Shown one piece after another: positions 1 through 64,000 of a stretch of DNA of 64,000 nt. A model generated the notes under the pieces. That model had not been told where the DNA came from, did not search any database, and was given only the letters and a program-made list of their open reading frames with translations. Position numbers and translations under genes: made by a program. Position 1 is the stretch's first letter. Every line of letters starts with the position of its first letter. The stretch is from Tateyamaria sp. syn59 (GTDB taxonomy: Bacteria; Pseudomonadota; Alphaproteobacteria; Rhodobacterales; Rhodobacteraceae): assembly GCF_007995245.1 (NCBI RefSeq), contig NZ_VCBA01000007.1, forward strand, positions 124,001-188,000, in the 5' to 3' direction.

Positions 1-437
1 CAGTGGGTGCTGCCCGCCACGTGCGCCGTTTCGGGATCGAACCGCAGATCGCATTCTGCTCGCAAAGCCAGTTCGGCAACCAGGGCGACGGCTCCGGCTG
101 GCGCCTGCGCGAAGCGATCCGCATGCTCGACGCGCAAGGCCACGACTTCTGCTACGAGGGCGAGATGAACATCGACACCGCACTTGATCCCGAGCTGCGC
201 AACCGCCTCTTTCCAGGCAACCGGATGGAGGGGGCAGCGAACGTTCTGGTCTTCGCCCATGCCGACGCAGCCTCGGGCGTACGCAACATTCTCAAGATGA
301 AGGGCGGTGGGCTGGAAGTGGGCCCGATCCTCATGGGCATGGGCAACCGCGCCCATATCGTATCCCCCTCCATCACGGCGCGCGGCCTTCTGAACATGTC
401 GGCTGTGGCGGGCACGCCGGTGGCGCACTACGGATAA
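1..437 (+). CDS. maeB: NADP-dependent malic enzyme, C-terminal phosphotransacetylase-like part (5' end cut)
   Basis: This is the last ~145 codons of a MaeB-type malic enzyme, which decarboxylates malate to pyruvate with NADP. The visible part matches the phosphate acetyltransferase-like C-terminal domain of bacterial malic enzymes, for example the stretch EGEMNIDTALDPELR near residue 51, followed by VLVFAHADAASG and the terminal GPILMGMGNRAHIVSP. That domain is thought to be regulatory in MaeB proteins. The reading frame enters from the left edge and ends in TAA, so the start lies outside the window. A stand-alone phosphotransacetylase (Pta) is the alternative; the pattern fits the fused malic enzyme better. 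Confidence 0.85.
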   Translation, partial: VGAARHVRRFGIEPQIAFCSQSQFGNQGDGSGWRLREAIRMLDAQGHDFCYEGEMNIDTALDPELRNRLFPGNRMEGAANVLVFAHADAASGVRNILKMKGGGLEVGPILMGMGNRAHIVSPSITARGLLNMSAVAGTPVAHYG

Positions 438-530
438 TGTGATCGACCTGTGAGTTGGAGGAGCGGCGGCGCAGTCCTATTTTTGGCCTGCGGTTCACGC
501 ACACCCCTCCAACTCAAAGGAAGCGCTCAC

Positions 531-791
531 ATGAAAATCCTCCTTCTGTCGTCGGCCGCACTCATGGCACTTTCCGCATGCGCGCAGGTCGTGTCCGAAG
601 AACGCGGCACGTTCAACTTCGACAACCGGACGTTCCCCGCGACCACCCGTGTCCTGCAAACCGGCGACAACACCTTCTCGCGGCGCACGATCGTCGTGGG
701 GGCGACACGCGTCACATGCTCCGCCACCGATGACCGCGATTGCGTTCAGGCCATCCGCGAACGCCGCAACCGGACCGACAGCGGGGTCTGA
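531..791 (+). CDS. Small secreted lipoprotein, function unknown
   Basis: The 86-residue product begins MKILLLSSAALMALSAC, a lipoprotein signal peptide with lipobox LSAC (modified Cys at residue 17). It should therefore be attached to the inner or outer membrane. The mature part is short, basic toward the end (RERRNRTDSG) and has two further cysteines that could form one disulfide. I chose the ATG at 531 because AAGGAAG sits at the right distance upstream; an in-frame start at 450 would put a long extension before the signal peptide. No family recognised. Confidence 0.7.
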   Translation: MKILLLSSAALMALSACAQVVSEERGTFNFDNRTFPATTRVLQTGDNTFSRRTIVVGATRVTCSATDDRDCVQAIRERRNRTDSGV

Positions 792-800
792 TGGCGCTAT

Positions 801-830
801 CGGGTCGCAAGGGACTTGCCCCTTGCCCCG
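801..830 (+). terminator. Stem-loop after the lipoprotein gene
   Basis: CGGG and CAAGGG at 801-813 pair with CCCTTG and CCCG at 820-830. The stem lies just after the lipoprotein stop codon. There is no T-run after it, so it may be a weak terminator or simply a 3' mRNA-stabilising hairpin. Confidence 0.35.
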
Positions 831-842
831 ATCCCCGCGTAA

Positions 843-866
843 CCCTTTGTCCCAAGACGCAAAGGG
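843..866 (+). promoter_or_regulatory. Hairpin overlapping the prpE ribosome binding site
   Basis: CCCTTTG at 843-849 pairs perfectly with CAAAGGG at 860-866 around a 10-nt loop. The right arm is also the Shine-Dalgarno sequence (AAAGGGAG) of the synthetase starting at 877, so the folded leader would hide it. Translational control is an inference. Confidence 0.4.
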
Positions 867-876
867 AGTATGGGCC

Positions 877-2766
877 ATGGGCTATCGCGCGGAATATGAC
901 AGCTGGAAAGCGGACCCCGAAGGATGGTGGATGCAGGCAGCGCAGGCCATCGACTGGTCCAAGGCACCGTCCGAGGCGCTCAGCCAGCGGGGCGAGAACC
1001 TCTATGAATGGTTTGCCGATGCCGAGGTGAACACGTGCTGGAACGCCGTCGACCGTCATGTCAAGGCGGGCCGGGGCGACCAGACCGCCATCATCTACGA
1101 CAGCCCGATCACCGGCGCAAAATCCAAAACCTCCTATGCGGAGCTGCAGACCCAGGTCGCGTCCCTCGCGGGGGCGCTCGTCGCCCAGGGCGTCACTATG
1201 GGTGACCGGGTCATCATCTATATGCCCATGGTGCCCGAAGCGCTCGTCGCCATGCTCGCCTGCGCCCGCATCGGGGCGATCCATTCGGTCGTGTTTGGTG
1301 GCTTTGCGGCAAATGAACTGGCTGTGCGCATCGACGATTGCACGCCCAAGGCGATCATCGCCGCGTCCTGCGGTCTCGAACCGGGGCGCACGGTCGAATA
1401 CAAGCCGCTCCTCGACGGCGCCATCGACCTGGCCTCCCACACACCCGATGTTTGCGTGATCCTTCAGCGCGACCAATGCCCCTGCGACCTCGGCCCCCGC
1501 GACGTGGACTGGAACGCCGCTCAAGAGGGCGTCACCCCTGCCGACTGCGTCCCCGTTCCGGGCAACCACCCAGCCTACATCCTCTACACCTCCGGCACCA
1601 CCGGCGCGCCAAAGGGCGTCGTGCGGGCCACCGCAGGCCACCTTGTGGCGCTGAACTGGACGATGAAAAACATCTACCAGATGAACCCGGGCGAGGTGTT
1701 CTGGGCCGCCTCCGACGTCGGCTGGGTCGTCGGCCACTCCTACATTTGCTACGCGCCGCTCATTCACGGCAACACAACCATCGTGTTCGAAGGCAAACCG
1801 GTCGGCACCCCCGACGCGGGCACCTTCTGGCGCGTGATCGAAGAGCACGACGTCAAATCCTTCTTCACCGCGCCCACCGCGATCCGTGCCGTAAAGCGCG
1901 AAGACCCCAAAGGCGAATACCGCGCCAAATACGACCTGTCGGGCCTGCGCGCGCTCTACCTCGCGGGCGAACGCGCCGACCCCGACACCATCGAATGGGC
2001 GCAGGACATGCTCGGCGTGCCGGTCTATGACCACTGGTGGCAGACCGAAACGGGCTACACCATCGCGGGCAACCCCGCAGGGCTCGAAGCGCTGCCGGTA
2101 AAAGTCGGCTCCCCCACCGTTGCGATGCCCGGCTATGACGTCCAAATCCTCGATGATGCGGGCCACCCCGTTGCCCCCGGCGAGTTGGGCGCCATCGCGG
2201 TCAAACTGCCGCTGCCGCCGGGCACGCTGCCGACGCTGTGGAATGCCGAAGATCGCTTCATCAAATCCTACCTCCACACCTTCCCCGGCTATTACGAGAC
2301 GGGCGATGCGGGCATGATGGACGAGGACGGCTACCTCTACATCATGGCGCGCACCGATGACGTCATCAACGTGGCAGGCCACCGGCTGTCCACCGGCGCG
2401 ATGGAGGAAGTTCTCGCAGGTCACCCGGATGTTGCCGAATGCGCGGTCGTCGGCGTCACCGACCAGCTCAAGGGGCAAAGCCCCGTGGGCCTTCTCTGCC
2501 TGACCACCGGCGTGAACCGCGCCCATGACGAGATCGTCGCAGAATGCGTCAAACGCGTCCGCGATCAGATCGGGCCGGTTGCCGCCTTCAAACAGGCGGT
2601 TGTGGTGGACCGCCTGCCCAAGACACGCTCCGGCAAGATCCTGCGCGGCACCGTCGTGAAAATTGCAGACAGCGAGACATTCAAGATGCCAGCCACCATA
2701 GATGACCCGGCCATCCTGGACGAGATCAAGGACGCGCTGCAAACCATCGGCTACGCCAAGGGCTAG
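877..2766 (+). CDS. prpE: Propionyl-CoA synthetase (propionate--CoA ligase)
   Basis: A 629-residue ANL-superfamily acyl-CoA synthetase that activates propionate with ATP and CoA. Visible motifs are the ATP-binding loop YTSGTTGAPKG near residue 236, the DHWWQTETG motif that closes the acyl pocket, the hinge region GDAGMMDEDGYLYIMARTDD, and C-terminal KTRSGKILRG with catalytic Lys587. Length and the WWQTETG signature fit acetyl/propionyl-CoA synthetases; the N-terminal YDSWKADPEGWW and the lower length relative to Acs favour PrpE. In marine roseobacters PrpE is also used to activate acrylate released from DMSP, which may matter given the lyase-like gene near 12.2 kb. The start is ATG 877 with AAAGGGAG upstream. 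Confidence 0.88.
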   Translation: MGYRAEYDSWKADPEGWWMQAAQAIDWSKAPSEALSQRGENLYEWFADAEVNTCWNAVDRHVKAGRGDQTAIIYDSPITGAKSKTSYAELQTQVASLAGALVAQGVTMGDRVIIYMPMVPEALVAMLACARIGAIHSVVFGGFAANELAVRIDDCTPKAIIAASCGLEPGRTVEYKPLLDGAIDLASHTPDVCVILQRDQCPCDLGPRDVDWNAAQEGVTPADCVPVPGNHPAYILYTSGTTGAPKGVVRATAGHLVALNWTMKNIYQMNPGEVFWAASDVGWVVGHSYICYAPLIHGNTTIVFEGKPVGTPDAGTFWRVIEEHDVKSFFTAPTAIRAVKREDPKGEYRAKYDLSGLRALYLAGERADPDTIEWAQDMLGVPVYDHWWQTETGYTIAGNPAGLEALPVKVGSPTVAMPGYDVQILDDAGHPVAPGELGAIAVKLPLPPGTLPTLWNAEDRFIKSYLHTFPGYYETGDAGMMDEDGYLYIMARTDDVINVAGHRLSTGAMEEVLAGHPDVAECAVVGVTDQLKGQSPVGLLCLTTGVNRAHDEIVAECVKRVRDQIGPVAAFKQAVVVDRLPKTRSGKILRGTVVKIADSETFKMPATIDDPAILDEIKDALQTIGYAKG

Positions 2767-2788
2767 GCGGATCAGGATCCGCCTTACG
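2766..2788. repeat. Intergenic palindrome ending in TTACG (family copy 1)
   Basis: GGCGGATC-AG-GATCCGCC followed by TTACG. It overlaps the TAG stop of prpE at its left end, and its TTA provides the TAA stop of the convergent cyclase gene. It probably acts as a shared bidirectional 3' end structure. It belongs to a family of variable-stem palindromes seen elsewhere in the window. Confidence 0.6.
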
Positions 2789-4322
2789 AGGCATCCCCAA
2801 ACACATGCACGGGCGCACTCAGCCCGCGCAACTCTACTGGGCCCAGATCGGTCAATCCGTTCTGGCCCTCTGCCACCTCATCCGTGACCATGATCGCGCG
2901 GTCATGGCCCTTGCCTGCCTCGCACAACCGCGCCGCTACATTCGCAGCCAGCCCGATGACGGTGAAATCCAGCCGCGTGCTCGACCCGATATTGCCATAG
3001 GTCACCCGACCGAAGGCGATGCCGATGGCACAGGATGTCCGCGCCGTGGCATCGTCCGCCGACACCTGGTCGACAACCGCCCGTGCCGCATCCAGGGCTG
3101 CCGCACAGGCTGCCGCCGCATCTTCACCAGCGGGAAACACGGCCAGCACCGCATCCCCGATAAACTTCAACACCTCGCCGCCGCGCTGATCGACGATGTT
3201 CGACGTGATCTCCAGAAACGCATTCAACAGCGCGATATATTCATCCCGCGGCAATTCCTGCTCCAACCGGGTGGAGCCGCGCAGATCACAGAACATGATC
3301 GCGGCATCAATCTCGTCCCCATCGCCGCGCCGTATCTCGCCGCCCAGCACGCGCGCGCCCGACCGCTTGCCCACATAGGTCTCCAGGAGCGCCTGCGCAT
3401 TCTCGCGCTGCATAAACACTTCGTAGTAGCGGCTGATCACGGTCGCACATTCAAAGACCAGCCCGAGATTCTCGGTTGTAAACCCGTCCGGGTGGTCGGA
3501 GGTCAGCGTCAGCACATTCGTCCGCCCATCGGAAAAGGGCAGGGGCATGGCCACATAATCCGTCGCCCCTTCGGCCCGCAGATCGTCCATGATTGGAAAG
3601 CGGGACGCCTCATCCGTGTCCGCCAACCGCTGCCGCACCCCGCCCAAGCCGTTCGACACATGCTGGAGCGGGCTGTTCACAAAGCCCGGAAACTGGTGAA
3701 TGTCGTAGGATGGGCTAAAGGTCCGCAGCTCGTCACCCTTAGCCCGCCAGATGTAATTCTTGCCCGCAATCATCGGATGCAGCGACCAGATCAGGATCGA
3801 CAGGCGCGACACCGCGATCCCGTTCTCCCGCATCTTGGCGGCCAGCGCGCGGGTGAACGTCTCGGGGTCCGGTACCGCGCCCGCCTCGCGCATCAGCCAA
3901 TCGACCAGCGGCCCCGTGATGCTGCCATCGCGCCCCGTCTCCACCGCGTTCCGCCCCAGATCGACGCGGGTTGCAGCCTGCGGCATGAAGCCGACGAATC
4001 CCTGAATGTCCTTGCTCTCAGGCAGGGCCGAGACATAGCTCCACACCCCGTTTTCGATGGTTCCGCTGTCCAGCATCACGTCGTGATAGCTGGCCGTCCC
4101 CTTGAACGGGCAAAAGGTTTGAAGATCCGTCTTCGGCCCCAGCGGCACGCGAATATCCTCGCGTGGAACATAGATCGCGACCGGCAGCCGGGTTTCGTAC
4201 ATGGCGCGGGCGCGCGTCGTTTCGGCAAGCAGTATGTCATTGTGGAAGATGCGCACCGGATGCGGCAGCGGCACCACGTCAATGCGGTAGCCCGGCTGGG
4301 CAGGGGCGTCATCAAGGCTCAT
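2784..4322 (-). CDS. DUF427 domain-class III adenylate cyclase fusion protein
   Basis: 512 residues in three parts. Residues about 21-115 match DUF427 (YVPREDIRV, CPFKGTASYHDV, GVWSY). Residues about 135-310 look like the sensory middle region common to roseobacter cyclases. Residues 335-505 form a class III nucleotide cyclase domain. Metal ligands Asp346 and Asp390 are present, as are Lys386 (adenine recognition) and Asn461/Arg465 (transition state). The usual Asp at the second purine-specifying position is Leu458. It is predicted to make cAMP and to be cytosolic, with no membrane segments. The DUF427 fusion suggests the cyclase is tuned by whatever DUF427 senses. The start at ATG 4322 is plausible but has no strong ribosome site. 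Confidence 0.8.
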   Translation of the reverse strand: MSLDDAPAQPGYRIDVVPLPHPVRIFHNDILLAETTRARAMYETRLPVAIYVPREDIRVPLGPKTDLQTFCPFKGTASYHDVMLDSGTIENGVWSYVSALPESKDIQGFVGFMPQAATRVDLGRNAVETGRDGSITGPLVDWLMREAGAVPDPETFTRALAAKMRENGIAVSRLSILIWSLHPMIAGKNYIWRAKGDELRTFSPSYDIHQFPGFVNSPLQHVSNGLGGVRQRLADTDEASRFPIMDDLRAEGATDYVAMPLPFSDGRTNVLTLTSDHPDGFTTENLGLVFECATVISRYYEVFMQRENAQALLETYVGKRSGARVLGGEIRRGDGDEIDAAIMFCDLRGSTRLEQELPRDEYIALLNAFLEITSNIVDQRGGEVLKFIGDAVLAVFPAGEDAAAACAAALDAARAVVDQVSADDATARTSCAIGIAFGRVTYGNIGSSTRLDFTVIGLAANVAARLCEAGKGHDRAIMVTDEVAEGQNGLTDLGPVELRGLSAPVHVFGDAS

Positions 4323-4530
4323 CAGCGATCCCTTTCTATGCCCTTCAATATGGACGCAAGACGCGGAACCACCAAGGGCGCCAGACGCATACCGGACAAC
4401 CGCAGGCCCTTGGCCGTCAGCATGTTAATTTTTCATGGAGTTTCGGTAAACGCACCGCGCATTGGCGCAAGTCATTGAAAGGGAGTGCAAATCACAGAAG
4501 GGTAAAGATCTGGAAAATGCCCCGAAGGGC

Positions 4531-4548
4531 TTGTCCCCGCGGGGACAA
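4531..4548. promoter_or_regulatory. Perfect 18-bp palindrome between csbD-like and cyclase genes
   Basis: TTGTCCCCG-CGGGGACAA is a perfect dyad located 26 bp past the end of the CsbD-like gene and about 210 bp upstream of the cyclase start, both on the minus strand. It could be the csbD terminator stem or an operator for the cyclase. There is no clear T-run on either side. Confidence 0.45.
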
Positions 4549-4573
4549 ATCCCGCGGAGACAGCGCTCACGCC

Positions 4574-4783
4574 TCAAAATTTGGATTTACTCTCGGCAAT
4601 AAAGGCGTCGATCTGGCTCTCCGCCTCGTCTTTTGCGACGCCGTACCGTTCCTGGATCTTGCCCGCCAGCTGTTCGCGGTTGCCCTCGGCCTCTTGCAGA
4701 TCGTCGTCGGTCAGCTCGCCCCATTTCTCCTTCATGGAGCCTGTCATCTGCTTCCAGTTTCCTTTGATCGTGTCCCAGTTCAT
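4574..4783 (-). CDS. CsbD family stress-response protein
   Basis: A 69-residue, highly charged protein starting MNWDTIKGNWKQMTG, the classic CsbD-family N-terminus, followed by a KWGELTDDDLQ helix and a C-terminal helix rich in Glu and Lys. CsbD proteins are abundant small cytosolic proteins induced by general stress; the molecular role is not established. The start at 4783 is preceded by AGGAGA. It stands alone, with its own downstream palindrome. Confidence 0.85.
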   Translation of the reverse strand: MNWDTIKGNWKQMTGSMKEKWGELTDDDLQEAEGNREQLAGKIQERYGVAKDEAESQIDAFIAESKSKF

Positions 4784-4849
4784 GGTCGGTCTCCTGTGCG
4801 TGTGCGGTTCACTGACCCAACGCCAAAAGGCCATTCCCGTTCCCTGAAA

Positions 4850-6469
4850 TCACAGATCAGCGGCCGTCTTTCGTAACTCGAATTTCTGGATCTTCCCGGT
4901 CGAGGTTTTGGGTAGTTCCTGAAAGACGACCTTCTTCGGCGCCTTGAACCCGGCCAGTGTCTCGCGGGAAAACGCAATCAGATCTGCCTCACTCGGGCTT
5001 GCCCCCGGCTTAAGCTCGACAAAGGCGCAAGGCACCTCGCCCCATTTCTCATCCGGTTTCGCCACGACAGCCGCCAGGTTCACGTCCGGGTGCCCCATCA
5101 GCACGCCCTCCACCTCGACGGAGGAAATATTCTCGCCCCCCGAAATGATGATGTCCTTGGCCCGGTCCGCGATCTGGATGTACCCGTCCGGATGCTGGAT
5201 CGCGATGTCGCCGGAATGAAAGTACCCGCCCGCAAACGCCTCTTCCGTCGCATCCGGGTTCTTCAGATACCCTTTCATAACCGAGTTCCCGCGGATCATG
5301 ATCTCGCCCTGCGTCGCACTGTCCATCGGCACCTGCGCCATGTCGGCGTCCATGACGGTGATATGCTCCATCATGGGAAACGCCACGCCCTGCCGCGCCT
5401 TGATCGCCGCCGTATCTTCGGCCCCGTCCCACGCGCTCTTCCACAAACACTCGGTCACGTGGCCATAGGTCTCGGTCAGCCCGTAGACCTGCGTAACGTT
5501 GAAGCCGAGCGCCTCGATCTTCGCCAGCGTCGCAGGGGCAGGGGGGGCGCCAGCGGTGAACACTTCGACCCGGTGGTCAAAGGTGCGCCGGTCCTCGTCC
5601 AGCGCGTTCACGATCATGTTCAGCACGATAGGCGCGCCGCCGAAATGGGTGACGCCATCGTAGTGGATGGCATTGTAGATGGCTGTCGCCGTCACGTCCC
5701 GGCAGCACACCAGCGTGCCGCCAACCAGGGGCATCATCCACGTGTGGTTCCAGCCATTGCAGTGAAACAGCGGCACAATTGCCATGAACACCGGGTGCAG
5801 CACCATGCGCCACGACACCACCGTGCCCATCGTCATCAGATAGGCCCCACGGTGGTGATAGACGACGCCCTTTGGCCGCCCCGTCGTGCCGGATGTATAG
5901 TTGAGCGACAGGCTCTCCCACTCGTCCTCGGGCATGATCCAGTCAAAGGATGGATCGCCCGACGCCAACAGATCATCATAGGTTTGATGCCGCCCCGACG
6001 CGGGGAAACCCGCATGGGGGTCCGGGCACTCGATCAATTTCGGCGCAACGCCTTCCATCGCCTCGGCGGCGGCTTCCGCCAACTCCAGAAACTGCGGATC
6101 GACCAGCACCACCTTCGCCCCGCCGTGGTCGAAGATGTAGGTGACCGTATCCACATCCAGCCGCGTGTTGATCGTATTCAGCACCGCCCCGCAGGCAGGC
6201 ACGCCGAAATGTGCCTCGGCCTGCGCGGGCAGGTTGGGCAGCAGGGTCGCCACAACATCGCCGGGCGCAACGCCCAAGCCCACCAGACCAGAGGCCAGAC
6301 GCGAACAGCGCGCGTGATACTCGGCATAGGTGACGCGATGCGCGCCGTAGATCACCGCCGTCCGCTCGGCAAAGACCGAGGCCGCCCGTTGCAGGTGTGA
6401 CAGAGGCGTCAGAGGAACATAGTTCGCAGGCGTCTTGCCCAGGCCCGTTTCATCTGCCATCCAACCCAT
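4850..6469 (-). CDS. Acyl-CoA synthetase (medium-chain / DmdB-like AMP-binding enzyme)
   Basis: A 539-residue ANL-superfamily ligase. It shows the ATP loop NYTSGTTGRPKGVVYHHRG, the A5 motif VYGLTETYG, the hinge FHSGDIAIQHPDGYIQIADRAKDIIISGGENIS and the C-terminal KTSTGKIQKFELR with the catalytic Lys. Length and the YHHRGAY motif place it with the short/medium-chain acyl-CoA ligases that include the methylmercaptopropionyl-CoA ligase DmdB; sequence alone does not settle the substrate. I chose ATG 6469 because GGGGAGGA lies immediately upstream; an ATG at 6484 would overlap that ribosome site. Transcribed alone, divergent from the permease gene. Confidence 0.82.
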   Translation of the reverse strand: MGWMADETGLGKTPANYVPLTPLSHLQRAASVFAERTAVIYGAHRVTYAEYHARCSRLASGLVGLGVAPGDVVATLLPNLPAQAEAHFGVPACGAVLNTINTRLDVDTVTYIFDHGGAKVVLVDPQFLELAEAAAEAMEGVAPKLIECPDPHAGFPASGRHQTYDDLLASGDPSFDWIMPEDEWESLSLNYTSGTTGRPKGVVYHHRGAYLMTMGTVVSWRMVLHPVFMAIVPLFHCNGWNHTWMMPLVGGTLVCCRDVTATAIYNAIHYDGVTHFGGAPIVLNMIVNALDEDRRTFDHRVEVFTAGAPPAPATLAKIEALGFNVTQVYGLTETYGHVTECLWKSAWDGAEDTAAIKARQGVAFPMMEHITVMDADMAQVPMDSATQGEIMIRGNSVMKGYLKNPDATEEAFAGGYFHSGDIAIQHPDGYIQIADRAKDIIISGGENISSVEVEGVLMGHPDVNLAAVVAKPDEKWGEVPCAFVELKPGASPSEADLIAFSRETLAGFKAPKKVVFQELPKTSTGKIQKFELRKTAADL

Positions 6470-6545
6470 ATCTGTCCTCCCCATGACGCAGCGCGCAGTG
6501 ATGTTGCGCCGTTATGGCGAGTGGCGCAACCAATGGAAAGACCCG

Positions 6546-7460
6546 ATGACGCCCACCGCATCCCACCGCCCCACAGCGGCTGCGCTGAACATGGTGGGCG
6601 CCATGGCGGTGATCGGGGCCATCGACATCTACGTGGCCGTTATCGCGCAGACAATCTCGCTCTGGCAGTTCCTGATCATGCGGCTTGTGCTGGCGGCTCC
6701 CCTCGTACTGGCGCTGTCGGCCATGGGCTTCGGCACGGTGCGTCCCCGCAGGATCGGCGCGGTGGCCTTTCGCTCCACCCTGATCGCGACAGGCATGTTC
6801 TGCTATTTCGGCGCGCTTGCCTTCATGCCCATCGCCATGGCGCTGGCGGGGCTCTTCACCTCGCCCATCTTCGTGCTGCTGCTCACCGCCTTTGTCCTGC
6901 GTCAACGGATCGGGGCGTGGCGGATCATTGCGGTGGCCGTCGGATTCCTGGGTATCCTCGTGGTCCTCGGTCCCTCAGGCGGCAGCCTGGGCTGGGTGAT
7001 CGTCCTGCCGGTGCTGGGCGGGATGCTCTATGCCTCGGGTGTCGTGGCGACACGGGCGCTCTGTGAAGGCGAAAGCACGCTGACCCTGCTCCTTGGCATC
7101 TTCGTGGCCCAGGGCGCGCTGGGCACGGTGGCCCTCGTCACCATCACAGCCCTGCAACCCGAGGTCGGCGCGGGCGGCATGGCCTTCCTCACCCGCGGCT
7201 GGGTCTGGCCGATGGACGAGGCGTGGCCCTACCTCCTCCTTCAAGTCTTTGGTTCCGTGCTGGGCGTGAGCCTTCTGAACCGCGCCTACCAATTGGGTGA
7301 GGCCAGCCACGTGGCGGTGTTCGAGTATTCAGTGATGATCTTCGGCCCCTTCTTTGGCTGGTGGCTGCTGGGCCAGCCGGTCACGTGGATGCAGGGGCTT
7401 GGCATCGCGCTGATTGCCAGCGCCGGGATCATCATCGCTATTCGCAGCGCGCAAGCCTGA
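6546..7460 (+). CDS. EamA/DMT-family permease
   Basis: About 304 residues with ten hydrophobic segments arranged as two EamA repeats, typical of drug/metabolite transporters that export amino acids or other metabolites across the inner membrane. The C-terminal repeat contains the usual EASHVAVFEYSVMIFGPFFGWWLLG helix pair. The start at ATG 6546 (GGAAAG upstream) gives a normal length; in-frame upstream starts at 6435 or 6483 would overlap the divergent acyl-CoA synthetase and add a basic extension. Substrate unknown. Confidence 0.8.
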   Translation: MTPTASHRPTAAALNMVGAMAVIGAIDIYVAVIAQTISLWQFLIMRLVLAAPLVLALSAMGFGTVRPRRIGAVAFRSTLIATGMFCYFGALAFMPIAMALAGLFTSPIFVLLLTAFVLRQRIGAWRIIAVAVGFLGILVVLGPSGGSLGWVIVLPVLGGMLYASGVVATRALCEGESTLTLLLGIFVAQGALGTVALVTITALQPEVGAGGMAFLTRGWVWPMDEAWPYLLLQVFGSVLGVSLLNRAYQLGEASHVAVFEYSVMIFGPFFGWWLLGQPVTWMQGLGIALIASAGIIIAIRSAQA

Positions 7461-7461
7461 T

Positions 7462-7488
7462 GCTTCATTGTTCCCCAAATATGCATGC
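7462..7488 (-). repeat. Dispersed intergenic repeat, copy A
   Basis: On the minus strand this reads GCATATTTGGGGAACAATG, which recurs with one change (GCATATTTGAGGAACAATG) at 46789-46809 on the plus strand. It lies directly after the permease stop codon. Confidence 0.55.
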
Positions 7489-7527
7489 ACCGGTGGACGC
7501 GGCCGCAGGTGCGGATAATCTGGACGC

Positions 7528-8169
7528 ATGATCCTCAGCACCGGACGCAAATACATCTTCATCCACGCCCCAAAAACCGGTGGCACGGCCATGGCACTGG
7601 CGTTGGAAGACCGGGCCATGAAGGACGATATCATGCTCGGCGATACGCCCAAGGCCATGAAACGCCGCCGCCGCGTGAAGGGTGTCCAAACGCGCGGGCG
7701 GCTGTGGAAGCACTCAACACTGGCCGACATCGACGGGCTGGTGCCCAGCCTTGACGGGCTCTTCGCCTTCACGCTTGTGCGCAACCCGTGGGACCGGATA
7801 GTCAGCTACTACCACTGGCTGCGGGAACAGGACTTTGATCACCCGGCCGTGGCGTTGGCGCAGCAGATGGAGTTTGTCGCGTTCGCCTGCGCGCAGCACA
7901 CGCGGTCGTCGATGCGCGCCAGCCCGGCGCGCTACTACATGACAGACGCGCAGGGGCGCGAGCGTTGTGACCTCTACATCCGGCTCGAGCATTTCGAAGA
8001 GGACGCGGCACCGCTCTGGGACCACCTCGGCTTCGCGCTGACGCTGCCGCACGTCAACCGGTCCAGGCGCGATCCGGACTACACGGGCTATTACACGGAT
8101 GCCGCGCGCGCCGCTGTCGCAGAAGCCTGCGCTGAAGACATTGAAAGATTCGGCTACTGCTTCGACTGA
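7528..8169 (+). CDS. Sulfotransferase family 2 protein
   Basis: 213 residues with the PAPS-binding hallmarks of cytosolic/Golgi-type sulfotransferases: FIHAPKTGGTA near residue 11 (5'-phosphosulfate loop) and LVRNPWDRIVSYYHW near residue 83 (3'-phosphate site), followed by IRLEHFEED. It should transfer a sulfo group from PAPS to a hydroxyl, possibly on a surface glycan, but no acceptor can be read from the sequence. It starts at ATG 7528 and is followed by 200 bp of non-coding DNA. Such genes are usually scattered singly in roseobacter genomes, as here. Confidence 0.8.
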   Translation: MILSTGRKYIFIHAPKTGGTAMALALEDRAMKDDIMLGDTPKAMKRRRRVKGVQTRGRLWKHSTLADIDGLVPSLDGLFAFTLVRNPWDRIVSYYHWLREQDFDHPAVALAQQMEFVAFACAQHTRSSMRASPARYYMTDAQGRERCDLYIRLEHFEEDAAPLWDHLGFALTLPHVNRSRRDPDYTGYYTDAARAAVAEACAEDIERFGYCFD

Positions 8170-8364
8170 GGCGCCGCATTCTCTCGCATTTGACGAAAAT
8201 TGTTCGCAATCACGGGCCAATGTCACGTGCTCAGGGCGATTGGAGCAGAGACGGTCCACAATGCCAAACTTCCGCCCTGTTCGTGGCCCGTCTTGGCCGC
8301 GGGAATCACTTCAATTGTCCCTATCGAACGCAAACCGGCGCGCTGCCAGCGCCGCACCATGGGG

Positions 8365-9009
8365 ATGGATAAGATGTTTGGATGGAACAACACAGGCACG
8401 GCGCATCGCATGGCTGATATGTCGGCCGCCTGGGACGGTGGTGTCATGACAACGCGGGGGCTGCTGGGTGGGACACGCGTGGCGACCGCGATGGGCTGGC
8501 GCGCGGTGGACGCGCTGGCGGTTGGTGATCTGGTGCTGACCTTCGATGCGGGCCTGCAGCCCGTGGTCGAGGTCCGTCGCGACATCTTCTGGACGGCCGA
8601 CGCGCCGGTGCCACCGGCCTATCATTGCGTCTTTGTCCCCGCGGGGGCGTTGGGCAATTCCGCCGATCTGGAGTTGCTGCCCGATCAGGGCGTGCTGGTC
8701 GAAAGCGATGCGGCCTGCGATGCGTTTGGCGATCCCTTTGCCGTGCTGTCGGCCAAGTCGCTCGACGGGTTTCGCGGCATCCGCCGCATGGCTCCCCGCC
8801 CGCAGATCGAGGTTGTGACCCTCGTGTTCGCCGATGAGCAGGTTGTCTATGCCGAAGGAGGCGCGCTGGTGCATTGCCCGCCCGCGCTTCGCCCCATCGA
8901 CGCAGTGGGCGCGGCACATGCCGATTATGACGTACTGCCTGCCCGCGATGCGGCCTTCCTCGTGGAGTGCATGAAGGTCGAGGATGAGCTTTACGTGCGC
9001 GCCGCCTAA
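8365..9009 (+). CDS. Hint-domain protein lacking the nucleophilic cysteine
   Basis: About 214 residues. From residue 36 the chain reads GGTRVATAMGWRAVDALAVGDLVLTFDAG, the opening of a Hint (hedgehog/intein) domain, and it continues with the VFVPAGALGN and LLPDQGVLVE pieces typical of alphaproteobacterial Hint proteins. The residue just before GTR is Gly, where autoprocessing Hint domains carry Cys or Ser, so self-cleavage is unlikely. No signal peptide or partner domain is visible. Several close ATGs (8359, 8365, 8374) make the exact start uncertain. It may be a structural or binding version of the fold; function unknown. Confidence 0.65.
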   Translation: MDKMFGWNNTGTAHRMADMSAAWDGGVMTTRGLLGGTRVATAMGWRAVDALAVGDLVLTFDAGLQPVVEVRRDIFWTADAPVPPAYHCVFVPAGALGNSADLELLPDQGVLVESDAACDAFGDPFAVLSAKSLDGFRGIRRMAPRPQIEVVTLVFADEQVVYAEGGALVHCPPALRPIDAVGAAHADYDVLPARDAAFLVECMKVEDELYVRAA

Positions 9010-10061
9010 GGTCGCGCTGTCCCGAGCCCGTTCCAGACATCCATGCCGCAGAAGTCGCTGAGCATATTGTAGGGATAGGGCAGGGCAGGCAGGGCCGATG
9101 CTGCCGTCAGCATGTGCATATGTTCATCGGCAAGCGTCAGACCCTCTGCGGCCAGGTTGTCCGTCAGCTGCGCGAGGGTCCGCGCGCCCAGCAGGATCGA
9201 CGCCACACCGGGCCGCGCTGCAAGCCAGGCCAAGGCCACATGCGCTGCGGGTCGCCCGATTTGGGTGGCGACCTCCGACACCGCCTTCAGGACGGCATGG
9301 GTCTTGGCCGTGTTGCGCAGGTCATAGGCCTCGACCCCGCGCGCGGGGTTTTCGCCCAGTCGGGATGCGCCCTCGGGCCGGGCATCGGCGCTGTATTTGC
9401 CAGTCAGCCAACCGCCACCCAACGGGGACCACGGGACAAGGGAGATGCCCGCCTCAAGACAACACGGCATCAGTTCCAGCTCGATCCCGCGTTCCAGAAG
9501 ATTGTATTGCGGTTGCACGGCGATGGGCTTGGGCAGGTTGTGCCGCTCCGCCACCGCCAGCAGCTTCTGCAACTGCCACGCGCTCAGGTTCGACCAGCCG
9601 ACATGGTGCAGCTTGCCCGCCGCACGCAGGTCGCCCAGCGTGCCCAGCGTCTCGGCAATGTCGGTGTGAATGTCCCAGCCGTGGACATAGTAGAGGTCGA
9701 TGGCCTCGACCCCCAGCCGCTTGAGGCTGGCGTCGATGGACCGCACAAGGCTGCGGCGCGCCGCACCATGACTGCCTGGCGGCGGGGCAAAGCGGCCCTT
9801 GGTGGCGAGGATCAGGTCGTCCATCCCGCCCCGTGCGCGGGCCCAGTCGCCGATGATCTTCTCGGACGCGCCCGCACCGTAACCGTCGGCGGTGTCGATC
9901 ATGGTCCCGCCGCGGTCCACGAACAGATCCAACTGGCGGTGCGCCTCTGCCGCCTCCGTCTCCACTCCGAATGTCATGGTGCCCAGCCCCATGCGCGACA
10001 CAATCAGGCCGCCATGGCCCAGGACGTTTCTGTGCATCGTTGTGTTGCTCATCTCGGTCAT
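9006..10061 (-). CDS. Aldo/keto reductase
   Basis: 351 residues of the (beta/alpha)8 aldo/keto reductase fold. The NADPH-dependent catalytic tetrad is visible: Asp and Tyr in MIDTADGYGAGASE, Lys in LILATKGRF, His in IDLYYVHGWD. The cofactor-binding C-terminal part (SILLGARTLAQLTDNL) matches the YhdN/GSP69-like subgroup. It probably reduces small aldehydes or ketones in the cytosol. The start at ATG 10061 has GGGGGGAAAAC upstream; the open frame continues 32 codons further but without family similarity. Its end overlaps the convergent Hint gene by four bases. Physiological substrate unknown. Confidence 0.82.
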   Translation of the reverse strand: MTEMSNTTMHRNVLGHGGLIVSRMGLGTMTFGVETEAAEAHRQLDLFVDRGGTMIDTADGYGAGASEKIIGDWARARGGMDDLILATKGRFAPPPGSHGAARRSLVRSIDASLKRLGVEAIDLYYVHGWDIHTDIAETLGTLGDLRAAGKLHHVGWSNLSAWQLQKLLAVAERHNLPKPIAVQPQYNLLERGIELELMPCCLEAGISLVPWSPLGGGWLTGKYSADARPEGASRLGENPARGVEAYDLRNTAKTHAVLKAVSEVATQIGRPAAHVALAWLAARPGVASILLGARTLAQLTDNLAAEGLTLADEHMHMLTAASALPALPYPYNMLSDFCGMDVWNGLGTARP

Positions 10062-10142
10062 GTTTTCCCCCCCTGCGCGGTGCTGCGGCGGCCAACCTAC
10101 CGCACCGGTGCGCAAGTGCGATCCGCCCGCGCTGCAGGGGGG

Positions 10143-10158
10143 CTTGCAAAATTGCAAG
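10143..10158. promoter_or_regulatory. Palindrome in the divergent aldo/keto reductase-binding protein region
   Basis: CTTGCAA-AA-TTGCAAG, two perfect 7-bp arms with a 2-bp centre, lies 82 bp upstream of the reductase start and 154 bp upstream of the binding-protein start. The size and symmetry suit a dimeric repressor operator serving one or both genes. No candidate regulator lies next to it. Confidence 0.4.
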
Positions 10159-10311
10159 GCAAGGCCGTGCTGATCTGCGGCGAATGTGCGGTTTTGGATT
10201 GATTGCGTCGTATTTGACCTATTTCCTAGCTGTAACGGCCGCGATGAGCGCGCGCCTGGCAGCCCTCACAGATGCCGCTGCCCCATCTCTTTTCCAACAG
10301 ACGAGAGTTTC

Positions 10312-11952
10312 ATGGATCATCCATCATATGTTCATCCTGCAGCGCACGCCTATGCCCAAGAGGTTACGGCGGGGACCCTGTCGCGGCGCGAATTCCTGAC
10401 CCGTTCCACGTCACTGGGTGTCACTGCCACAGCCGCTTATGGTCTGCTTGGCATGGCCCGGCCCGCACAGGCAGCAGGCCACGCGCAGGCGGGCGGCACA
10501 CTGCGCATCGAATCCACGGTGAAGGCCCTGAAAGACCCACGGACCTATGACTGGCCGCAGATGTCGAACTACACACGCGGATATCTTGAATACCTTGTCG
10601 AATACCATATCGACGGCAGCTTTGAACCGATGCTGCTGTCGGGGTGGGAGGTCAATGCGGACGCCACCGAATACCTGTTGACCGTACGCGAGGGCGTGAC
10701 CTGGTCCAATGGCGACCCGTTCACCGCCGCTGACGTCGCCTTTAACATCGCGCGCTGGTGCGAACGGGAGGTCGAGGGCAACTCGATGGCATCCCGCATG
10801 GCGTCGCTGGTCGATGCCGACACGGGCGTGGCGCGCGAGGGCGCCATTGAGGTGGTGGATGACCGCACCGTACGCTTGACCCTTGGCCAGCCCGACATCA
10901 CGCTGATCGCGGGCTTTTCCGATTATCCGGCGGCGGTGGTACATCAGAGCTTTACGGGCGACCCGTTGGAGAACCCAATCGGTACCGGGCCGTATATGCC
11001 GGGCGAGTTTGAGGTCGGCATTCGCGCTGTGCTGGAAAAGAACCCCGATCACACCTGGTGGGGCGAGGGCGCCTATCTGGACCGGATCGAATATATCGAC
11101 TTCGGCACCGATCAGGCGGCGATCTTTGCCGCTGTCGATGCCGACGAGGTTGACATGATCTACGAAAGCCTGGGCGAGTTCATCGAGCTGTTCGATACGC
11201 TGGAATGGACCAAGTCCGAGGCCGTGACCGCAAATACGGTCGTCATTCGCGCCAACCAGGCGGCAGAGGTCGAAGGGCAGACGCCCTATGCCGACGTGCG
11301 CGTCCGCCGTGCGCTCGCGATGGCAATCGACAACAACGTGCTGCTGGAACTGGGGTTCAACAACAATGGACGCGTGGGCGAAAACCATCACGTGTCGCCC
11401 ATCCACCCGGAATACGCCGAACTGCCTGCCCCTGTGCATGATCCCGAAGGCGCTGCGGCCTTGATGGCCGAGGCGGGGATGGCGGATTTTGAGCACGAGC
11501 TGATCTCGATCGACGACACTTGGCGCAAGAACACTTCGGACGCGGCGGCAGGCCAGTTGCGCGATGCCGGTATTCCGGTGCGCCGCACGATCCTGCCGGG
11601 TTCGACCTTCTGGAACGATTGGGCGAAGTACCCGCTGTCGGCCACCGACTGGGCACAGCGCCCGCTGGGTGTTCAGGTGCTGGCCCTGGCCTACCGGTCG
11701 GGCGAGCCGTGGAACGAAAGCGCCTTTGCCAATGAAGAGTTCGACAGCCTGCTGTCCGACGCGCTGGCCATCGCGGATGCAGACCAGCGGCGCGAGGTGA
11801 TGGCCAAGCTGCAACAGATCATGCAGGACGAAGGCGTGGTGGTTCAGCCCTATTGGCGGTCGATCTATCGCCACCACAAGCCCGAAATCGTCGGAGCCGA
11901 AATGCACCCGACATTCGAAATTCACGTGTCGAAACTTGGCTTTGCCGCCTAG
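10312..11952 (+). CDS. Tat-exported ABC transporter substrate-binding protein, family 5
   Basis: A 546-residue periplasmic binding protein of the peptide/nickel/opine type (SBP_bac_5). The N-terminus has a twin-arginine signal: SRREFL at residues 24-29, a hydrophobic run, then a cleavage site after ARPAQA near residue 54. The mature chain has family features such as [23 protein letters not shown] near residue 105 and NPIGTGPY. The Tat route implies that it folds, perhaps with a ligand, before export. No permease or ATPase genes adjoin it, so it either shares a transporter encoded elsewhere or serves as a receptor. ATG 10312 is preceded by ACGAGAG. Confidence 0.82.
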
Positions 11953-11960
11953 GTGTAGAT

Positions 11961-11991
11961 TGGGGGGCGGCCCGTAGCCGGGTGGCCCCCA
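11961..11991 (+). terminator. Terminator-like hairpin after the binding-protein gene
   Basis: TGGGGG and the following GGCCCG pair with CGGG and GCCCCCA around TAG. The hairpin is GC-rich, sits 9 bp after the stop codon and is followed by an A-rich stretch rather than T, so intrinsic termination on this strand is not certain. Confidence 0.45.
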
Positions 11992-12178
11992 CCATAAACA
12001 AGCCAGGGCTTGCCGGTTTCTCGCGCGCCTAAATCAGCGTCGTTGTCAGGTCATCTTTTGTGCCGGTACACCCGCAAGGCCGCTTTCCCCAACAGCCCTG
12101 CAGTCTGTGCATTGCGCAGCCTCTTATTTGCCGCCATCAGTGCCGTCGGCAACAACTCAAACAGGTGACGGCACGCCC

Positions 12179-12838
12179 ATGTCTGACCGCTCTACCCTCA
12201 AGGACCACCCGGACTGGACCTACGTGCTGCGCGACAGCTACGATTTTTACCGCCGCCAGTCGGCTGGCGGCAGCGCCAAGATCCGGACCCACCAGCGCAG
12301 TGTGCGCGAGCGCATCAACCGCGTGATCAAGGCCAATGCCGAGGTGCGCTTTCCCGAACCTGCGGACAAGCCCGTCACCAAGCATCTGCGCCGGGCACTC
12401 GACAACGGGCGGATGGAGCGGCACGCGCCGTTCATCCGGTCGCTGGACGCGATCCGCCACCGGCTGACCTGGCAATACGGCTATGAAAAGGTGCCGCGCG
12501 GGTTGGAGCGCAAGTTTGCCTATGCCGAACTGGTGGGGCCGAGCGGGCCTGTGATCACCAATGAGGTGATCCTGGGCCTTGTGCTGTTTGCGCCCGCCTG
12601 CACCTATCCGGCCCATGCCCATGACGGGATCACGGAAAGCTATATCTGCCTGTCCGGTGCCGTGTCCGAGAACGATCAGGGCGTCTACGGCCCCGGCTCG
12701 CTGATCTTCAACCCGCCGGAGCAGTTGCACCGGATCACCGTCGCCGACCATGTGCCTGCGCTGCTGTTCTATGCGTGGGAGGGCGCGCCGGAGAAGCTGG
12801 CTCAGCAGAAGATGGTGTTTACGCGCAAGTCGCGGTGA
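12179..12838 (+). CDS. dddL: DMSP lyase-family cupin protein (DddL-like)
   Basis: 219 residues with a helical N-terminal half (LRDSYDFYRRQSAGGS...RTHQR) and a C-terminal single cupin barrel. Metal-ligand and catalytic candidates are His146, His148, Glu153, Tyr155 and His184 (PAHAHDGITESY and PPEQLHRI), the set expected for the DddL/DddQ/DddW group, which cleaves dimethylsulfoniopropionate into acrylate and dimethyl sulfide. The N-terminal pattern and size suggest DddL rather than the shorter DddW, but I cannot align it here. No signal peptide is visible. It is preceded by 226 bp without genes and followed by a family palindrome. A non-lyase cupin of the same fold remains possible. Confidence 0.6.
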   Translation: MSDRSTLKDHPDWTYVLRDSYDFYRRQSAGGSAKIRTHQRSVRERINRVIKANAEVRFPEPADKPVTKHLRRALDNGRMERHAPFIRSLDAIRHRLTWQYGYEKVPRGLERKFAYAELVGPSGPVITNEVILGLVLFAPACTYPAHAHDGITESYICLSGAVSENDQGVYGPGSLIFNPPEQLHRITVADHVPALLFYAWEGAPEKLAQQKMVFTRKSR

Positions 12839-12839
12839 C

Positions 12840-12865
12840 GGTGCGCAGGGACTGCGCCCCCTAAG
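12840..12865. repeat. Intergenic palindrome ending in CCTAAG (family copy 2)
   Basis: GGTGCGCAG-GGA-CTGCGCCCC followed by CTAAGG, immediately after the stop codon of the cupin gene. It shares nearly the same stem as copy 3 at 13525-13550, but in opposite orientation to the neighbouring genes. Confidence 0.5.
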
Positions 12866-12964
12866 GGTCGTCGGCTGGTCTTTGCTGCTGCCGGGAACGG
12901 ATGTTCAAACGCGTCTTGCTGGTCGCTAAACAGGGCGGATCGCACGACGTCGGGGCTGACCGCC

Positions 12965-13459
12965 ATGTTTTCATATCGCACACTCATCGCCACAGACGCA
13001 TCCGCTTGGCTTGCACTGCGGAAGGAAGGCGCGCGCGTTGCCCCAAAGGGCTTTCTGGTGACGCTGGACGAAGTACGTAAGATGGACGAGGCGGGCGCGC
13101 AGAAGGCGCTTGAGTTCGGCGGCATGCGCGGCGTGTTCGAGGACGAGACGCTCGTGGGGTTCTGCGGTTACCGCCCCCAGCAGTTGCAGCGCATCCGGCA
13201 CCGTGCGGAATTGGGGCCGTTTTACGTGACACCCTCACAGCAGGGATCCGGCGCCGCGCAGGTCATGATGAAGGGCATTCTGGAGGAGGCGCGCGCGGGT
13301 GGCGTTGCGCAGATTGAGCTGACAGTGGCACCTGACAATGCGCGGGCCATTGCGTTTTACAAGCGTCAGGGGTTTCAGAAATACGGGGTGCGCCCGGATG
13401 CGATCCGTGAGGGGGGCGTGCCGGAATGTGAGCTTTTGTATCTGCGCTGGGTCAACTGA
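12965..13459 (+). CDS. GNAT family N-acetyltransferase
   Basis: 164 residues with the GCN5-related fold. The acetyl-CoA pyrophosphate loop is seen as VTPSQQGSGAAQVMMKG near residue 92 (Q-x-x-G-x-G/A), followed by the beta-bulge region IELTVAPDNARAIAFYKRQGFQKYGV that ends most GNAT domains. It probably acetylates a small molecule or protein N-terminus; the acceptor cannot be inferred. It begins with ATG 12965 and is followed by a GC-rich stem. Confidence 0.8.
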   Translation: MFSYRTLIATDASAWLALRKEGARVAPKGFLVTLDEVRKMDEAGAQKALEFGGMRGVFEDETLVGFCGYRPQQLQRIRHRAELGPFYVTPSQQGSGAAQVMMKGILEEARAGGVAQIELTVAPDNARAIAFYKRQGFQKYGVRPDAIREGGVPECELLYLRWVN

Positions 13460-13482
13460 CCGGGCTGGCTTGAAAGCAAAGA

Positions 13483-13505
13483 GGGGCCGCGCGATGCACG
13501 GCCCC
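13483..13505 (+). terminator. Hairpin terminator of the acetyltransferase gene
   Basis: GGGGCCG (13483-13489) pairs with CGGCCCC (13499-13505) around a 9-nt loop and is followed by TTGTTGGTCTTT, a plausible Rho-independent terminator 23 bp after the stop codon. Confidence 0.6.
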
Positions 13506-13524
13506 TTGTTGGTCTTTCCGGTGC

Positions 13525-13550
13525 GGTGCGCAGTCCCTGCGCACCCTACG
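13525..13550. repeat. Intergenic palindrome ending in CTACG (family copy 3)
   Basis: GGTGCGCAG-TCC-CTGCGCACC followed by CTACG. It abuts the stop codon of the FadJ-type gene (TTA at 13552-13554) and lies between two convergent genes, consistent with a bidirectional 3' structure. Confidence 0.55.
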
Positions 13551-13551
13551 T

Positions 13552-15750
13552 TTAAGCGGCCTTGGCGGCGTCCGGGCCGAAGCGACCGTAGAACGTCTGG
13601 TTCTTCTCGGCCATCTCGCGCAGCAGGGCAGGGCACTTGAACCGCTCGCCATACTTCGCTTCCAGTTGGTCGCAGCGTTCGGCAGCGTAAGGCGCACCGA
13701 TGATGTCGAGCCAGGACAGCGGACCACCGGACCATGGGGCAAAGCCCCAGCCGAGGATCGCACCCACGTCGCCTTCGCGGATGTCCATCAACACACCTTC
13801 TTCCAGCGCACGGACGGCTTCCAGCACTTGGGAGAACAGCAGGCGGTGCTGGACTTCGCCCAGCTCTGGCTGGTCGTCCATCAGCGGGTACTTGTCGTGC
13901 ACGCCGCGCCAGATGCCCTGGCGTTTGCCCTTGTCGTCATAGTCGTAGAAGCCCGCGTTGGCCTTGCGGCCCATGCGACCCAGCTCTTCCATCCAGAAGA
14001 TCAGGTCGTCGGACGGGCTGTCGGGATAGGCGTCGCCCATGGCGGCCTTCGTCGCGCGGGCGATTTTGGCACCGAGGTCGATGGCTGTCTCATCCGTCAA
14101 TTGCAGCGGGCCCAGCGGCATACCGACCATCTTGGCGGCGTTTTCGATCAGCGCGGGTTCGACCCCTTCGGTGACCATCCGCGTCCCTTCGTTGATGTAG
14201 GGGATGATGCAGCGGTTGGCGTAGAAGAAGCGCGCGTCGTTGACCACGATGGGCGTCTTGCGGATCTGGCGCACGTAGTCAAGCGCCTTGGCCACGGCCC
14301 GGTCGCCGGTCTCCGCACCCTTGATGATCTCGACCAGCAGCATCTTTTCGACCGGCGAGAAGAAGTGGATGCCGATGAACTGTTCCTGGTTCTTCGAGGC
14401 CTTCGCCAGTTCGGAGATCGGCAGGGTCGAGGTGTTGGAGGCAAAGATGCAGTCGTCGGGGATAATTGCCTCGACCTTTTGCGTGATCTCGGCCTTGACC
14501 TTGGGGTCTTCGAACACGGCTTCGATGATGAGGTCGCAGCCCTTGAGTTGCTCAAGATCAGGCGTGGCGGTGATGCGGGACAGGAGCACTTCGCCCTTTT
14601 CCTGAGTGGTCTTGCCGCGCTTGATGCCGCCCTCGACATATTTCTCGGAGTAGTTCTTGCCCCGATCCGCGCTTTCCTGATCGCGGTCGATTAGCACCAC
14701 CTCGATACCGGCTTGGGCCGACACCAGCGCGATGCCAGCGCCCATAAGACCCGCACCCAGGACGCCAAGTTTCTTGACTCGCTGGTCTTCGATGCCCTGC
14801 GGACGCACAGCGCCTTTTTCCAGTGCTTCCTTGTTGAGAAAGAGCGAGCGGATCATGGCACCCGACGAAGGGTTCAGCAGCACGTTGGTGAACCAGCGCG
14901 CTTCGATTTTGAGGGCGGTGTCGAAGGGCACAAGCGCTCCTTCATAGACAGCGCTCAGCAGTGCCTTGGCAGCAGGATAGACGCCTTGGGTCTTGCCGTT
15001 GACCATGGCGGCCGCACCGACGAAGGTCATGAAGCCTGCAGGGTGATAAGGGGCACCGCCGGGCATCTTGTAGCCCTTCTGGTCCCACGGTTTCACAAGG
15101 TCCGCGTCCGTCGCGTTCAGCACCCATTCGCGGGCGGCTGCAACGGGGTCTGCTACAACCTCATCGACCAGCTTACCCTTTGCCTTGGCGGGCGGGACCA
15201 TCTTGCCTTCCAGCAGGAAAGGCGAGGCCTCCATCGCGCCCAGCTTGCGCGCCAGGCGGGTTGTGCCACCCGCGCCGGGGAAGATGCCGACGAGGATTTC
15301 GGGCAGGCCAACCTTGGCCTTGGGGTTGTCCGCGATGAAGGTGCGGTGGGTCGCCAACGGCAGTTCCAGACCGATGCCAGCGGCGGTGCCGGGCAGGGCG
15401 GCGGCAATCGGTTTGCCGCCCTTGTTGGTCTTGGGGTCCATGCCCGCGCGTTCGATCTTGCGCAGAAGGCCGTGCATTTTCATGGTGCCTTCGAAGAGGC
15501 CCTTGGCTGGGTTGTCGCCTGCCTCTTCCTTCATCTTGGCGAGCAGGTTCAGGTCCATGCCACCGGCGAAGGTGTCCTTGCCGGAGGTGATGACCACGCC
15601 CTTGACGGCCTCGTCAGCCAGCACGTCGTCGATCATGTCGTTCAGCAGTTCCAGCCCTTCGAAGGACATGACGTTCATGGTCTTGCCGGGCACGTCCCAC
15701 GTGATGGTGGCGATGCCTTCGGCGTCTTTGGTGAGTGTAAAGTCAGCCAT
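13552..15750 (-). CDS. fadJ: Multifunctional 3-hydroxyacyl-CoA dehydrogenase / enoyl-CoA hydratase
   Basis: A 732-residue trifunctional-alpha type protein of beta-oxidation. The N-terminal ~190 residues are crotonase-like (GGMDLNLL, and AALPGTAAGIGLELPLA which holds the oxyanion-hole and catalytic region). A linker follows, then the NAD-binding Rossmann segment KLGVLGAGLMGAGIALVSA near residue 330. The C-terminal dehydrogenase domain includes the catalytic His in GIHFFSPVEKMLLVEI. It would hydrate enoyl-CoA and oxidise 3-hydroxyacyl-CoA. It lies 15 bp downstream of the thiolase gene, so the two form the usual FadA/FadB-type pair. Whether to call it FadB or FadJ is a naming matter. Confidence 0.9.
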   Translation of the reverse strand: MADFTLTKDAEGIATITWDVPGKTMNVMSFEGLELLNDMIDDVLADEAVKGVVITSGKDTFAGGMDLNLLAKMKEEAGDNPAKGLFEGTMKMHGLLRKIERAGMDPKTNKGGKPIAAALPGTAAGIGLELPLATHRTFIADNPKAKVGLPEILVGIFPGAGGTTRLARKLGAMEASPFLLEGKMVPPAKAKGKLVDEVVADPVAAAREWVLNATDADLVKPWDQKGYKMPGGAPYHPAGFMTFVGAAAMVNGKTQGVYPAAKALLSAVYEGALVPFDTALKIEARWFTNVLLNPSSGAMIRSLFLNKEALEKGAVRPQGIEDQRVKKLGVLGAGLMGAGIALVSAQAGIEVVLIDRDQESADRGKNYSEKYVEGGIKRGKTTQEKGEVLLSRITATPDLEQLKGCDLIIEAVFEDPKVKAEITQKVEAIIPDDCIFASNTSTLPISELAKASKNQEQFIGIHFFSPVEKMLLVEIIKGAETGDRAVAKALDYVRQIRKTPIVVNDARFFYANRCIIPYINEGTRMVTEGVEPALIENAAKMVGMPLGPLQLTDETAIDLGAKIARATKAAMGDAYPDSPSDDLIFWMEELGRMGRKANAGFYDYDDKGKRQGIWRGVHDKYPLMDDQPELGEVQHRLLFSQVLEAVRALEEGVLMDIREGDVGAILGWGFAPWSGGPLSWLDIIGAPYAAERCDQLEAKYGERFKCPALLREMAEKNQTFYGRFGPDAAKAA

Positions 15751-15765
15751 AGTCGTGTTCTCCCC

Positions 15766-16977
15766 TTACACGCGTTCGATGATTGTGGCGGCACCCATGC
15801 CGGAGGCGACGCAGAGGGTGGCGAGACCGGTTTCCTTGTCCGTCCGCTCCATCTCGTCCAGCAGCGTGCCGAGGATCATGGCCCCCGTGGCACCCAGCGG
15901 GTGACCCATGGCGATGGCACCGCCGTTCACGTTCACCTTGCCGTGGTCGACGTCAAAGGCCTGCAGGAAGCGAAGGACGACTGCGGCAAAGGCTTCGTTG
16001 ACTTCGAACAGGTCTATGTCACCGATGTTCATGCCGTTGTCGCGCAGGATCTTTTCGGTGACGGGCACGGGACCTGTCAGGTTGATGGTGGGATCGGTGC
16101 CGATCTTGGCGGTGGACTTGATGCGGGCGCGGGGCTTGAGGCCCAGCTTCTCACCCAGTTCCTTGTTGCCGATCAGCAGGGCGGCGGCGCCGTCCACGAT
16201 ACCGGACGAGTTGCCCGCATGGTGCACGTGGTTGATCCGCTCAAGGTGTGGGTATTTCATCAGCGCCACCTTGTCGAAACCGGGCATGACCTTGCCCATC
16301 GCTTCGAATGCGGGGTTCAGGCTGCCCAGCGACTGCATGTCCGTCTGCGGGCGCATGTACTCGTCGTGATCGAGGATCGGCAGGCCGTTCTGGTCCTTGA
16401 CGGTGATGACCGACTTTTCAAACCGCTTGTCGTCCCACGCCTCTTTTGCGCGTCGCTGGCTTTCGACCGAATACTGGTCGACGTCATCGCGGGAGAACCC
16501 ATATTCCGTTGCGATCAGGTCAGCGCCGATGCCTTGGGGCGCAAAGTAGCTCTCCATCGCAATCGAAGGATCGGCAGCAATCGCAGCGCCGTCGGAACCC
16601 ATGGGAACCCGGCCCATCATCTCGACGCCGCCCGCGATGTAGCCGTCACCGGCCCCGCCGCGCACCTGGTTGGCGGCGATGTTGACGGCTTCCAGACCGG
16701 AGGCGCAAAAGCGGTTGATGGCAATACCGGGGATGGCTTCATCCAGGTCCGACGCCAGAACAGCAGTCCGCGCGAGGTTGCCGCCCTGTTCCATCACCTG
16801 CGTGACGTTGCCCCAGATCACATCCTCGACCACGTGGCCTTCAATGTTGTTGCGCTCTTTCAGCGCGTTCAGGGTCAGGGTCGACAGGCGCAGCGAGGTC
16901 ACCTCGTGCAGCGCACCGTCCTTGCGGCCCTTGCCGCGCGGCGTGCGGATCGCGTCGTAGATATAGGCTTCGGTCAT
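15766..16977 (-). CDS. fadA: Acetyl-CoA C-acyltransferase (thiolase)
   Basis: A 403-residue thiolase that cleaves 3-ketoacyl-CoA to acetyl-CoA and a shortened acyl-CoA. The nucleophilic Cys91 is in NRFCASGLEAV, the active-site His in GGAIAMGHPLGATGA, and the second Cys in LCVASGMGAATIIERV at the C-terminus. It is upstream of and close to the fadJ-type gene, its partner in the beta-oxidation complex. Upstream is a 16-bp palindrome at 17025-17040 that may be a repressor site. ATG 16977 is preceded by AGGAGGAC-like sequence on the minus strand. Confidence 0.9.
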   Translation of the reverse strand: MTEAYIYDAIRTPRGKGRKDGALHEVTSLRLSTLTLNALKERNNIEGHVVEDVIWGNVTQVMEQGGNLARTAVLASDLDEAIPGIAINRFCASGLEAVNIAANQVRGGAGDGYIAGGVEMMGRVPMGSDGAAIAADPSIAMESYFAPQGIGADLIATEYGFSRDDVDQYSVESQRRAKEAWDDKRFEKSVITVKDQNGLPILDHDEYMRPQTDMQSLGSLNPAFEAMGKVMPGFDKVALMKYPHLERINHVHHAGNSSGIVDGAAALLIGNKELGEKLGLKPRARIKSTAKIGTDPTINLTGPVPVTEKILRDNGMNIGDIDLFEVNEAFAAVVLRFLQAFDVDHGKVNVNGGAIAMGHPLGATGAMILGTLLDEMERTDKETGLATLCVASGMGAATIIERV

Positions 16978-17024
16978 CGGGTTGGTCCTCCTGCCAAGTG
17001 GCGTGTCTTTGGTGTCAGATGGGG

Positions 17025-17040
17025 TAGACCAGATGGTCTA
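17025..17040. promoter_or_regulatory. Operator-like palindrome upstream of the thiolase gene
   Basis: TAGACCA-GA-TGGTCTA has two perfect 7-bp arms and lies 48-63 bp upstream of the fadA start codon. Position and symmetry suit a fatty-acid-responsive TetR- or GntR-type repressor controlling fadA-fadJ. The cognate protein is not in the immediate neighbourhood. Confidence 0.5.
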
Positions 17041-17072
17041 ATCAAGGGTGACGTTGCGGCGGTTTAGGTAAA

Positions 17073-17705
17073 CTACGCACGGTCGGCGGGAGAGCCGGGC
17101 ATGAGGTCATAGGGCGCCTTCCAGCCGGGGGTGTCCGAGATGTTGGTGAGCCAGCGGTCGATATTGGGCCAGTCTGCGCGGTCAAAGCCGAAGGGCTCGG
17201 GGTAGTAGAGGTATCCGCAGCAAGAGATGTCCGCGTTGGTGATCCCTTCTCCAACGATCCAGTCGCGCCCCTCAAGATGGCTGTTTAGCACGGCATAGGC
17301 GGCCTTGAGACGCCCCTGGTTGAAGGCAATGACCTCTTGAGGCCGTTTATCTTCGGGCAGAAAGTTCATCAGGAAGCGCGTCACGCCGCACATCGAGCTG
17401 AGTTTATGATTGTCCCATAACACCCAGCGCAGTACTTCATACCGATCATCCCCTTCGCCGCCAAACTTGCCGGTCGTGTCGGTGATGTACTGCTGGATCA
17501 CACCCGACTGGCTGATGCAGCGATCCCCGTCTTGCAGCAAGGGTGCCTCACCCATCGTGTTGAGGGCGCGATACTCATCTGTCCTGGCGGCCCCGCCGAA
17601 GAAATCAACAAAGACTGGTTCCCAGTCGAGCCCTGACAATTGCAAGGCCAACGCCGCCTTGTAGGAGTTCCCGCTTTCACCAAAGCAGTGCAGTTTGAGG
17701 GTCAT
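17073..17705 (-). CDS. Glutathione S-transferase family protein
   Basis: 210 residues with a thioredoxin-like N-terminal domain (residues 1-80, LHCFGESGNSYKAALAL, and the glutathione gamma-Glu site SQSGVIQQYI) and an all-helical C-terminal domain (ITNADISCCGYLYY). GSTs conjugate glutathione to electrophiles or act as isomerases. The catalytic residue is probably Ser in GESGNS. It sits between the thiolase gene and the dehydrogenase genes on the same strand, but separate gaps on both sides suggest its own promoter. Substrate unknown. Confidence 0.8.
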   Translation of the reverse strand: MTLKLHCFGESGNSYKAALALQLSGLDWEPVFVDFFGGAARTDEYRALNTMGEAPLLQDGDRCISQSGVIQQYITDTTGKFGGEGDDRYEVLRWVLWDNHKLSSMCGVTRFLMNFLPEDKRPQEVIAFNQGRLKAAYAVLNSHLEGRDWIVGEGITNADISCCGYLYYPEPFGFDRADWPNIDRWLTNISDTPGWKAPYDLMPGSPADRA

Positions 17706-18010
17706 GAGCGCAGGCCTTTCCGGTCTTGAGTTTTGAAATGGCAGGACCGGTGGGTTTCACACCCCCCGGACCCCCCCGTGCGGTTTATCTGGCGAAATGA
17801 AGATGATCCCGTTTACGCCACATTAAGGTTAATGCCCTGATGGTAAGAGGGCATGGCAGGCTGCGGAGCTGAGCCATGTGCGAAGTGAAGCCCTGCTTTC
17901 CCGGCCTCGGTGGACACCGCCCGGGGAAAGCAGGGTGGATCCAGTCTTCATTTCGCCAAATAAACCGCCCCCGGAGGGCCGATCCGCCACAAGCTGCGTG
18001 GCCCGGCGCA
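17706..18010. other. 305-bp gap filled by an inverted-repeat element
   Basis: There is no credible gene here. The gap begins with a C-rich segment (17755-17778) of a type often seen after roseobacter genes, then contains the 189-bp inverted-repeat element described separately, and ends in 40 bp of GC-rich sequence before the dehydrogenase stop codon. The only open frames read through from neighbours. Confidence 0.6.
17780..17968. repeat. MITE-like element with 24-bp terminal inverted repeats
   Basis: Positions 17780-17803 (GCGGTTTATCTGGCG...) and 17945-17968 (the inverse, ...CGCCAAATAAACCGC) match in 23 of 24 bases. Between them lies a second dyad, CCCTGCTTTCCC at 17891-17902 against GGGAAAGCAGGG at 17924-17935, which itself encloses CGGTG-GA-CACCG. 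No target duplication is obvious. It could be a small non-autonomous mobile element, two facing copies of a 3' repeat, or a structured RNA. Confidence 0.55.
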
Positions 18011-19168
18011 CTAAAACGCCCTCGCAATCAGCTCTTTCATGATCTCGTTCGTGCCGCCGTAGATGCGTTGCACGCGCGCGTCGGTCCACATGCCACCGAT
18101 GTCGTAGTCGTTGGTGAACCCGTAACCGCCGTGCAGTTGCAGGCACTCGTCCAGTACCCAGGCTTGCGTGTCCGTCGCCCAGTATTTGCACATGGCGGCC
18201 TTATCAACCGACAGCTCGCCACGGATATGTTCGGCCATGCATTCATCAAAGAACGACCGGCTGACCATGGTCTTGGTCTTGGCTTCCGCCAGTTTGAACC
18301 GGGTGTTCTGGAATTGCAGGAGGTTGCCGCCAAAGGCTTCGCGCTCTTTGCAGTAGGCCAGGGTACGCTCCACCGCGCCTTCCATGGCGCCCACGGCGGA
18401 ACAGGCAATGACCAGCCGCTCCTGCGGCAGTTGCTGCATGAGTTGGTAAAACCCCAGGCCCTCGGTGCCGCCGAGGATGTTCTCGGGGGCGATCTCGACA
18501 TTGTCGAAGAACAGCTCCGATGTGTCCGAGGCGTGCATCCCGATCTTGTCGAGGTTGCGGCCACGGGCGAAGCCCGCCGCGCCGTCGGTTTCAACAACAA
18601 CCAGCGACACGCCTTTGGACCCTTGCGTGGGATCGGTCTTGGCCGCGACGATGATCAAGTTCGCGTGCTGACCGTTGGTGATGAAGGTCTTTGAGCCCGT
18701 CAATCGGTAGGCATTGCCGTCCCTGATGGCGCGGGTCTTGATCGCTTGCACATCCGAGCCGGTCGATGGTTCGGTCATTGCGAGCGCGCCCACCAACTCG
18801 CCGGTGACCAGTTTGGGCAACCAGCGCTGTTTCTGGTCGTCGGTGCCGTAGGCAAGTACGTAATGCGCCACAATACCGGAGTGTATACCGTGGCCCCACG
18901 CCGCGAGGTTGGCGCGCGCCGCTTCGATCAGGATCGCGGCCTCATGGCCGAAATCGCCACCTGCGCCGCCGTATTCTTCGGGGATCGACGGGCAGAGCAG
19001 GCCCAGTTCGCCCGCTTGGGCCCAGGTTTCGCGGTCCATTTCGCCCTGTTTGCGCCAGCGTTCGAAATGCGGTGCCCATTCGTTGGTGATGAATTGCGCC
19101 GTCATGTCGGCGATCATCTGATGTTCTTCGGTCATCCAACCGGATGCCGGTGCAGCCATGTCTTTCAT
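18011..19168 (-). CDS. Acyl-CoA dehydrogenase
   Basis: A 385-residue flavoenzyme of the acyl-CoA dehydrogenase family. It inserts an alpha-beta double bond into acyl-CoA and passes electrons to ETF. Visible family features are the FAD/substrate loop [30 protein letters not shown], and [13 protein letters not shown]. The C-terminal [15 protein letters not shown] holds the usual catalytic-base Glu. I chose ATG 19168 because GGAGGAGA lies just upstream. It is the second dehydrogenase of the block and follows a small RHH-like gene across an intercistronic stem-loop. Confidence 0.88.
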
Positions 19169-19206
19169 GATTTCTCCTCCCCAGGACAATCAGTCTTTTT
19201 GATAGC

Positions 19207-19251
19207 GCATGCCGCAAAGAGAAAAGTACAAACCACTTTTCTGCGACATGC
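19207..19251 (-). other. Long intercistronic stem-loop between the RHH-like and dehydrogenase genes
   Basis: GCATG, CGC and AGAAAAGT on the left pair with ACTTTTCT, GCG and CATGC on the right around the loop ACAAACC. The dyad starts two bases after the small gene's stop codon and ends about 40 bp before the dehydrogenase start. It lacks a T-run on the transcribed strand, so RNA processing or stabilisation is more likely than termination. Confidence 0.5.
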
Positions 19252-19252
19252 T

Positions 19253-19465
19253 TTAACGTTTGCGCGCTTCCAACTCGGAATTGAACAACCGCAACCGGGC
19301 TGTCAGGTTTTCCTCGTTCATCACGCTATCGAAATTCTCGAACAGGAACGACAGGGCCTCGCCCTCGTCCAGACCCGCATCGGCGGCAAACCGCTTGAGG
19401 CGGCGATAGCCGTCCTCGGTCATGGCGACGGGAAAGCGGCGGGTCAGGCGAAAGCGTTTGGGCAT
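19253..19465 (-). CDS. Small ribbon-helix-helix-like protein
   Basis: A 70-residue basic protein. RFRLTRRFPVAMTEDGYRRLKRFAADAGLDEGEALSFLFEN has the spacing of an Arc/CopG ribbon-helix-helix: a beta strand (residues 8-15), then two helices with a Gly turn. The C-terminal helix is charged. It could be a small DNA-binding regulator of the surrounding acyl-CoA oxidation genes, but that is an inference from fold and position. It lies between two acyl-CoA dehydrogenase genes and is insulated upstream by a strong terminator, so it probably has its own promoter. Confidence 0.6.
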   Translation of the reverse strand: MPKRFRLTRRFPVAMTEDGYRRLKRFAADAGLDEGEALSFLFENFDSVMNEENLTARLRLFNSELEARKR

Positions 19466-19476
19466 AGCGGTCCTTC

Positions 19477-19505
19477 AAAAAAGTAAGGCGGGGGTGTCCC
19501 CCGCC
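19477..19505 (-). terminator. Rho-independent terminator after the long acyl-CoA dehydrogenase gene
   Basis: On the minus strand GGCGGGGG-ACA-CCCCCGCC is followed by TTAC and a run of six T. Stem and T-run are textbook quality and lie 10 bp after the stop codon at 19515. The GCC-TTAC join is the same as in the window's palindrome family. Confidence 0.8.
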
Positions 19506-19514
19506 TCACACACT

Positions 19515-21296
19515 TTAGAAGTTTGCCGCTTCCAGTGCCATCACAGGATCGGCGCCGGACTGGATGCGCGTCAGGTGCAGCGCCGTGGCAGGCAATTGGC
19601 GCGCCATGTAGTAGCGGCCCGTTGCCAGCTTGGTCTCGTGGAAGTCCGTGTCGGACGTCCCATTCGCCAAGGCTTCGCGCGACGCTTTGCCCATCTTGGC
19701 CCACATCAGGCCCAGGCAAACATGGCCGAACATGTGCATGAAGTCATAGCTTCCGCTCAGCGCGTTGTTCGGGTTGGTCATGCCGTTCTGCATGAAGTAC
19801 ATGCCAGCCGCTTGCAGGTCCTTGGACGCAGCTTTCAGCGGCTCCAGGAATTCCTTGTCGAACGCCTCGTCCTGACCGGCATTGTCCTTGATGAAGGACT
19901 TCACCAGCTCAAAGAACGCCATCACGTGCTTGCCACCGTCCTGCGCCAGCTTGCGGCCCACGAGGTCCAGCGCTTGCACGCCGTTGGCCCCTTCGTAAAT
20001 CATCGCGATCCGGGCGTCGCGGGTGTATTGCGACATGCCCCATTCCTCGATGTAGCCGTGACCGCCATAGACCTGCTGGGCCTTGATGGTGTTGTCGTAC
20101 CCCACATCCGTCAGGAAACCCTTAATGATCGGGGTTAGCAGCGAAACGAGGCCGTCTGCGTCCTTGTCACCCTTGCGGTGGGCAGCGTCGATCATGGTCG
20201 CACCCCAGAGGATGAAGGCGCGCGCGCCTTCGGCGAACGACTTCTGGTCCATCAGCGAGCGGCGGATGTCGGGGTGCACGATCAGTGGGTCAGCGGGCTT
20301 TTCCGGGGCTTTCGCGCCGGTCACGTCGCGGCCTTGAAGGCGGTCCTTGGCGTATTCGAGGGCGTTCTGATAGGCGACCTCGGCTTGGGACAGGCCCTGC
20401 ATGCCCACGCCCAGACGCGCTTCGTTCATCATGGTGAACATGGCGCGCATGCCTTTGTGCTCTTCGCCAATCAGGTAGCCCACGGCCCCGTCATAGTTCA
20501 TCACGCAGGTGGAGTTGCCGTGGATGCCCATCTTCTCTTCGATGTTGCCGACGGCGACGCCATTGCGGGCACCCAGCGAACCATCTTCGTTCACCAGGAA
20601 CTTGGGCACGATGAAAAGCGACACGCCCTTGATCCCCTCAGGCCCGCCAACGATTTTCGCCAGCACGAGGTGGATGATGTTGTCGGCCATGTCGTGTTCA
20701 CCGGCAGAGATGAAAATCTTCTGACCGGAGATCTTGTAGGTGCCGTCGTCCTGCGGTTCTGCCTTTGTGCGCATCAGGCCCAGATCGGTGCCGCAATGCG
20801 GCTCGGTCAGGTTCATGGTGCCGGTCCATTCGCAGGACACCATCTTGGGCAGGTAGGTCTCTTTCTGCTGTTGCGAGCCGTGCGCCAGAATGGCCGAGGC
20901 CGCACCGTGAGTCAGGCCCTGGTACATGGTGAAGGCCATGTTGGCGGAGGAGAACATCTCGCCCACGGCGGTGCCCATGACGTAAGGCATGTTCTGGCCG
21001 CCAAACTCCTCGGGCATGTCCAGACCGGGCCAGCCACCCTCTTTAACCTGCTCGAAGGCGTCCTTGAAGCCGGTGGGGGTGTAAACGACGCCATTTTCCA
21101 ACCGGCAGCCTTCCTTGTCGCCAACCACGTTCAGCGGCGCCAGCACTTCCGATGTCAGCTTGCCCGCCTCATCAAGGATGGCGGAGGTAAAGTCTGCTTC
21201 CAGCTCGTCATAGCCGGGAATGTCGGACCCTGTGACGTTCAGCACGTCGTGCAGGATGAATTGCATGTCTTTGGTGGGGGGCGTGTAGCTTGGCAT
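19515..21296 (-). CDS. Long-form acyl-CoA dehydrogenase (DmdC/FadE-like, with extra N- and C-terminal domains)
   Basis: 593 residues, longer than the ordinary 380-400. A short N-terminal extension ([19 protein letters not shown]) precedes the dehydrogenase core ([34 protein letters not shown]). The core ends in [27 protein letters not shown] with the catalytic Glu, and an additional ~130-residue C-terminal helical domain follows. This architecture includes methylmercaptopropionyl-CoA dehydrogenase DmdC and long-chain FadE-like enzymes; I cannot decide between them. It directly follows the MerR gene on the same strand and ends at a strong terminator. Confidence 0.85.
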
Positions 21297-21320
21297 AAGT
21301 CTCTCCCTAGTCGTCGACGC

Positions 21321-21722
21321 TTATTCAGCGGCCTTTTTTGCGGTATTCATCGAGGCGAGCATTTTCTCACCCCATTTCAACTGGTCCTTCAGCTCGTCGA
21401 TGGCTTCGGTCAGCTCATCGCGCTGACGCTCCATGTCGGCCAGACGCTCGCGGGCGATGTCATAGGTGCGGGCCAGCTGCGTCTGCTGCTGGTCGCCCAT
21501 GTCATAGAGGTCCAGAAGCTGGCGGATTTCCTCGAGGCTGAAGCCAAAGCGCTTGCCGCGCAGGATCAGCTTGAGCCGCGCGCGGTCACGCTTGTTGAAC
21601 AGGCGCTTTTGACCGACACGCTGCGGAAACAGCAATTCCTTGGCTTCGTAAAAGCGCAGTGTCCGCGGCGTGACGTCGAAGGCGTCGCACATCTCGCGGA
21701 TGGTCATCGTTTTCTCTGTCAT
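21321..21722 (-). CDS. MerR family transcriptional regulator (LiuR-like)
   Basis: 133 residues. The MerR helix-turn-helix and wing occupy residues 6-75 (TIREMCDAFDVTPRTLRFYEAKELL, then the RLFNKRDRARLKLILRGKRFGFSLEEIRQLL signature). A long coiled-coil dimerisation helix follows, and there is no sensor domain. The closest known group is LiuR, which controls branched-chain amino acid and fatty acid oxidation genes. A palindrome resembling LiuR sites lies 67-82 bp upstream. It is first in the minus-strand block with the acyl-CoA dehydrogenase 25 bp downstream, so it likely regulates this operon and itself. Confidence 0.85.
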   Translation of the reverse strand: MTEKTMTIREMCDAFDVTPRTLRFYEAKELLFPQRVGQKRLFNKRDRARLKLILRGKRFGFSLEEIRQLLDLYDMGDQQQTQLARTYDIARERLADMERQRDELTEAIDELKDQLKWGEKMLASMNTAKKAAE

Positions 21723-21788
21723 CAGATCACTCGTATCTCGTGTTACGGAAACGACATGGGACAGGTCCGGGTGCGATGCAACAGATTG

Positions 21789-21804
21789 CTTACGTTGACG
21801 TAAG
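21789..21804. promoter_or_regulatory. Predicted MerR/LiuR-type operator
   Basis: CTTACGT-TG-ACGTAAG, perfect 7-bp arms, lies upstream of the MerR-like gene. The ACGT-centred arms resemble published LiuR-type sites. It is likely the autoregulatory site for the acyl-CoA dehydrogenase operon. Confidence 0.6.
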
Positions 21805-21932
21805 TTCTACGTTGCGTCATTTCTCAGGTTGACGTGATCGCGAGGTGCGTCAAGCATTATTTCCCTCCTCCCGGCCCCCGAACGTGCAGTCTTTCGCCTG
21901 TCTTGCCGCATAGTTCTGCCCCGCATCATCCG

Positions 21933-21946
21933 TTGATTCAGGTCAA
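21933..21946 (+). promoter_or_regulatory. FNR/NNR-type box upstream of the universal stress gene
   Basis: TTGAT-TCAG-GTCAA matches the FNR/Dnr consensus TTGAT-N4-ATCAA at nine of ten positions. It ends 56 bp before the usp start codon, a position suited to activation under low oxygen or nitric oxide. Confidence 0.6.
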
Positions 21947-22002
21947 GGATGGCCGCACCGCGATCCCATAGCCTGAACAGACAAGCGAACGGAGGATGAA
22001 GC

Positions 22003-22449
22003 ATGTTCAGTAAAATCGTGGTTGGCGTCGACGGGTCCGAGACATCTGACAATGCGGTGCGGATCGCCTGCGACCTCGCCGGAAAATACGGCAGCGAAAT
22101 CCACATCGTGCACACGCCGCAACCGCAAACCGTGGCCTTCGCGCTGGGGGCGGTGGCGGGCTACCACGCGGTCACGACCATGCCCAGCCATGACGAGGTG
22201 GTCAAAGCGGCGCAGAAGATCGTCGATGGCGCCACCGAGGTGGCCAAGACATGCGGCAACGCCGTTGTCAGCACGCAAATCGAACAGGGCGATCCCGGCA
22301 CCGAAATCACCGGCTTTGCGCAGAAGGTGGGCGCTGACCTGATTGTCACCGGACGGCGGGGCCTCGGCAGCATCGGCTCGCTCGTGCAGGGCAGCACCAG
22401 CCAGCAGGTCAACCACCTCGCCAAATGCGCCACCCTGTCGGTGATCTGA
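22003..22449 (+). CDS. Universal stress protein UspA family
   Basis: 148 residues, a single Usp domain. It starts KIVVGVDGSETSDNAVR (nucleotide-facing Asp) and ends with the ATP-binding pattern GRRGLGSIGSLVQGSTSQQV, so it is likely an ATP-binding Usp. These cytosolic proteins support survival under energy limitation or low oxygen. An FNR-type box upstream supports oxygen control here. It stands alone, 108 bp before the small leader gene of the AI-2E permease. Confidence 0.88.
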   Translation: MFSKIVVGVDGSETSDNAVRIACDLAGKYGSEIHIVHTPQPQTVAFALGAVAGYHAVTTMPSHDEVVKAAQKIVDGATEVAKTCGNAVVSTQIEQGDPGTEITGFAQKVGADLIVTGRRGLGSIGSLVQGSTSQQVNHLAKCATLSVI

Positions 22450-22557
22450 CAGGCCACGCGTCAGCAACATACGCACTGATTTGGCCCGCGTCGGAACATA
22501 ACCGGCCCGGGCGCGGTTTACCCTGCACGTCTTATCTGTGGAAAAGGAGAAGCCGCG

Positions 22558-22626
22558 ATGAACCGCATTATCTATCTGGTCGGATTGGTTGTCATCGTCC
22601 TGGCGATTGTGAACTTTGTCCTCTGA
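22558..22626 (+). CDS. 22-codon membrane peptide upstream of the AI-2E permease
   Basis: ATG 22558 with a strong ribosome site (AAAAGGAGA) opens a 22-residue frame, MNRIIYLVGLVVIVLAIV plus four residues, ending in TGA at 22624-22626. It would be a single transmembrane helix with a short charged start. The stop lies 8-10 bases inside the next gene, whose TTG start is at 22616, so translational coupling is likely. It could be a structural micro-protein or a leader. I recognise similar small hydrophobic proteins in this family of bacteria but cannot name it. Confidence 0.6.
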   Translation: MNRIIYLVGLVVIVLAIVNFVL

Positions 22627-23773
22627 CATCGGCGGGCAGCACGCGCCCGTCCCATTGCATCCCGACATCGAAGAGCCAGCACCGCGGAACATAGCGCTCG
22701 ACAAGCCCGTCCGGGCCGCGGTCATCGTTCTGGCCGTCCTCGCCGTTTTGACAGCGTTGTCCGTCGCCAGCGTCTTTGTGGTGCCGGTGATCCTGTCGAT
22801 CCTCCTGGCGCTCGTGTTCAGCGGGCCCTGCCGGTGGCTCAAGCGGCGCGGCATTCCCCAGCCCGTCAGCGCCGCTGCCATCGTTCTGTCGCTCCTGTCG
22901 GGTGTCGCCTTCTTCGCCGCCGCCCTTGCCATCCCCGTGGCAGGCTGGATCGAGGACGCGCCCCGCATGGCGCAAGAGGTCGAATGGAAGCTGCGCAACC
23001 TCTCCGGCATGGCTGCCGCAGTGGTCGAAGCCGAAGAGCAGATCACCGAAGCGGCCGCGACAGCGGCCGCAGCCGACGCCGACGCTGGTGGCGGTCCACT
23101 AGAGGTCGTGGTCGAAGAGCGCGGTCCGCTAACCGAGGTGGCGCTGGGCGCACCGCTGATTGTCGCACAGACCGTGTTCGTGCTGATCCTAACCTTCTTC
23201 ATCCTTGCATCGGGCAGCCTCTTCCACGAACGGCTGGTCGCAGTGATGCCAAGCTTTTCCGACAAGCGCCGCGCCATCAACATCGCCTATGATGTGGAGC
23301 GTGAGGTCTCGCGCTACTTGCTGCACATCACGCTGATCAACGCGGGTCTGGGCATCGCGGTGGGCATGGCACTGGGCGCGCTGGGTATGCCGAACCCGAT
23401 GGCCTTCGGCCTTTTGGCCTTCGTGATGAATTTCGTGCCCTTCGTCGGGGCGCTGGTGGGGCTGGTCCTGTCTTTTGCCGTCGCGCTGGTGAACCTGCCA
23501 AGCCTCTTTGACGCCTTCGTCGTGGCGGGGGTCTATTTCATGCTCACGTCGATCGAAGGGCAGGTGATCACGCCCTGGATGGTGGGCCGCAAGCTGCGCC
23601 TGAACACGGTTGTCATCCTGATCGCCGTCGCGTTCTGGGCCTGGCTCTGGTCGATCATGGGCATGATCATGGCGGTGCCGCTGCTGGTCACGATGTCGGT
23701 GCTGTGCAAGCATATCGACGCGCTGAAACCGATGGGGCAGTTTCTGGCGGGCCCCGGCCCGAACCGGGACTAA
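22616..23773 (+). CDS. AI-2E family transporter
   Basis: 385 residues with about eight hydrophobic segments, matching the AI-2E/PerM (formerly UPF0118) family. Paired N-terminal helices near residues 35-70 are followed by a periplasmic/cytosolic stretch rich in Ala and Glu (residues 115-165), then conserved C-terminal helices including ITPWMVGRKLRLN and WSIMGMIMAVPLLV. Members export autoinducer-2 or small solutes, or act in Na/H exchange, so the substrate is open. TTG at 22616 is the only start near the preceding 22-codon gene and overlaps it by 11 bases. Confidence 0.8.
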   Translation: MSSDIGGQHAPVPLHPDIEEPAPRNIALDKPVRAAVIVLAVLAVLTALSVASVFVVPVILSILLALVFSGPCRWLKRRGIPQPVSAAAIVLSLLSGVAFFAAALAIPVAGWIEDAPRMAQEVEWKLRNLSGMAAAVVEAEEQITEAAATAAAADADAGGGPLEVVVEERGPLTEVALGAPLIVAQTVFVLILTFFILASGSLFHERLVAVMPSFSDKRRAINIAYDVEREVSRYLLHITLINAGLGIAVGMALGALGMPNPMAFGLLAFVMNFVPFVGALVGLVLSFAVALVNLPSLFDAFVVAGVYFMLTSIEGQVITPWMVGRKLRLNTVVILIAVAFWAWLWSIMGMIMAVPLLVTMSVLCKHIDALKPMGQFLAGPGPNRD

Positions 23774-23776
23774 GGC

Positions 23777-24148
23777 CTAGCCCTTCAGCCCATTGGCCAC
23801 ACTGTCGCGCAGCCCCTGCAACTCATCGCGCGCTTCGTCCAACTGCCTGCGCTGATCGTCCAGCTCCTTGAGCTGCCCGTCCGCCAACTCGACCCAGGCG
23901 CGCATCTGCGCCTCGGTGCCCTCGTTCTCGTAGATCAGCAGCCACTGTCGGATGTCTTCCAACTGGAAACCGAACTTGCGCCCGCGCAGGATCAGTTTCA
24001 TGCGGGCGCATTCGCGGGGGCCATAGAACCGGGATCGCCCTTCCCGGTCCGGTTGCAGAAGCTCGATATACTCGTAGTAGCGCAACGTGCGTGGGGTCAC
24101 GTCGAACTCCGCGCACATCTGCTTAAAGCTCAAGCGGTCGTCTGCCAT
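23777..24148 (-). CDS. MerR family transcriptional regulator
   Basis: 123 residues with N-terminal MerR DNA-binding domain (LSFKQMCAEFDVTPRTLRYYEYIELLQPDREG, then RSRFYGPRECARMKLILRGRKFGFQLEDIRQWL) and a C-terminal coiled-coil. It is a paralogue of the regulator at 21321-21722, sharing the TPRTLRxYE and LILRGxxFGFxLEDIRQ cores, but with no ligand domain. I prefer ATG 24148 (AAGG upstream) over the in-frame ATG 24166. It is convergent with the AI-2E gene, three bases apart. Target genes unknown. Confidence 0.8.
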   Translation of the reverse strand: MADDRLSFKQMCAEFDVTPRTLRYYEYIELLQPDREGRSRFYGPRECARMKLILRGRKFGFQLEDIRQWLLIYENEGTEAQMRAWVELADGQLKELDDQRRQLDEARDELQGLRDSVANGLKG

Positions 24149-24272
24149 GGCTTGCCTTGTCTCCATCCCTTGACTTCAACCTAAGCCGCAGGGGCGGGCC
24201 GCGCAACAGGCGCCTTGCCCGCGCGCGCTGCAGCACCCATAACTGGCCTCAAAGACCGTGGACCAAGATCCG

Positions 24273-24701
24273 ATGACAGACCCCGATAAGCTGAAGTTGG
24301 CCCGCCAATTCATTGAGGCCATTCCACATTCCCGCGACCTCGGCATGCAGCTGACGGAAATGAACGACGGCGTCGCCGTGATCACCATGCCCTACGACGA
24401 AAAGCTGATTGGTGATCCGGAGACGGGCGTGATCAGCGGCGGGGCGGTCTCGGCCCTGATGGACACGTGCTGCGGGGCGGCGGTGATGAGCCACCCCAAG
24501 AACCTCGCAGGCACGGCGACATTGGACTTGCGCATCGACTACATGCGGGCCGCCAAGCCCGGCCAACAGATCACTACACGCGCCACGTGTTACCACGTCA
24601 CCCGCTCGGTCGCTTTTGTCCGCGCCACGGCGTATGACGAAGATGCTGAGAACCCTGTTGCGACCGCCACTGGCGCCTTCACGGTGGAGGGCAGCGCATG
24701 A
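24273..24701 (+). CDS. PaaI-type hotdog thioesterase (first of pair)
   Basis: 142 residues with a single hotdog fold typical of PaaI-like thioesterases: central helix SGGAVSALMDTCCGAAVMSH near residue 62, and the acid pair ATLDLRIDYMRAAKPGQ. It hydrolyses an aryl- or acyl-CoA. It overlaps the next gene by four bases (ATGA), so both thioesterases and probably the MATE gene are one operon. An upstream in-frame GTG at 24258 is possible but has weaker context. Confidence 0.8.
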   Translation: MTDPDKLKLARQFIEAIPHSRDLGMQLTEMNDGVAVITMPYDEKLIGDPETGVISGGAVSALMDTCCGAAVMSHPKNLAGTATLDLRIDYMRAAKPGQQITTRATCYHVTRSVAFVRATAYDEDAENPVATATGAFTVEGSA

Positions 24702-25198
24702 AACGGCCCGAACCGGTGCAGGTCGTCAAGCAACGCCGGGACGCCGCCCTGCGCGCGCTGGTCGATGGTGTGCCCTACATCCAGTATCTCGGTGTCACCT
24801 TCGACCGGCGCGGGGATGAGCTGACAGGTGTGCTGCCCTTTGATGAGAAGCTGATCGGCAACCCGCTCTTGCCTGCGCTCCATGGCGGTGTGACAGCGGC
24901 GTTCATGGAGATGACGGCGGTCATCACCCTGTCATGGTCGTACCTTTGGGAAGACATCGAAAGCGGCAGCCTCGACTTCGACCCCAGCGGCGGCACGCGG
25001 ATGCCCCGCCTGCCCAAGACGGTGGATTTCTCGGTCGACTACCTGCGTTCGGGCCTGCCGCGCGACGCCTATTCGCGGGCGCGCATCAACCGTTCCGGGC
25101 GGCGCTATGCGTCTGTCCATGTCGAAGGCTGGCAAGACAATCGCGACCGGCTGTTCGCCCAAGCCACTGGGCATTTCGTCATGCCGCAACGGCGCTAG
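24698..25198 (+). CDS. PaaI-type hotdog thioesterase (second of pair)
   Basis: 166 residues, a paralogue of the upstream gene. The helix motif is ALHGGVTAAFMEMTAVITLSW and the following strand is LPKTVDFSVDYLRSGLPRDAY. The N-terminal 25 residues are an extension of basic and polar character. ATGA overlap with the first thioesterase and a position one base before the MATE start imply co-translation. The two products may form a heteromer; inference only. Confidence 0.8.
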   Translation: MKRPEPVQVVKQRRDAALRALVDGVPYIQYLGVTFDRRGDELTGVLPFDEKLIGNPLLPALHGGVTAAFMEMTAVITLSWSYLWEDIESGSLDFDPSGGTRMPRLPKTVDFSVDYLRSGLPRDAYSRARINRSGRRYASVHVEGWQDNRDRLFAQATGHFVMPQRR

Positions 25199-25199
25199 C

Positions 25200-26531
25200 T
25201 TGGACGCCGACGACCCCAAGGCCGCACCCACGCCGCTGACCCACAAGCGGGTGCTCAAGATCGCGCTGCCCATCGTTCTGTCCAACGCCACCGTGCCGAT
25301 CCTAGGGGCCGTGGATGTGGGCGTCGTGGGCCAAATGGGTGAGGCCGCGCCCATCGGCGCCGTCGCCATGGGCGCCATCATCCTGACCACGATCTACTGG
25401 ATCTTCGGCTTCCTGCGCATGGGCACGGTCAGCCTTGTGGGCCAAGCGGCGGGGGCAGGGGATGACGATGAAGTCTCCGCCTGGCTCACCCGCGCGCTTC
25501 TGGTCGCCGCAGTGGGCGGCGCGGGCCTGATCCTGCTGCAAATCCCGATCTTCTGGGCGGCGTTCGAACTCTCTCCGGCGAGTGACGAGGTCGAAAGCCT
25601 GACCCGCGACTATCTCTTCATCCGCATCTGGACCGCGCCCGCCGCCATTGCTGTCTATGCCCTTACCGGCTGGCTGGTGGCCATGGAGCGCACGGGCGGG
25701 GTCTTCTGGGTGCAACTCGTGATGAACGGGATCAACATCATCCTGAACTTCGTGTTCGTGCTCGGCTTCGGCTGGGGCGTCGCAGGCGTCGCCATCGCCA
25801 CCGTGATCGCCGAGGTGATCGGCGCGGCCCTCGGCCTGTGGTTCTGCCGCGCGGCCTTTGTGCGCCCGGCATGGCGCGACTGGCCCCGCGTTCTGCGCCG
25901 CGCGCAACTGATCCGCATGGCGCTTTTGAACACCGACATCCTGCTGCGCTCGCTCATGCTGATGATCATCTTTTCCAGCTTCGTCTTCCTCGGCGCGCGC
26001 TTTGGCGACGTGACGCTGGCCGCGAACGAGGTGTTGATCCAGTTCATGTACATCACCGCCTACGCCATGGACGGCTTTGCCTTTGCGGCTGAGACGCTGA
26101 TCGCCCGCGCCTATGGCCGCCGCGACCCGGCCCGCGTGCGCCGCTCGGCGGTGATGACCAGCATGTGGGGTATGGCCGTGTGTTGTGTCACGGCGGGCGC
26201 GTTCCTGCTCGCTGGTCCGTGGCTGATCGACGTGATGGCCAAGGACGGGCAGGTGCAGGCGGAGGCGCGGGACTACCTGCTCTACATGGTCGCCGCCCCG
26301 CTCTTGGGCTGTGCGGCATGGATGCTCGACGGCATTTTCATTGGCGCAGGTCGCGGTCGGGACATGCGCAACATGATGGCGATTTCGTTTGTGCTGTATT
26401 GGCTCGCGGTGCTGACACTGTTGCCGGTGCTGGGCAATCACGGGCTCTGGGTCGCGATCCTCATTTCATTCGTCGCGCGCGGGGTGACACTGGGTGCGCG
26501 GTATCCGGCGTTGGAACGCGCGGCGGCCTGA
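25200..26531 (+). CDS. MATE family efflux transporter
   Basis: About 443 residues, twelve transmembrane segments, MatE fold (first repeat IALPIVLSNATVPILGAVDVGVVGQMG, and the equivalent in the second half, AANEVLIQFMYITAYAMDGFAFAAETLI). It is an ion-driven multidrug or metabolite exporter in the inner membrane. The start is uncertain: TTG 25200 gives a normal length and follows the thioesterase stop directly, but ATG codons inside the upstream gene in the same frame cannot be excluded. It may export a product linked to the thioesterases. Confidence 0.8.
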   Translation: MDADDPKAAPTPLTHKRVLKIALPIVLSNATVPILGAVDVGVVGQMGEAAPIGAVAMGAIILTTIYWIFGFLRMGTVSLVGQAAGAGDDDEVSAWLTRALLVAAVGGAGLILLQIPIFWAAFELSPASDEVESLTRDYLFIRIWTAPAAIAVYALTGWLVAMERTGGVFWVQLVMNGINIILNFVFVLGFGWGVAGVAIATVIAEVIGAALGLWFCRAAFVRPAWRDWPRVLRRAQLIRMALLNTDILLRSLMLMIIFSSFVFLGARFGDVTLAANEVLIQFMYITAYAMDGFAFAAETLIARAYGRRDPARVRRSAVMTSMWGMAVCCVTAGAFLLAGPWLIDVMAKDGQVQAEARDYLLYMVAAPLLGCAAWMLDGIFIGAGRGRDMRNMMAISFVLYWLAVLTLLPVLGNHGLWVAILISFVARGVTLGARYPALERAAA

Positions 26532-26535
26532 GGGA

Positions 26536-26552
26536 CTGGGGCGCTGCCCCAG
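26536..26552 (+). terminator. Terminator-like hairpin between MATE and pyrD genes
   Basis: CTGGGGC-GCT-like loop-GCCCCAG follows the MATE stop by a few bases and is followed by ACCCCGTCGTATTTCTGG. Similar sequence (stem, then CCCC..GTATTT..GTCAGAAGAA) appears at 32724-32770, so this is one copy of a recurrent 3' element between convergent genes. Confidence 0.5.
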
Positions 26553-26581
26553 ACCCCGTCGTATTTCTGGTCAGAAGAAGA

Positions 26582-27625
26582 CTAGAGCCAGTCTTTTGTT
26601 TCTGTGCCGATCGCTTCGGAGACCGACTGGAAGCCGTCCTGTTGCAGCTGAACGTCGAGGCCCTCGGCAATGCGTTTGGCAAGGCTGAGGCCGCCATAGA
26701 CGAGGCCTGTGTAAAGCTGCACGGCAGAAGCCCCCGCCCGAATTTTGGCATAGGCATCGCGCGCGTTCGAGATGCCGCCGACGCCGATGAGGGGGGTCTT
26801 GGTCAGTGTGTGCAGCTTCGCCAGCACGCGCGTGGATTTTTCAAAGAGCGGTGCACCGGAGAGCCCCCCTTTTTCATTTGCATGTGCACTGCGCAGACCG
26901 TCGCGGTCGAGCGTGGTGTTCGTGGCGATGATCGCCGCGACGCGCGCATCCTCTGCCACTTTGGCGATATCGGCGAGGTCCTGATCGGTGAGGTCCGGCG
27001 CGATCTTCAGGAAAACCGGGATGTCACCGCGCACCTGCATCACCCCGTCCAGCAACGCCGCAAGCGCCATAGGCCCCTGCAAATCGCGCAGCTTTTCGGT
27101 GTTGGGGCTGGAGACATTCACCGTAGCAAAGTCGATATGCGGCGCGCAGTGCTGCAGCACCTTTGCAAAGTCCTCGGCCCGGTTTGCACTGTCCTTGTTG
27201 GCGCCAAGGTTCAGGCCCACCGGCACACCCTTAGGGCGCTTCGACAACCGCGCCGCAATCGCCTCCATCCCGTCATTGTTGAAGCCAAAGCGGTTGATGG
27301 CAGCAGCATCTTCGGTCAGCCGAAAGAGCCGCGGTTTAGGGTTGCCGGGCTGGGGCAGGGGGGTGGCCGCGCCCACCTCAATCCAGCCAAAGCCCGCGCG
27401 GCTGAGCGGTGCGATGGCCGTCGCATTCTTGTCGAACCCAGCGGCAAGGCCAAGCGGGTTGGGCAGGTCCATGCCCGCAAGCGTCGTGCGCAAGCGCGGG
27501 CTGGTTACGGGGCCGGGCAGGGCGGCAAGCGGCGTGTGCAACGCCTTCAGCGCCAGCCCGTGTGCGGTTTCGGGGTCAAGCTTGCGCAGCGCCCGCGTTC
27601 CGATGCGTTCGATGGCCTGTTTCAT
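26582..27625 (-). CDS. pyrD: Dihydroorotate dehydrogenase (quinone), class 2
   Basis: 347 residues. FMN-dependent oxidation of dihydroorotate to orotate in pyrimidine synthesis, with ubiquinone as acceptor at the inner membrane. The N-terminal amphipathic segment (residues 1-40), the FMN/substrate core ([20 protein letters not shown]), and the catalytic Ser in [15 protein letters not shown] mark class 2. ATG 27625 overlaps the stop of the upstream DUF1330 gene (ATGA). It is the last gene of a three-gene operon. Confidence 0.93.
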
Positions 27626-28050
27626 CCGAAGGTCGCGCCCCCGTCTGCCGGGGCGCAGCGGATCAGGCGCGACGTTTTCACTGCTGCCTGCCGGTGCACC
27701 ACCGCGCGCTTGTAGTCCGGGTCGGTCACCATGGCGAGAAACGCGCCCGCATTCGGGTAGCGCGCGATGAACATGGCATCCCAAGCCTCCTCCGCCGGGC
27801 CGATCAGCGTCGTTTCAAACCCGCCGCGCCACGCGATGCTGCCGCCCACCTTCGCCAGAACCGGGCCGGACTGCTTGCCGTAAAGCGCATAGGCCTGCGC
27901 GCCCGTCAGCCCATCTCGCGCCAATTCGTGATCGCCGGGGTAATTCGCCAGATCGCGAAAGGCCACGAGGTTGAGCATCTCGATGGGCGTATCCCGCGGC
28001 AGGTTCTTGAACGCCTCGAACTGGTCGCGGGTCGGATCGACGTGGCTCAT
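27622..28050 (-). CDS. DUF1330-like protein
   Basis: 142 residues. A small ferredoxin-like alpha/beta barrel is suggested by the pattern [15 protein letters not shown], then [43 protein letters not shown], which matches DUF1330. Biochemical role not established. It is co-translated with the DUF952 gene upstream and pyrD downstream (4-bp overlaps on both sides). I placed the start at ATG 28050; an upstream frame extension lacks family similarity. Confidence 0.72.
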
Positions 28051-28394
28051 GCGTCGAACCCGGCGCCTGCGGGGAATTGATGCACGCCAGCCTCCAGCGG
28101 CAAGGGTTGCGCCCAGTGGACATCCGCCAGCCGTATTTCGCGGTAAAGATGCGGAAACTCGGCCCCGCCGCGCGACACCTCCCACTTCAGATCATCGCCC
28201 AAAGCGGCCGCTTCGACCGCGATTAGGAACAGGTCTTCCTCACCCGCAAAATGCTTGCCTGCCGTCTCCGCCGCCTGGCTGGCGGTCGAAAAGTGGACAA
28301 ACCCGTCCTGCACATCAATCGGCGCGCCCGGCGTCGTGCCGTTTTCGCGCAAGGCCGCCCATTCCGGGGCACGGAAAATCTTGTAAATCAGCAT
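28047..28394 (-). CDS. DUF952 family protein
   Basis: 115 residues, with the DUF952 pattern: MLIYKIFRAPEWAALRENG, GFVHFSTASQAAETAGKHF, and LKWEVSRGGAEFPHLYREI ending in VHWAQPLPLEAGVHQFP. The conserved HFS and HLY segments suggest a binding cleft, possibly ADP-ribose-related, but function is not known. It is first in the operon DUF952-DUF1330-pyrD. Confidence 0.85.
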   Translation of the reverse strand: MLIYKIFRAPEWAALRENGTTPGAPIDVQDGFVHFSTASQAAETAGKHFAGEEDLFLIAVEAAALGDDLKWEVSRGGAEFPHLYREIRLADVHWAQPLPLEAGVHQFPAGAGFDA

Positions 28395-28507
28395 GGGCGC
28401 GTGATGCCGATTGCCCCGGCTTTGGTCAAGTGCTGGTCAAATGCGCGCTGTCACCGAATTGTAGCACGGCTTCCCTAAGGAACCGCTTTGACTCGTGGCT
28501 CGGATTG

Positions 28508-28525
28508 CTGTCACGTAACCGTCAT
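28508..28525 (+). promoter_or_regulatory. Pho box upstream of the 5'-nucleotidase gene
   Basis: CTGTCAC-GTAA-CCGTCAT: two 7-bp direct repeats 11 bp apart, matching the PhoB site (CTGTCAT repeated) at 12 of 14 positions. It lies 22 bp before the start codon of the nucleotidase, so it probably overlaps the promoter -35 region. A weaker second pair (CTGTCAC-CGAA-TTGTAGC) is at 28448-28465. Confidence 0.65.
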
Positions 28526-28546
28526 ATTCAACAAGGGAGACACCGC

Positions 28547-30106
28547 ATGACCCGACTATTGATGGGCACGGCCGCCCTGGCGCTCAGCGCCGGCATGGCA
28601 TCCGCCGACTACACGCTGCACATCCTGCACACCAACGACATGCACAGCCGCATTGAATCGATCAACCGCTTCGATTCGACCTGCAACGCCGAGGGCGAGG
28701 CCGAAGGCGAATGCTTTGGCGGCGTGGCGCGGGTCAAATCCGCCATCGACGCCAAGAAGGCTGCACTCGACAACCAGAACGTGATCGTGCTGGACGCGGG
28801 TGACCCGTTCCAGGGCTCGCTGTTCTACACCACCTACAAGGGTGCGGCCGAGGCCGAGTTCATGGAAAAGATCGGCTATGACGCCATGGCCGTCGGCAAC
28901 CACGAGTTCGACGATGGCCCGCCCAAGCTGGCCGAGTTCATTGACGCAGTGAGCTTCCCCGTCATCTCAGGCAACCTCGATCTGTCTGCCGAAGAGACGC
29001 TGAACGGCAAGGTCGAAAACCACGTTGTGCTGGAAGTGGGCGGCAAGAAGATCGGTATCGTCTCTGCGCTCGCTGTTGACACGGTCGAAACTTCTTCGCC
29101 CGGTCCCAACGTCGTCTTCCAGGACGAGATTGAGGCGCTGCAGGCTGACGTCGCCACGCTGCAGGGCGAAGGGGTCGATATCATCATTGCGCTTAACCAC
29201 GTGGGTCTGAACAAGGACCTCGCCATTGCCGAAGCGGTCGATGGCATCGACGTGGTGATCGGCGGGCACAGCCACACGCTGATGTCCAACGACGACGCCG
29301 AAACGCCAGCCTATCCGACCATGGTGGGCGACGCGGCGGTGGCGCAGGCCTATGCCTACACCAAGTATCTCGGCCACCTGACGGTGACCTTCGATGACGC
29401 GGGCAACGTGACAGCGGCCTCGGGCGATCCGATGCTGCTGGATGCGTCGGTCGAACCCGATGCCGACTTCATCGCCCGCATCGCGGAAATGGGCGCGCCC
29501 ATCGAAGAGATGAAAAACCGCGTCGTCGCTGAAGCGGCGGAAGCCATCGAAGGCGACCGGTCGGTCTGCCGGGCGCAAGAATGCCCCATGGGCTCGCTCA
29601 TCGCTGACGCGATGCTCGCGCGCGTGGCCGACCAGGGGATCGAGATCGCCATCCAGAACGGCGGCGGCATCCGTGCCTCCATCGACGCGGGCGAGATCAC
29701 CATGGGCGAAGTGCTGACCGTGCTGCCGTTCCAGAACACGCTGTCCACCTTCCAGGTACCGGGCTCGGCCATCGTGGCTGCGCTTGAGAATGGTGTGGGC
29801 CAGATCGAGGATGGCGCAGGCCGCTTCCCGCAAGTGGCGGGCATGTCCTATGCCTTCGATGCCGCAAAACCCGCAGGTGAGCGTGTCAGCGACGTCATGG
29901 TGGGCGGCGCGCCCATCGAGATGGACAAGCTCTATGGCGTTGTCAGCAACAACTATGTGCGCAACGGCGGCGATGGGTATTCGATGTTCGTGGATGCGGA
30001 AAACGCCTACGACTTCGGTCCCGACTTGGCCGATGTGACGGCGGAGTATCTGGCCGAGCAGGGGCCGTTCACACCCTATACCGACGGTCGGATCACCGCG
30101 AAGTAA
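28547..30106 (+). CDS. Secreted 5'-nucleotidase / metallophosphatase (UshA-like)
   Basis: 519 residues with a Sec signal peptide ending near GMASA (residue 20). The N-terminal calcineurin-like domain carries the dimetal motifs TLHILHTNDMHSR, VLDAGDPFQGS, AVGNHEFDDGP and GGHSH. The C-terminal 5'-nucleotidase domain contains NGGGIRASIDAGEITMGEVLTVLPFQNTL, and NGGDGYSMF for nucleobase stacking. It should dephosphorylate nucleotides in the periplasm, supplying phosphate and nucleosides. The Pho box upstream supports induction in phosphate starvation. ATG 28547 has AAGGGAG upstream. A strong terminator follows at 30148-30176. Confidence 0.9.
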   Translation: MTRLLMGTAALALSAGMASADYTLHILHTNDMHSRIESINRFDSTCNAEGEAEGECFGGVARVKSAIDAKKAALDNQNVIVLDAGDPFQGSLFYTTYKGAAEAEFMEKIGYDAMAVGNHEFDDGPPKLAEFIDAVSFPVISGNLDLSAEETLNGKVENHVVLEVGGKKIGIVSALAVDTVETSSPGPNVVFQDEIEALQADVATLQGEGVDIIIALNHVGLNKDLAIAEAVDGIDVVIGGHSHTLMSNDDAETPAYPTMVGDAAVAQAYAYTKYLGHLTVTFDDAGNVTAASGDPMLLDASVEPDADFIARIAEMGAPIEEMKNRVVAEAAEAIEGDRSVCRAQECPMGSLIADAMLARVADQGIEIAIQNGGGIRASIDAGEITMGEVLTVLPFQNTLSTFQVPGSAIVAALENGVGQIEDGAGRFPQVAGMSYAFDAAKPAGERVSDVMVGGAPIEMDKLYGVVSNNYVRNGGDGYSMFVDAENAYDFGPDLADVTAEYLAEQGPFTPYTDGRITAK

Positions 30107-30115
30107 GGGCCGGTC

Positions 30116-30139
30116 GGCGCAGGATACCTGCGCCTTACG
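30116..30139. repeat. Intergenic palindrome ending in TTACG (family copy 4)
   Basis: GGCGCAGG-ATA-CCTGCGCC followed by TTACG, 10 bp after the nucleotidase stop codon. It lies before a separate, stronger terminator. Confidence 0.55.
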
Positions 30140-30147
30140 ATTTCAGG

Positions 30148-30176
30148 AAAAGGCGGGGGCCGGTCCCCGCCTTTTT
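30148..30176. terminator. Strong Rho-independent terminator
   Basis: AAAAGGCGGGG-GCCGGT-CCCCGCC followed by TTTTT. The A-run on the other side would let it work in both directions, though the next gene also runs to the right. Confidence 0.85.
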
Positions 30177-30193
30177 CTTTGTCACTCCGGCAA

Positions 30194-30217
30194 GGCGGAA
30201 GTGTCTTCCGACTTACG
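30194..30217. repeat. Intergenic palindrome ending in TTACG (family copy 5)
   Basis: GGCGGAAG-TGT-CTTCCGAC followed by TTACG, with one G-T pair. It lies about 30 bp before the SRAP gene start and might affect its leader. Confidence 0.5.
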
Positions 30218-30247
30218 GTTCGGCACACACTGCGCTACCGTATGGAG

Positions 30248-30919
30248 ATGTGTGGACGATTTGCCGTAACCCTGCCGCCCGATGCCATGGCGCAACTCTT
30301 CAATGCCGTACCAGCAAATGACTTGCCCGACGTACCAAACTACAACGTCTGCCCGACCAATGCGGTCCACACGGTCACGCATCAGGACGGCCAACGGTGG
30401 CTTGCGCCCATGCGCTGGGGGTTTATCCCGCACTGGTACAAAAAGCCGAACGACGGTCCGCTGCTGATCAACGCGCGGGCCGAGACGATTGCCGACAAAC
30501 CCGCCTTTCGCATGGCCTGTCGCGAACGGCGGGCAGTGATCGTGGCAACGGGTTTCTATGAATGGACGCGAGACGGCGATACGCGACTGCCCTGGTACAT
30601 CACCCGCAGCGATGGCGCCCCGCTGGCCTTTGCAGCTGTCTGGCAGGACTGGCATATCCCCGCTGCGCCAGAGACGCGGCAACGCACTGCGGCCATCGTC
30701 ACAACGGCAGCCAACAAGCCCATGTCCGCCATCCACCACCGCATGCCGGTCATCCTCGAACCGGACGACATCGGGCTCTGGCTGGGAGAAAAAGGCAAAG
30801 GGGCCGCCACGCTGATGCGGGCCGCCCCTGAGGATGCCTTGCAGTGGCATCGCGTGCCTGTGGCGGTCAACTCAAACCGGGCATCCGGCCCGGACCTGAT
30901 CGAACCGATTGACGATTAG
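30248..30919 (+). CDS. SOS response-associated peptidase (SRAP/YedK/HMCES family)
   Basis: 223 residues beginning MCGRF. In this family Met is removed so that Cys2 forms a thiazolidine crosslink to abasic sites in single-stranded DNA, protecting it. Other hallmarks are present: PMRWGFIPHW, INARAETI, RRAVIVATGFYEW (with the conserved Glu) and IHHRMPVIL with the catalytic His. I use ATG 30248 because Cys must be second; an ATG two codons earlier would bury it. The stop overlaps that of the convergent cupredoxin-like gene. Confidence 0.9.
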   Translation: MCGRFAVTLPPDAMAQLFNAVPANDLPDVPNYNVCPTNAVHTVTHQDGQRWLAPMRWGFIPHWYKKPNDGPLLINARAETIADKPAFRMACRERRAVIVATGFYEWTRDGDTRLPWYITRSDGAPLAFAAVWQDWHIPAAPETRQRTAAIVTTAANKPMSAIHHRMPVILEPDDIGLWLGEKGKGAATLMRAAPEDALQWHRVPVAVNSNRASGPDLIEPIDD

Positions 30920-31266
30920 TCGAGCGGCGCCTCGCCAAAGCTCATCTTACCCTCGACGAGGAACGAGCCGTCCTCTTCCGACACCGCGTCCGCGTCGTAA
31001 AAGGTGGTCTGCGTGCCCTTTTCGACAACCATCGAATAGGTGGAATTGGGGCCGATCGGACCGACAGCCCATTTGCCATTCTTGGCAACGATGTTGTGAT
31101 CGGTTTCGGTCAGGTTGACGAAGTTCACGGTGTCGCCGTCATCAATGTAAAGGATGGACGGGAAATAGGCATCCGGCAGGATCAGGATCTCGTGTTCGGC
31201 TGCGGACACGGCGGTCGCCGTGGTCAGCGTGGCCAGGACGGCCCCAATTTGCATCATGCGCTGCAT
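30916..31266 (-). CDS. Cupredoxin-fold periplasmic protein without copper ligands
   Basis: 116 residues with a signal peptide (cleavage after AVSA near residue 22). The mature sequence EHEILILPDAYFPSILYIDDGDTVNFVNLTETDHNIVAKN fits the first half of a plastocyanin-like beta sandwich. No cysteine is present at all, and the usual C-terminal Cys-x-His-x-Met loop is replaced by EEDGSFLVEGKMSFG. So a type 1 copper site is absent and electron transfer is unlikely. It may be a structural or binding variant. AAAGGAG precedes ATG 31266. Confidence 0.6.
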   Translation of the reverse strand: MQRMMQIGAVLATLTTATAVSAAEHEILILPDAYFPSILYIDDGDTVNFVNLTETDHNIVAKNGKWAVGPIGPNSTYSMVVEKGTQTTFYDADAVSEEDGSFLVEGKMSFGEAPLD

Positions 31267-31491
31267 GCCAGCACTCCTTTTGCTTCGGCCCCACCCGGAA
31301 GACAGAATCGTATATGCTGTTCATGGACGCCGATTGCGGCTGAATTGAGGCAGCGGCAGGGCCGGGCGGCGGCGAACGACATGGATGCCCCCGACCCGCA
31401 GCGGCGATGACGCATGGTCTTGCGGTGCCGTGCGCATTACATAAGGGTCAAATCAGGCGCCAGTGCGGCGCATCGGCCAAGGGAGACGCAT

Positions 31492-32715
31492 ATGAACATC
31501 GAGACGAAGATCCTCAAAGCCAAGGATGCCCCCGACCTCGGGTCGTTCGACTGGGCCGACCCCCTGCGCCTGTCTGACCAGCTGTCCGAAGACGAACGCA
31601 TGATCCAGGCTTCCGCCCATGCCTATGCCCAGGAAAAACTGGCGCCGCGCGTGGTCTCCGCCTTCGCGGACGAGGCGACGGACCCCGATATCTTCCGCGA
31701 GATGGGGGATATGGGCCTGCTCGGTGTGACTCTGCCCGAAGAATACGGCGGCTTGGGTGGCTCCTACGTCTCCTACGGCCTCGTCGCGCGCGAGGTTGAG
31801 CGGATCGACAGCGGCTACCGGTCGATGATGTCCGTGCAATCGTCGCTCGTCATCTACCCGATCTACGCCTATGGCTCGGAAGAACAGCGCCAGAAATACC
31901 TGCCCAAGCTCGCCTCGGGCGAATGGATCGGCTGTTTCGGCCTGACCGAGCCCGACGCAGGCTCCGACCCTGCGGGCATGAAGACCTCGGCGAAGAAAAC
32001 CGACAGCGGCTACGTCCTGAACGGATCGAAGATGTGGATTTCCAACGCCCCCATCGCGGACGTCTTCGTGGTCTGGGCCAAGTCCGAAGCGCATGGTGGC
32101 AAAATCCGCGGCTTCGTATTGGAGAAGGGGATGGCGGGTCTGTCCGCCCCGAAGATCGAGAACAAGCTTTCTCTTCGCGCCTCCATCACGGGCGAGATCG
32201 TGATGGACGGCGTCGAGGTGGGCGAAGACGCGCTTCTGCCCGACGTGCAGGGTCTGAAGGGTCCGTTCGGCTGCCTCAACCGCGCCCGCTACGGCATCTC
32301 CTGGGGCGCCATGGGTGCCGCCGAGTTCTGCTGGCACGCCGCCCGCCAATACGGGCTCGACCGCAAGCAGTTCGGCAAGCCCTTGGCCCAAACCCAGCTC
32401 TTCCAGAAAAAACTGGCCGACATGCAGACGGAAATCACGCTGGGTCTGCAAGCATCCCTTCAGGTCGGCCGCTTGATGGACGCCGCCCAGGCCGCGCCTG
32501 AGATGATCTCCATCGTAAAGCGCAACAATTGCGGCAAGGCGCTCGACATCGCCCGAGCTGCCCGCGACATGCACGGTGGCAACGGCATTTCAGGCGAATT
32601 CCAGGTGATGCGCCATATGGTGAACCTGGAGACGGTGAATACCTATGAAGGCACCCATGACGTGCACGCCCTGATCCTGGGTCGTGCACAGACCGGACTG
32701 CAGGCGTTTTTCTGA
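31492..32715 (+). CDS. gcdH: Glutaryl-CoA dehydrogenase
   Basis: 407 residues. Acyl-CoA dehydrogenase subgroup that oxidises and decarboxylates glutaryl-CoA to crotonyl-CoA in lysine and tryptophan breakdown. GcdH signatures are [63 protein letters not shown] with the substrate-binding Arg, and [19 protein letters not shown] with the catalytic Glu. Start at ATG 31492 (AAGGGAG). Monocistronic, with an upstream 225-bp gap in which I see no clear sites and a hairpin downstream. Confidence 0.92.
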
Positions 32716-32723
32716 AGCCAGGA

Positions 32724-32744
32724 CCGGGGGCTGTCTGCCCCCGG
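32724..32744 (+). terminator. Hairpin after glutaryl-CoA dehydrogenase
   Basis: CCGGGGGC-TGTCT-GCCCCCGG, 8 bp after the stop codon, followed by ACCCCCGATCGTATTTTCAG, which runs into the end of the convergent SnoaL-like gene. Same general layout as the element at 26536. Confidence 0.6.
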
Positions 32745-32760
32745 ACCCCCGATCGTATTT

Positions 32761-33747
32761 TCAGTCAGAAGAAACGGCTTGGGCGTTTGACTTCGCGATA
32801 AGGTCCACGCCCATCTGGTGAAACAGGTCCATGTAGTCGAGCATGACCCAGTTTTCGGCAATCTGCCCGTTTGCGCATCGGTAGAAATCCATCACCCGCA
32901 GCGTGAGGTCTTTGCCCGTAGGTTCCACACCCAGGTAAGGCCCTTGATGCGTCATCGTCATCGACGGCCAGCCCGAGATGGCGGCGTAGTTGCCTTGTCC
33001 AATCCTAGCATAGTGATTGCCCCCCTTGCGGTCGGGAAACGCGGCGAGGAAGGGCGCACGGTGATCTTTCACAAACCCCGCCCAGCGGTGGTTCGACCCG
33101 ATGCCGCCGGGCCCGTACCACAGCATGTCATCGGCCCAGTATCCGCCCTCTCCGGTCTGACCCTTGGAGGTGCCGGTTTCGGGATCGTAGATATGCAGAT
33201 CGCCCAACATCGCTTCAATCAGGTCGAGGCTGGCCGTACCGTCGCCCGCAGGCAGGATCCCGTCATGGGTCGCAGGCCCGGGAAACAGCATTTCGGTGCC
33301 GAGCAATCCGCCAAACGGATCGCGCCCCGCCTGCCGCATCAGGTCCGGTAGGTCGAGGATGATCCGCGCCTCGATGATCTGGCCATTCTCGACCCGGTAA
33401 AACTCGCCCGACCGCAGAAAGGCGAGGCGATTCGACGGCGCAATGTTCCACAAAGGCGCAGCAAACGTGCCCGCATAGTGCGTGAATGCGGCAATCCACT
33501 GACCGCCGACCTCGCGCCTGTTGGCCCCCGCGATGAAAATTTCATCGCGCCGCCGGGCATGCGGCAGCGCAGCACGCAAAGGGGCGTATACTTCGGCCCA
33601 GGCATCGCCCGGCACATTCGCGGGATGCGAGAAATAAAAGGCGCAATCGGCCGAAAAACAGGTCTCGAAGGCCTGCCGCGCTGCAGCATCATCATCTGCC
33701 CAAAGCGCGTGCAATGTCGCGCGCAAAGCAGGAATATCGGAGGTCAT
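32761..33747 (-). CDS. Tandem NTF2/SnoaL-like protein (paralogue 1)
   Basis: 328 residues made of two NTF2/SnoaL-like domains (about 10-150 and 180-320). The second contains the pattern DMLWYGPGGIGSN, FPDRKGG, GWPSMTMTHQGPYLGVEPTGKDLTLRVMDFYR, ENWVMLDYMDLFHQMGVDLI shared with three other genes in this cluster. SnoaL-type folds act as small-molecule cyclases, isomerases or binding proteins. Here the substrate is unknown. It is divergent from the ABC transporter operon and shares the 20-bp palindrome in between, suggesting common regulation. I put the start at ATG 33747; a longer frame would overlap the operator. Confidence 0.7.
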   Translation of the reverse strand: MTSDIPALRATLHALWADDDAAARQAFETCFSADCAFYFSHPANVPGDAWAEVYAPLRAALPHARRRDEIFIAGANRREVGGQWIAAFTHYAGTFAAPLWNIAPSNRLAFLRSGEFYRVENGQIIEARIILDLPDLMRQAGRDPFGGLLGTEMLFPGPATHDGILPAGDGTASLDLIEAMLGDLHIYDPETGTSKGQTGEGGYWADDMLWYGPGGIGSNHRWAGFVKDHRAPFLAAFPDRKGGNHYARIGQGNYAAISGWPSMTMTHQGPYLGVEPTGKDLTLRVMDFYRCANGQIAENWVMLDYMDLFHQMGVDLIAKSNAQAVSSD

Positions 33748-33766
33748 GGTGGCTGTCCAAAGATGG

Positions 33767-33786
33767 TTTTGCACACGTGTGCAAAA
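33767..33786. promoter_or_regulatory. LacI-type operator between SnoaL-like gene and ABC transporter
   Basis: TTTTGCACACGTGTGCAAAA is a perfect 20-bp palindrome with a central CG, typical of LacI-family operators. It lies 20 bp upstream of the divergent SnoaL-like start and 66 bp before the ATPase start. The LacI-family gene at 44794-45813 in the same cluster is the obvious candidate ligand. Confidence 0.7.
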
Positions 33787-33851
33787 AACAGTTGCCAAGT
33801 CAAAGCCCGGATGTCTAGCCTTATTCATCAACCTATGGGTCGGGGGTCCAC

Positions 33852-34898
33852 ATGGCAGAAATCCAACTGCGCAACATCAACAAACGGTGGGGCACGTTCG
33901 TGGGCGTCGACAATTTCGACCTGACGATCGCGGATGAGGAATTCCTGGTGCTGCTCGGCCCCTCGGGGTGTGGCAAGACCACGACGATGCGCATGATCGC
34001 GGGGCTTGAGGATGCGACTGAAGGCGATATCATGATCGACGGCAAGCGCGTCAATGATCTGGACCCAAAGGACCGCGACGTGGCGATGGTGTTCCAGTCC
34101 TACGGCCTCTACCCGCACCTGAATGTCTACGAAAACATCCGCTTCCCGCTGAAGGTCCGTAAGGTGGATCCCGCCACCCATGACGACCGCGTGCGCCGCG
34201 CCTCGGCCATGGTGGAGCTCGACGATTTCCTGCACCGAAAGCCCGCCGAATTGTCCGGCGGCCAGCGCCAGCGCGTGGCGCTTGCCCGCGCCATCGTGCG
34301 CGAACCCAACGTGTTCCTGATGGACGAGCCGCTGTCGAACCTCGACGCCAAGCTGCGCGTCTCGACCCGCGCCCAGATCAAGAACCTCAGCCACGAGTTG
34401 AAGGTCACGACCGTCTACGTGACCCATGACCAGATCGAGGCGATGACGCTCGCCGACCGCGTGGTGGTGATGAAGCAGGGCAAGGTGCAGCAGGTGGGCA
34501 CGCCGACGGAAATCTACGACCGGCCCGCCAACACATTCGTCGCCAGCTTCATCGGCTCGCCTGCCATGAACCTGATGGAAGGGACGATGGCGGGCGGCAC
34601 CTTCACCGGCGACAACGTCTCGATCAGCGGCCTCACCGCCCCCGACGGCCCTGCCACGCTGGGCTTCCGCGCCGAAGATGCCGCGTTGGCCGAAGCAGAC
34701 GGCCAGATCACCGCCCCCATCTACACCATCGAGCTTTTGGGCGACGCCACCATGCTCACCGTCCGCGCGGGCGGGCAGCTTGTGTCGATCAAGGCGCACA
34801 AGGAGTTCAGGGCCGAGATCGGCGATACCGTGTCCTTCTCGGTCCCGGCAGAGATCTGCCACGCATTCGATTCCTCTTCCGGCGAACGTCTGGCCTGA
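33852..34898 (+). CDS. ABC transporter ATP-binding protein (sugar-type, UgpC/MalK-like)
   Basis: 348 residues. Walker A GPSGCGKTTTMRMIAG near residue 36, signature LSGGQRQRVALARA, Walker B VFLMDEPLSNLDAK, followed by the MalK-like C-terminal regulatory (TOBE/OB) domain (GFRAEDAALAEADGQITAPIYTIELLGDATMLTVRAG). It powers uptake by the two permeases encoded at 37.8-40 kb. It is the first gene of the plus-strand operon behind the LacI-type palindrome. Carbohydrate, polyol or glycerol-phosphate-like ligands are typical; which one is unknown. Confidence 0.88.
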   Translation: MAEIQLRNINKRWGTFVGVDNFDLTIADEEFLVLLGPSGCGKTTTMRMIAGLEDATEGDIMIDGKRVNDLDPKDRDVAMVFQSYGLYPHLNVYENIRFPLKVRKVDPATHDDRVRRASAMVELDDFLHRKPAELSGGQRQRVALARAIVREPNVFLMDEPLSNLDAKLRVSTRAQIKNLSHELKVTTVYVTHDQIEAMTLADRVVVMKQGKVQQVGTPTEIYDRPANTFVASFIGSPAMNLMEGTMAGGTFTGDNVSISGLTAPDGPATLGFRAEDAALAEADGQITAPIYTIELLGDATMLTVRAGGQLVSIKAHKEFRAEIGDTVSFSVPAEICHAFDSSSGERLA

Positions 34899-34941
34899 GG
34901 AACCCGGCTGTGCGGGGGGCACCCCGTACGGCCCAACACCG

Positions 34942-34970
34942 GCCAGTGCAGACTTGCAAGATGCACTGGC
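34942..34970 (+). other. Intercistronic stem-loop in the ABC operon
   Basis: GCCAGTGCA pairs perfectly with TGCACTGGC around an 11-nt loop, between the ATPase and binding-protein genes. It probably stabilises the downstream mRNA so more binding protein than ATPase is made. It is preceded by a second small stem (CGGGG/CCCCG near 34915). Confidence 0.5.
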
Positions 34971-34995
34971 GCAAAACGCAACAGGGAGTTTGCAC

Positions 34996-36216
34996 ATGTA
35001 TCTGAAGAAACTGGCACTTGCGGGCGCCGTCTCGCTTTTGGGCAGCACGGCCTTTGCCGCGTGTTCCTACCAAAACGAGGTGCCGTTGAAGTCGCTGACC
35101 GCAGGCTTTGAAGCCTGGAAGGCCGTCACCGACGCCATGGCCGAGTGCGGCAATTTCCAGGCCGAGCTGGACCAGGAATTCCGCACCAAGCAGCCCGCCG
35201 CGTTCGAGGCGAACCCGTCGCTCTACCACATTGGCGGCGTGTCGAACGGCACCATCACACCTCTGCTGAACGCGGGCACAATCCGCCCGCTGGATGATCT
35301 GGTCGAGAAATACGGCCAGAACCTGTCGCCCAACCAGTTGATCCGCGTGGACGGTCAGATCATGGCCGTCGCCATGATGGTGAACACCCAGCACCTGATG
35401 TACCGCAGCGACATCCTCGCCGATCTGGGCATCGAAACGCCCAGCACATGGGACGAGGTGTTCGCCGCCGCCGAGAAGATCGAAGAGGCGGGCGTCGTTG
35501 ACCACGCCATCGGCGCGACGATGAAGTCCGGTTGGAACCTCGCCCAGGAATTCGTGAACATGTATCCCGGCTTTGGTGGTGCGTTCTTCAACGCCGACAA
35601 CACCACCGCCGTGAATTCCGAGGCGGGGATGAAGGCGCTCGACACCATGAAGCGCACGCTGGAGTTCACCGACCCGGAGGTTCTGGTCAGCGACTCGACC
35701 TATGTCCAGCAGCAGTTCCAGCAGGGCAAGATCGCCATGGCGAACCTGTGGTCCAGCCGCGCCGGTGCCATGAATGACGAAAACGAAAGCACCGTTGTGG
35801 GCAAGGTCTCGATGGCTGCTGCCCCCATGGCGATGGACGGCGGCGCGCCCGCCACCACGCTCTGGTGGGACGGTATCGTGATCGCAGCCAACATCACAGA
35901 TGAGGAAGCAGACGCCGCTTTCCGTCTGGCGATGGAAGGCATGGATGCCGACATGGTGCAAAGCGCAAATGAGGCCGCCATCTGGCTGGTGCAGGGCTAT
36001 GAGCCCGGCCCGCTGGCCGAAGGTGCCATCGCGACCGCAACCGCCAACCCGGCGCCGCCCGCGTACCCGTCGACCACACAGATGGGTCTGCTGCACACGG
36101 CGCTGGGCAATGAACTGCCTGCCTTCCTGACCGGTGAGCGCGGGGCAGAGGCGACGCTGGTCGCCATCGAAGAAGCCTACACCACGTCGGCCAAAGAGGC
36201 CGGTGTGCTCGAATAA
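34996..36216 (+). CDS. ABC transporter substrate-binding protein, family 1
   Basis: 406 residues with a Sec signal peptide (MYLKKLALAGAVSLLGSTAFA, cleavage near residue 21). The mature chain has the family 1 sugar-binding layout: MAVAMMVNTQHLMYRSDILADLGIETPSTWDEVFAAAEKI is the typical central strand-helix segment, and the C-terminal lobe ends AIEEAYTTSAKEAGVLE. It captures the transporter's ligand in the periplasm. The start codon lies inside TTTGCACATGTA, which resembles half of the LacI-type operator. AGGGAG precedes it. Confidence 0.85.
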   Translation: MYLKKLALAGAVSLLGSTAFAACSYQNEVPLKSLTAGFEAWKAVTDAMAECGNFQAELDQEFRTKQPAAFEANPSLYHIGGVSNGTITPLLNAGTIRPLDDLVEKYGQNLSPNQLIRVDGQIMAVAMMVNTQHLMYRSDILADLGIETPSTWDEVFAAAEKIEEAGVVDHAIGATMKSGWNLAQEFVNMYPGFGGAFFNADNTTAVNSEAGMKALDTMKRTLEFTDPEVLVSDSTYVQQQFQQGKIAMANLWSSRAGAMNDENESTVVGKVSMAAAPMAMDGGAPATTLWWDGIVIAANITDEEADAAFRLAMEGMDADMVQSANEAAIWLVQGYEPGPLAEGAIATATANPAPPAYPSTTQMGLLHTALGNELPAFLTGERGAEATLVAIEEAYTTSAKEAGVLE

Positions 36217-36271
36217 GTCACCACTCGGCTGGCCGGGGTTCCCTCGGCCAGCCACTCACCTTGGGGGACAG

Positions 36272-37798
36272 ATGACACGAGACTACGATCATATCGTTGT
36301 GGGCGGTGGCTCTGCTGGATGCGCGGTGGCCGCGCGTCTTGCCGAACGACCGGGCGCAAAGGTGTGCGTGGTCGAGGCGGGGCCTTCGGATCGGGATATC
36401 CGGGTCCGAGTGCCCTTTGCTCTCGTGAACCTTCTGGCCTCCGACCGTCGCAACTGGAAGCGGCAAACGGTACCCATGGCATCGGCAGGCAACCGACAAG
36501 TGTCCGTCCCGCGCGGCAAGATGCTGGGCGGGTCGGGCTCGATCAATTCCATGGTCTGGTTCCGGGGCACCCGCGCTGACTTCGACGTCTGGGGCCTGCC
36601 CGGATGGGACAGCGCGACAGTCTGGCGGGCCTTCGACGTGGTCGAGGCGCGGATGACTCCCGAGCGCTTGCCGCACCCGCACCCCCTGTCCGAAGCCTTT
36701 GGCCGCGTCTTTCCCGCCAACGACCCCCACGCCCCGCCCACACCGGAACGGCAAAGCGCGGGGGTGTTCCACACAAACATGAGGGGCGGCGCCCGCTGGT
36801 CGGCGGCTGATGGATTCTTGCGCCCCTCTGGAGCCGATGTCGTAACGGATGCCGAGGTGGACCATGTCACCTTCGATAACACCCGCGCTACGGGCGTCGT
36901 TCTGCGCGACGGTCGCACCCTGACGGCGCGCGCGGGCGTTGTCCTGTCGGCAGGCAGCATCGAAAGCCCAATGATCCTCATGCGCTCCGGCATCGGTCCG
37001 GGGGCTGACCTAAAAGCCGCAGGCATCGACGTGCGCATCGACGCGCCGGGCGTGGGCGCAAACCTACACGACCACCCCGGTTTCGGCCTGCATTTTAAAG
37101 GGCAGGGCTCGGGTTACGGCCTCACGCTCGGTCAGCTTCCCGCTTGGGCGCTGTCGCCCTTCCAATGGCTCCTGACACGTTCCGGGCGGCTTAGTTCCAA
37201 CACCGTCGAGGCGGGCGCATTCTACAGCGTCACGGACAGCGACGTGCCCGACATCCAAACCCATTTCCTGCCCTTCCTAATGGGCTGGCAAGGCCGCGCG
37301 ATCATCTGGGGATCGGGTTACTTCGCCGATGTCTGCCTGTGCCAGCCTCGCTCACGTGGGCGCTTGCGGATCGGCAAGGACCGCTTCCAACCGCTCATCG
37401 ACCTCAACCTCTTCGGCGACGACTGGGACCTCGACATGATGGTGCGTGGCGTCGACCGCCTACGCGCGCTGCTTGATGCGGCCCCCCTCGAACACCGCCG
37501 CGCGCCCGAAGGCTTTCCCGGCACCCATATCACCGGCGACGCGCTCCGCGAAGTGATCCGAACGCGCGCAGGCACCGCCTACCACCCCGTCGGCACGGTC
37601 GCTCTCGGTGGCCCGCTCGATGCGCAGGGCGCGGTCAAAGGCGTGGACAACCTCTGGGTCGCGGACGCCTCGGTCATGCCGCGCATCACATCCGCCAACA
37701 CCAACGCCCCATCCATGATGATCGGCTGGCAGATCGGGGGCCACGTCGCGGCCACCGCAGAAAGGACCCCTTCCATGTCCTACCGCATAGCTACTTGA
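36272..37798 (+). CDS. GMC family FAD-dependent oxidoreductase
   Basis: 508 residues. N-terminal FAD-binding motif YDHIVVGGGSAGCAVAARLAE (residues 5-25), GGSGSINSMVWFRG, VVLSAGSIESPMILMRSGIG, and C-terminal HPVGTVALGGPLDAQGAVKGVDNLWVADASVMP, which includes the catalytic His region. GMC enzymes oxidise alcohols (choline, glucose, alditols) to aldehydes or ketones with a flavin. Placed between binding-protein and permease genes, it probably acts on the imported compound. No signal peptide is visible, so it is cytosolic. TTGGGGGACAG precedes ATG 36272. Confidence 0.85.
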   Translation: MTRDYDHIVVGGGSAGCAVAARLAERPGAKVCVVEAGPSDRDIRVRVPFALVNLLASDRRNWKRQTVPMASAGNRQVSVPRGKMLGGSGSINSMVWFRGTRADFDVWGLPGWDSATVWRAFDVVEARMTPERLPHPHPLSEAFGRVFPANDPHAPPTPERQSAGVFHTNMRGGARWSAADGFLRPSGADVVTDAEVDHVTFDNTRATGVVLRDGRTLTARAGVVLSAGSIESPMILMRSGIGPGADLKAAGIDVRIDAPGVGANLHDHPGFGLHFKGQGSGYGLTLGQLPAWALSPFQWLLTRSGRLSSNTVEAGAFYSVTDSDVPDIQTHFLPFLMGWQGRAIIWGSGYFADVCLCQPRSRGRLRIGKDRFQPLIDLNLFGDDWDLDMMVRGVDRLRALLDAAPLEHRRAPEGFPGTHITGDALREVIRTRAGTAYHPVGTVALGGPLDAQGAVKGVDNLWVADASVMPRITSANTNAPSMMIGWQIGGHVAATAERTPSMSYRIAT

Positions 37799-37808
37799 GG
37801 ACTGACAC

Positions 37809-38837
37809 ATGAAGTTCAAAACCTTCTTCTGGTTCGTGGCCCCCTCGGTCTTCATGATGCTCTTGTTCATCGCGGCCCCGCTGATCTCGGTCTTCATCCA
37901 GTCCTTCCAGATCACCCAGCCCGTGATGCAGCAGATCGAGGTCGAGACCTGCACCCCCGGCTTCCTCACCCAGACCTGCGTGACAGAAACCAAAACGGTC
38001 CCCGTCATCAACGAAGAGACGGGGCGCACCGAAACCACCACCGCCTGGGTCGGCTTCCAAAGCTACCAGAACGTGCTGCAAATGGACAAATTCTGGTCCG
38101 CCATCGGGTCTGGCAACTGGGGCGAGATCCTGCAGATCGACTTCTGGAAAGCGCTGCGCTTCACCCTGATGTTCACGCTCGTGACGCTGCCTTTGGTCAT
38201 CGGCGTGGGTCTCATGATCGCGCTGGCTGTGAACAACGCCGCCAAGTCCCTGCGCGGCCCGGTGATCTTCGTGTCGCTGCTGCCCTTCATCATCACGCCC
38301 GTCATCGGCTCGCTGTCGATCTATTGGCTCTTCGTCGGCGATGGCATTCTGACCGCCACCCTCGAACGCTGGACAGGCCAGGACATTGCCATGTTCGCGC
38401 AGGCGTGGACGATTGAGCTGCTGATGTACTTCTACCGCGTTTGGCACGTGGCCCCCTTCGCCTTCGTCATCTTCTATGCAGGACTGCAAACGGTGAACAT
38501 GGATACGCTGGAGTCGGCCATCATCGACGGCGCCAGCCGCTTCGAACGGCTGCGCTACGTGATCGTGCCACACCTCATGCCGCTGATTATCTTCATCGCG
38601 CTCATCCACCTGATGGACTGCTACCGTGTCTTCGACGAGATCATCGGCTTCCGCAGCCAGGCGCATGTCATCTCGCTGCAATGGCTGACCTTCGATTTCC
38701 TCACACCGGATGACGCAGGCAACCGGGCGATCAGCCGGGCCGCCGCCAGCGCCATGCTGACCATGGTGGGCATTGTGATCCTGCTGATCCTGCCGCTGCG
38801 CCGCACCTGGCGCGACCACAAAGGGGGGGCACATTAA
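37809..38837 (+). CDS. ABC transporter permease (MalF-like)
   Basis: 342 residues, six predicted helices, with an inserted periplasmic loop of about 50 residues after the first helix (residues 40-80, including CTPGFLTQTC with two Cys). The cytoplasmic EAA loop is IIDGASRFERLRYVIVPHLMPLI near residue 240. It forms one half of the membrane channel. It ends with TAATG, sharing one base with the next permease start, so the two are translationally coupled. Confidence 0.85.
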   Translation: MKFKTFFWFVAPSVFMMLLFIAAPLISVFIQSFQITQPVMQQIEVETCTPGFLTQTCVTETKTVPVINEETGRTETTTAWVGFQSYQNVLQMDKFWSAIGSGNWGEILQIDFWKALRFTLMFTLVTLPLVIGVGLMIALAVNNAAKSLRGPVIFVSLLPFIITPVIGSLSIYWLFVGDGILTATLERWTGQDIAMFAQAWTIELLMYFYRVWHVAPFAFVIFYAGLQTVNMDTLESAIIDGASRFERLRYVIVPHLMPLIIFIALIHLMDCYRVFDEIIGFRSQAHVISLQWLTFDFLTPDDAGNRAISRAAASAMLTMVGIVILLILPLRRTWRDHKGGAH

Positions 38838-39988
38838 TGTCCAAAGCCACCGCACAGCCGCTGTCGCTCAAGCTTGCATCCGGCGCCTTCCTCGCCTTCT
38901 GGTGCCTGATCGCAGCCTTTCCCATTGCCTGGATCGCGGTGATGAGCGTGAAGTCCCCGCGCGATGCCTTCGATGCCAGCGCGTGGAACGTGATCACCGG
39001 ACCCGCCACGCGGGCGGCGGGCAACGGGCTCAGCTTCCTCGACATTCTGCTGGGCCTGATCGTGCTGTACTTCGCGATCCGCTGGGCCTTCACAAAGCTG
39101 CCCCGGTTGGTCGAGCAGTTCTCGCCCCCCGGCTTCATCGTGCTGGGCTGGCTTGTGGGCGCAGCCGTCTACGGTCTGCTGTTCGTATTGATCTTCTTCG
39201 GCGCCCTGCCGGTCATCTTCGGCGCACTCAACAGCATCGCGGGGCCGCTGGGCACGCCGATCCTCGGCCTGACGACGGAACACTACGTGGCGGTCTGGGG
39301 CGAAAACCAGTTCTACCGCAACTTCATGAACTCGATGATCGTGACGGCTGGCGTCGTCACCGTCTCTCTCACCGTCGGTACGCTCGCGGGCTATGGCCTT
39401 GCGCGCTCCGGCTCGAACCTCGCCTTCTGGCTTCTGATCATCGCGCTTGTCTTCCGCGCGCTGCCGCACTCGGTGCTCGTGGCAGGCTACCTGCCGTGGT
39501 TCATCAACTCCGCCGAAATCCTGCGCCCGATCCTGGGTGACCTGGCGCCCACGCTCTACGGCCAACCACTAGCGATCATCGCGGTGCTTGTGGCGATCAA
39601 CCAGCCCTTCACCATCTGGATGCTGCGATCCTTCTTCCAGAACATCCCGGCCGAGCTGGACGAGGCCGCGCGGGTCGACGGTTGTTCCCACTTCCAGGCC
39701 TTCCGCCGCGTGATCATGCCGGTCATGTGGCCGGGGGTGATCACCACGGGCCTCTTCAGCTTCCTGCTGGGCTACAACGACTTTCTCGTCACGGCCCTGC
39801 TGCTGGATGCGCAGAACCAGACGATGGTCCCGGCCATCGCGGGCTACTTCAATCGCGAAACCACCACGACCGACCAGGTCGAGGCGGTCGCCGCCGCCGT
39901 GTCCATCACGGCACCCTTGTTCCTTCTGGTTATGGTGTTCCAACGCCAGATCGTGTCGGGCCTGACAGCGGGGGCGGTGAAGGGCTGA
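38837..39988 (+). CDS. ABC transporter permease (MalG-like) with extra transmembrane insertion
   Basis: 383 residues, about 100 longer than typical MalG-type permeases. The usual core is present from residue 150, with the EAA loop LDEAARVDGCSHFQAFRRVIMP near residue 275. Residues about 55-145 are an inserted segment with two to three additional hydrophobic helices (FLDILLGLIVLYFAIRW; FIVLGWLVGAAVYGLLFVLIF). The insertion follows the first helix. It probably adds a structural domain to the channel. It ends the import operon; hairpins follow at 40011-40107. Confidence 0.82.
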   Translation: MSKATAQPLSLKLASGAFLAFWCLIAAFPIAWIAVMSVKSPRDAFDASAWNVITGPATRAAGNGLSFLDILLGLIVLYFAIRWAFTKLPRLVEQFSPPGFIVLGWLVGAAVYGLLFVLIFFGALPVIFGALNSIAGPLGTPILGLTTEHYVAVWGENQFYRNFMNSMIVTAGVVTVSLTVGTLAGYGLARSGSNLAFWLLIIALVFRALPHSVLVAGYLPWFINSAEILRPILGDLAPTLYGQPLAIIAVLVAINQPFTIWMLRSFFQNIPAELDEAARVDGCSHFQAFRRVIMPVMWPGVITTGLFSFLLGYNDFLVTALLLDAQNQTMVPAIAGYFNRETTTTDQVEAVAAAVSITAPLFLLVMVFQRQIVSGLTAGAVKG

Positions 39989-40010
39989 TGAGCAGTTCGT
40001 CGCGCACCTG

Positions 40011-40045
40011 CCGGATGCAAGCGCATCCGGCCCTCAACCGGATGC
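40011..40045 (+). promoter_or_regulatory. Alternative hairpins of an attenuator-like region
   Basis: GCATCCGG at 40023-40030 can pair either with CCGGATGC at 40011-40018 or with CCGGATGC at 40038-40045. Two mutually exclusive stems could switch between terminator-like and open forms. No T-run is seen, so this is only a hint of conditional folding. Confidence 0.4.
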
Positions 40046-40052
40046 CACGGGA

Positions 40053-40107
40053 TTTCATTTGTGCACGCGTCGTTTCCCAAGCGACGCGTGACACAGCACA
40101 AATGAAA
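40053..40107. promoter_or_regulatory. Very long inverted repeat covering the ribosome site of the next gene
   Basis: TTTCATTTGTGC (40053-40064) and ACGCGTCG (40065-40072) pair with CGACGCGT (40082-40089) and GCACAAATGAAA (40096-40107), leaving a 9-nt loop and a 6-nt bulge. The right arm ends in GAAAGGA, the ribosome site of the SnoaL-like gene starting at 40118. The stem also contains TTTGTGCACGCG, related to half of the operator at 33767-33786. Confidence 0.6.
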
Positions 40108-40117
40108 GGATGATCCA

Positions 40118-40648
40118 ATGAAGGGATCCCGCCCCGAACAAGCGGTCCTGACCCGCGACACTGACATGACCAAGACCGACGCAACGCGCGCCGTGATCGA
40201 GGGCATGGTGGATGGTCTGAATGACCACCGCATTGACGACATCGGCCAGTTCTTTGCCGAAAGCTTCCGCTGGATGGGCAACACCGGTTGTGGGACCAAG
40301 ACGGGGCTGCAGGAATTTCAGGACAATTGGCAGCGCCCGTTCCAGGCAGCCTTTGCCGACAAGGTCTGCGTCGACGAGGCGCGGCTTTACATGGGCGAGT
40401 GGGCCGCCGCCTTTGGCCGACAGGAGGCCACCCATGCCGGTGAGTTCATGGGCATCGCCCCCACCGGTAAGCGGATCGAGATCCGCTACATGGATTTCTG
40501 GAAAGTCGAAGAGGGCCGCATCACCGACAACTACGTGATGGTCGATTTTCCCCACGTGCTCGCCCAGCTGGGGCGGGACGTTTTTGATGGTGAAGGCTGG
40601 GAAGCCTTCGACCGCGGCGACAAGACCCCGCCGCGCCCCGATGCATGA
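40118..40648 (+). CDS. Single-domain NTF2/SnoaL-like protein (paralogue 2)
   Basis: 176 residues, one SnoaL-like domain: FFAESFRWMGNTGCGTKTGLQEFQ, FADKVCVDEARLY, FMGIAPTGKRIEIRYMDFWKVEEGRITDNYVMVDFPHVLAQLGRDVF. It matches the second halves of the tandem paralogues in this cluster, so it may be the ancestral single-domain form. Role unknown; isomerase, cyclase or binding protein. It begins the second half of the cluster. AAAGGA precedes ATG 40118 and lies in the long inverted repeat; an in-frame ATG at 40166 is another possible start. Confidence 0.65.
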   Translation: MKGSRPEQAVLTRDTDMTKTDATRAVIEGMVDGLNDHRIDDIGQFFAESFRWMGNTGCGTKTGLQEFQDNWQRPFQAAFADKVCVDEARLYMGEWAAAFGRQEATHAGEFMGIAPTGKRIEIRYMDFWKVEEGRITDNYVMVDFPHVLAQLGRDVFDGEGWEAFDRGDKTPPRPDA

Positions 40649-40657
40649 GGTGAGGAC

Positions 40658-41986
40658 ATGACAATCGAATATCTGAAACGCGGCAAGCCCGAGGCAGAGC
40701 GGGCCGAGGACGACGCCAAGACCCGCGCCATTGTCGAGGCGACTTTGGCCGACATTGAAAAGCGCGGGGATGCCGCTGTGCGCGAGTTGTCGGAGAAGTT
40801 CGATGGCTACAGCCCCGATAGCTTCCGCCTGAGCCAAGCCGAGATCGACGCGCTGATCGCCGAACTGACCCCGCGCGAGCTGGCCGACATCCAGTTCGCC
40901 CAGCAGCAGGTCCGGGACTTCGCCCAGGCGCAGCGGGACTCGATGCTGGACATCGAGGTCGAGACGATGCCCGGCGTGATCCTGGGCCACAAGAATATCC
41001 CCGTGCAGTCCGTGGGCTGCTACGTGCCGGGCGGCAAGTTCCCCATGGTGGCCTCGGCACACATGTCGGTCGCCACGGCCAGCGTCGCAGGTGTGCCCCG
41101 CATCATCGCTTGCACCCCGCCGTGGCAGGGCAAGCCGAACCCGGCGGTGATTGCCGCCATGCACCTGGGCGGCGCGCATGAGATCTATGTCATGGGCGGC
41201 ATTCAGGCTGTCGGTGCCATGGCCATCGGGACCGAGACGATTGATCCGGTCCACATGCTTGTCGGCCCAGGCAACGCCTTCGTGGCCGAGGCCAAGCGCC
41301 AGCTTTTTGGCCGCGTGGGCATCGACCTCTTTGCTGGCCCGACCGAGACGATGGTGATTGCGGACGAAACCGTGGATGCGGAGATGTGTGCCACCGACCT
41401 GCTTGGGCAGGCGGAGCATGGCTACAACTCGCCTGCCGTTCTGCTGACGAACTCGCGCAAGCTGGCGGATGAAACAGCGGCAGAGATCGAGCGCATTCTG
41501 GGCATCCTGCCCACCGCTGACACCGCCCGCAAAAGCTGGGAGGATTATGGCGAGATCATCCTCTGCGACACCTATGACGAGATGTTGCAGGTGGCTGATG
41601 ACGTGGCAAGTGAGCACGTGCAGGTCATGACCGACCGCGACGACTGGTTCCTTGAACACATGACCTGCTACGGCGCGCTGTTCCTTGGGCCGCGCACCAA
41701 TGTCGCCAACGGGGACAAGGTGATCGGGACCAACCATACGCTGCCCACGAAAAAGGCCGGGCGGTATACAGGGGGTCTCTGGGTCGGCAAGTATCTCAAG
41801 ACCCACAGTTACCAGAAGGTCACCACGGACGAGGCAGCGGCAGAGATCGGGGCCTATGGCTCGCGTCTGTGTATGCTGGAAGGGTTCGTGGGCCATGCCG
41901 AGCAGTGCAACCTGCGCGTCCGCCGCTATGGCGGGATCAACGTGCCTTATGGTGAGGGGGCCCCTGCGCGCGACGCAGCGGAATAG
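40658..41986 (+). CDS. HpsN-like NAD-dependent dehydrogenase (histidinol dehydrogenase family)
   Basis: 442 residues of the HisD fold, with [86 protein letters not shown] and [10 protein letters not shown]. These carry the zinc- and NAD-binding residues. A true HisD would sit with his genes; here it sits with SnoaL-like genes and an ABC importer, and the N-terminus ([15 protein letters not shown]) is that of HpsN-type enzymes, which oxidise sulfopropanediol to sulfolactate in roseobacters. The substrate may be a related polyol or sulfonate. It starts 10 bp after the SnoaL-like gene. Confidence 0.75.
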
Positions 41987-41988
41987 CC

Positions 41989-42993
41989 GTGACCGACCAG
42001 AACCAACGCAACAAGGCCACGGCGCTGACGCTGTGGGCAGCCTTGGATCGCGACCCTGAGAGTGCTGTGGCGCTGCTGCCCGCGCTTGAGGGGTGGCATG
42101 GGCCAGCGCCTGTGGGGATGCAGGGGACTGCTGACGGGATCATCGGTGCGCTCTTCGCGCCCTTGCGGGCGGCCATCCCGGATCTGCGGCGACAGACGCA
42201 TATCTTCATGGGTGGCGCGTCCTCGGCCCATGAGAGTGACGAGGGCGACGGGGCGCATTGGGTGGCGGGCACCGGATACTATACCGGGCGCGCCACGGGG
42301 GGCGTGTTTGGCATCCCCGCTACGGGCCATGATTTGCGCATTCGCTGGGGCGAGTTTCTGCGGTTTGATGAGGCCGGGAACATCACCTATGCCCAGACGA
42401 TCTGGGACTTTGTCGATTGGTTCGACCAGATTGGATTTCCCGCTCTGCCGCGCCCGCGCGGGGCTGCGCATGTGTACCCGGCACCGACCGCATATGACGG
42501 TGTTTTGACAGCCGTGCAACTGGAAGCTGATTCTATGAAATCAATGACTTTGGGGCGCGCGTTAATATTTGGCGGGCTCAACAGTTTTGACGAGAATGAC
42601 CTGACCAGCATGGGCATGGCGCGGTTCTTTCATCCCAATGTCAAGTGGTACGGGCCGGGCGGCATTGGCGCCTGCCTGTCGCTGGCGGAGTTCGAGACGC
42701 GGCACCAGCAGCCGTGGCTGACGGCCTTTCCCGACCGCAAGGTGATGCATTTGGAGAGCCTGTTCGCCGAAGACCGGATGGTGGCCGCCTCTGGCCCGAA
42801 GGGCGTGGTGGGCACTCATGGTGGGACCTATCTCGGCCACGCGGCGACGGGTGCGCCGATCGAGGTGTCGGGTCTCGATTTCTGGCTGAGAACGGGTGAG
42901 CAGTTCACCGAGAATTGGGTGTTCGTGGATATGGTCCATCTGTTCCAGCAGATGGGCGTGGATCTGTTTGCGCGGATGCAGGTGCACGCATGA
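41989..42993 (+). CDS. Tandem NTF2/SnoaL-like protein (paralogue 3)
   Basis: 334 residues, two SnoaL-like domains. The second half contains MARFFHPNVKWYGPGGIGACLSLAEFETRHQQPWLTAFPDRK and TGAPIEVSGLDFW...ENWVFVDMVHLFQQMGVDLF, matching paralogues 1 and 4. The N-terminal half keeps the fold pattern (AAIPDLRRQTHIFMGG, TGHDLRIRWGEFLRFDEAGNITYAQTIWD). GTG at 41989 follows two bases after the HpsN-like stop. It ends with an ATGA overlap to paralogue 4. Substrate unknown. Confidence 0.65.
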   Translation: MTDQNQRNKATALTLWAALDRDPESAVALLPALEGWHGPAPVGMQGTADGIIGALFAPLRAAIPDLRRQTHIFMGGASSAHESDEGDGAHWVAGTGYYTGRATGGVFGIPATGHDLRIRWGEFLRFDEAGNITYAQTIWDFVDWFDQIGFPALPRPRGAAHVYPAPTAYDGVLTAVQLEADSMKSMTLGRALIFGGLNSFDENDLTSMGMARFFHPNVKWYGPGGIGACLSLAEFETRHQQPWLTAFPDRKVMHLESLFAEDRMVAASGPKGVVGTHGGTYLGHAATGAPIEVSGLDFWLRTGEQFTENWVFVDMVHLFQQMGVDLFARMQVHA

Positions 42994-44039
42994 CGGACCG
43001 GCATACCCATCACAAAGCGCTGATCGCGCCGCTGCGGGCGGCGCTTTATGACTACGACGAGGGCGAGCTGCGCGCGGTTCTGCATGAGTTGTGCGCGCCG
43101 GATGTGGTGTTTCGGCTCGCCTTTCCGTTCGAGAGTATCGTGGGCGTGGATGCGTTTGTTGACGCGGCGTTTGCGCCGCTGGCGGCGGCGATCCCGGATC
43201 TGGAACGGCGGGACCATATTGTGATGGCCGGACCTACGCCCGAGGGCGCGGATTGGGTTGGGTGTGGTGGGTATTATACGGGTACGTATGTTGCGCCGTG
43301 GCTCGACATCCCGCCGACCGGTCACATCGTGCATATGCGGTTCCATGAGTTCTATAGCTTCGAAGACGGCCAGATCGTCGAGATGCAGGCGCTTTGGGAC
43401 ATCCCCGAAGTCATGATGCAGGCGGGGGCGTGGCCGATGGTACCGTCCTTGGGACGTGAGTGGCATGTGCCGGGGCCTGCGTCTTGCGATGGGCTGGTGC
43501 CGGGGCCTTATGACGCGGAGGCGAGTGCGGCGTCCTGCCAGCACATCATCGACATGCTGACGCATATGAAAAAGCACCCCGGCGAGGGCGGGCCGGAGGT
43601 GATGGAGATGGAGCGGTTCTGGCATCCGAAGATGATGTGGTACGGGCCCAGCGGTATCGGGTCGGGGCGCGGGATTGCGGGGTTTCGCAACTGGCACCAG
43701 ATCCCGTTTCTGAACGGGATGCCGGACCGGGGACAGTATGTGGATGAGATTGTCTATCATTTCTTTGGCGACGGGCCCTATGCTGCGGTCACGGGCTGGC
43801 CGAACATGTACCAAACGGTGACGCATGGCGGATGGCTGGGTCTGCCGCCGACGGGTAAGCGGATCGAGATGCGGTCGCTTGATTTCTGGCGGTTGGAGAA
43901 CGGGTTGATACGGGAGAATTGGGTGATGGTGGACATGCTGCAGATGTATGACCAGATGGGCGTCGATGTGCTGGCGCGGATGCGTGAGTTCAACAAGGTG
44001 AGTGCGGGGTTTGACCCGGAGACGGGGAGAGCGGCATGA
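42990..44039 (+). CDS. Tandem NTF2/SnoaL-like protein (paralogue 4)
   Basis: 349 residues with two SnoaL-like domains. The second domain carries FWHPKMMWYGPSGIGSGRGIAGFRNWHQIPFLNGMPDRG and TGKRIEMRSLDFWRLENGLIRENWVMVDMLQMYDQMGVDVLARM. The repeated PTG and ENWV...QMGVDV features show it is a close relative of paralogue 1. It overlaps the previous gene by ATGA and the SDR gene by ATGA, so paralogues 3 and 4 and the SDR are co-translated. Role unknown. Confidence 0.65.
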   Translation: MTDRHTHHKALIAPLRAALYDYDEGELRAVLHELCAPDVVFRLAFPFESIVGVDAFVDAAFAPLAAAIPDLERRDHIVMAGPTPEGADWVGCGGYYTGTYVAPWLDIPPTGHIVHMRFHEFYSFEDGQIVEMQALWDIPEVMMQAGAWPMVPSLGREWHVPGPASCDGLVPGPYDAEASAASCQHIIDMLTHMKKHPGEGGPEVMEMERFWHPKMMWYGPSGIGSGRGIAGFRNWHQIPFLNGMPDRGQYVDEIVYHFFGDGPYAAVTGWPNMYQTVTHGGWLGLPPTGKRIEMRSLDFWRLENGLIRENWVMVDMLQMYDQMGVDVLARMREFNKVSAGFDPETGRAA

Positions 44040-44794
44040 GCTTGCCGAAGACACCTTCGTTTGATCTGTCGGGCAAGCGGGCGTTGGTGACGGGTGCGTC
44101 GTCCGGGATCGGCTTGGGTTGTGCCGTCGCGCTTGCGGAGGCGGGCGCGCATGTGGTCTGTGCGGCGCGGCGGGCTGATGCTTTGGCGGACGTGGTTGGG
44201 GCTATGACTGAACAGGGGTGGAGCGCGGAGGCGCTGCAGTTTGATCAGTCGGACATGGGCGCAGTCGAGGCCGCTTTTGATCAGCCATACGATATCGTTT
44301 TGAACTCGGCTGGTCTGGCGCGGCATGGACCTTCGATGGAGACACAGCCGGAGGATTTCGACGCGGTTGTCGGCATCAATTTGAAGGGCGCATACTTCCT
44401 GTCCACCGCCGCAGCCCGTGCGCTGACTGAGGCGGGCAAGGGTGGTTCGATCATCCATATCTCATCGCAGATGGGTCATGTGGGCGGCATCGACCGGGCT
44501 GTCTATTGTGCCACGAAACACGGGGTTGAGGGCATGGTGAAGGCCATGGCCATCGAGTGGGGTAAGGCGAATATCCGCATCAACACGGTGTGCCCGACCT
44601 TCGTGCGCACGGCCTTTACCGAGAAGTCGTTTGAAGATCCGGAGCGCTATGCCTGGATCATGGACAAGATCAAGCTGCCCCGCGTGGCGGAGGTCGAGGA
44701 CATCATGGGGGCGGTGCTGTTTCTGGCCTCGGATGCGTCAGCTATGGTCACGGGCACCTCGATGCTGATCGACGGCGGGTGGACGGCAGACTGA
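44036..44794 (+). CDS. SDR family NAD(P)-dependent dehydrogenase
   Basis: 252 residues, Rossmann fold. Cofactor loop ALVTGASSGIGLGCAVALAEAGAHVV, NSAG (NNAG-equivalent), catalytic Ser in IIHISSQMGH and YxxxK in VYCATKHGVEG, and the C-terminal substrate lid DASAMVTGTSMLIDGGWTAD. It oxidises or reduces an alcohol/ketone, probably an intermediate of the pathway. In sulfopropanediol operons an SDR accompanies HpsN, which fits this arrangement. The 3' end overlaps the LacI gene start by one base (TGATG). Confidence 0.85.
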   Translation: MSLPKTPSFDLSGKRALVTGASSGIGLGCAVALAEAGAHVVCAARRADALADVVGAMTEQGWSAEALQFDQSDMGAVEAAFDQPYDIVLNSAGLARHGPSMETQPEDFDAVVGINLKGAYFLSTAAARALTEAGKGGSIIHISSQMGHVGGIDRAVYCATKHGVEGMVKAMAIEWGKANIRINTVCPTFVRTAFTEKSFEDPERYAWIMDKIKLPRVAEVEDIMGAVLFLASDASAMVTGTSMLIDGGWTAD

Positions 44795-45813
44795 TGCCCG
44801 ACAAGGTGACAGCACTCGATGTGGCGGAGCGGGCGGGTGTGTCCCGCTCGGCCGTCAGTCGTGTCTTCACCCCCGGTGCGTCGGTGTCGAAGCGCACCGC
44901 CGATAAGGTGCGGCAGGCGGCGGATGATCTGGGGTATCGACCCAATGTGCTGGCGCGGTCGCTTATCACTGGACGGAGCCGTATTGTCGGGCTGCTTGTC
45001 GCCTATCTGGAGAACCACTTTTACCCCGAGGCCATCGAACGGTTGAGCCGAAAGCTGCAGGAGCAGGGCTATCACGTGCTGGTCTTTATCTCGTCGAACT
45101 CAGCGGACGATGCGGATGAGGTGATGCGGGAGCTGTTGGATTATCAGGTGGATGGGATCATCGCCGCCAGCGTCGGCATGTCGAACGACCTGACCCAGCG
45201 CTGCGAGGCGGCGGGCATTCCCATTGTGCTGTTCAACCGGGCGCAGGATGATGACCGGCTGTCTTCGGTCACGTCCGACAACTACCACGGCGGGCGCAAG
45301 CTGGCGGAGTTTCTGGTGGCCGGTGGGCACCAGCGCATTGCGCATGTGGCGGGATGGGAGGGTGCCTCGACCCAGCGGGACCGCGAGGCGGGCTTTGTCG
45401 CCGGGCTGGAGGCGGCGGGGCGCCGCCTGTTTGCACGTGGGGTCAGTGACTTTGACTTTGACACGGCCAAGGATGTGGCGCGCGAGATGTTTGCGGGGTC
45501 GGAGCGGCCCGATGCGGTGTTTTGTGCCAATGATCACATGGCCTTTGCCGTGATGGATGTGCTGCGGTTTGAGCTGGGCCTGAACGTGCCGGGCGATGTG
45601 TCGGTCGTGGGCTACGACGATGTGACCCTCGCCGCCTGGCCCAGCTATGACCTGACCACTGTGCGCCAGCCTGCGGGGCAGATGGCGGACGCCACGGTTG
45701 ATATTCTGATGGACCGGCTTGCCGATCCTGACACCAAACCCCGCCGCGTCGCGCTGGATGGACCACTCATCCTGCGCGGGTCGGCCCGCATACCCAAAGG
45801 ATGGACCTCATGA
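44794..45813 (+). CDS. LacI family transcriptional regulator
   Basis: 339 residues. N-terminal helix-turn-helix and hinge: VTALDVAERAGVSRSAVSRVFTPGASVSKRTADKVRQAADDLGYRPNVLARSL (residues 5-57). The periplasmic-binding-protein-like effector domain includes GIIAASVG, VLFNRAQDD, CANDHMAFAVMDVL and the C-terminal VVGYDDVTLAAWPSYDLTTVRQP. It probably represses the SnoaL/ABC cluster by binding the 20-bp palindrome at 33767-33786 and releases it on ligand binding. Unusually it lies within the operon it would control, with overlaps on both sides. Confidence 0.9.
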   Translation: MPDKVTALDVAERAGVSRSAVSRVFTPGASVSKRTADKVRQAADDLGYRPNVLARSLITGRSRIVGLLVAYLENHFYPEAIERLSRKLQEQGYHVLVFISSNSADDADEVMRELLDYQVDGIIAASVGMSNDLTQRCEAAGIPIVLFNRAQDDDRLSSVTSDNYHGGRKLAEFLVAGGHQRIAHVAGWEGASTQRDREAGFVAGLEAAGRRLFARGVSDFDFDTAKDVAREMFAGSERPDAVFCANDHMAFAVMDVLRFELGLNVPGDVSVVGYDDVTLAAWPSYDLTTVRQPAGQMADATVDILMDRLADPDTKPRRVALDGPLILRGSARIPKGWTS

Positions 45814-46778
45814 AGGGTTTTTCGAACCGGTGGAAGGACTTCCCCGACTATATCATCGGCATCACCAAGGAGATCTGGGAAGACCGCGGCATCGCGACCC
45901 TGCATCACTATTACAGCCCGGACATCGTGGTGCGGTCGCCTGCGTCGGTTGTCATTGGGAACGAAAAGGTGATTGGCGCCACCATGGCGACACTGGCCGA
46001 GTTTCCCGACCGGACGCTGCTGGGCGAGGATGTGATCTGGAGCGGGACGCCGGAGGAGGGGATGTTGTCCTCGCACCGGATCTTGTCGACGGCCACGCAT
46101 ATGGCGGATGGGGTGTATGGGCGTGCGTCGGGCAAGACCTTGCAGTACCGGATTATTGCCGACTGTCATGCCATCAATGATCAGATCAACGACGAGTGGT
46201 TGATCCGCGACCAGACGGCCATCGTGAACCAGATCGGGTGGGAGGCGAAGGCTTACGCTGCGGACCTGATCGAGCGCGAGGGGGGGATGGAGAATGCGGT
46301 GCGCCCGTTGTCGCCTGCGACGGATCAGCCGGGGCCGTACAAGGGGCGGGGCAATGACAATGAGTGGGGTCAGAAATATGCCGACATTCTGACGCGGATT
46401 ATGGGGGCCGATATGGCTGTTATTCCGGGCGAATATGACCGGGCGGTGCAGTCGGAGTATCCCGGTGGTTTGACCGGACATGGCACGGGGCCGGTAGATC
46501 GTTTCTGGATGGGACTGCGGGCGTCGTTTCCGGATGCAACGTTTACCATCGACCACCAGATTGGGCGGGATGATGAGATGATGCCGCCGCGGGCCGCGAT
46601 CCGGTGGAGCCTGCATGGCAAGCATGATGGCTGGGGGTATTTCGGCGCGCCGACCGGGGCTGAGGTGTATGTTCTGGGCATTTCTCATGCAGAGTTTGGG
46701 CCTTGGGGGCTACGCCGGGAATATGCGCTGTTTGATGAGACGGCGATCTGGAAGCAGATCTTGTTGCAGACCGGCTGA
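45810..46778 (+). CDS. Tandem NTF2/SnoaL-like protein (paralogue 5)
   Basis: 322 residues. Two SnoaL-like domains: first around residues 12-145 (HHYYSPDIVVRSPASVVIGNEKVIGAT...), second around 170-315 (QSEYPGGLTGHGTGPVDRFWMGLRASFPDATFTIDHQIGRDDEMMPPRAAIRWSLHGKHDGWGYFGAPTGAEVYVLGISHAEFG). It is more diverged from the other paralogues and lacks their ENWV motif. It overlaps the LacI stop (ATGA). A dispersed repeat follows its stop codon. Confidence 0.6.
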   Translation: MKGFSNRWKDFPDYIIGITKEIWEDRGIATLHHYYSPDIVVRSPASVVIGNEKVIGATMATLAEFPDRTLLGEDVIWSGTPEEGMLSSHRILSTATHMADGVYGRASGKTLQYRIIADCHAINDQINDEWLIRDQTAIVNQIGWEAKAYAADLIEREGGMENAVRPLSPATDQPGPYKGRGNDNEWGQKYADILTRIMGADMAVIPGEYDRAVQSEYPGGLTGHGTGPVDRFWMGLRASFPDATFTIDHQIGRDDEMMPPRAAIRWSLHGKHDGWGYFGAPTGAEVYVLGISHAEFGPWGLRREYALFDETAIWKQILLQTG

Positions 46779-46788
46779 GGTCGCATTT

Positions 46789-46809
46789 GCATATTTGAGG
46801 AACAATGAA
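46789..46809 (+). repeat. Dispersed intergenic repeat, copy B
   Basis: GCATATTTGAGGAACAATG plus two bases, the same as the minus strand of 7462-7488 with one change. It lies between paralogue 5 and the next gene, whose ribosome site (AAAGGTCAGGG) adjoins it. Confidence 0.55.
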
Positions 46810-46820
46810 AGGTCAGGGCT

Positions 46821-47435
46821 GTGCGCCGCTATGACGAGGTGATGTTTACCGAGGCCGTGAAGGCACTGCAGGAGGCGGATGGGTCTGCCGATATGTATGC
46901 GCGCAGCTATGGGGCGCGGACCCATGCGCTGAACGCGGATGAGGTGGCGTTCATCACATCGCGTACGTCGTTCTACATGGGCACAGTGTCCGAGACCGGG
47001 TGGCCCTATATCCAGCATCGGGGCGGGCCTGCGGGTTTTCTGAAGGTGCTGGATGATCACACGCTCGGCTTTGCGGACTATCGCGGGAACAAGCAGCACA
47101 TTTCCGAGGGCAACCTGGCCGGTGACGACCGGGTGTCGTTGTTTCTGATGGATTACCCGCGCAAGGCCCGGATGAAGCTGCAGGGGCGGGCGACGTTTGC
47201 GAAGGCTGACGATGAGCCGGCGCTGGCCGAGCAACTGGCGGTGGAGGGGCAGGGTCGGGTCGAGCGGGTGGTGACGATCCGGATTGAGGCCTTTGACTGG
47301 AACTGTCCGCAGTTCATCACGCCGCGTTTTGATGCAGGCGAGATTGCGCAGCTGGTGGCGCCGGAGATGGACAAGCTGAATGCGCGGATTGCCGAGTTGG
47401 AAGCGGAGAATGCTGCGCTGAAGGGGCAGGGATGA
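46821..47435 (+). CDS. Pyridoxamine 5'-phosphate oxidase-like flavin-binding protein
   Basis: 204 residues. Split-barrel flavoprotein fold: SRTSFYMGTVSETGWPYIQHRGGPAGFLKVLDDHTLGFADYRGNKQHISEGNL. The FMN site is plausible, but the classic PNPOx active site for pyridoxine is not shown. Members reduce or oxidise small organic compounds. GTG start at 46821 with AGGTCAGGG. The C-terminal coiled helix (MDKLNARIAELEAENAALKG) suggests oligomerisation. ATGA overlap with the next gene. Confidence 0.75.
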   Translation: MRRYDEVMFTEAVKALQEADGSADMYARSYGARTHALNADEVAFITSRTSFYMGTVSETGWPYIQHRGGPAGFLKVLDDHTLGFADYRGNKQHISEGNLAGDDRVSLFLMDYPRKARMKLQGRATFAKADDEPALAEQLAVEGQGRVERVVTIRIEAFDWNCPQFITPRFDAGEIAQLVAPEMDKLNARIAELEAENAALKGQG

Positions 47436-47968
47436 CCGACATCTACCGCGCTGCCGAACGTCTGATGGGGATGCAGGACGCCGATTGGCGGCGTCATGCG
47501 AGCCCGTGGAGCGTTTGGACGCGGTTTTCTTGCCTGCCGCTGATGGTGCTGGCGATTTATGCCCGGCAGTGGATCGGGTGGTGGGCGTTGCCGCTCTTCC
47601 TGCTGGCCGGGGCGTGGACATGGGCGAACCCGCGCGTCTTTCCTCCGCCCGCCGATTTTGGCAGTTGGGCGTCGCGCGGCACCTTGGGCGAGCGCATCTT
47701 TCTGGCGCGAAACCGGTATGACGTTGCGGCGCATCATATCCGGGTGGCGCATGTGCTGACGGCGCTGTCGGCCATCGGTGTGCTGCCTCTGATCTACGGC
47801 CTGATCGTGCTGAACCCATGGGCGACCGTTCTGGGCCTGGTCGCCACCATCTTGCCAAAAGTCTGGTTCGTGGACCGCATGGTCTGGATCCACGCCAACA
47901 TCACCAATTCCAAACCGGGCGATCCATTGCCCGATCCAACCCTCCCACATGAAAGGACCCCCACATGA
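47432..47968 (+). CDS. Four-helix membrane protein (DUF6653-like)
   Basis: 178 residues with about four transmembrane segments: SPWSVWTRFSCLPLMVLAIYARQW, WWALPLFLLAGAWTWANP, then VLTALSAIGVLPLIYGLIVL and ATVLGLVATILPKVWF. Cytosolic N-terminal helix, and a conserved SPWSVWTR start typical of a small uncharacterised family. It overlaps both neighbours by four bases (ATGA), so it is made with the flavin-binding and cupin proteins. Function unknown. Confidence 0.65.
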   Translation: MTDIYRAAERLMGMQDADWRRHASPWSVWTRFSCLPLMVLAIYARQWIGWWALPLFLLAGAWTWANPRVFPPPADFGSWASRGTLGERIFLARNRYDVAAHHIRVAHVLTALSAIGVLPLIYGLIVLNPWATVLGLVATILPKVWFVDRMVWIHANITNSKPGDPLPDPTLPHERTPT

Positions 47969-48930
47969 CCCCCGCCGAGATGGAGCCGCGCATTGTGCGC
48001 TACGGCGATCTGATGCCTTGCAAAACTGCGTTCATCGACGCGCACACGCCCGGCTCGGACCAGAAGGAGAACTTTACCATCATCGGCGGTGGGGTGTCGG
48101 AGTCGCCTGATCAGCATGTTCACATCTCGATCCCGCATGGGTTTAACATCGGGGCCGCCGGGCAGCCGCCAAAATGCCGGAACTCGCTGCACAGCCACCG
48201 CACGGCCGAGGTGTTCTTTGTCCTGTCGGGCCGCTGGCGGTTTTTCTGGGGGCGCTGGGGAAAGGCCGGGGAGGTCGTGCTGGAAGAAGGCGACATTATC
48301 AACATTCCGACCGGCATCTTTCGCGGGTTCGAGAATATCGGCACCGACTACGGTATGATCATGGCGATCCTTGGCGGTGACGATGCAGGCGGCGGCGTGA
48401 TCTGGGCGCCGCAGGTGATCGAGGAAGCGGGCGCGCATGGCCTGGTTCTGGGCGAGAATGGCAGCCTTTATGACAGCAAGAAGGGTGAGAGCCTGCCTGA
48501 TGGGGTTGGGCCGATGCCGTTGCTGAGTGCGGAGGAGTTGACGGAGTTCCCCGAGATGTCGCCGATGCAGGTCGTTGGCATGGGCGTGCGCCGGTATTGG
48601 GACATGGTGTGTCTGGCCAAGGACGCGCCCTGCAAGGTGATCGGCGAGACGGGGATTATTCGGGACAAGCCGGGGTTTGAAGTGGATCTGGTCACCCGCT
48701 CCAGTGCGTCCGATGACATGCACGCGCATGACAAGCCCTCGGTTCTGATGCCGGTGAAGGGGCATTGGAAGGTCACGTGGGAGGGGGATAGCACGACGCT
48801 GGCGCCCGGCGATACGATGAGTGTGCCGGAGAACTTGGCCCACAGCGCCGTGCCGTCGATGACGGGGGAGGCAGCACTCTATCACGTGGTGGGCACGGAT
48901 GATCCGGCGGGGCCGACGTGGACAGGGTGA
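47965..48930 (+). CDS. Bicupin protein
   Basis: 321 residues, two cupin domains. The first has HSHRTAEVFFVLSGRWRFFWGRWGKAGEVVLEEGDIINIPTGIFRGFEN; the second has DDMHAHDKPSVLMPVKGHWKVTWEGDSTTLAPGDTMSVPENLAHSAV. Histidine positions in both would bind a metal (HSH...H and HAH...H). Bicupins include dioxygenases, isomerases and storage-related proteins. It could act on an intermediate with ring or diol character. Overlaps with both neighbours indicate one operon. Confidence 0.72.
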   Translation: MTPAEMEPRIVRYGDLMPCKTAFIDAHTPGSDQKENFTIIGGGVSESPDQHVHISIPHGFNIGAAGQPPKCRNSLHSHRTAEVFFVLSGRWRFFWGRWGKAGEVVLEEGDIINIPTGIFRGFENIGTDYGMIMAILGGDDAGGGVIWAPQVIEEAGAHGLVLGENGSLYDSKKGESLPDGVGPMPLLSAEELTEFPEMSPMQVVGMGVRRYWDMVCLAKDAPCKVIGETGIIRDKPGFEVDLVTRSSASDDMHAHDKPSVLMPVKGHWKVTWEGDSTTLAPGDTMSVPENLAHSAVPSMTGEAALYHVVGTDDPAGPTWTG

Positions 48931-49529
48931 CGGCTGATCCGGAGGACATCCAGGGCGTCTATGACCGTCAGGCGGCTGTTTATGACGCCCGGCGGTCTCG
49001 CGCGCTGTTCGAAGCGCGGTGGCTGGCGCGGTTTGCTGCCGCTTTGCCCGATGGGGCGCGGGTGCTGGATCTGGGCTGCGGTACGGGCGATCCGATTGCG
49101 CGGTGGTTCATGGCTGAGGGGTTTGAGGTCACGGGTGTCGACTTTTCGGAGCCCATGCTGGCGATTGCGCGGGAGCGGTGGCCCGATGGGGACTGGCGGC
49201 AGGCGGACATGCGGACGTTGGATCTGGGCGAGACCTTTGACGGTATCATCGCCTGGAACAGCTTTTTTCACCTTACGGCAGAGGCGCAGCGGGACTGTAT
49301 CGCGCGTATGGCCGCGCATCTGGAACCCGGTGGCAGCCTGATGCTGACCGTTGGGCCAAGCGCAGGCGAGGCAGAGGGCACCGTAGGCGACGAAGCGGTC
49401 TACCACGCCTCGCTCTCGCCCGCGGGCTATGCCACATGCCTTGAAGAGAATGGCTTGCGCCTGACCGGGTTTCTGGCCGAAGACCCCGATGCCAACCAGC
49501 ATACCGTGCTGATGGCGCGCAAAGACTGA
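48927..49529 (+). CDS. Class I SAM-dependent methyltransferase
   Basis: 200 residues. SAM-binding motif VLDLGCGTGDPIARWF near residue 45, then EVTGVDFSEPMLAIARERW and the motif II/III stretch TFDGIIAWNSFFHL. It methylates an unidentified acceptor. I use GTG 48927 because it gives the 4-base overlap used throughout this operon; GTG 48918 is an alternative. With the following MetE-like gene it suggests methyl-group transfer in this pathway. Confidence 0.8.
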   Translation: MTADPEDIQGVYDRQAAVYDARRSRALFEARWLARFAAALPDGARVLDLGCGTGDPIARWFMAEGFEVTGVDFSEPMLAIARERWPDGDWRQADMRTLDLGETFDGIIAWNSFFHLTAEAQRDCIARMAAHLEPGGSLMLTVGPSAGEAEGTVGDEAVYHASLSPAGYATCLEENGLRLTGFLAEDPDANQHTVLMARKD

Positions 49530-49540
49530 AGGAGACCAGT

Positions 49541-50665
49541 ATGCCTGTCACAACCACCCATGTCGGGTCTTTGCCCCGGACGCAGAAGGTCGTCGATTTC
49601 ATCTTTGCCCGCGAGCGGGAGGAGCCGTTTGAGCAGGCGGGTTTCGATGCGGCGATGGCGGAGGCGGTGGATGACACAGTGGCCAAGCAGGTGGCGGCGG
49701 GCGTCGACATCGTCAGCGATGGTGAGACGTCGAAAATCAGCTATGCGACCTATGTGAAGGACCGCTATACCGGGTTTTCCGGTGACAGCCCGCGCAATGC
49801 ACCTGCGGATCTGAAGCAGTTTCCCAGCTTTCTGAAGCGCTTGGCCGAGGGTGGCGGGACCCCGCAATATGCGCGACCGATGTGCACGGGTGAGGTGACG
49901 TCCAAGGGGCAGGGCGAGTTGGAGAAAGATATTGCGAACCTCAAGGCGGCGATGGCCAAGCATGGGGTTGAGCGTGGCTTTATGAATGCGGCTTCTCCGG
50001 GCGTGATTTCGCTGTTTTTGCAGAACGATTTTTATCCGACGCGCGATGCGTACCTCGCCGCCCTCGCCGATGCGATGAAGGCGGAGTACGAGACGATTGT
50101 GGGCGCGGGGTTGGATTTGCAGCTGGATTGCCCGGATCTGGCTCTGTCGCGGCACATGTTGTTTAACGATCTGAGCGATGCGGAGTTTGTGAAGATTGCA
50201 GATGCGCATGTGGAGGCACTGAACCATGCGCTGGCGGATGTGCCTGCGGAAAAGGTGCGGGTGCATATCTGCTGGGGGAATTACGAGGGACCGCATGTGT
50301 GTGATGTGCCCATGGATACGGTCTTTCCCACGCTGATGGCGACCAAGGCGCGCTACGTGTTGTTCGAGACGTCGAACCCGCGTCATGCGCATGAGTGGAC
50401 CGTGTTTCGGGACCGCAAGGCGGAGATCCCGGACGACAAGGTGCTGGTGCCCGGTGTGGTCGATACCACCACGAACTTTGTTGAGCATCCGGAGGTGGTG
50501 CGGCAGCGGATCGAGCGGTTTGCGGAGATTGTGAGCGCGGATCGTGTGATCGCGGGGAGTGACTGCGGGTTTGGCACTTTTGCGGGTTTCGGCTCGGTTG
50601 ATCCTGAGATCGCCTATGCCAAGCTGAATGCTCTGTCCGAGGGTGCCGCGATGGTGAAGGGCTGA
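49541..50665 (+). CDS. MetE-like cobalamin-independent methyltransferase (C-terminal half form)
   Basis: 374 residues, the catalytic domain of MetE without the N-terminal half. The zinc ligands of methionine synthase are conserved: His242 and Cys244 (HICWGN), Glu276 (LFETSNP) and Cys342 (GSDCGFG). Other core pieces are VVDTTTNFVEHPEVV and GLDLQLDCPDLALSRHMLF. Short MetE homologues of this type use different methyl donors or acceptors, or degrade methylated compounds. The start at 49541 has AAGGAGA. Together with the methyltransferase this argues for thiol-methyl chemistry in the cluster. Confidence 0.8.
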   Translation: MPVTTTHVGSLPRTQKVVDFIFAREREEPFEQAGFDAAMAEAVDDTVAKQVAAGVDIVSDGETSKISYATYVKDRYTGFSGDSPRNAPADLKQFPSFLKRLAEGGGTPQYARPMCTGEVTSKGQGELEKDIANLKAAMAKHGVERGFMNAASPGVISLFLQNDFYPTRDAYLAALADAMKAEYETIVGAGLDLQLDCPDLALSRHMLFNDLSDAEFVKIADAHVEALNHALADVPAEKVRVHICWGNYEGPHVCDVPMDTVFPTLMATKARYVLFETSNPRHAHEWTVFRDRKAEIPDDKVLVPGVVDTTTNFVEHPEVVRQRIERFAEIVSADRVIAGSDCGFGTFAGFGSVDPEIAYAKLNALSEGAAMVKG

Positions 50666-50668
50666 GCC

Positions 50669-51361
50669 ATGGAGGACGCGCTGCATGATCTGCTGAGGTC
50701 GGTGGATACGCCCACGGTCTGCAACGCCATTGAGGTCGCGCAGGGCAAGCGCGGGTTCAATGCGTTTACCCGTGGCACGATGCTGGCGTCGGACCCGGAT
50801 GGGGTGATGGTCGGCTATGCCCGCACCGCCCGGATCCGGGCGCTGACCCCGCCCACGGAGCCGCCCGAGGTGATCAAGGCGCGGCGGATGGGGTACTACA
50901 AGTACATGTCAGAAGGGCCGCGCCCGGCGGTCTGCGTGGTGCAGGATCTGGATGTGCCAAATGCGATTGGCGCCTATTGGGGTGAGGTGAACACCAATAT
51001 TCACAAGGCGTTTGGGCTGACGGGCACGTTGACGGATGGGGTGATGCGTGACCTCGGTGATCTGGCGGAGGGATATCCGGTGGTCGCAGGCTCGATCGGG
51101 CCGAGCCATGGGTTTGTGCATCTGGTGGATTATGACCAGCCGGTGCGCATTCATGGACTCGACATCCGGCCCGGTGATCTGGTGCATGCGGACCGGCATG
51201 GGGCGGTGGTGATCCCGGAGGATGTGGTGGCCGGGCTAGCGGACGCCATCGCGACGCTGATGCGGTCCGAGAAGATCGTGTTTGATGCGGTCAAGGGCAA
51301 GCGGATCGGCTTTGAGGAGTTTGAAGCGGTCTGGGCCGCGTTCGAAGCGGCGCGGACGTGA
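50669..51361 (+). CDS. RraA-family / HMG-aldolase-like protein
   Basis: 230 residues of the RraA/dimethylmenaquinone-methyltransferase-like fold. The motif GLTGTLTDGVMRDLGDLAEGYPVVAG has the Arg-Asp pair that binds metal and oxaloacetate/pyruvate in aldolases such as 4-hydroxy-4-methyl-2-oxoglutarate aldolase. The Arg and Asp residues are retained. A pathway aldolase or decarboxylase is likelier than RNase E regulator because it sits in a catabolic operon. It follows MetE-like by three bases and overlaps the next gene by GTGA. Confidence 0.75.
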   Translation: MEDALHDLLRSVDTPTVCNAIEVAQGKRGFNAFTRGTMLASDPDGVMVGYARTARIRALTPPTEPPEVIKARRMGYYKYMSEGPRPAVCVVQDLDVPNAIGAYWGEVNTNIHKAFGLTGTLTDGVMRDLGDLAEGYPVVAGSIGPSHGFVHLVDYDQPVRIHGLDIRPGDLVHADRHGAVVIPEDVVAGLADAIATLMRSEKIVFDAVKGKRIGFEEFEAVWAAFEAART

Positions 51362-51882
51362 TCCGCTGGGCAATCGCCTTTGCCCTGCTATGTTCGCCGG
51401 TCATGGCGGATGATTTGGAACTGAGCCCCGAGTGGGAATATGTCGCTGACACGGTGATGGGTGGCGTGTCTTCGGGGCAGGCCAATGTTGAGGTCGTTGA
51501 GGGGCGGGAGGCGGTTCGGCTGACCGGCACGGTGTCGCTGGAGAACAACGGTGGGTTTGTGCAGATCGCTTTTGATTTGGCGGATGGTGCAGTGTTTGAC
51601 GCCAGTGGGTTTACCGGCGTGGCGCTGGATGTGCTTGGGAATGGCGAAAGCTATGATCTGCGCCTGCGCACCGATGCGCTGACCCGGCCTTGGCAGTCCT
51701 TTCGGTCCGAGTTTTTGGCACCCGATGAATGGACAACGATCCGCATCCCCTTCACTGAGTTTGAAGCGCACCGGACCGAAGCATCCTTTGACCCCGCCCG
51801 ATTGCGCCGCGTTGGTATCCTTGCCATCGGGCGCGAGATGCAGGCGGATGTTGCGGTGTCCGGCGTGCGGTTCTATCGCTAG
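51358..51882 (+). CDS. CIA30-domain secreted protein
   Basis: 174 residues with a short signal peptide (MIRWAIAFALLCSPVMA). The rest, WEYVADTVMGGVSSGQANVEVVEG and EFLAPDEWTTIRIPFTEFEAHR...RVGILAIGREMQADVAVSGVRFYR, matches the CIA30-type beta sandwich also seen in carbohydrate-binding folds. Members outside mitochondria are poorly known. GTG start overlaps RraA-like gene (GTGA); the stop CTAG shares bases with the convergent enolase-superfamily gene. Confidence 0.75.
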   Translation: MIRWAIAFALLCSPVMADDLELSPEWEYVADTVMGGVSSGQANVEVVEGREAVRLTGTVSLENNGGFVQIAFDLADGAVFDASGFTGVALDVLGNGESYDLRLRTDALTRPWQSFRSEFLAPDEWTTIRIPFTEFEAHRTEASFDPARLRRVGILAIGREMQADVAVSGVRFYR

Positions 51883-53111
51883 TCGCGCGGGGCCGGTGCG
51901 CCCCCTTCGAAGTTGTTGCCGCGTTCGTAGTCGCACGGTGCCTCCTGCATCTGCAGATGAAGACTGTCGCCAGTATAGGGGTGGGCGCGGGCCAGGTCTT
52001 CGTCAACGTCGATGCCTAGGCCGGGGCCTTCTGGCGGCGAGATAAAGCCGCGCTCGACCCGGATGCTGCCCTTGATCAGTTGATCGTGGAACGGTGTCTC
52101 GATGGTTTCGCACATCAACAGGTTGGGGATTGAGGCGGCGAGGTGGATGTTGGCGGCCCATTCCACGGGGCCTGCATAGAGGTGCGGGGCCATCTGGGCA
52201 TTGTAGACCTCGGCCATGGCGGCGACCTTCTTCATCTCCCAGATGCCTCCTGCACGACCAAGGGCCGGTTGCAGGATCGTGGCTGCTCCACTGCGCAGGA
52301 TGGGGGCGAACTCGGCCTTCGTCGTCAGGCGCTCGCCGGTGGCGATGGGGATGCGAACGGCGCGGGCGACCTTGGCCATTTCCTCGACCGCATCTGGTGG
52401 GATGGGTTCCTCGAACCAGAGCGGGGCGTAGGGTTCGAGCGCCTGTCCGAGACGGATGGCGCCTGCGGTGGTGAACTGGCCGTGGGTGCCAAAGAGCAGA
52501 TCGGCGCGGTCGGCGACGGCCTCGCGGATGGCCTTGCAGAAGTCCACCGACAAGGAGATGTCGCGCATGCCGGGCATGTGCCCGCCGCGCATGGTGTAGG
52601 GGCCAGCGGGGTCGAATTTGACGGCGGTGTAGCCGCGGTCGACGCAATCAAGCGCAGCCTCTGCCGCCAGAACGGGTGACGTCCAGAATGCGTCGAGCCC
52701 GTGATGGGGCAGAGGGTAGAGGTAGGTATAGGCGCGGATGCGGTCGTTCATCTTGCCGCCCAATAGCGCCCAGACGGGGCGGTTGCGCGCCTTGCCGAGG
52801 ATGTCCCAGCAGGCGATTTCCAGCCCCGAAAAGGCGCCCATGACGGTCAAATCTGGTCGCTGGGTGAAGCCCGAGGAATAGGCGCGGCGGAACATCAATT
52901 CGATGTTTTCGGGGTTTTCGCCTGCCATGTGGCGGTCAAAGACGTCCTCGATCACGGCCCGCATGGCGTTTGGCCCGACGGAGGATGCGTAGCATTCGCC
53001 CCAACCGGTGATCCCGTTATCAGTCGTTACTTTGACGAGGATCCAGTAGCGCCCACCCCAGCCCGGCGCGGGTGGTGCGGTGACGATTATATCGAGGTCC
53101 TTGAGTTTCAT
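51879..53111 (-). CDS. Enolase-superfamily protein (mandelate racemase/galactonate dehydratase-like)
   Basis: 410 residues. N-terminal capping domain (1-130) and C-terminal barrel. The barrel has Lys in TAVKFDP, Glu in PLWFEEPIPP, Glu in PIATGERLTT, and His in APHLYAGPVEW; these give two of three metal carboxylates and the base. At the first metal position, where galactonate dehydratases have Asp, the segment reads LLFGTHGQFTT with Gly. It could still be an acid-sugar dehydratase or racemase but with altered metal binding. Convergent with the CIA30-domain gene, sharing CTAG. Substrate unknown. Confidence 0.72.
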   Translation of the reverse strand: MKLKDLDIIVTAPPAPGWGGRYWILVKVTTDNGITGWGECYASSVGPNAMRAVIEDVFDRHMAGENPENIELMFRRAYSSGFTQRPDLTVMGAFSGLEIACWDILGKARNRPVWALLGGKMNDRIRAYTYLYPLPHHGLDAFWTSPVLAAEAALDCVDRGYTAVKFDPAGPYTMRGGHMPGMRDISLSVDFCKAIREAVADRADLLFGTHGQFTTAGAIRLGQALEPYAPLWFEEPIPPDAVEEMAKVARAVRIPIATGERLTTKAEFAPILRSGAATILQPALGRAGGIWEMKKVAAMAEVYNAQMAPHLYAGPVEWAANIHLAASIPNLLMCETIETPFHDQLIKGSIRVERGFISPPEGPGLGIDVDEDLARAHPYTGDSLHLQMQEAPCDYERGNNFEGGAPAPRD

Positions 53112-53186
53112 GCGGCTGCCGCTCCATCCCTGTTTCGGCGACGGTGGCGCAGTGGTTGGCGACAGGCAAGTCGGAAAACGACGTGC

Positions 53187-54416
53187 TTAGGGCGCGGGCG
53201 ATCCGCTGACGCCCCGCGACGGGCGCGGCTGTGCGCTGCGCATGAACACCATCAGCGCGATGGCGATCAGGACGGCGGCCAGCAGGAAGGGAGCGCCGGG
53301 CATGTAGATGCCGTTTGAGGGTTCGGTGAAGCGGTAGAACACGAAAGTCATCAGCAGGGGCGAGATGATCATGGCGAGGGCAGAGATCGAGACGAGCGCG
53401 CCTTGCAATTCGCCCTGTTCGTCGTCGCCCACGGCCTTGGACATGATCCCCTGCAGCGCGGGGGTGATGACGGCGGGCAGGGCTGCGAGCGGGGTCAGGA
53501 TCAGAAGCCATGTGCCGGAGCTGACAAAGCCGATGAGCAGGAAGACCATGACGTCGGCCACGTGTCCGTAGATCACGGCCCCCCGTTCGCCCATCAGGCG
53601 CAGCATGGGCCGGATCAACCCGCCCTGTACGACGGCCATCGAGATGCCGAAGAGGCTGAGCGACAGGCCGACCATGCCCGGTGACCAGTCGAACCGCTCG
53701 GTTGTGTAGTAGGCCCAGATGGCCGGGTAGACGGCGAAGGCGACCTGGTAGATGAAGAACACCAGGAGCAGCGGGCCGAGGCCGGGCAGTTTGCCCAGGT
53801 GCCGGAAGAGGCCGAACGGGTTGGCCCGTTTCCAGGCGAAGGGGCGGCGGATGCGGTCGTCGACCGTTTCCTTGAGCACGATGTAGCCGAAAACGGCGTT
53901 GGCGGCTGCGAGGGCGGCAGCGGCGTAGAAGGGCGCGCGCGTGCCGTATTCGGCCAGAAAGCCCCCCAGGGCGGGGCCCAACACGAAGCCGAGGCCGAAG
54001 GCCGCGCCGATCAGGCCGAAATTGGCGGCCTTGTCTTCGGGTTTCGAGATGTCGGCCATATAGGCGTTGGCCGTCGATTGGGTGGCTGCGGTGATGCCAC
54101 CGACGACGCGGCCCAGCAGCAGGAGCCAGATGGTGCCTGCAATGGCCATGACCAGGTAGTCGACGGCGAGGACGACGAGCGACAGGAGGAGGACGGGGCG
54201 CCGTCCGTAGCGGTCAGACAGGGCGCCGAGGAGCGGGCCGAAGAGGAACTGCATCGCCGCGAAGGTGGTCGCGAGCACGCCGCCCCAGAGGGCTGCGGTG
54301 CCGAGGCCCGCGCCGTTCACCTCTTGGATCAGGTCGGGCATGACGGGCACGATGAGGCCGATGCCCATCGCGTCGATCATGACCGTGAGCAGGATGAAGA
54401 CGACGGGCAGCTTCAC
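53187..54416 (-). CDS. MFS transporter, TetA/multidrug-type
   Basis: 409 residues, twelve helices. Motif A variant [19 protein letters not shown] between helices 2 and 3, and motif C-like [19 protein letters not shown]. The layout is that of the TCR (tetracycline resistance) family, but marine members often export other compounds. GTG 54416 overlaps the stop of pcaB (GTGA), so it is co-translated with pcaB-pcaD and may export or import an aromatic. An upstream extension of the open frame lies inside pcaB and is not credible. Confidence 0.82.
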
Positions 54417-55735
54417 AGGGCGGCCACCCGTTTGGCAAAGGCGCGCGCCTGTGCGGGGGCGGTGCCCAGTTGGGCGGCGGGGTCGAACAGGTCGGCGGGC
54501 AGGTCCGGGTGGGCGGCGCGGGCGACGGTTTCCAGCGTTTTGCCAGAGGCGAGTGCGTCTGCGATGAGGGATTTGGTTGCCGCTTGAGCGTCCGGTCGGG
54601 GCATGTGCGCGGCGAGGGCGAAGCTGAGCGCTTCGGCGTGGACGCCGCCCAGCCCGTGGAACTTGTTTGCCATGGCGGCGGTGTTCGGCTGCCAGTTTGC
54701 GATGAGGGTTTGCGCGATGTGCAGGGCGGCGGCACAGGTCAGAGCGATTTGTGGCAGGACCATCCATTCGGTGAACCATGCCGCGCCGTCGCGTTGATGC
54801 TGGTGGCTGGCGGCGCTGGTGAGGCTGGTGCGCAGACCCGCCATCTGGTGCCCGAGCGCAACGAGGGCCGAGGGGCCGACCGGGTTCTGCTTTTGCGGCA
54901 TGGTTGAGGATGATCCGGCGCCCGCCAGCGTAATCTCCGCCACGTCGCTGGATGCGAGTGCGACGGTGCTTTGCCCGAGCGCGGCCAATGTGGTGACGAT
55001 CCATGCCATCCAGTCCGCGATGTGCAGGATTGGCGTGCGGTCAGTGTGCCAGCTGCGCTGGGGGTCGCGCAGCTTCAGCGCCTCGGCCAATTGGGCGCGT
55101 GTCTCGTCCGCGTGTGGGCCGAGGGCGGAGGCTGTTCCCGCAGCCCCGCTTAGGGAGACCCAGAGTGTTTGATCCTTGAGCAGTACGAGGTCGTCCAGCG
55201 CGTCGGCCAGCGGGTTGCCCCATTGTGCAAGCACGGCGCCCCAGCTTGTGGGGGTGGCGTGCTGGCCGTAGGTGCGGGCCACCATGGGGGTGTCAGCGTG
55301 CGCGTCGGCTTGTGTGCCGAGATTCTTCAGAATGTCGCGCAGGACCGGTTCGAGTGCTGCCAGCGTCTGGCGTAGGCGCAGCATCAGCGCGGTGTCGATG
55401 ATGTCCTGGCTGGTTGCGCCCCAATGGGCGTATTGCGCGTGCTCCGGGGCCTCCATCGCCTTGCGGAATTCGGAGACCAGCGCGGGGACGCTGACGCCGT
55501 TTTGGCCTGTAGCGTCGGCGAGGCCCGCGGGGTCAATCTGCACCTCGAGCGAGGAGCGGTGGATGAAGGCGGCGCTGATCTCGGGGATCACGCCTTGGGC
55601 GCCTTGCACCTTGGCAAGCGCCCCTTCGACCAGCAGCATGGCGCGCACTTCGGCGCTGTCGGTCCAGAGCCGGCCCACCTCGCCTGTCGGGAACAACTTG
55701 GCATAGAGCGCCGATGAAAACACCGAAGCGGCCAT
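54413..55735 (-). CDS. pcaB: 3-carboxy-cis,cis-muconate cycloisomerase
   Basis: 440 residues, fumarase/ASL-superfamily. The signature GSSSTMPQKQNPVGPSALV is at residues ~265-285, with the helical core AHWGATSQDIIDTALML and the YGQHATPTSWG part. It converts 3-carboxymuconate to 4-carboxymuconolactone in protocatechuate breakdown. The fit to PcaB is better than to adenylosuccinate lyase because of length and the N-terminal part. It follows pcaD by three bases. Confidence 0.85.
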   Translation of the reverse strand: MAASVFSSALYAKLFPTGEVGRLWTDSAEVRAMLLVEGALAKVQGAQGVIPEISAAFIHRSSLEVQIDPAGLADATGQNGVSVPALVSEFRKAMEAPEHAQYAHWGATSQDIIDTALMLRLRQTLAALEPVLRDILKNLGTQADAHADTPMVARTYGQHATPTSWGAVLAQWGNPLADALDDLVLLKDQTLWVSLSGAAGTASALGPHADETRAQLAEALKLRDPQRSWHTDRTPILHIADWMAWIVTTLAALGQSTVALASSDVAEITLAGAGSSSTMPQKQNPVGPSALVALGHQMAGLRTSLTSAASHQHQRDGAAWFTEWMVLPQIALTCAAALHIAQTLIANWQPNTAAMANKFHGLGGVHAEALSFALAAHMPRPDAQAATKSLIADALASGKTLETVARAAHPDLPADLFDPAAQLGTAPAQARAFAKRVAAL

Positions 55736-55738
55736 GGT

Positions 55739-56527
55739 TCAGATATGTCCTGTCGCGCGCATGAAATCGGTCAGGACGCGGGCGTATTCTTCGGGTTGTT
55801 CGACGCAGGGCAGGTGGCCCGCCTTGCGGATCAGGTGGAACTGGCTGCCGGGGATCAGGCTCACCGTTTCACGCACGAGGTCGGGCGGAGTGGACCCGTC
55901 TTCGGCCCCTGCAATGCCCAGCGTGGGCAAGCGCAGCGTGGCGGTGGTGGAGAAGAAATCGGTGCCGGAGATGGCGGCGGAGCATCCGGCATAGCCCGCG
56001 TCCTCCTGCCGAGTGAGCATGTTACGCCACAGTTCAAGCTCGACCCCCTGGTGGAAGTCGCGGGAGAACCAGCGGTCCATCACGGCGTCCGCCAGTTTTT
56101 CGATGCCGCCAGTGTTCACGTCCTGGATGCGGTCGGCCCACATCTCTTTCGTGCCGATCTTGGCGCCCGTGTTCGACAGCACCATGGCGCGCATCAGGTC
56201 CAGCCGTTTGACGGCGAGCCCTTGGGCGATCATGCCGCCGATGGAGAGGCCGACGAACATCACCTCTTTGAAGCCGAGCATGTCCATCAGCGCCTCGCAA
56301 TCGCTGACGAGTGCGCCCATGGAATAGGGGGCGGGCGGGCAGGTCGACAGGCCGTGGCCGCGTTTGTCAAAGCGCAGGATGCGCAGGCCATCGGGCAAGA
56401 GTGGCAGGATCGGGTCCCAGAGCCGCATGTCAGTGCCCAGCGAATTGACGAAGACCACCGGTGCGCCGTCGTCCGGCCCGTCAATGCGGTAGTGCAGGCG
56501 AACGTCGCCCAGATCGGCCATGTGCAT
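55739..56527 (-). CDS. pcaD: 3-oxoadipate enol-lactonase
   Basis: 262 residues, alpha/beta hydrolase. Nucleophile Ser in VMFVGLSIGGMIAQGLA, Asp region in LPTLGIAGAEDGSTP, His in KAGHLPCVEQPEEYARVL. It opens 3-oxoadipate enol-lactone to 3-oxoadipate. GAAGGGGACC precedes ATG 56527. The usual companion genes pcaC, pcaH and pcaG are not between pcaD and pcaB here. Confidence 0.85.
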   Translation of the reverse strand: MHMADLGDVRLHYRIDGPDDGAPVVFVNSLGTDMRLWDPILPLLPDGLRILRFDKRGHGLSTCPPAPYSMGALVSDCEALMDMLGFKEVMFVGLSIGGMIAQGLAVKRLDLMRAMVLSNTGAKIGTKEMWADRIQDVNTGGIEKLADAVMDRWFSRDFHQGVELELWRNMLTRQEDAGYAGCSAAISGTDFFSTTATLRLPTLGIAGAEDGSTPPDLVRETVSLIPGSQFHLIRKAGHLPCVEQPEEYARVLTDFMRATGHI

Positions 56528-56601
56528 GGTGGTCCCCTTCGTTTTGCGTCCTGTTTGGCGGATTGGGTCGGCAAAGGGAAGGTGCGTTGCGACGACGCGG
56601 C

Positions 56602-57795
56602 CTATCGTGTCAGGCGCATATGGGCGATGATCTGGCCGTGGTCGGAGGCGAGTTTGTTGTACGGCGCCTCTGCGTGGCTGCCATCGGTCAGGTGGTCGTT
56701 GAGGACGCTGAAATACTCCATCTCCCCGATGCTGTGCGCGGTGTCCGGCAGGAAGTGGCGGGACATGAAGATCTGGTCGATGCTTTCATAGGTGCCGCCG
56801 AAGGCTGCCGTATAGACCATGTCGCGGGTGGATTTGCGGATGAACTGCCGCTCGGCCGAGTGTAGGCGGACGGCTTCGATGTCTTCGCGGATTTGCGCGT
56901 CTTCCTCGTCGGAATAGCGGTCGCGCGGGGTTTCGGCGTCATGGCGCAGCATCCAGGCGTAGTTTTTGAATGGGCGCTCGCCGCTGATGATTTCAGAGCT
57001 GACGGCGTGTTCGCCATCGTTGAAGTCGCCCATGGCCATGACTGGGTGGCCCGCTTTCAATTCCTCGACGATGGCGCGGCGCAGCACCCAAGCCTCGGCC
57101 ATGCGGCGCAACGCGGAGCGGAGGCCGCCCAGGGCGCGTGCGACGGGGTCGTATTGGGTCAGGTCAACCTCGGGCGGGACATCGGCGCCTTCAGGGCGCA
57201 CGAATTCCCCCAGTTTGGATTTGAGGTGACAGTTGAACACGGTGATCACCTGGCCGCCGATGGGCACGCGCACCTTGAGGATCGGGCGGCTGAGCCGTGT
57301 CAGGCGAAAGCTGCCGCCGCCGTCGGGTCCCATGGGGCCAAAGTCGATGTCGACGGGTTCGGGCAGGTCCTGGATGATCTCGGGGTCGCCCACGAAGCCG
57401 AAGCGCGACAGGATGGCGACGCCCGGTCGGCGTTCGCCCGGCGCGCCTGTGTCGTTGACGTTGGGCGCCACGGCGAGGGCCGCGTCTGTGTAGGGGCGGT
57501 AGGCCAGCTTGCGGAAAATGGCCTTGCGCCTGTAGCGTTTGTCGGGGCCGGGGATGTGGTTGTCGTTGTCTGCCATCCCCTCGGCATCGGCGGCGTCGAT
57601 TACGGCGCGCAGGGCGCTTTCTTCGAAGATTTCCTGAAAGCCTACGATGTCGGCATCCATCGTTTGCACTTGTTCCGACAGCCAGTCGACTTTCCAGGCG
57701 TATTCTTCGGGCGTGTAGGACTGGAAGCGGTAGTATTCCTGATCCGGCCCGATCAGGTTTTTGACGTTGAAACTGGCGATGGTGAAGTCGGTCAT
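56602..57795 (-). CDS. Endonuclease/exonuclease/phosphatase family protein
   Basis: 397 residues of the EEP fold. N-terminal TIASFNVKNLIG and DADIVGFQEIFEE give the metal-site Asn/Glu; later VITVFNCHLKSKL, AMGDFNDGEHAV and the final KLASDHGQIIAHMR give the catalytic His/Asp pair. It could be a phosphatase or nuclease; no signal peptide is seen. It overlaps the PLP-enzyme gene start region by ATGA and is the last of a four-gene minus-strand run. Substrate unknown. Confidence 0.8.
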   Translation of the reverse strand: MTDFTIASFNVKNLIGPDQEYYRFQSYTPEEYAWKVDWLSEQVQTMDADIVGFQEIFEESALRAVIDAADAEGMADNDNHIPGPDKRYRRKAIFRKLAYRPYTDAALAVAPNVNDTGAPGERRPGVAILSRFGFVGDPEIIQDLPEPVDIDFGPMGPDGGGSFRLTRLSRPILKVRVPIGGQVITVFNCHLKSKLGEFVRPEGADVPPEVDLTQYDPVARALGGLRSALRRMAEAWVLRRAIVEELKAGHPVMAMGDFNDGEHAVSSEIISGERPFKNYAWMLRHDAETPRDRYSDEEDAQIREDIEAVRLHSAERQFIRKSTRDMVYTAAFGGTYESIDQIFMSRHFLPDTAHSIGEMEYFSVLNDHLTDGSHAEAPYNKLASDHGQIIAHMRLTR

Positions 57796-58763
57796 TCGAG
57801 GGTGTCCAATGCGCGTTGGAAGATGTCGGCGTCGACGTTGCCGCCGGAGATGGTGACGATCACGTCGTCCCCTTCAATCTGATCCTGCCGACACAATGCG
57901 GCAGCAAGGGCGACGGCGCCGCCCGGTTCGGCTACGAGTTTCAGGCGCAGGAAGGCGTGGGCCATTGCGTGGAGCGCCTCATCCTCGGTGACGGTTAGGC
58001 CGGGGCCGCAGAGCCGATGCAGGATTGGAAAGGTCAGATCGCCGGGCTGGGGTGTGATGATGGCGTCGCAGATGTTGCCGGACACCGCAGTGTTGCGTTC
58101 GATCCCGCCAGAGCGCAGCGAGCGGGCGACATCGTCGAACCCTTCGGGCTCGGCCGGGCGGACGCGGAGGCCCGGTGCTTCGGCCTCGAGCGCGAGGGCG
58201 ATGCCGCTTGTGAACCCACCGCCGCCACAGCAGACAATCACGTCTGCGGCGACGACGCCCACGGCGGCTGCCTGTTCGGCAATTTCGAGGCCGGTGGTGC
58301 CTTGGCCCGCGATCACCTGCGGGTCGTCGAAGGGTTTGACGAGGGTTAGCCCACGCTCTTCGGCGAGCCTCGCGCCGATGATGTCGCGATCTGCGGAGCC
58401 GCGGTCGTAGAGGACGACTTCGGCCCCGAGTGCCTTGGTGTTCTCAATCTTCAGGCTGGGTGCGTCGCTGGGCATCACGATGACGGCGGGCACGTTGTGC
58501 ATCTGGGCGGCGAGGGCCACGCCTTGTGCGTGGTTGCCGCTGGAAAAGGCGATGACGCCTGCGCTGCGTGTGGCCTCGTCGAGCGCCGACAGGGCCGACA
58601 GCGCGCCGCGGAATTTGAAGCTGCCGGTGTGTTGCAGGCATTCCGGCTTGATCCAGACGCGGCGGCCCCCGATGTCGTCGAGGAAGGGCGAGTTCAAGAG
58701 CGGCGTGGTGCGCGCGTGGCCGTTGAGCCGGGTCGCGGCGGCGCGAATCATGTCGATGTTCAT
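57792..58763 (-). CDS. Threonine/serine dehydratase-like PLP enzyme
   Basis: 323 residues, fold type II PLP. PLP Lys in GSFKFRGALSAL, phosphate-binding CCGGGGFTSGIAL, and SSGNHAQGVALAAQM. It is shorter than biosynthetic IlvA because the ACT-like regulatory domain is absent, so it is a catabolic threonine/serine dehydratase or a related hydroxyamino-acid lyase. It overlaps both the alpha/beta hydrolase and EEP genes by ATGA. Confidence 0.85.
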   Translation of the reverse strand: MNIDMIRAAATRLNGHARTTPLLNSPFLDDIGGRRVWIKPECLQHTGSFKFRGALSALSALDEATRSAGVIAFSSGNHAQGVALAAQMHNVPAVIVMPSDAPSLKIENTKALGAEVVLYDRGSADRDIIGARLAEERGLTLVKPFDDPQVIAGQGTTGLEIAEQAAAVGVVAADVIVCCGGGGFTSGIALALEAEAPGLRVRPAEPEGFDDVARSLRSGGIERNTAVSGNICDAIITPQPGDLTFPILHRLCGPGLTVTEDEALHAMAHAFLRLKLVAEPGGAVALAAALCRQDQIEGDDVIVTISGGNVDADIFQRALDTLE

Positions 58764-59578
58764 TGCATTTTTTCCATCCAGGCGCGGAGGGCGCTTAGGG
58801 CTTCTGGTTCGTCAAGGAAGGGGACGTGACCCCTGTCCGGCACCTCGGCGTAGATCATATCGGGGCGGCGGTCCTGCATCTTTTGCGCGATCTCCGCGGT
58901 GAGCAGGTCGGAGCCTGCGCCGCGGATCAGGGCCAGTGGCTTGCCTGCCAGCGCGTCAAAGAAGGGCCAGAGGTCGGGGACGTCGCCAACGGCCTCGACG
59001 GCATCGCGCAGGCGTGGGTCATAGGTGATGTCGAGGCCGTTGTCGGTCTGGGTGAAATGGGTTTGCGCCTCTCGCATCCAGCGTTCTGCGGGGACGTCTG
59101 TGAAACCGGGCAGCACATGGGGTAGGGCGGCTGCAGCCTCGGCATGGGTTTTGGCGCCAGGGCGTTTGCCGAGATAGGCCATGATCCCGGTCAGACCCGC
59201 AGGATCCAGTTCTGGGCCGACATCGTTCAGTGCTGCGCCGATGATGTGATCAGGGGCGATGGCGGCGAGCCCCATCGCGTTCAGCCCACCGCGCGAGGTG
59301 CCGAGGATGGCGACTGAGGCCAGCGAGAGGTGGTCCATCAGCTCCATCACGTCGCGGATTTCGATGGGCAGTGTGTAGTTCTGCCAAGTGTCGCCCCATT
59401 GCGAACGTCCGCGGCCACGGTAGTCCATCTTGATCAGTCGGCAGGGGGGCAGATGTGGTGTGACGTACTGGAAGTCCTGCGTTGTGCGGGTGAGACCGGG
59501 CAGGCACAGGAGGGGCAGGCCCTGGCCCGCGTCCTCATAATAGAGGGTGAGACCGTCGGACGTCTGGAAGGTGCTCAT
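58760..59578 (-). CDS. Alpha/beta hydrolase
   Basis: 272 residues. Nucleophile Ser in VAILGTSRGGLNAMG, acid in the RGAGSDLLTAEI part, His in VPDRGHVPFLDEPEAL. The oxyanion/cap region LTRTTQDFQYVTPHLP matches esterase-like members. It hydrolyses an ester, lactone or C-C bond. Overlaps both neighbours by ATGA, so it is produced with the haloacid dehalogenase. Substrate unknown. Confidence 0.82.
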   Translation of the reverse strand: MSTFQTSDGLTLYYEDAGQGLPLLCLPGLTRTTQDFQYVTPHLPPCRLIKMDYRGRGRSQWGDTWQNYTLPIEIRDVMELMDHLSLASVAILGTSRGGLNAMGLAAIAPDHIIGAALNDVGPELDPAGLTGIMAYLGKRPGAKTHAEAAAALPHVLPGFTDVPAERWMREAQTHFTQTDNGLDITYDPRLRDAVEAVGDVPDLWPFFDALAGKPLALIRGAGSDLLTAEIAQKMQDRRPDMIYAEVPDRGHVPFLDEPEALSALRAWMEKMQ

Positions 59579-60261
59579 GCGGTGGCAAGCTCCGGGATGG
59601 GCGTGAGGTCGGTCAGGACGTGGGCGGGTCTCCAGGGCAGGCGGTCCACAGGCTCGCCCGCCCGGTTGACCCACGCGGTGGTGAAGCCGTAGCCGGTGGC
59701 ACCGGCGGCGTCCCAGCCGTTGGAGGAGACGAACAGCACTTCGTCCTTGGCGCAGCCAAAGCGCTGGCCGACGAGGTCGTAGACCCGTGCGTCCGGTTTG
59801 AAGATGCCCACGCTTTCGACGGACAGGCAGTCATCGAGGACGTCTGTAATGCCGGCCGATTGGACAGCGCCGTTGAGCATGTCGGGGGAGCCGTTGGACA
59901 GGATCGCGGTGTTGAGGCCTGCGTTTTTCAGCGCGTGCAGCATGGCGGGCACTTCGGGGTAGGCCTGCAGCTCCCAATAGAGCGCCAGGAGCCGTTCGCG
60001 CAGGGCTGCGTTTCCATCCAGACCGGTGCGTTCGAGCGCCCAGTCGAGCCCGTCCTGAGTGACTTGCCAGAAATCCGTATGCGCGTCGGTGATGGCGCGC
60101 AGCCAGGTGTATTGCAGCTGTTTCAGACGCCAGTGTTCGGCCAGCGCGGGCCACGCGTCCTCAAGTTGGGGAAAGGCAGGCTCTGACGCGGCGATGCGTG
60201 CGGCTGCCGCAACGTCAAAGAGCGTGCCGTAGGCGTCGAAGATACATGTGGTGATAGGCAT
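59575..60261 (-). CDS. Haloacid dehalogenase, type II
   Basis: 228 residues of the HAD superfamily. Nucleophile Asp in CIFDAYGTLFDVAAAA, Ser/Asn in ILSNGSPDML, Lys in VGIFKPDARVYDL, and VLFVSSNGWDAAGA. The SSNGWDxxGA loop is diagnostic for L-2-haloacid dehalogenases, which convert 2-haloalkanoates to 2-hydroxyacids with inversion. Such genes are common in marine roseobacters. It is first in the run towards the EEP gene. Confidence 0.87.
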   Translation of the reverse strand: MPITTCIFDAYGTLFDVAAAARIAASEPAFPQLEDAWPALAEHWRLKQLQYTWLRAITDAHTDFWQVTQDGLDWALERTGLDGNAALRERLLALYWELQAYPEVPAMLHALKNAGLNTAILSNGSPDMLNGAVQSAGITDVLDDCLSVESVGIFKPDARVYDLVGQRFGCAKDEVLFVSSNGWDAAGATGYGFTTAWVNRAGEPVDRLPWRPAHVLTDLTPIPELATA

Positions 60262-60317
60262 TATGCGTTCCTTTGCCCGTACCGTGGCACGGGGCGCGCG
60301 GGACGAAAAGGGGCGAG

Positions 60318-60333
60318 GTGGGGTTTACCCCAC
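60318..60333. other. Hairpin in the divergent promoter region
   Basis: GTGGGG-TTTA-CCCCAC, followed on the right by a second stem formed by CACAC-TGCC and GGCAG-GTGTG around 60334-60357. It lies between the divergent dehalogenase and isomerase genes. Its role is unclear. Confidence 0.35.
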
Positions 60334-60392
60334 TCACACTGCCGGGCAGGGTGTGGCATCTGAGGGGCGGACAATGGCTTGGGAGATGGACC

Positions 60393-60827
60393 ATGGCGGC
60401 AATCAAGGACGGCGACACGGTGCGCATCCACTACACCGGGACGTTGCTGGATGGCACCGTTTTTGACAGCTCGGACGGGCGCGATCCGCTGGAGTTTGTC
60501 GTGGGGTCCGGGCAGATTATTCCGGGCCTCGACGTGGCCCTGCCGGGTATGGCCGAGGGCGACAAGAAGAAGGTGAGCATTCCCTGCGATCAGGCCTATG
60601 GCCCGATCAATCCGGCCTTGCGCCAGGGCGTGCCACGGGATGCGATCCCGGACGACATCGCGCTTGAGGTCGGGTTGCAGTTGCAGATGCAGACGCCGCA
60701 GGGCCAGCCGATGCCCGTCACGGTGGTCGAGGTTGGCACAGAAGAGATCATGCTGGATGCCAATCACCCGCTGGCGGGTCAGGATCTGGTGTTCGATTTC
60801 GAGGTCGTGTCGGTCAACGCTGGCTGA
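60393..60827 (+). CDS. FKBP-type peptidyl-prolyl isomerase (SlyD-like)
   Basis: 144 residues. VRIHYTGTLLDGTVFDSSDGRDPLEFVVGSGQIIPGLDVALPGMAEGDKKKVSI is the FKBP core with the IF insert typical of SlyD, and YGPINPALRQGVPRDAIP follows. The His-rich metal-binding tail of enteric SlyD is missing. It speeds proline isomerisation and acts as a chaperone in the cytosol. Start at ATG 60393. Confidence 0.87.
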   Translation: MAAIKDGDTVRIHYTGTLLDGTVFDSSDGRDPLEFVVGSGQIIPGLDVALPGMAEGDKKKVSIPCDQAYGPINPALRQGVPRDAIPDDIALEVGLQLQMQTPQGQPMPVTVVEVGTEEIMLDANHPLAGQDLVFDFEVVSVNAG

Positions 60828-60872
60828 CGCGCGTTCACGCTAGCGCGGAACGACGCCCCACCCACCGTCCCA

Positions 60873-61244
60873 TCAACCGCCGGGCGTAAGAGCGCGCAAG
60901 GTTTGCGCCACGTCGTTGGCCTGGGCCTGCACGTCGATCTGCTGCGTGTTGGTGGGGGATGTTGCACCAAGGCGGTGCACGGGTACGGCGTCGGTCGGCA
61001 TGCGCCGGACATGGACATCTTGCGGTGCCTCGAACCTGCTTTGCTGTTGCGCGCGCGGGGGCACGTCATGGGCCATCGCAACCACATCCTCGACCAGGCC
61101 GGGATTCATGCGCAGAAGCAGCAGCAGACCCATGCCTGTAAGCGAGAACACCAGACGGCGCAGCCAGTTCGACCGACGCAGGCGCGCGGCGCGCCGGTCG
61201 AGAATGCGGGCGTGGTGTGCCGGGTCTTTGGGTTTCGCGAACAT
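60873..61244 (-). CDS. Small single-pass membrane protein, function unknown
   Basis: 123 residues: a basic N-terminal segment (HARILDRRAARLRRSNWLRR), one transmembrane helix (residues 30-46, LVFSLTGMGLLLLLRMN), and a polar tail rich in Gln and Asn. Inside-positive orientation puts the N-terminus in the cytosol. I recognise no family. It lies between the isomerase and fabI with gaps on both sides. Confidence 0.55.
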   Translation of the reverse strand: MFAKPKDPAHHARILDRRAARLRRSNWLRRLVFSLTGMGLLLLLRMNPGLVEDVVAMAHDVPPRAQQQSRFEAPQDVHVRRMPTDAVPVHRLGATSPTNTQQIDVQAQANDVAQTLRALTPGG

Positions 61245-61473
61245 GGTGAAAGCCTATGTGATGAAATTGGCTATTTTGGGGCGGATACGCGCAGTGTGCA
61301 TCCGCGAAGGTTGAGCATTGGTTAAGAGCGCCGCGCACATGGGATGTGCATCGTCCCGGGGGCGTGCGTAAGCCTTCGGCGCGTTGCCGTCATTCATGTG
61401 GTTTATACGAAGGTGTGCGGACATTCCGTCGCGCGGCGTTACACGTGCCGCACCTGATGGTCCGCTGTCGTGC

Positions 61474-62265
61474 CTAGAGGTGATCCTGTTGGGGCATGCC
61501 CAGCACGTGGAAGCCGCCATCGACACGGATGACCTCTCCGGTGGTGCAAGCGCCAGCGTCGGAGCAGAGATAGACGGCTGTCCCGCCGACAGCTTCAAGC
61601 GTTGCGTTTGACCGCATCGGCGCGTTCTGGTCGGTGTGCTTGTACGTCTTGCGCGCGCCTGCAATGGCAGACCCTGCGAGTGTTTTCATCGGGCCGGGTG
61701 AGATGGCGTTCACGCGGATGCCTTCGGGGCCGAGATCGTTGGCGAGGTAGCGGGTGGCTGATTCCAGCGCCGCCTTGGCCACGCCCATGACGTTGTAGTT
61801 CGGGACAACGCGGTTCGACCCCAGATAGGTGAGCGTCAGCAGTGTGCCGCCGTTCTCGACCATCATGGGGTGCGCGCGGCGCGCAACCTCGACAAAGGAA
61901 TAAGCCGAGATTTCCATGGAATGCTTGAAGTTCGCCCGGCTGGTGTTCAGGAACCGCCCAGTCAGTTCCGACTTGTCTGAATAGGCGATGGCATGGACCA
62001 GAAAGTCGATGGTCGGCCAGCGGGCCTGCAGCCCTTCAAAGGCCGCATCAAGCGAGGCGTCATCGGTGACATCCACGTCCACCATGAAGTCGGACCCGAC
62101 GCTGGCCGCCAGAGGCTCCAGCCGTTTTCCGAAGGCTTCGCCCTGGTAGGTAAAGGCCAGTTCGGCGCCGGCGCCGTGCAGCGCCTTTGCTATGCCCCAT
62201 GCAATCGAGCGATCGTTGGCAACGCCCATCACAAGGCCGCGTTTTCCTGTCAGCAATCCTGTCAT
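61474..62265 (-). CDS. fabI: Enoyl-[acyl-carrier-protein] reductase
   Basis: 263 residues of the SDR-type ENR family. N-terminal GLVMGVANDRSIAWGIAKALHGAGAEL is the atypical NAD loop; the catalytic Tyr-x6-Lys is in YNVMGVAKAALES. It reduces trans-2-enoyl-ACP with NADH in the last step of fatty acid elongation. It lies 10 bp downstream of fabB on the same strand. C-terminal residues MPQQDHL are normal. Triclosan-type inhibitors bind this class. Confidence 0.92.
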   Translation of the reverse strand: MTGLLTGKRGLVMGVANDRSIAWGIAKALHGAGAELAFTYQGEAFGKRLEPLAASVGSDFMVDVDVTDDASLDAAFEGLQARWPTIDFLVHAIAYSDKSELTGRFLNTSRANFKHSMEISAYSFVEVARRAHPMMVENGGTLLTLTYLGSNRVVPNYNVMGVAKAALESATRYLANDLGPEGIRVNAISPGPMKTLAGSAIAGARKTYKHTDQNAPMRSNATLEAVGGTAVYLCSDAGACTTGEVIRVDGGFHVLGMPQQDHL

Positions 62266-62274
62266 GGCGAAATA

Positions 62275-63504
62275 CTACCCGTGAAATTTCGAAAGGATCA
62301 TGGATCCGTTTGTGCCGCCGAAGCCGAAGGAGTTCGTCATCACCGAATCGAGACCTGCGTCGGGCCGCATTTCCGTTGCGATTTCGGAGGCGTTCAGGCC
62401 GGGGTCTAGGGTTTCCACGTTGATCGATGGTGTGATGAAATCGTTGTCCAGCATCAGAAGGCTGAAAATGGCTTCGAGCGCCCCGGCCGCCCCTTGGGCA
62501 TGGCCTGTCATGGACTTGGTGGAGCTGACGGGCGGTGTGCTGCCTTCGCCAAAGACGCGGCGGACGGCTTCGATTTCGCCCACATCGCCCACGGGGGTCG
62601 AGGTGCCATGGGCGTTGATGTAGTCCACACTGCGGCCTTCGGGCAGGGTTTGGAGCGCGAGACGCATGGCGCGTTCACCGCCTTCGCCCGAAGGCGCCAC
62701 CATGTCATGGCCGTCGGATGTCGCGGCGTAGCCGGTCACTTCCGCGTAGATCTTGGCACCGCGTGCTTTGGCGTGTTCAAGCTCTTCCAGAACGACGATG
62801 CCGCCGCCGCCGGAGATGACGAACCCGTCGCGGTCCGCATCAAAGGCCCGGCTGGCCCGCGCGGGGGTGTCGTTGTATTTCGAGGACATCGCGCCCATGG
62901 CGTCAAAGAGGCAGGACAGGGTCCAGTCCAGTTCTTCCCCGCCGCCTGCGAACATCACGTCCTGTTTTCCCAGCATGATCTGTTCGGCCGCATTGCCGAT
63001 GCAGTGCAGGGAGGTCGAGCAGGCGCTGGTGATGGAGTAGTTGATGCCCTTGATCTTGAAGCCCGTTGCAAGGTTCGCGCTGATGGTCGAGGACATGCAT
63101 TTGGGCACGGCAAAGGGGCCGATGCGCTTGGTCGCGCCTGTCTTCAGCACGGTCTGGTGCGCGGTCAGCATGGCCGAGGTGGACGGCCCGCCGGACCCGG
63201 CGACAAGTCCCGTGCGCGGGTTCACGATGTCACCTTCTTCCAGCCCCGCATCCGCGATGGCCTGCGTCATGGCGATATGGGCATAGGCGGCTCCCGGTCC
63301 CATGAACCGCAGTGCGCGCTTGTCCACGTGTTCCTTGACGTCCAGCTTGAGCGTTCCGGCGATCTGGCTGCGAAAGCCGTGTTCGGCCATCTCTTCGCTG
63401 GCGACGATTCCCGAGGTGCCGGATTTGAGGGAGGCGAGCACCTCTTCGGCGTTATTGCCGATGGACGACACGATTCCCAAACCGGTGACAACAACGCGGC
63501 GCAT
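62275..63504 (-). CDS. fabB: Beta-ketoacyl-ACP synthase I
   Basis: 409 residues of KAS I/II fold. Nucleophile Cys in ITSACSTSLHCIGN, His in NAHGTSTPVGDVGE, second His in KSMTGHAQGAAGALE. It condenses malonyl-ACP with unsaturated acyl-ACP and with FabA makes unsaturated fatty acids. It is 34 bp downstream of fabA and 10 bp upstream of fabI, forming the fabA-fabB-fabI operon common in Rhodobacterales. Confidence 0.93.
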   Translation of the reverse strand: MRRVVVTGLGIVSSIGNNAEEVLASLKSGTSGIVASEEMAEHGFRSQIAGTLKLDVKEHVDKRALRFMGPGAAYAHIAMTQAIADAGLEEGDIVNPRTGLVAGSGGPSTSAMLTAHQTVLKTGATKRIGPFAVPKCMSSTISANLATGFKIKGINYSITSACSTSLHCIGNAAEQIMLGKQDVMFAGGGEELDWTLSCLFDAMGAMSSKYNDTPARASRAFDADRDGFVISGGGGIVVLEELEHAKARGAKIYAEVTGYAATSDGHDMVAPSGEGGERAMRLALQTLPEGRSVDYINAHGTSTPVGDVGEIEAVRRVFGEGSTPPVSSTKSMTGHAQGAAGALEAIFSLLMLDNDFITPSINVETLDPGLNASEIATEMRPDAGLDSVMTNSFGFGGTNGSMILSKFHG

Positions 63505-63537
63505 GATCAGGGTCCTTTCTGGCCTCGGTCCGACAGG

Positions 63538-64000
63538 TCAGCTTTCTGACAGAGCGACTTTCATGTCCTTGACCTGATAGATCACTTCGCCGTCGGCTTC
63601 CACCCGCCCGTCGGCGACACCCATGGTCAGGCGGCGGGTCTGGATCGCCTTGGTGAAATCGACATAGTAGGTCAGCATCTTGCGGTCGGGGCGGACCATG
63701 CCGGTCAGCTTTACTTCGCCCACGCCCAGGGCATAACCGCGCCCCTGCCAGCCGCGCCAGCCCAGATTGAAGCCGGTCAGTTGCCACAGGCCGTCGAGGC
63801 CGAGACAGCCGGGCATGATCGGGTTGCCGGGGAAGTGGCAGTCGAAGAACCACAGGTCCGGTGTGATGTCGAATTCGGCGATCACATGCCCCTTGCCGTA
63901 TTCGCCCCCATCGCCCGAGATGTCGGTGATGCGATCCATCATCAGCATGGGCGGTTCGGGCAGTTGCGCGTTGCCGGGGCCAAACAGCTCACCGCGGGCG
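63538..64000 (-). CDS. fabA: 3-hydroxydecanoyl-ACP dehydratase (start cut by window edge)
   Basis: About 153 codons are in the window; the reading frame enters at the right edge ([28 protein letters not shown]). The active-site His lies in [24 protein letters not shown], which also holds the catalytic Asp. The enzyme dehydrates 3-hydroxyacyl-ACP and isomerises the C10 intermediate to start unsaturated fatty acid synthesis. It precedes fabB and fabI. Confidence 0.93.

Follow-up and report, generated by a model that had tools for sequence, protein, structure and literature searches.

What compound does a marine bacterium take up and break down with a block of about twenty genes whose proteins are named in the public records as ester cyclase, nuclear transport factor 2 family protein and histidinol dehydrogenase? 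Such generic names conceal the pathway. The block lies in a 64,000-nucleotide stretch of the Tateyamaria sp. syn59 genome (the window), and it looks like an undescribed two-stage route for the uptake and breakdown of a small ring-shaped or sugar-like compound. We give about an even chance to a LacI-controlled pathway of two modules that takes up and catabolises a small, probably anionic molecule with several hydroxyl groups, most likely a C7 cyclitol enone of the gadusol or mycosporine type. This reading is built on gene content, conservation, co-occurrence, a conserved palindrome, protein families and motifs.

Gene content and layout

The 21 modelled genes (A to U) were each scanned against Pfam, NCBIfam or both, with the following result.

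A, 32761..33747, minus strand: divergent tandem SnoaL-like protein (PF07366, 87.7 bits)
Perfect 20-base palindrome TTTTGCACACGTGTGCAAAA, 33767..33786, strand not applicable: predicted operator for LacI in the A-B intergenic region
B, 33852..34898, plus: UgpC-type ABC ATPase (NF008653, 451.6 bits, cut-off 432)
C, 34996..36216, plus: sugar-type solute-binding protein (PF01547, 81.3 bits)
D, 36272..37798, plus: GMC oxidoreductase, accessory (PF00732/PF05199; 3/62 loci)
E, 37809..38837, plus: ABC permease 1 (PF00528)
F, 38837..39988, plus: ABC permease 2 (PF00528)
G, 40166..40648, plus: single-domain SnoaL-like protein (PF07366, 66.2 bits)
H, 40658..41986, plus: HisD-superfamily dehydrogenase (PF00815)
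I, 41989..42993, plus: tandem SnoaL-like protein, accessory (PF07366 above gathering score; 5/62 loci)
J, 42990..44039, plus: tandem SnoaL-like protein, core (PF07366, 92 bits; 62/62 loci)
K, 44036..44794, plus: SDR dehydrogenase (PF13561)
L, 44794..45813, plus: LacI-family regulator (PF00356, 47.2 bits; PF13377, 115.6 bits)
M, 45801..46778, plus: tandem SnoaL-like protein, core (PF07366 above gathering score)
N, 46842..47435, plus: PNPOx-like FMN protein, accessory (PF01243; 12/62 loci)
O, 47432..47968, plus: DUF6653 protein, accessory (PF20358; 6/62 loci)
P, 47965..48930, plus: bicupin with dioxygenase-like fold (PF07883)
Q, 48918..49529, plus: SAM methyltransferase, accessory (PF13649; 18/62 loci)
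R, 49541..50665, plus: short MetE-like protein (PF01717)
S, 50669..51361, plus: RraA/HMG-CHA-aldolase-like protein (PF03737, 64.7 bits, cut-off 24.5)
T, 51358..51882, plus: CIA30-domain protein, accessory (PF08547; 9/62 loci)
U, 51879..53111, minus: inverted enolase-superfamily sugar-acid dehydratase-like gene, possible neighbour (PF13378; 13/62 loci)

An earlier note, made from the sequence alone, had described five SnoaL-family proteins, four of them tandem. All five score above the PF07366 gathering score, and length and domain comparison bear out the tandem arrangement; the domain scans also recovered the ABC importer, GMC oxidoreductase, HisD-family (HpsN-like) dehydrogenase, SDR, LacI regulator, bicupin, methyltransferase, MetE-like and RraA-like proteins that it listed. 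The flavoprotein N, O, T, the inverted gene U and the palindrome were absent from that note. Its statement that almost every downstream gene overlaps the next, by at most four bases, was too strong: G to T have 13 junctions, of which 6 overlap by 1-4 bases, two overlap by 13 bases, depending on the start codon, and five are gaps of 2-63 bases. With a UgpC/MalK-type ATPase, an SBP_bac_1 binding protein and two BPD_transp_1 permeases, B, C, E and F form a CUT1 sugar-type importer.

As the note had supposed, the combination appears to be undescribed: neither it nor a mycosporine-degrading gene cluster was found among the open-access literature matches listed (titles and abstract beginnings, at most 20 per list), a scope that makes the absence weak evidence.

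Conservation and co-occurrence in relatives

We collected the best 80 loci related to M and used the 62 that hold at least 20,900 bases for gene counts, scoring a gene as present when the best tblastn match was to that window gene at E <= 1e-10. The loci come from two overlapping genome collections (L066 and L076 are apparently the same strain, and L106 and L107 share a contig name). M, C, E, F and J are present in all 62 loci, B and L in 60, H in 59, K, P and G in 58, R in 57 and S in 51. A was labelled in 24 loci; elsewhere the gene at its position matched J better. This recurrence goes beyond chance. The proposal of one uptake and catabolic pathway with a LacI regulator is supported; the GMC oxidoreductase, methyltransferase and flavoprotein are not core. 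GMC protein D was considered as a core enzyme and rejected at 3/62 loci; in a set of 40 stretches a GMC gene occurs in 5, one at 35% identity.

We searched 149 sampled genomes of the order (Rhodobacterales, to judge from named relatives) three times, with differing E-value limits (1e-40, 1e-80 and 1e-100). R is present in 69 genomes, all of which carry M, and P and M occur together in 73, with M alone in 2 and P alone in 1. The earlier note had held that finding the genes apart in relatives would count against a common pathway. P does lie away from M in several genomes, yet the genomes with one gene are almost exactly those with the other, the co-occurrence persisting even where the two are unlinked. 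The R-M and P-M co-occurrence marks the cluster as a real unit. The core genes are present in roughly half of the genomes sampled from the order, so their substrate is expected to be a common metabolite.

The palindrome, the regulator and the SnoaL-like proteins

The palindrome between A and B has a central CG, its 18-base core has one exact copy in the genome, and a related site lies upstream of importer gene B in 65 of 76 loci. From sequence we predict that it is the operator bound by L, which would act as a repressor. A site with two mismatches to the operator occurs on contig C1 of the same genome and was considered as a possible second operator-regulated locus.

The grouping of the SnoaL-like genes with the importer and the LacI gene suggests that their products act in early steps, which may be the isomerisation or binding steps proposed in the earlier note. 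In an alignment of 18 sequences the columns of G average 84% identity, J has a predicted structure of two domains (pLDDT 83), and M is divergent from A, I and J. The NCBIfam SnoaL methyl-ester model gave 39.8 bits for G against a cut-off of 200, and was not reported for A, I, J or M. The genome also has a tandem SnoaL paralogue on contig C2 which, judged by protein starts, lies beside two-component regulator genes and not beside catabolic genes.

Enzymes of the proposed lower module

Among solved structures the best relative of H is HpsN, at 397 bits against at most 252.8 bits for HisD. In HpsN (PMC11382572), the catalytic residues are Glu318 and His319, the zinc ligands are Gln248, His251, Asp352 and His411, and His126 of a G-R-Y-A/S-H motif recognises the sulfonate of DHPS in this 3-dehydrogenase. 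The catalytic and zinc residues are all identical in H by alignment, where the chain numbering is one higher. At the motif position, however, 94 of 98 H homologues have GKFPM and two have GGYPM (two were not read), and six distant homologues have GKYPL. The replaced motif led us to reject a DHPS-type sulfonate substrate, and with it the sulfonate branch of the earlier note; the Pfam and NCBIfam scans reported no sulfolyase among the 21 genes.

P has an invariant H76-x-H78-x3-E82 and an invariant R120. The usual cupin metal-ligand pattern includes a fourth His; in P, Arg120 stands in its place. The fold is that of a bicupin such as quercetinase or gentisate dioxygenase, and among the best 50 Foldseek matches a dioxygenase ranks first with oxalate decarboxylase close behind; the structure searches (Foldseek and VIA, best 50 rows) named no reaction. 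Pfam assigns Cupin_2, not KduI.

In R, H242-x-C244, E276 and C342 are invariant in 15 sequences, which we take to be the MetE zinc ligand pattern; R is therefore predicted to be a zinc methyl-transfer protein, although it reaches no NCBIfam cut-off, including those of the methionine synthase models. A homologue of an alpha/beta hydrolase (X) is encoded elsewhere in the genome, outside the cluster. R and X were considered as alternatives and this was rejected, there being no association: both are absent in 10 places, X alone is present in 14, R alone in 24 and both in 43, where Fisher p-values overstate significance, related genomes not being independent. In four of the 10 places lacking both (L223, L224, L232 and L238), Pfam or the record annotation identifies a more distantly related alpha/beta hydrolase.

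Among 91 places, aldolases of the RraA and the HpcH/HpaI type never occur together near P. The HpcH counts are lower bounds, the 35% threshold having missed aldolases seen by Pfam or annotation in L218 and L237, and these and the R/X counts leave out loci L247-L251. HpcH homologues match GarL, RhmA and HpaI models below cut-off. S reaches 29.3 bits with the LigK equivalog model (cut-off 304.5), and its R127-D128, invariant in 18 sequences, aligns with the Arg-Asp of the uncharacterised structure 3k4i. RraA-type HMG/CHA aldolases have a catalytic Arg followed by a metal-binding Asp, according to PMC5065237.

Some operons with P have OtnK and OtnC and lack HisD and SDR. OtnK- and OtnC-type genes are joined to those for the cupin, a hydrolase and HpcH in Thioclava, Vibrio, Salinivibrio and Ensifer NER9 and G528, with no OtnI-type gene annotated in Ensifer, and two operons with OtnK/OtnC have a TRAP importer. 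The Thioclava operon (L238) encodes an importer, the cupin, an aldolase, a hydrolase, OtnK, OtnC and a TIM-barrel protein, and has no SnoaL gene.

Proposed pathway and alternatives

We infer every reaction, the reaction order, the repression and the substrate of the pathway as follows. The upper module would consist of the importer (B, C, E, F), the SnoaL-like proteins (A, G, I, J, M) and L, with the SnoaL-like proteins probably stripping substituents from the imported molecule or isomerising it. In the lower module, H with K may oxidise a -CH2OH beside a hydroxylated carbon to a carboxylate, P may use O2 to cleave a C-C bond of an enol or diketone, X may hydrolyse the product, and S (HpcH/HpaI in other bacteria) may split a 4-hydroxy-2-oxo acid into pyruvate and a C4 acid, a methyl group being taken over by R. 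The product argument draws on beta-diketone dioxygenase chemistry. Because the expected products, recombined, give a C7 skeleton like that of gadusol, the mycosporine sunscreen core, we favour this type of compound; gadusol and mycosporines are 5-hydroxy, 5-hydroxymethyl, 2-methoxy enones.

That bacteria use the cluster to degrade mycosporine-like amino acids and gadusols themselves, which serve algae, corals and fish eggs as sunscreens, is a tentative and on balance unlikely proposal. The SnoaL-like proteins would then remove amino substituents, H and K would convert the ring hydroxymethyl to a carboxylate, and the bicupin would open the 2-methoxy-1,3-dione ring, the methyl being removed by R or X. 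From 4-deoxygadusol the aldolase would yield pyruvate and oxaloacetate via 4-carboxy-4-hydroxy-2-oxoadipate; from gadusol, without H and K, it would yield pyruvate and 3-oxo-tetronate for OtnK. Mycosporines that carry an amino alcohol, for example glutaminol, would be handled by the operons that also have an amidase and a second HisD. Should a mycosporine or gadusol prove to be the substrate, the cluster would open the turnover of natural sunscreens to direct tests.

A pathway for a sugar acid or cyclitol in which no bond is cleaved with O2 is possible, if doubtful. Cupins act as isomerases or dehydratases in uronate and inositol pathways, and here the bicupin would do so, with SnoaL-like dehydratases or isomerases; H and K would oxidise a sugar acid, and the 2-keto-3-deoxy-acid aldolase would be RraA or HpcH. 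The CUT1 importer, the LacI regulator, the sub-threshold GarL/RhmA/HpaI matches and the adjoining dehydratase-like gene U fit this, whereas the structural ranking of P (a dioxygenase first among the best 50 rows, oxalate decarboxylase a close second) and its Cupin_2 rather than KduI assignment do not; we know of no route in which a HisD-type enzyme oxidises a sugar, and R, present in 57 of the 62 loci, would be superfluous in such a pathway as a methyl-transfer protein. An ascorbate-type reductone, whose enediol the bicupin would cleave so that the hydrolase releases a C4 acid for OtnK/OtnC in some operons, would account for the operons that combine OtnK/OtnC(/OtnI) with P, HpcH and the hydrolase, and for the TRAP importer in two of them. 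We consider it improbable: no threonate dehydrogenase is annotated in the OtnK/OtnC operons, there is nothing for a pyruvate-type aldolase to do, and H, R and the SnoaL-like proteins are left unexplained.

DHPS or another sulfonate, with H as HpsN, is very improbable; the higher score of H with HpsN than with HisD speaks for it, and the GKFPM replacement and the lack of a reported sulfolyase among the scanned genes speak against it. Equally hard to credit is a biosynthetic cluster in which the SnoaL-like proteins are polyketide-type cyclases, an idea suggested by their family membership, the bicupin and the methyltransferase. Polyketide biosynthesis was rejected on gene context: the 21 scanned genes include no polyketide synthase, the binding protein and permeases occur in all 62 loci, the cluster has a LacI regulator, and the aldolase and dehydrogenases are typical of breakdown.

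Comparison with known systems

In DHPS catabolism (Cupriavidus, Roseobacteraceae) a HisD-superfamily dehydrogenase gene lies beside an SDR gene, as H and K do here, but H lacks the sulfonate-recognising His and its motif, no sulfolyase was reported, and to our knowledge SnoaL-like proteins, a bicupin, an aldolase and a MetE-like protein are not part of that route. The cluster SnoaL-like proteins share the NTF2-like fold with the SnoaL/IdmH polyketide cyclases and the Lsd19/MonB epoxide hydrolases, and their tandem arrangement with the latter, but differ in their importer context and in sequence (13-26% identity among the best 15 rows). R has the Meth_synt_2 domain and the H-x-C, E, C pattern of core-MetE and short MetE-like proteins, although no MetE model reaches cut-off. 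P has the bicupin fold and HxHxxxE of quercetin- and gentisate-type dioxygenases, but only 11-18% identity and an Arg for the fourth ligand His. In the OtnK-OtnC-OtnI pathway for four-carbon acid sugars, OtnK/OtnC-type genes stand beside those for the cupin, hydrolase and HpcH in the operons of Thioclava, Vibrio, Salinivibrio and Ensifer; the window cluster is without Otn genes and has H, K and S. The 4,5-cleavage of protocatechuate and gallate (LigK/RraA family), in which ring cleavage is followed by an RraA-type pyruvate aldolase, follows the logic proposed here; our cluster differs in its CUT1 importer and LacI regulator, and in that S falls below the LigK model cut-off.

Gene content and packing

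The cluster at 32761-53111 is a real and widespread catabolic system assembled from known protein families and, as far as the literature searched shows, an undescribed one; it is present in roughly half of the genomes sampled from the order. The host genome measures 4.57 Mb, and its closest named relatives, judged by protein M among the matches listed, are Tateyamaria. We modelled 21 genes, A to U, across the region. Pfam and NCBIfam scans, with every gene run against at least one library, bear out the inventory of the earlier note, which had overlooked N, O, T and U.

Genes of the cluster, as assigned with Pfam and NCBIfam
A, I, J, M: tandem SnoaL-like proteins
G: single SnoaL-like protein
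B, C, E, F: CUT1 importer
D: GMC oxidoreductase
H: HisD-family dehydrogenase
K: SDR
L: LacI regulator
P: bicupin
Q: methyltransferase
R: short MetE-like protein
S: RraA-like protein
N: FMN protein (absent from the earlier note)
O: DUF6653 (absent from the earlier note)
T: CIA30 (absent from the earlier note)
U: inverted enolase-superfamily gene (absent from the earlier note)

Downstream genes had been said to overlap almost universally by four bases or less. The packing is tight, but of the 13 junctions between G and T only 6 are overlaps of 1-4 bases; 2 are overlaps of 13 bases and 5 are gaps of 2-63 bases. In the F-G gap (39989-40165), upstream of G, we spotted by eye a 12-base inverted repeat, TTTCATTTGTGC...GCACAAATGAAA. 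Adjoining the cluster, the genes at 54413-56527 look like pcaB-/pcaD-like protocatechuate genes judging by their protein starts, and similar proteins are also found in some related loci (e.g. L100 and L080).

Conservation and co-occurrence

J homologues were found in 43/148 relatives searched (E <= 1e-20). We compared 40 stretches around J-type matches and the best 80 M-related loci from a GTDB species collection, in which at least 576 relatives matched, and gene order is alike in these across many genera. Genes, labelled by the best-matching window gene, were counted in the 62 of the 80 loci that have at least 20,900 bases. M, C, E, F and J occur in all 62, B and L in 60, H in 59, K, P and G in 58, R in 57 and S in 51; U occurs in 13. 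Because of their low counts, Q (18), N (12), T (9), O (6), I (5) and D (3) are considered accessory. The count for A (24) is an undercount, since the gene in its place often matches J better.

As a test independent of linkage, we scored presence and absence over 149 genomes of the order, with identical genome handles in the R, M and P searches. R was present in 69, M in 75 and P in 74; R and M shared 69 genomes, P and M 73, and R and P 68 (p-values for such co-occurrence are inflated by shared descent). Six genomes (G347, G322, G537, G576, G586 and G623) have P far from M, yet contain both. Three genome sets this close to identical would hardly be expected unless R, M and P acted together. A counter-case is the G452 locus, where M, L, J and P stand with none of H, K, R, X (an alpha/beta hydrolase) and S next to them.

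X lies among the cluster genes in 36 of these best 80 M-related loci, mostly between R and S, and is missing from the window cluster. The same genome has an X homologue outside the cluster (L244:9691-10401, contig C1), with 57% identity to one cluster copy and 65% to the X of G566. The genes on either side of it correspond to those that surround pieces of the cluster in G566 and G322, so the cluster may once have been located there.

M-type loci were also seen in two metagenome bins assigned to Desulfosarcinaceae and Desulfofustis (L119, L150), which may reflect transfer or a binning error. Contig C2 of the host genome encodes a further tandem SnoaL protein (L032:9592-10659) beside apparent two-component regulator genes, with matches of ~34% identity in other genomes of the genus.

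A predicted operator

The intergenic region that separates the divergently oriented A and B contains a perfect 20-base palindrome, TTTTGCACACGTGTGCAAAA (33767-33786), with no second copy in the window at up to 3 mismatches; the whole genome has one exact core site and one site with two mismatches. The degenerate form TTTGCAYRCGYRTGCAAA, at up to 2 mismatches, occurs at most 300 bases upstream of B in 65/76 usable loci, 24 of them mismatch-free, and is absent there in 11/76. All loci combined hold 110 such sites, against 0-2 for each of 20 half-site-permuted palindromes. The palindrome looks like a LacI-family operator, at which binding and repression are predicted.

Partial clusters in other bacteria

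Within the sequenced stretch examined, two loci (L102 and L130) carry A, B, C, E, F, G, J, L and M but lack H, P, R and S. Klebsiella michiganensis has LacI, HisD, SDR, MFS, hydrolase, aldolase and cupin genes, and SnoaL is not annotated there. In Thioclava, Vibrio pelagius and Salinivibrio, otnK, an OtnC-type aldolase gene and otnI or a TIM-barrel gene stand beside cupin, aldolase/citrate lyase and hydrolase genes, with no HisD or SDR annotated in these OtnK operons; the importer is a sugar ABC type in Thioclava and TRAP in the other two. G528 is arranged likewise. Ensifer NER9 has otnK, aldolase, hydrolase and cupin genes with one SnoaL, and in Vibrio pelagius importer and SnoaL genes lie elsewhere on the plasmid that bears the OtnK operon; sarcosine oxidase genes and purU are close to them (L231:465-5707). 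Pantoea, Labrenzia THAF35 and Novosphingobium have in addition an amidase and a second HisD, and Sinorhizobium medicae an amidase. No R turned up in either the OtnK or the amidase operons. In G347, a mannosylglycerate-hydrolase-like glycoside hydrolase gene (PF22422, L211:458-1753) lies between importer genes, adjoining catabolic genes.

At the 91 P places for which the sequence extended 4.5 kb in each direction, scoring aldolases within 6 kb, we found RraA alone in 65, the HpcH/HpaI aldolase alone in 8, both in none and neither in 18 (a looser whole-locus count gave both in one locus, L224). H and K agree in 87/91, and OtnK occurs in 3/11 places without H versus 0/80 with H. Our reading is that the SnoaL proteins act upstream together with the importer, and that the lower pathway consists of P, the hydrolase and an aldolase, paired with either H and K or OtnK and OtnC.

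A possible substrate

We give an even chance to a general architecture of oxidative cleavage and a pyruvate-type aldolase. P would carry out an oxidative C-C cleavage and the aldolase would release pyruvate, leaving 3-oxo-tetronate as the expected other half in the OtnK operons. If these two pieces are linked and a ring is closed between their carboxyl carbons, the result would be a C7 ring bearing a tertiary hydroxyl group, a hydroxymethyl group and a 1,3-dione. Gadusol has this same skeleton, and because of the match we propose a gadusol-type substrate.

Passages of PMC4426668 describe gadusol as a vinylogous acid with a methylated C-2 OH and derive desmethyl-4-deoxygadusol from sedoheptulose 7-phosphate, and one in PMC4665425 refers to a mycosporine's C7 hydroxymethyl group. 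If H oxidised the hydroxymethyl of 4-deoxygadusol, P-type cleavage would then give 4-carboxy-4-hydroxy-2-oxoadipate, a substrate of HMG/CHA aldolase according to a section of PMC5065237. An amidase together with a second HisD would be in keeping with mycosporine-glutaminol, which PMC3083659 reports from terrestrial fungi and cyanobacteria. Several cluster variants would fit a gadusol- or mycosporine-type substrate at once by these predicted reactions, and we offer it as a tentative, rather unlikely identification. It leaves over the missing R of the OtnK and amidase operons, OtnI, which would be unneeded, and K, which has no obvious 4-deoxygadusol target.

Comparison of H with HpsN and HisD

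Among solved structures, HpsN matches H at 397 bits, against a best score of 252.8 bits for HisD. In the alignment H retains the residues that in HpsN form the catalytic pair and bind zinc, but the motif by which HpsN recognises sulfonate is replaced (residue roles follow the relevant passages of PMC11382572, where the His of G-R-Y-A/S-H is the recognising residue). Among 98 H homologues in these loci, this position reads GKFPM in 94 and GGYPM in 2, with no reading for the other 2; GKYPL stands there in six distant cluster homologues, and GRYPI in second copies of HisD. Because of this replacement we rejected a sulfonate substrate by way of HpsN, and that branch of the earlier note, which had suggested a polyol-, sulfonate- or methylated-type compound, falls. 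H would oxidise a primary alcohol beside a hydroxyl. Since HpsN is reportedly inactive on histidinol and glycerol-1-phosphate (PMC11382572), H is best seen as a third HisD-type enzyme, neither HisD nor HpsN.
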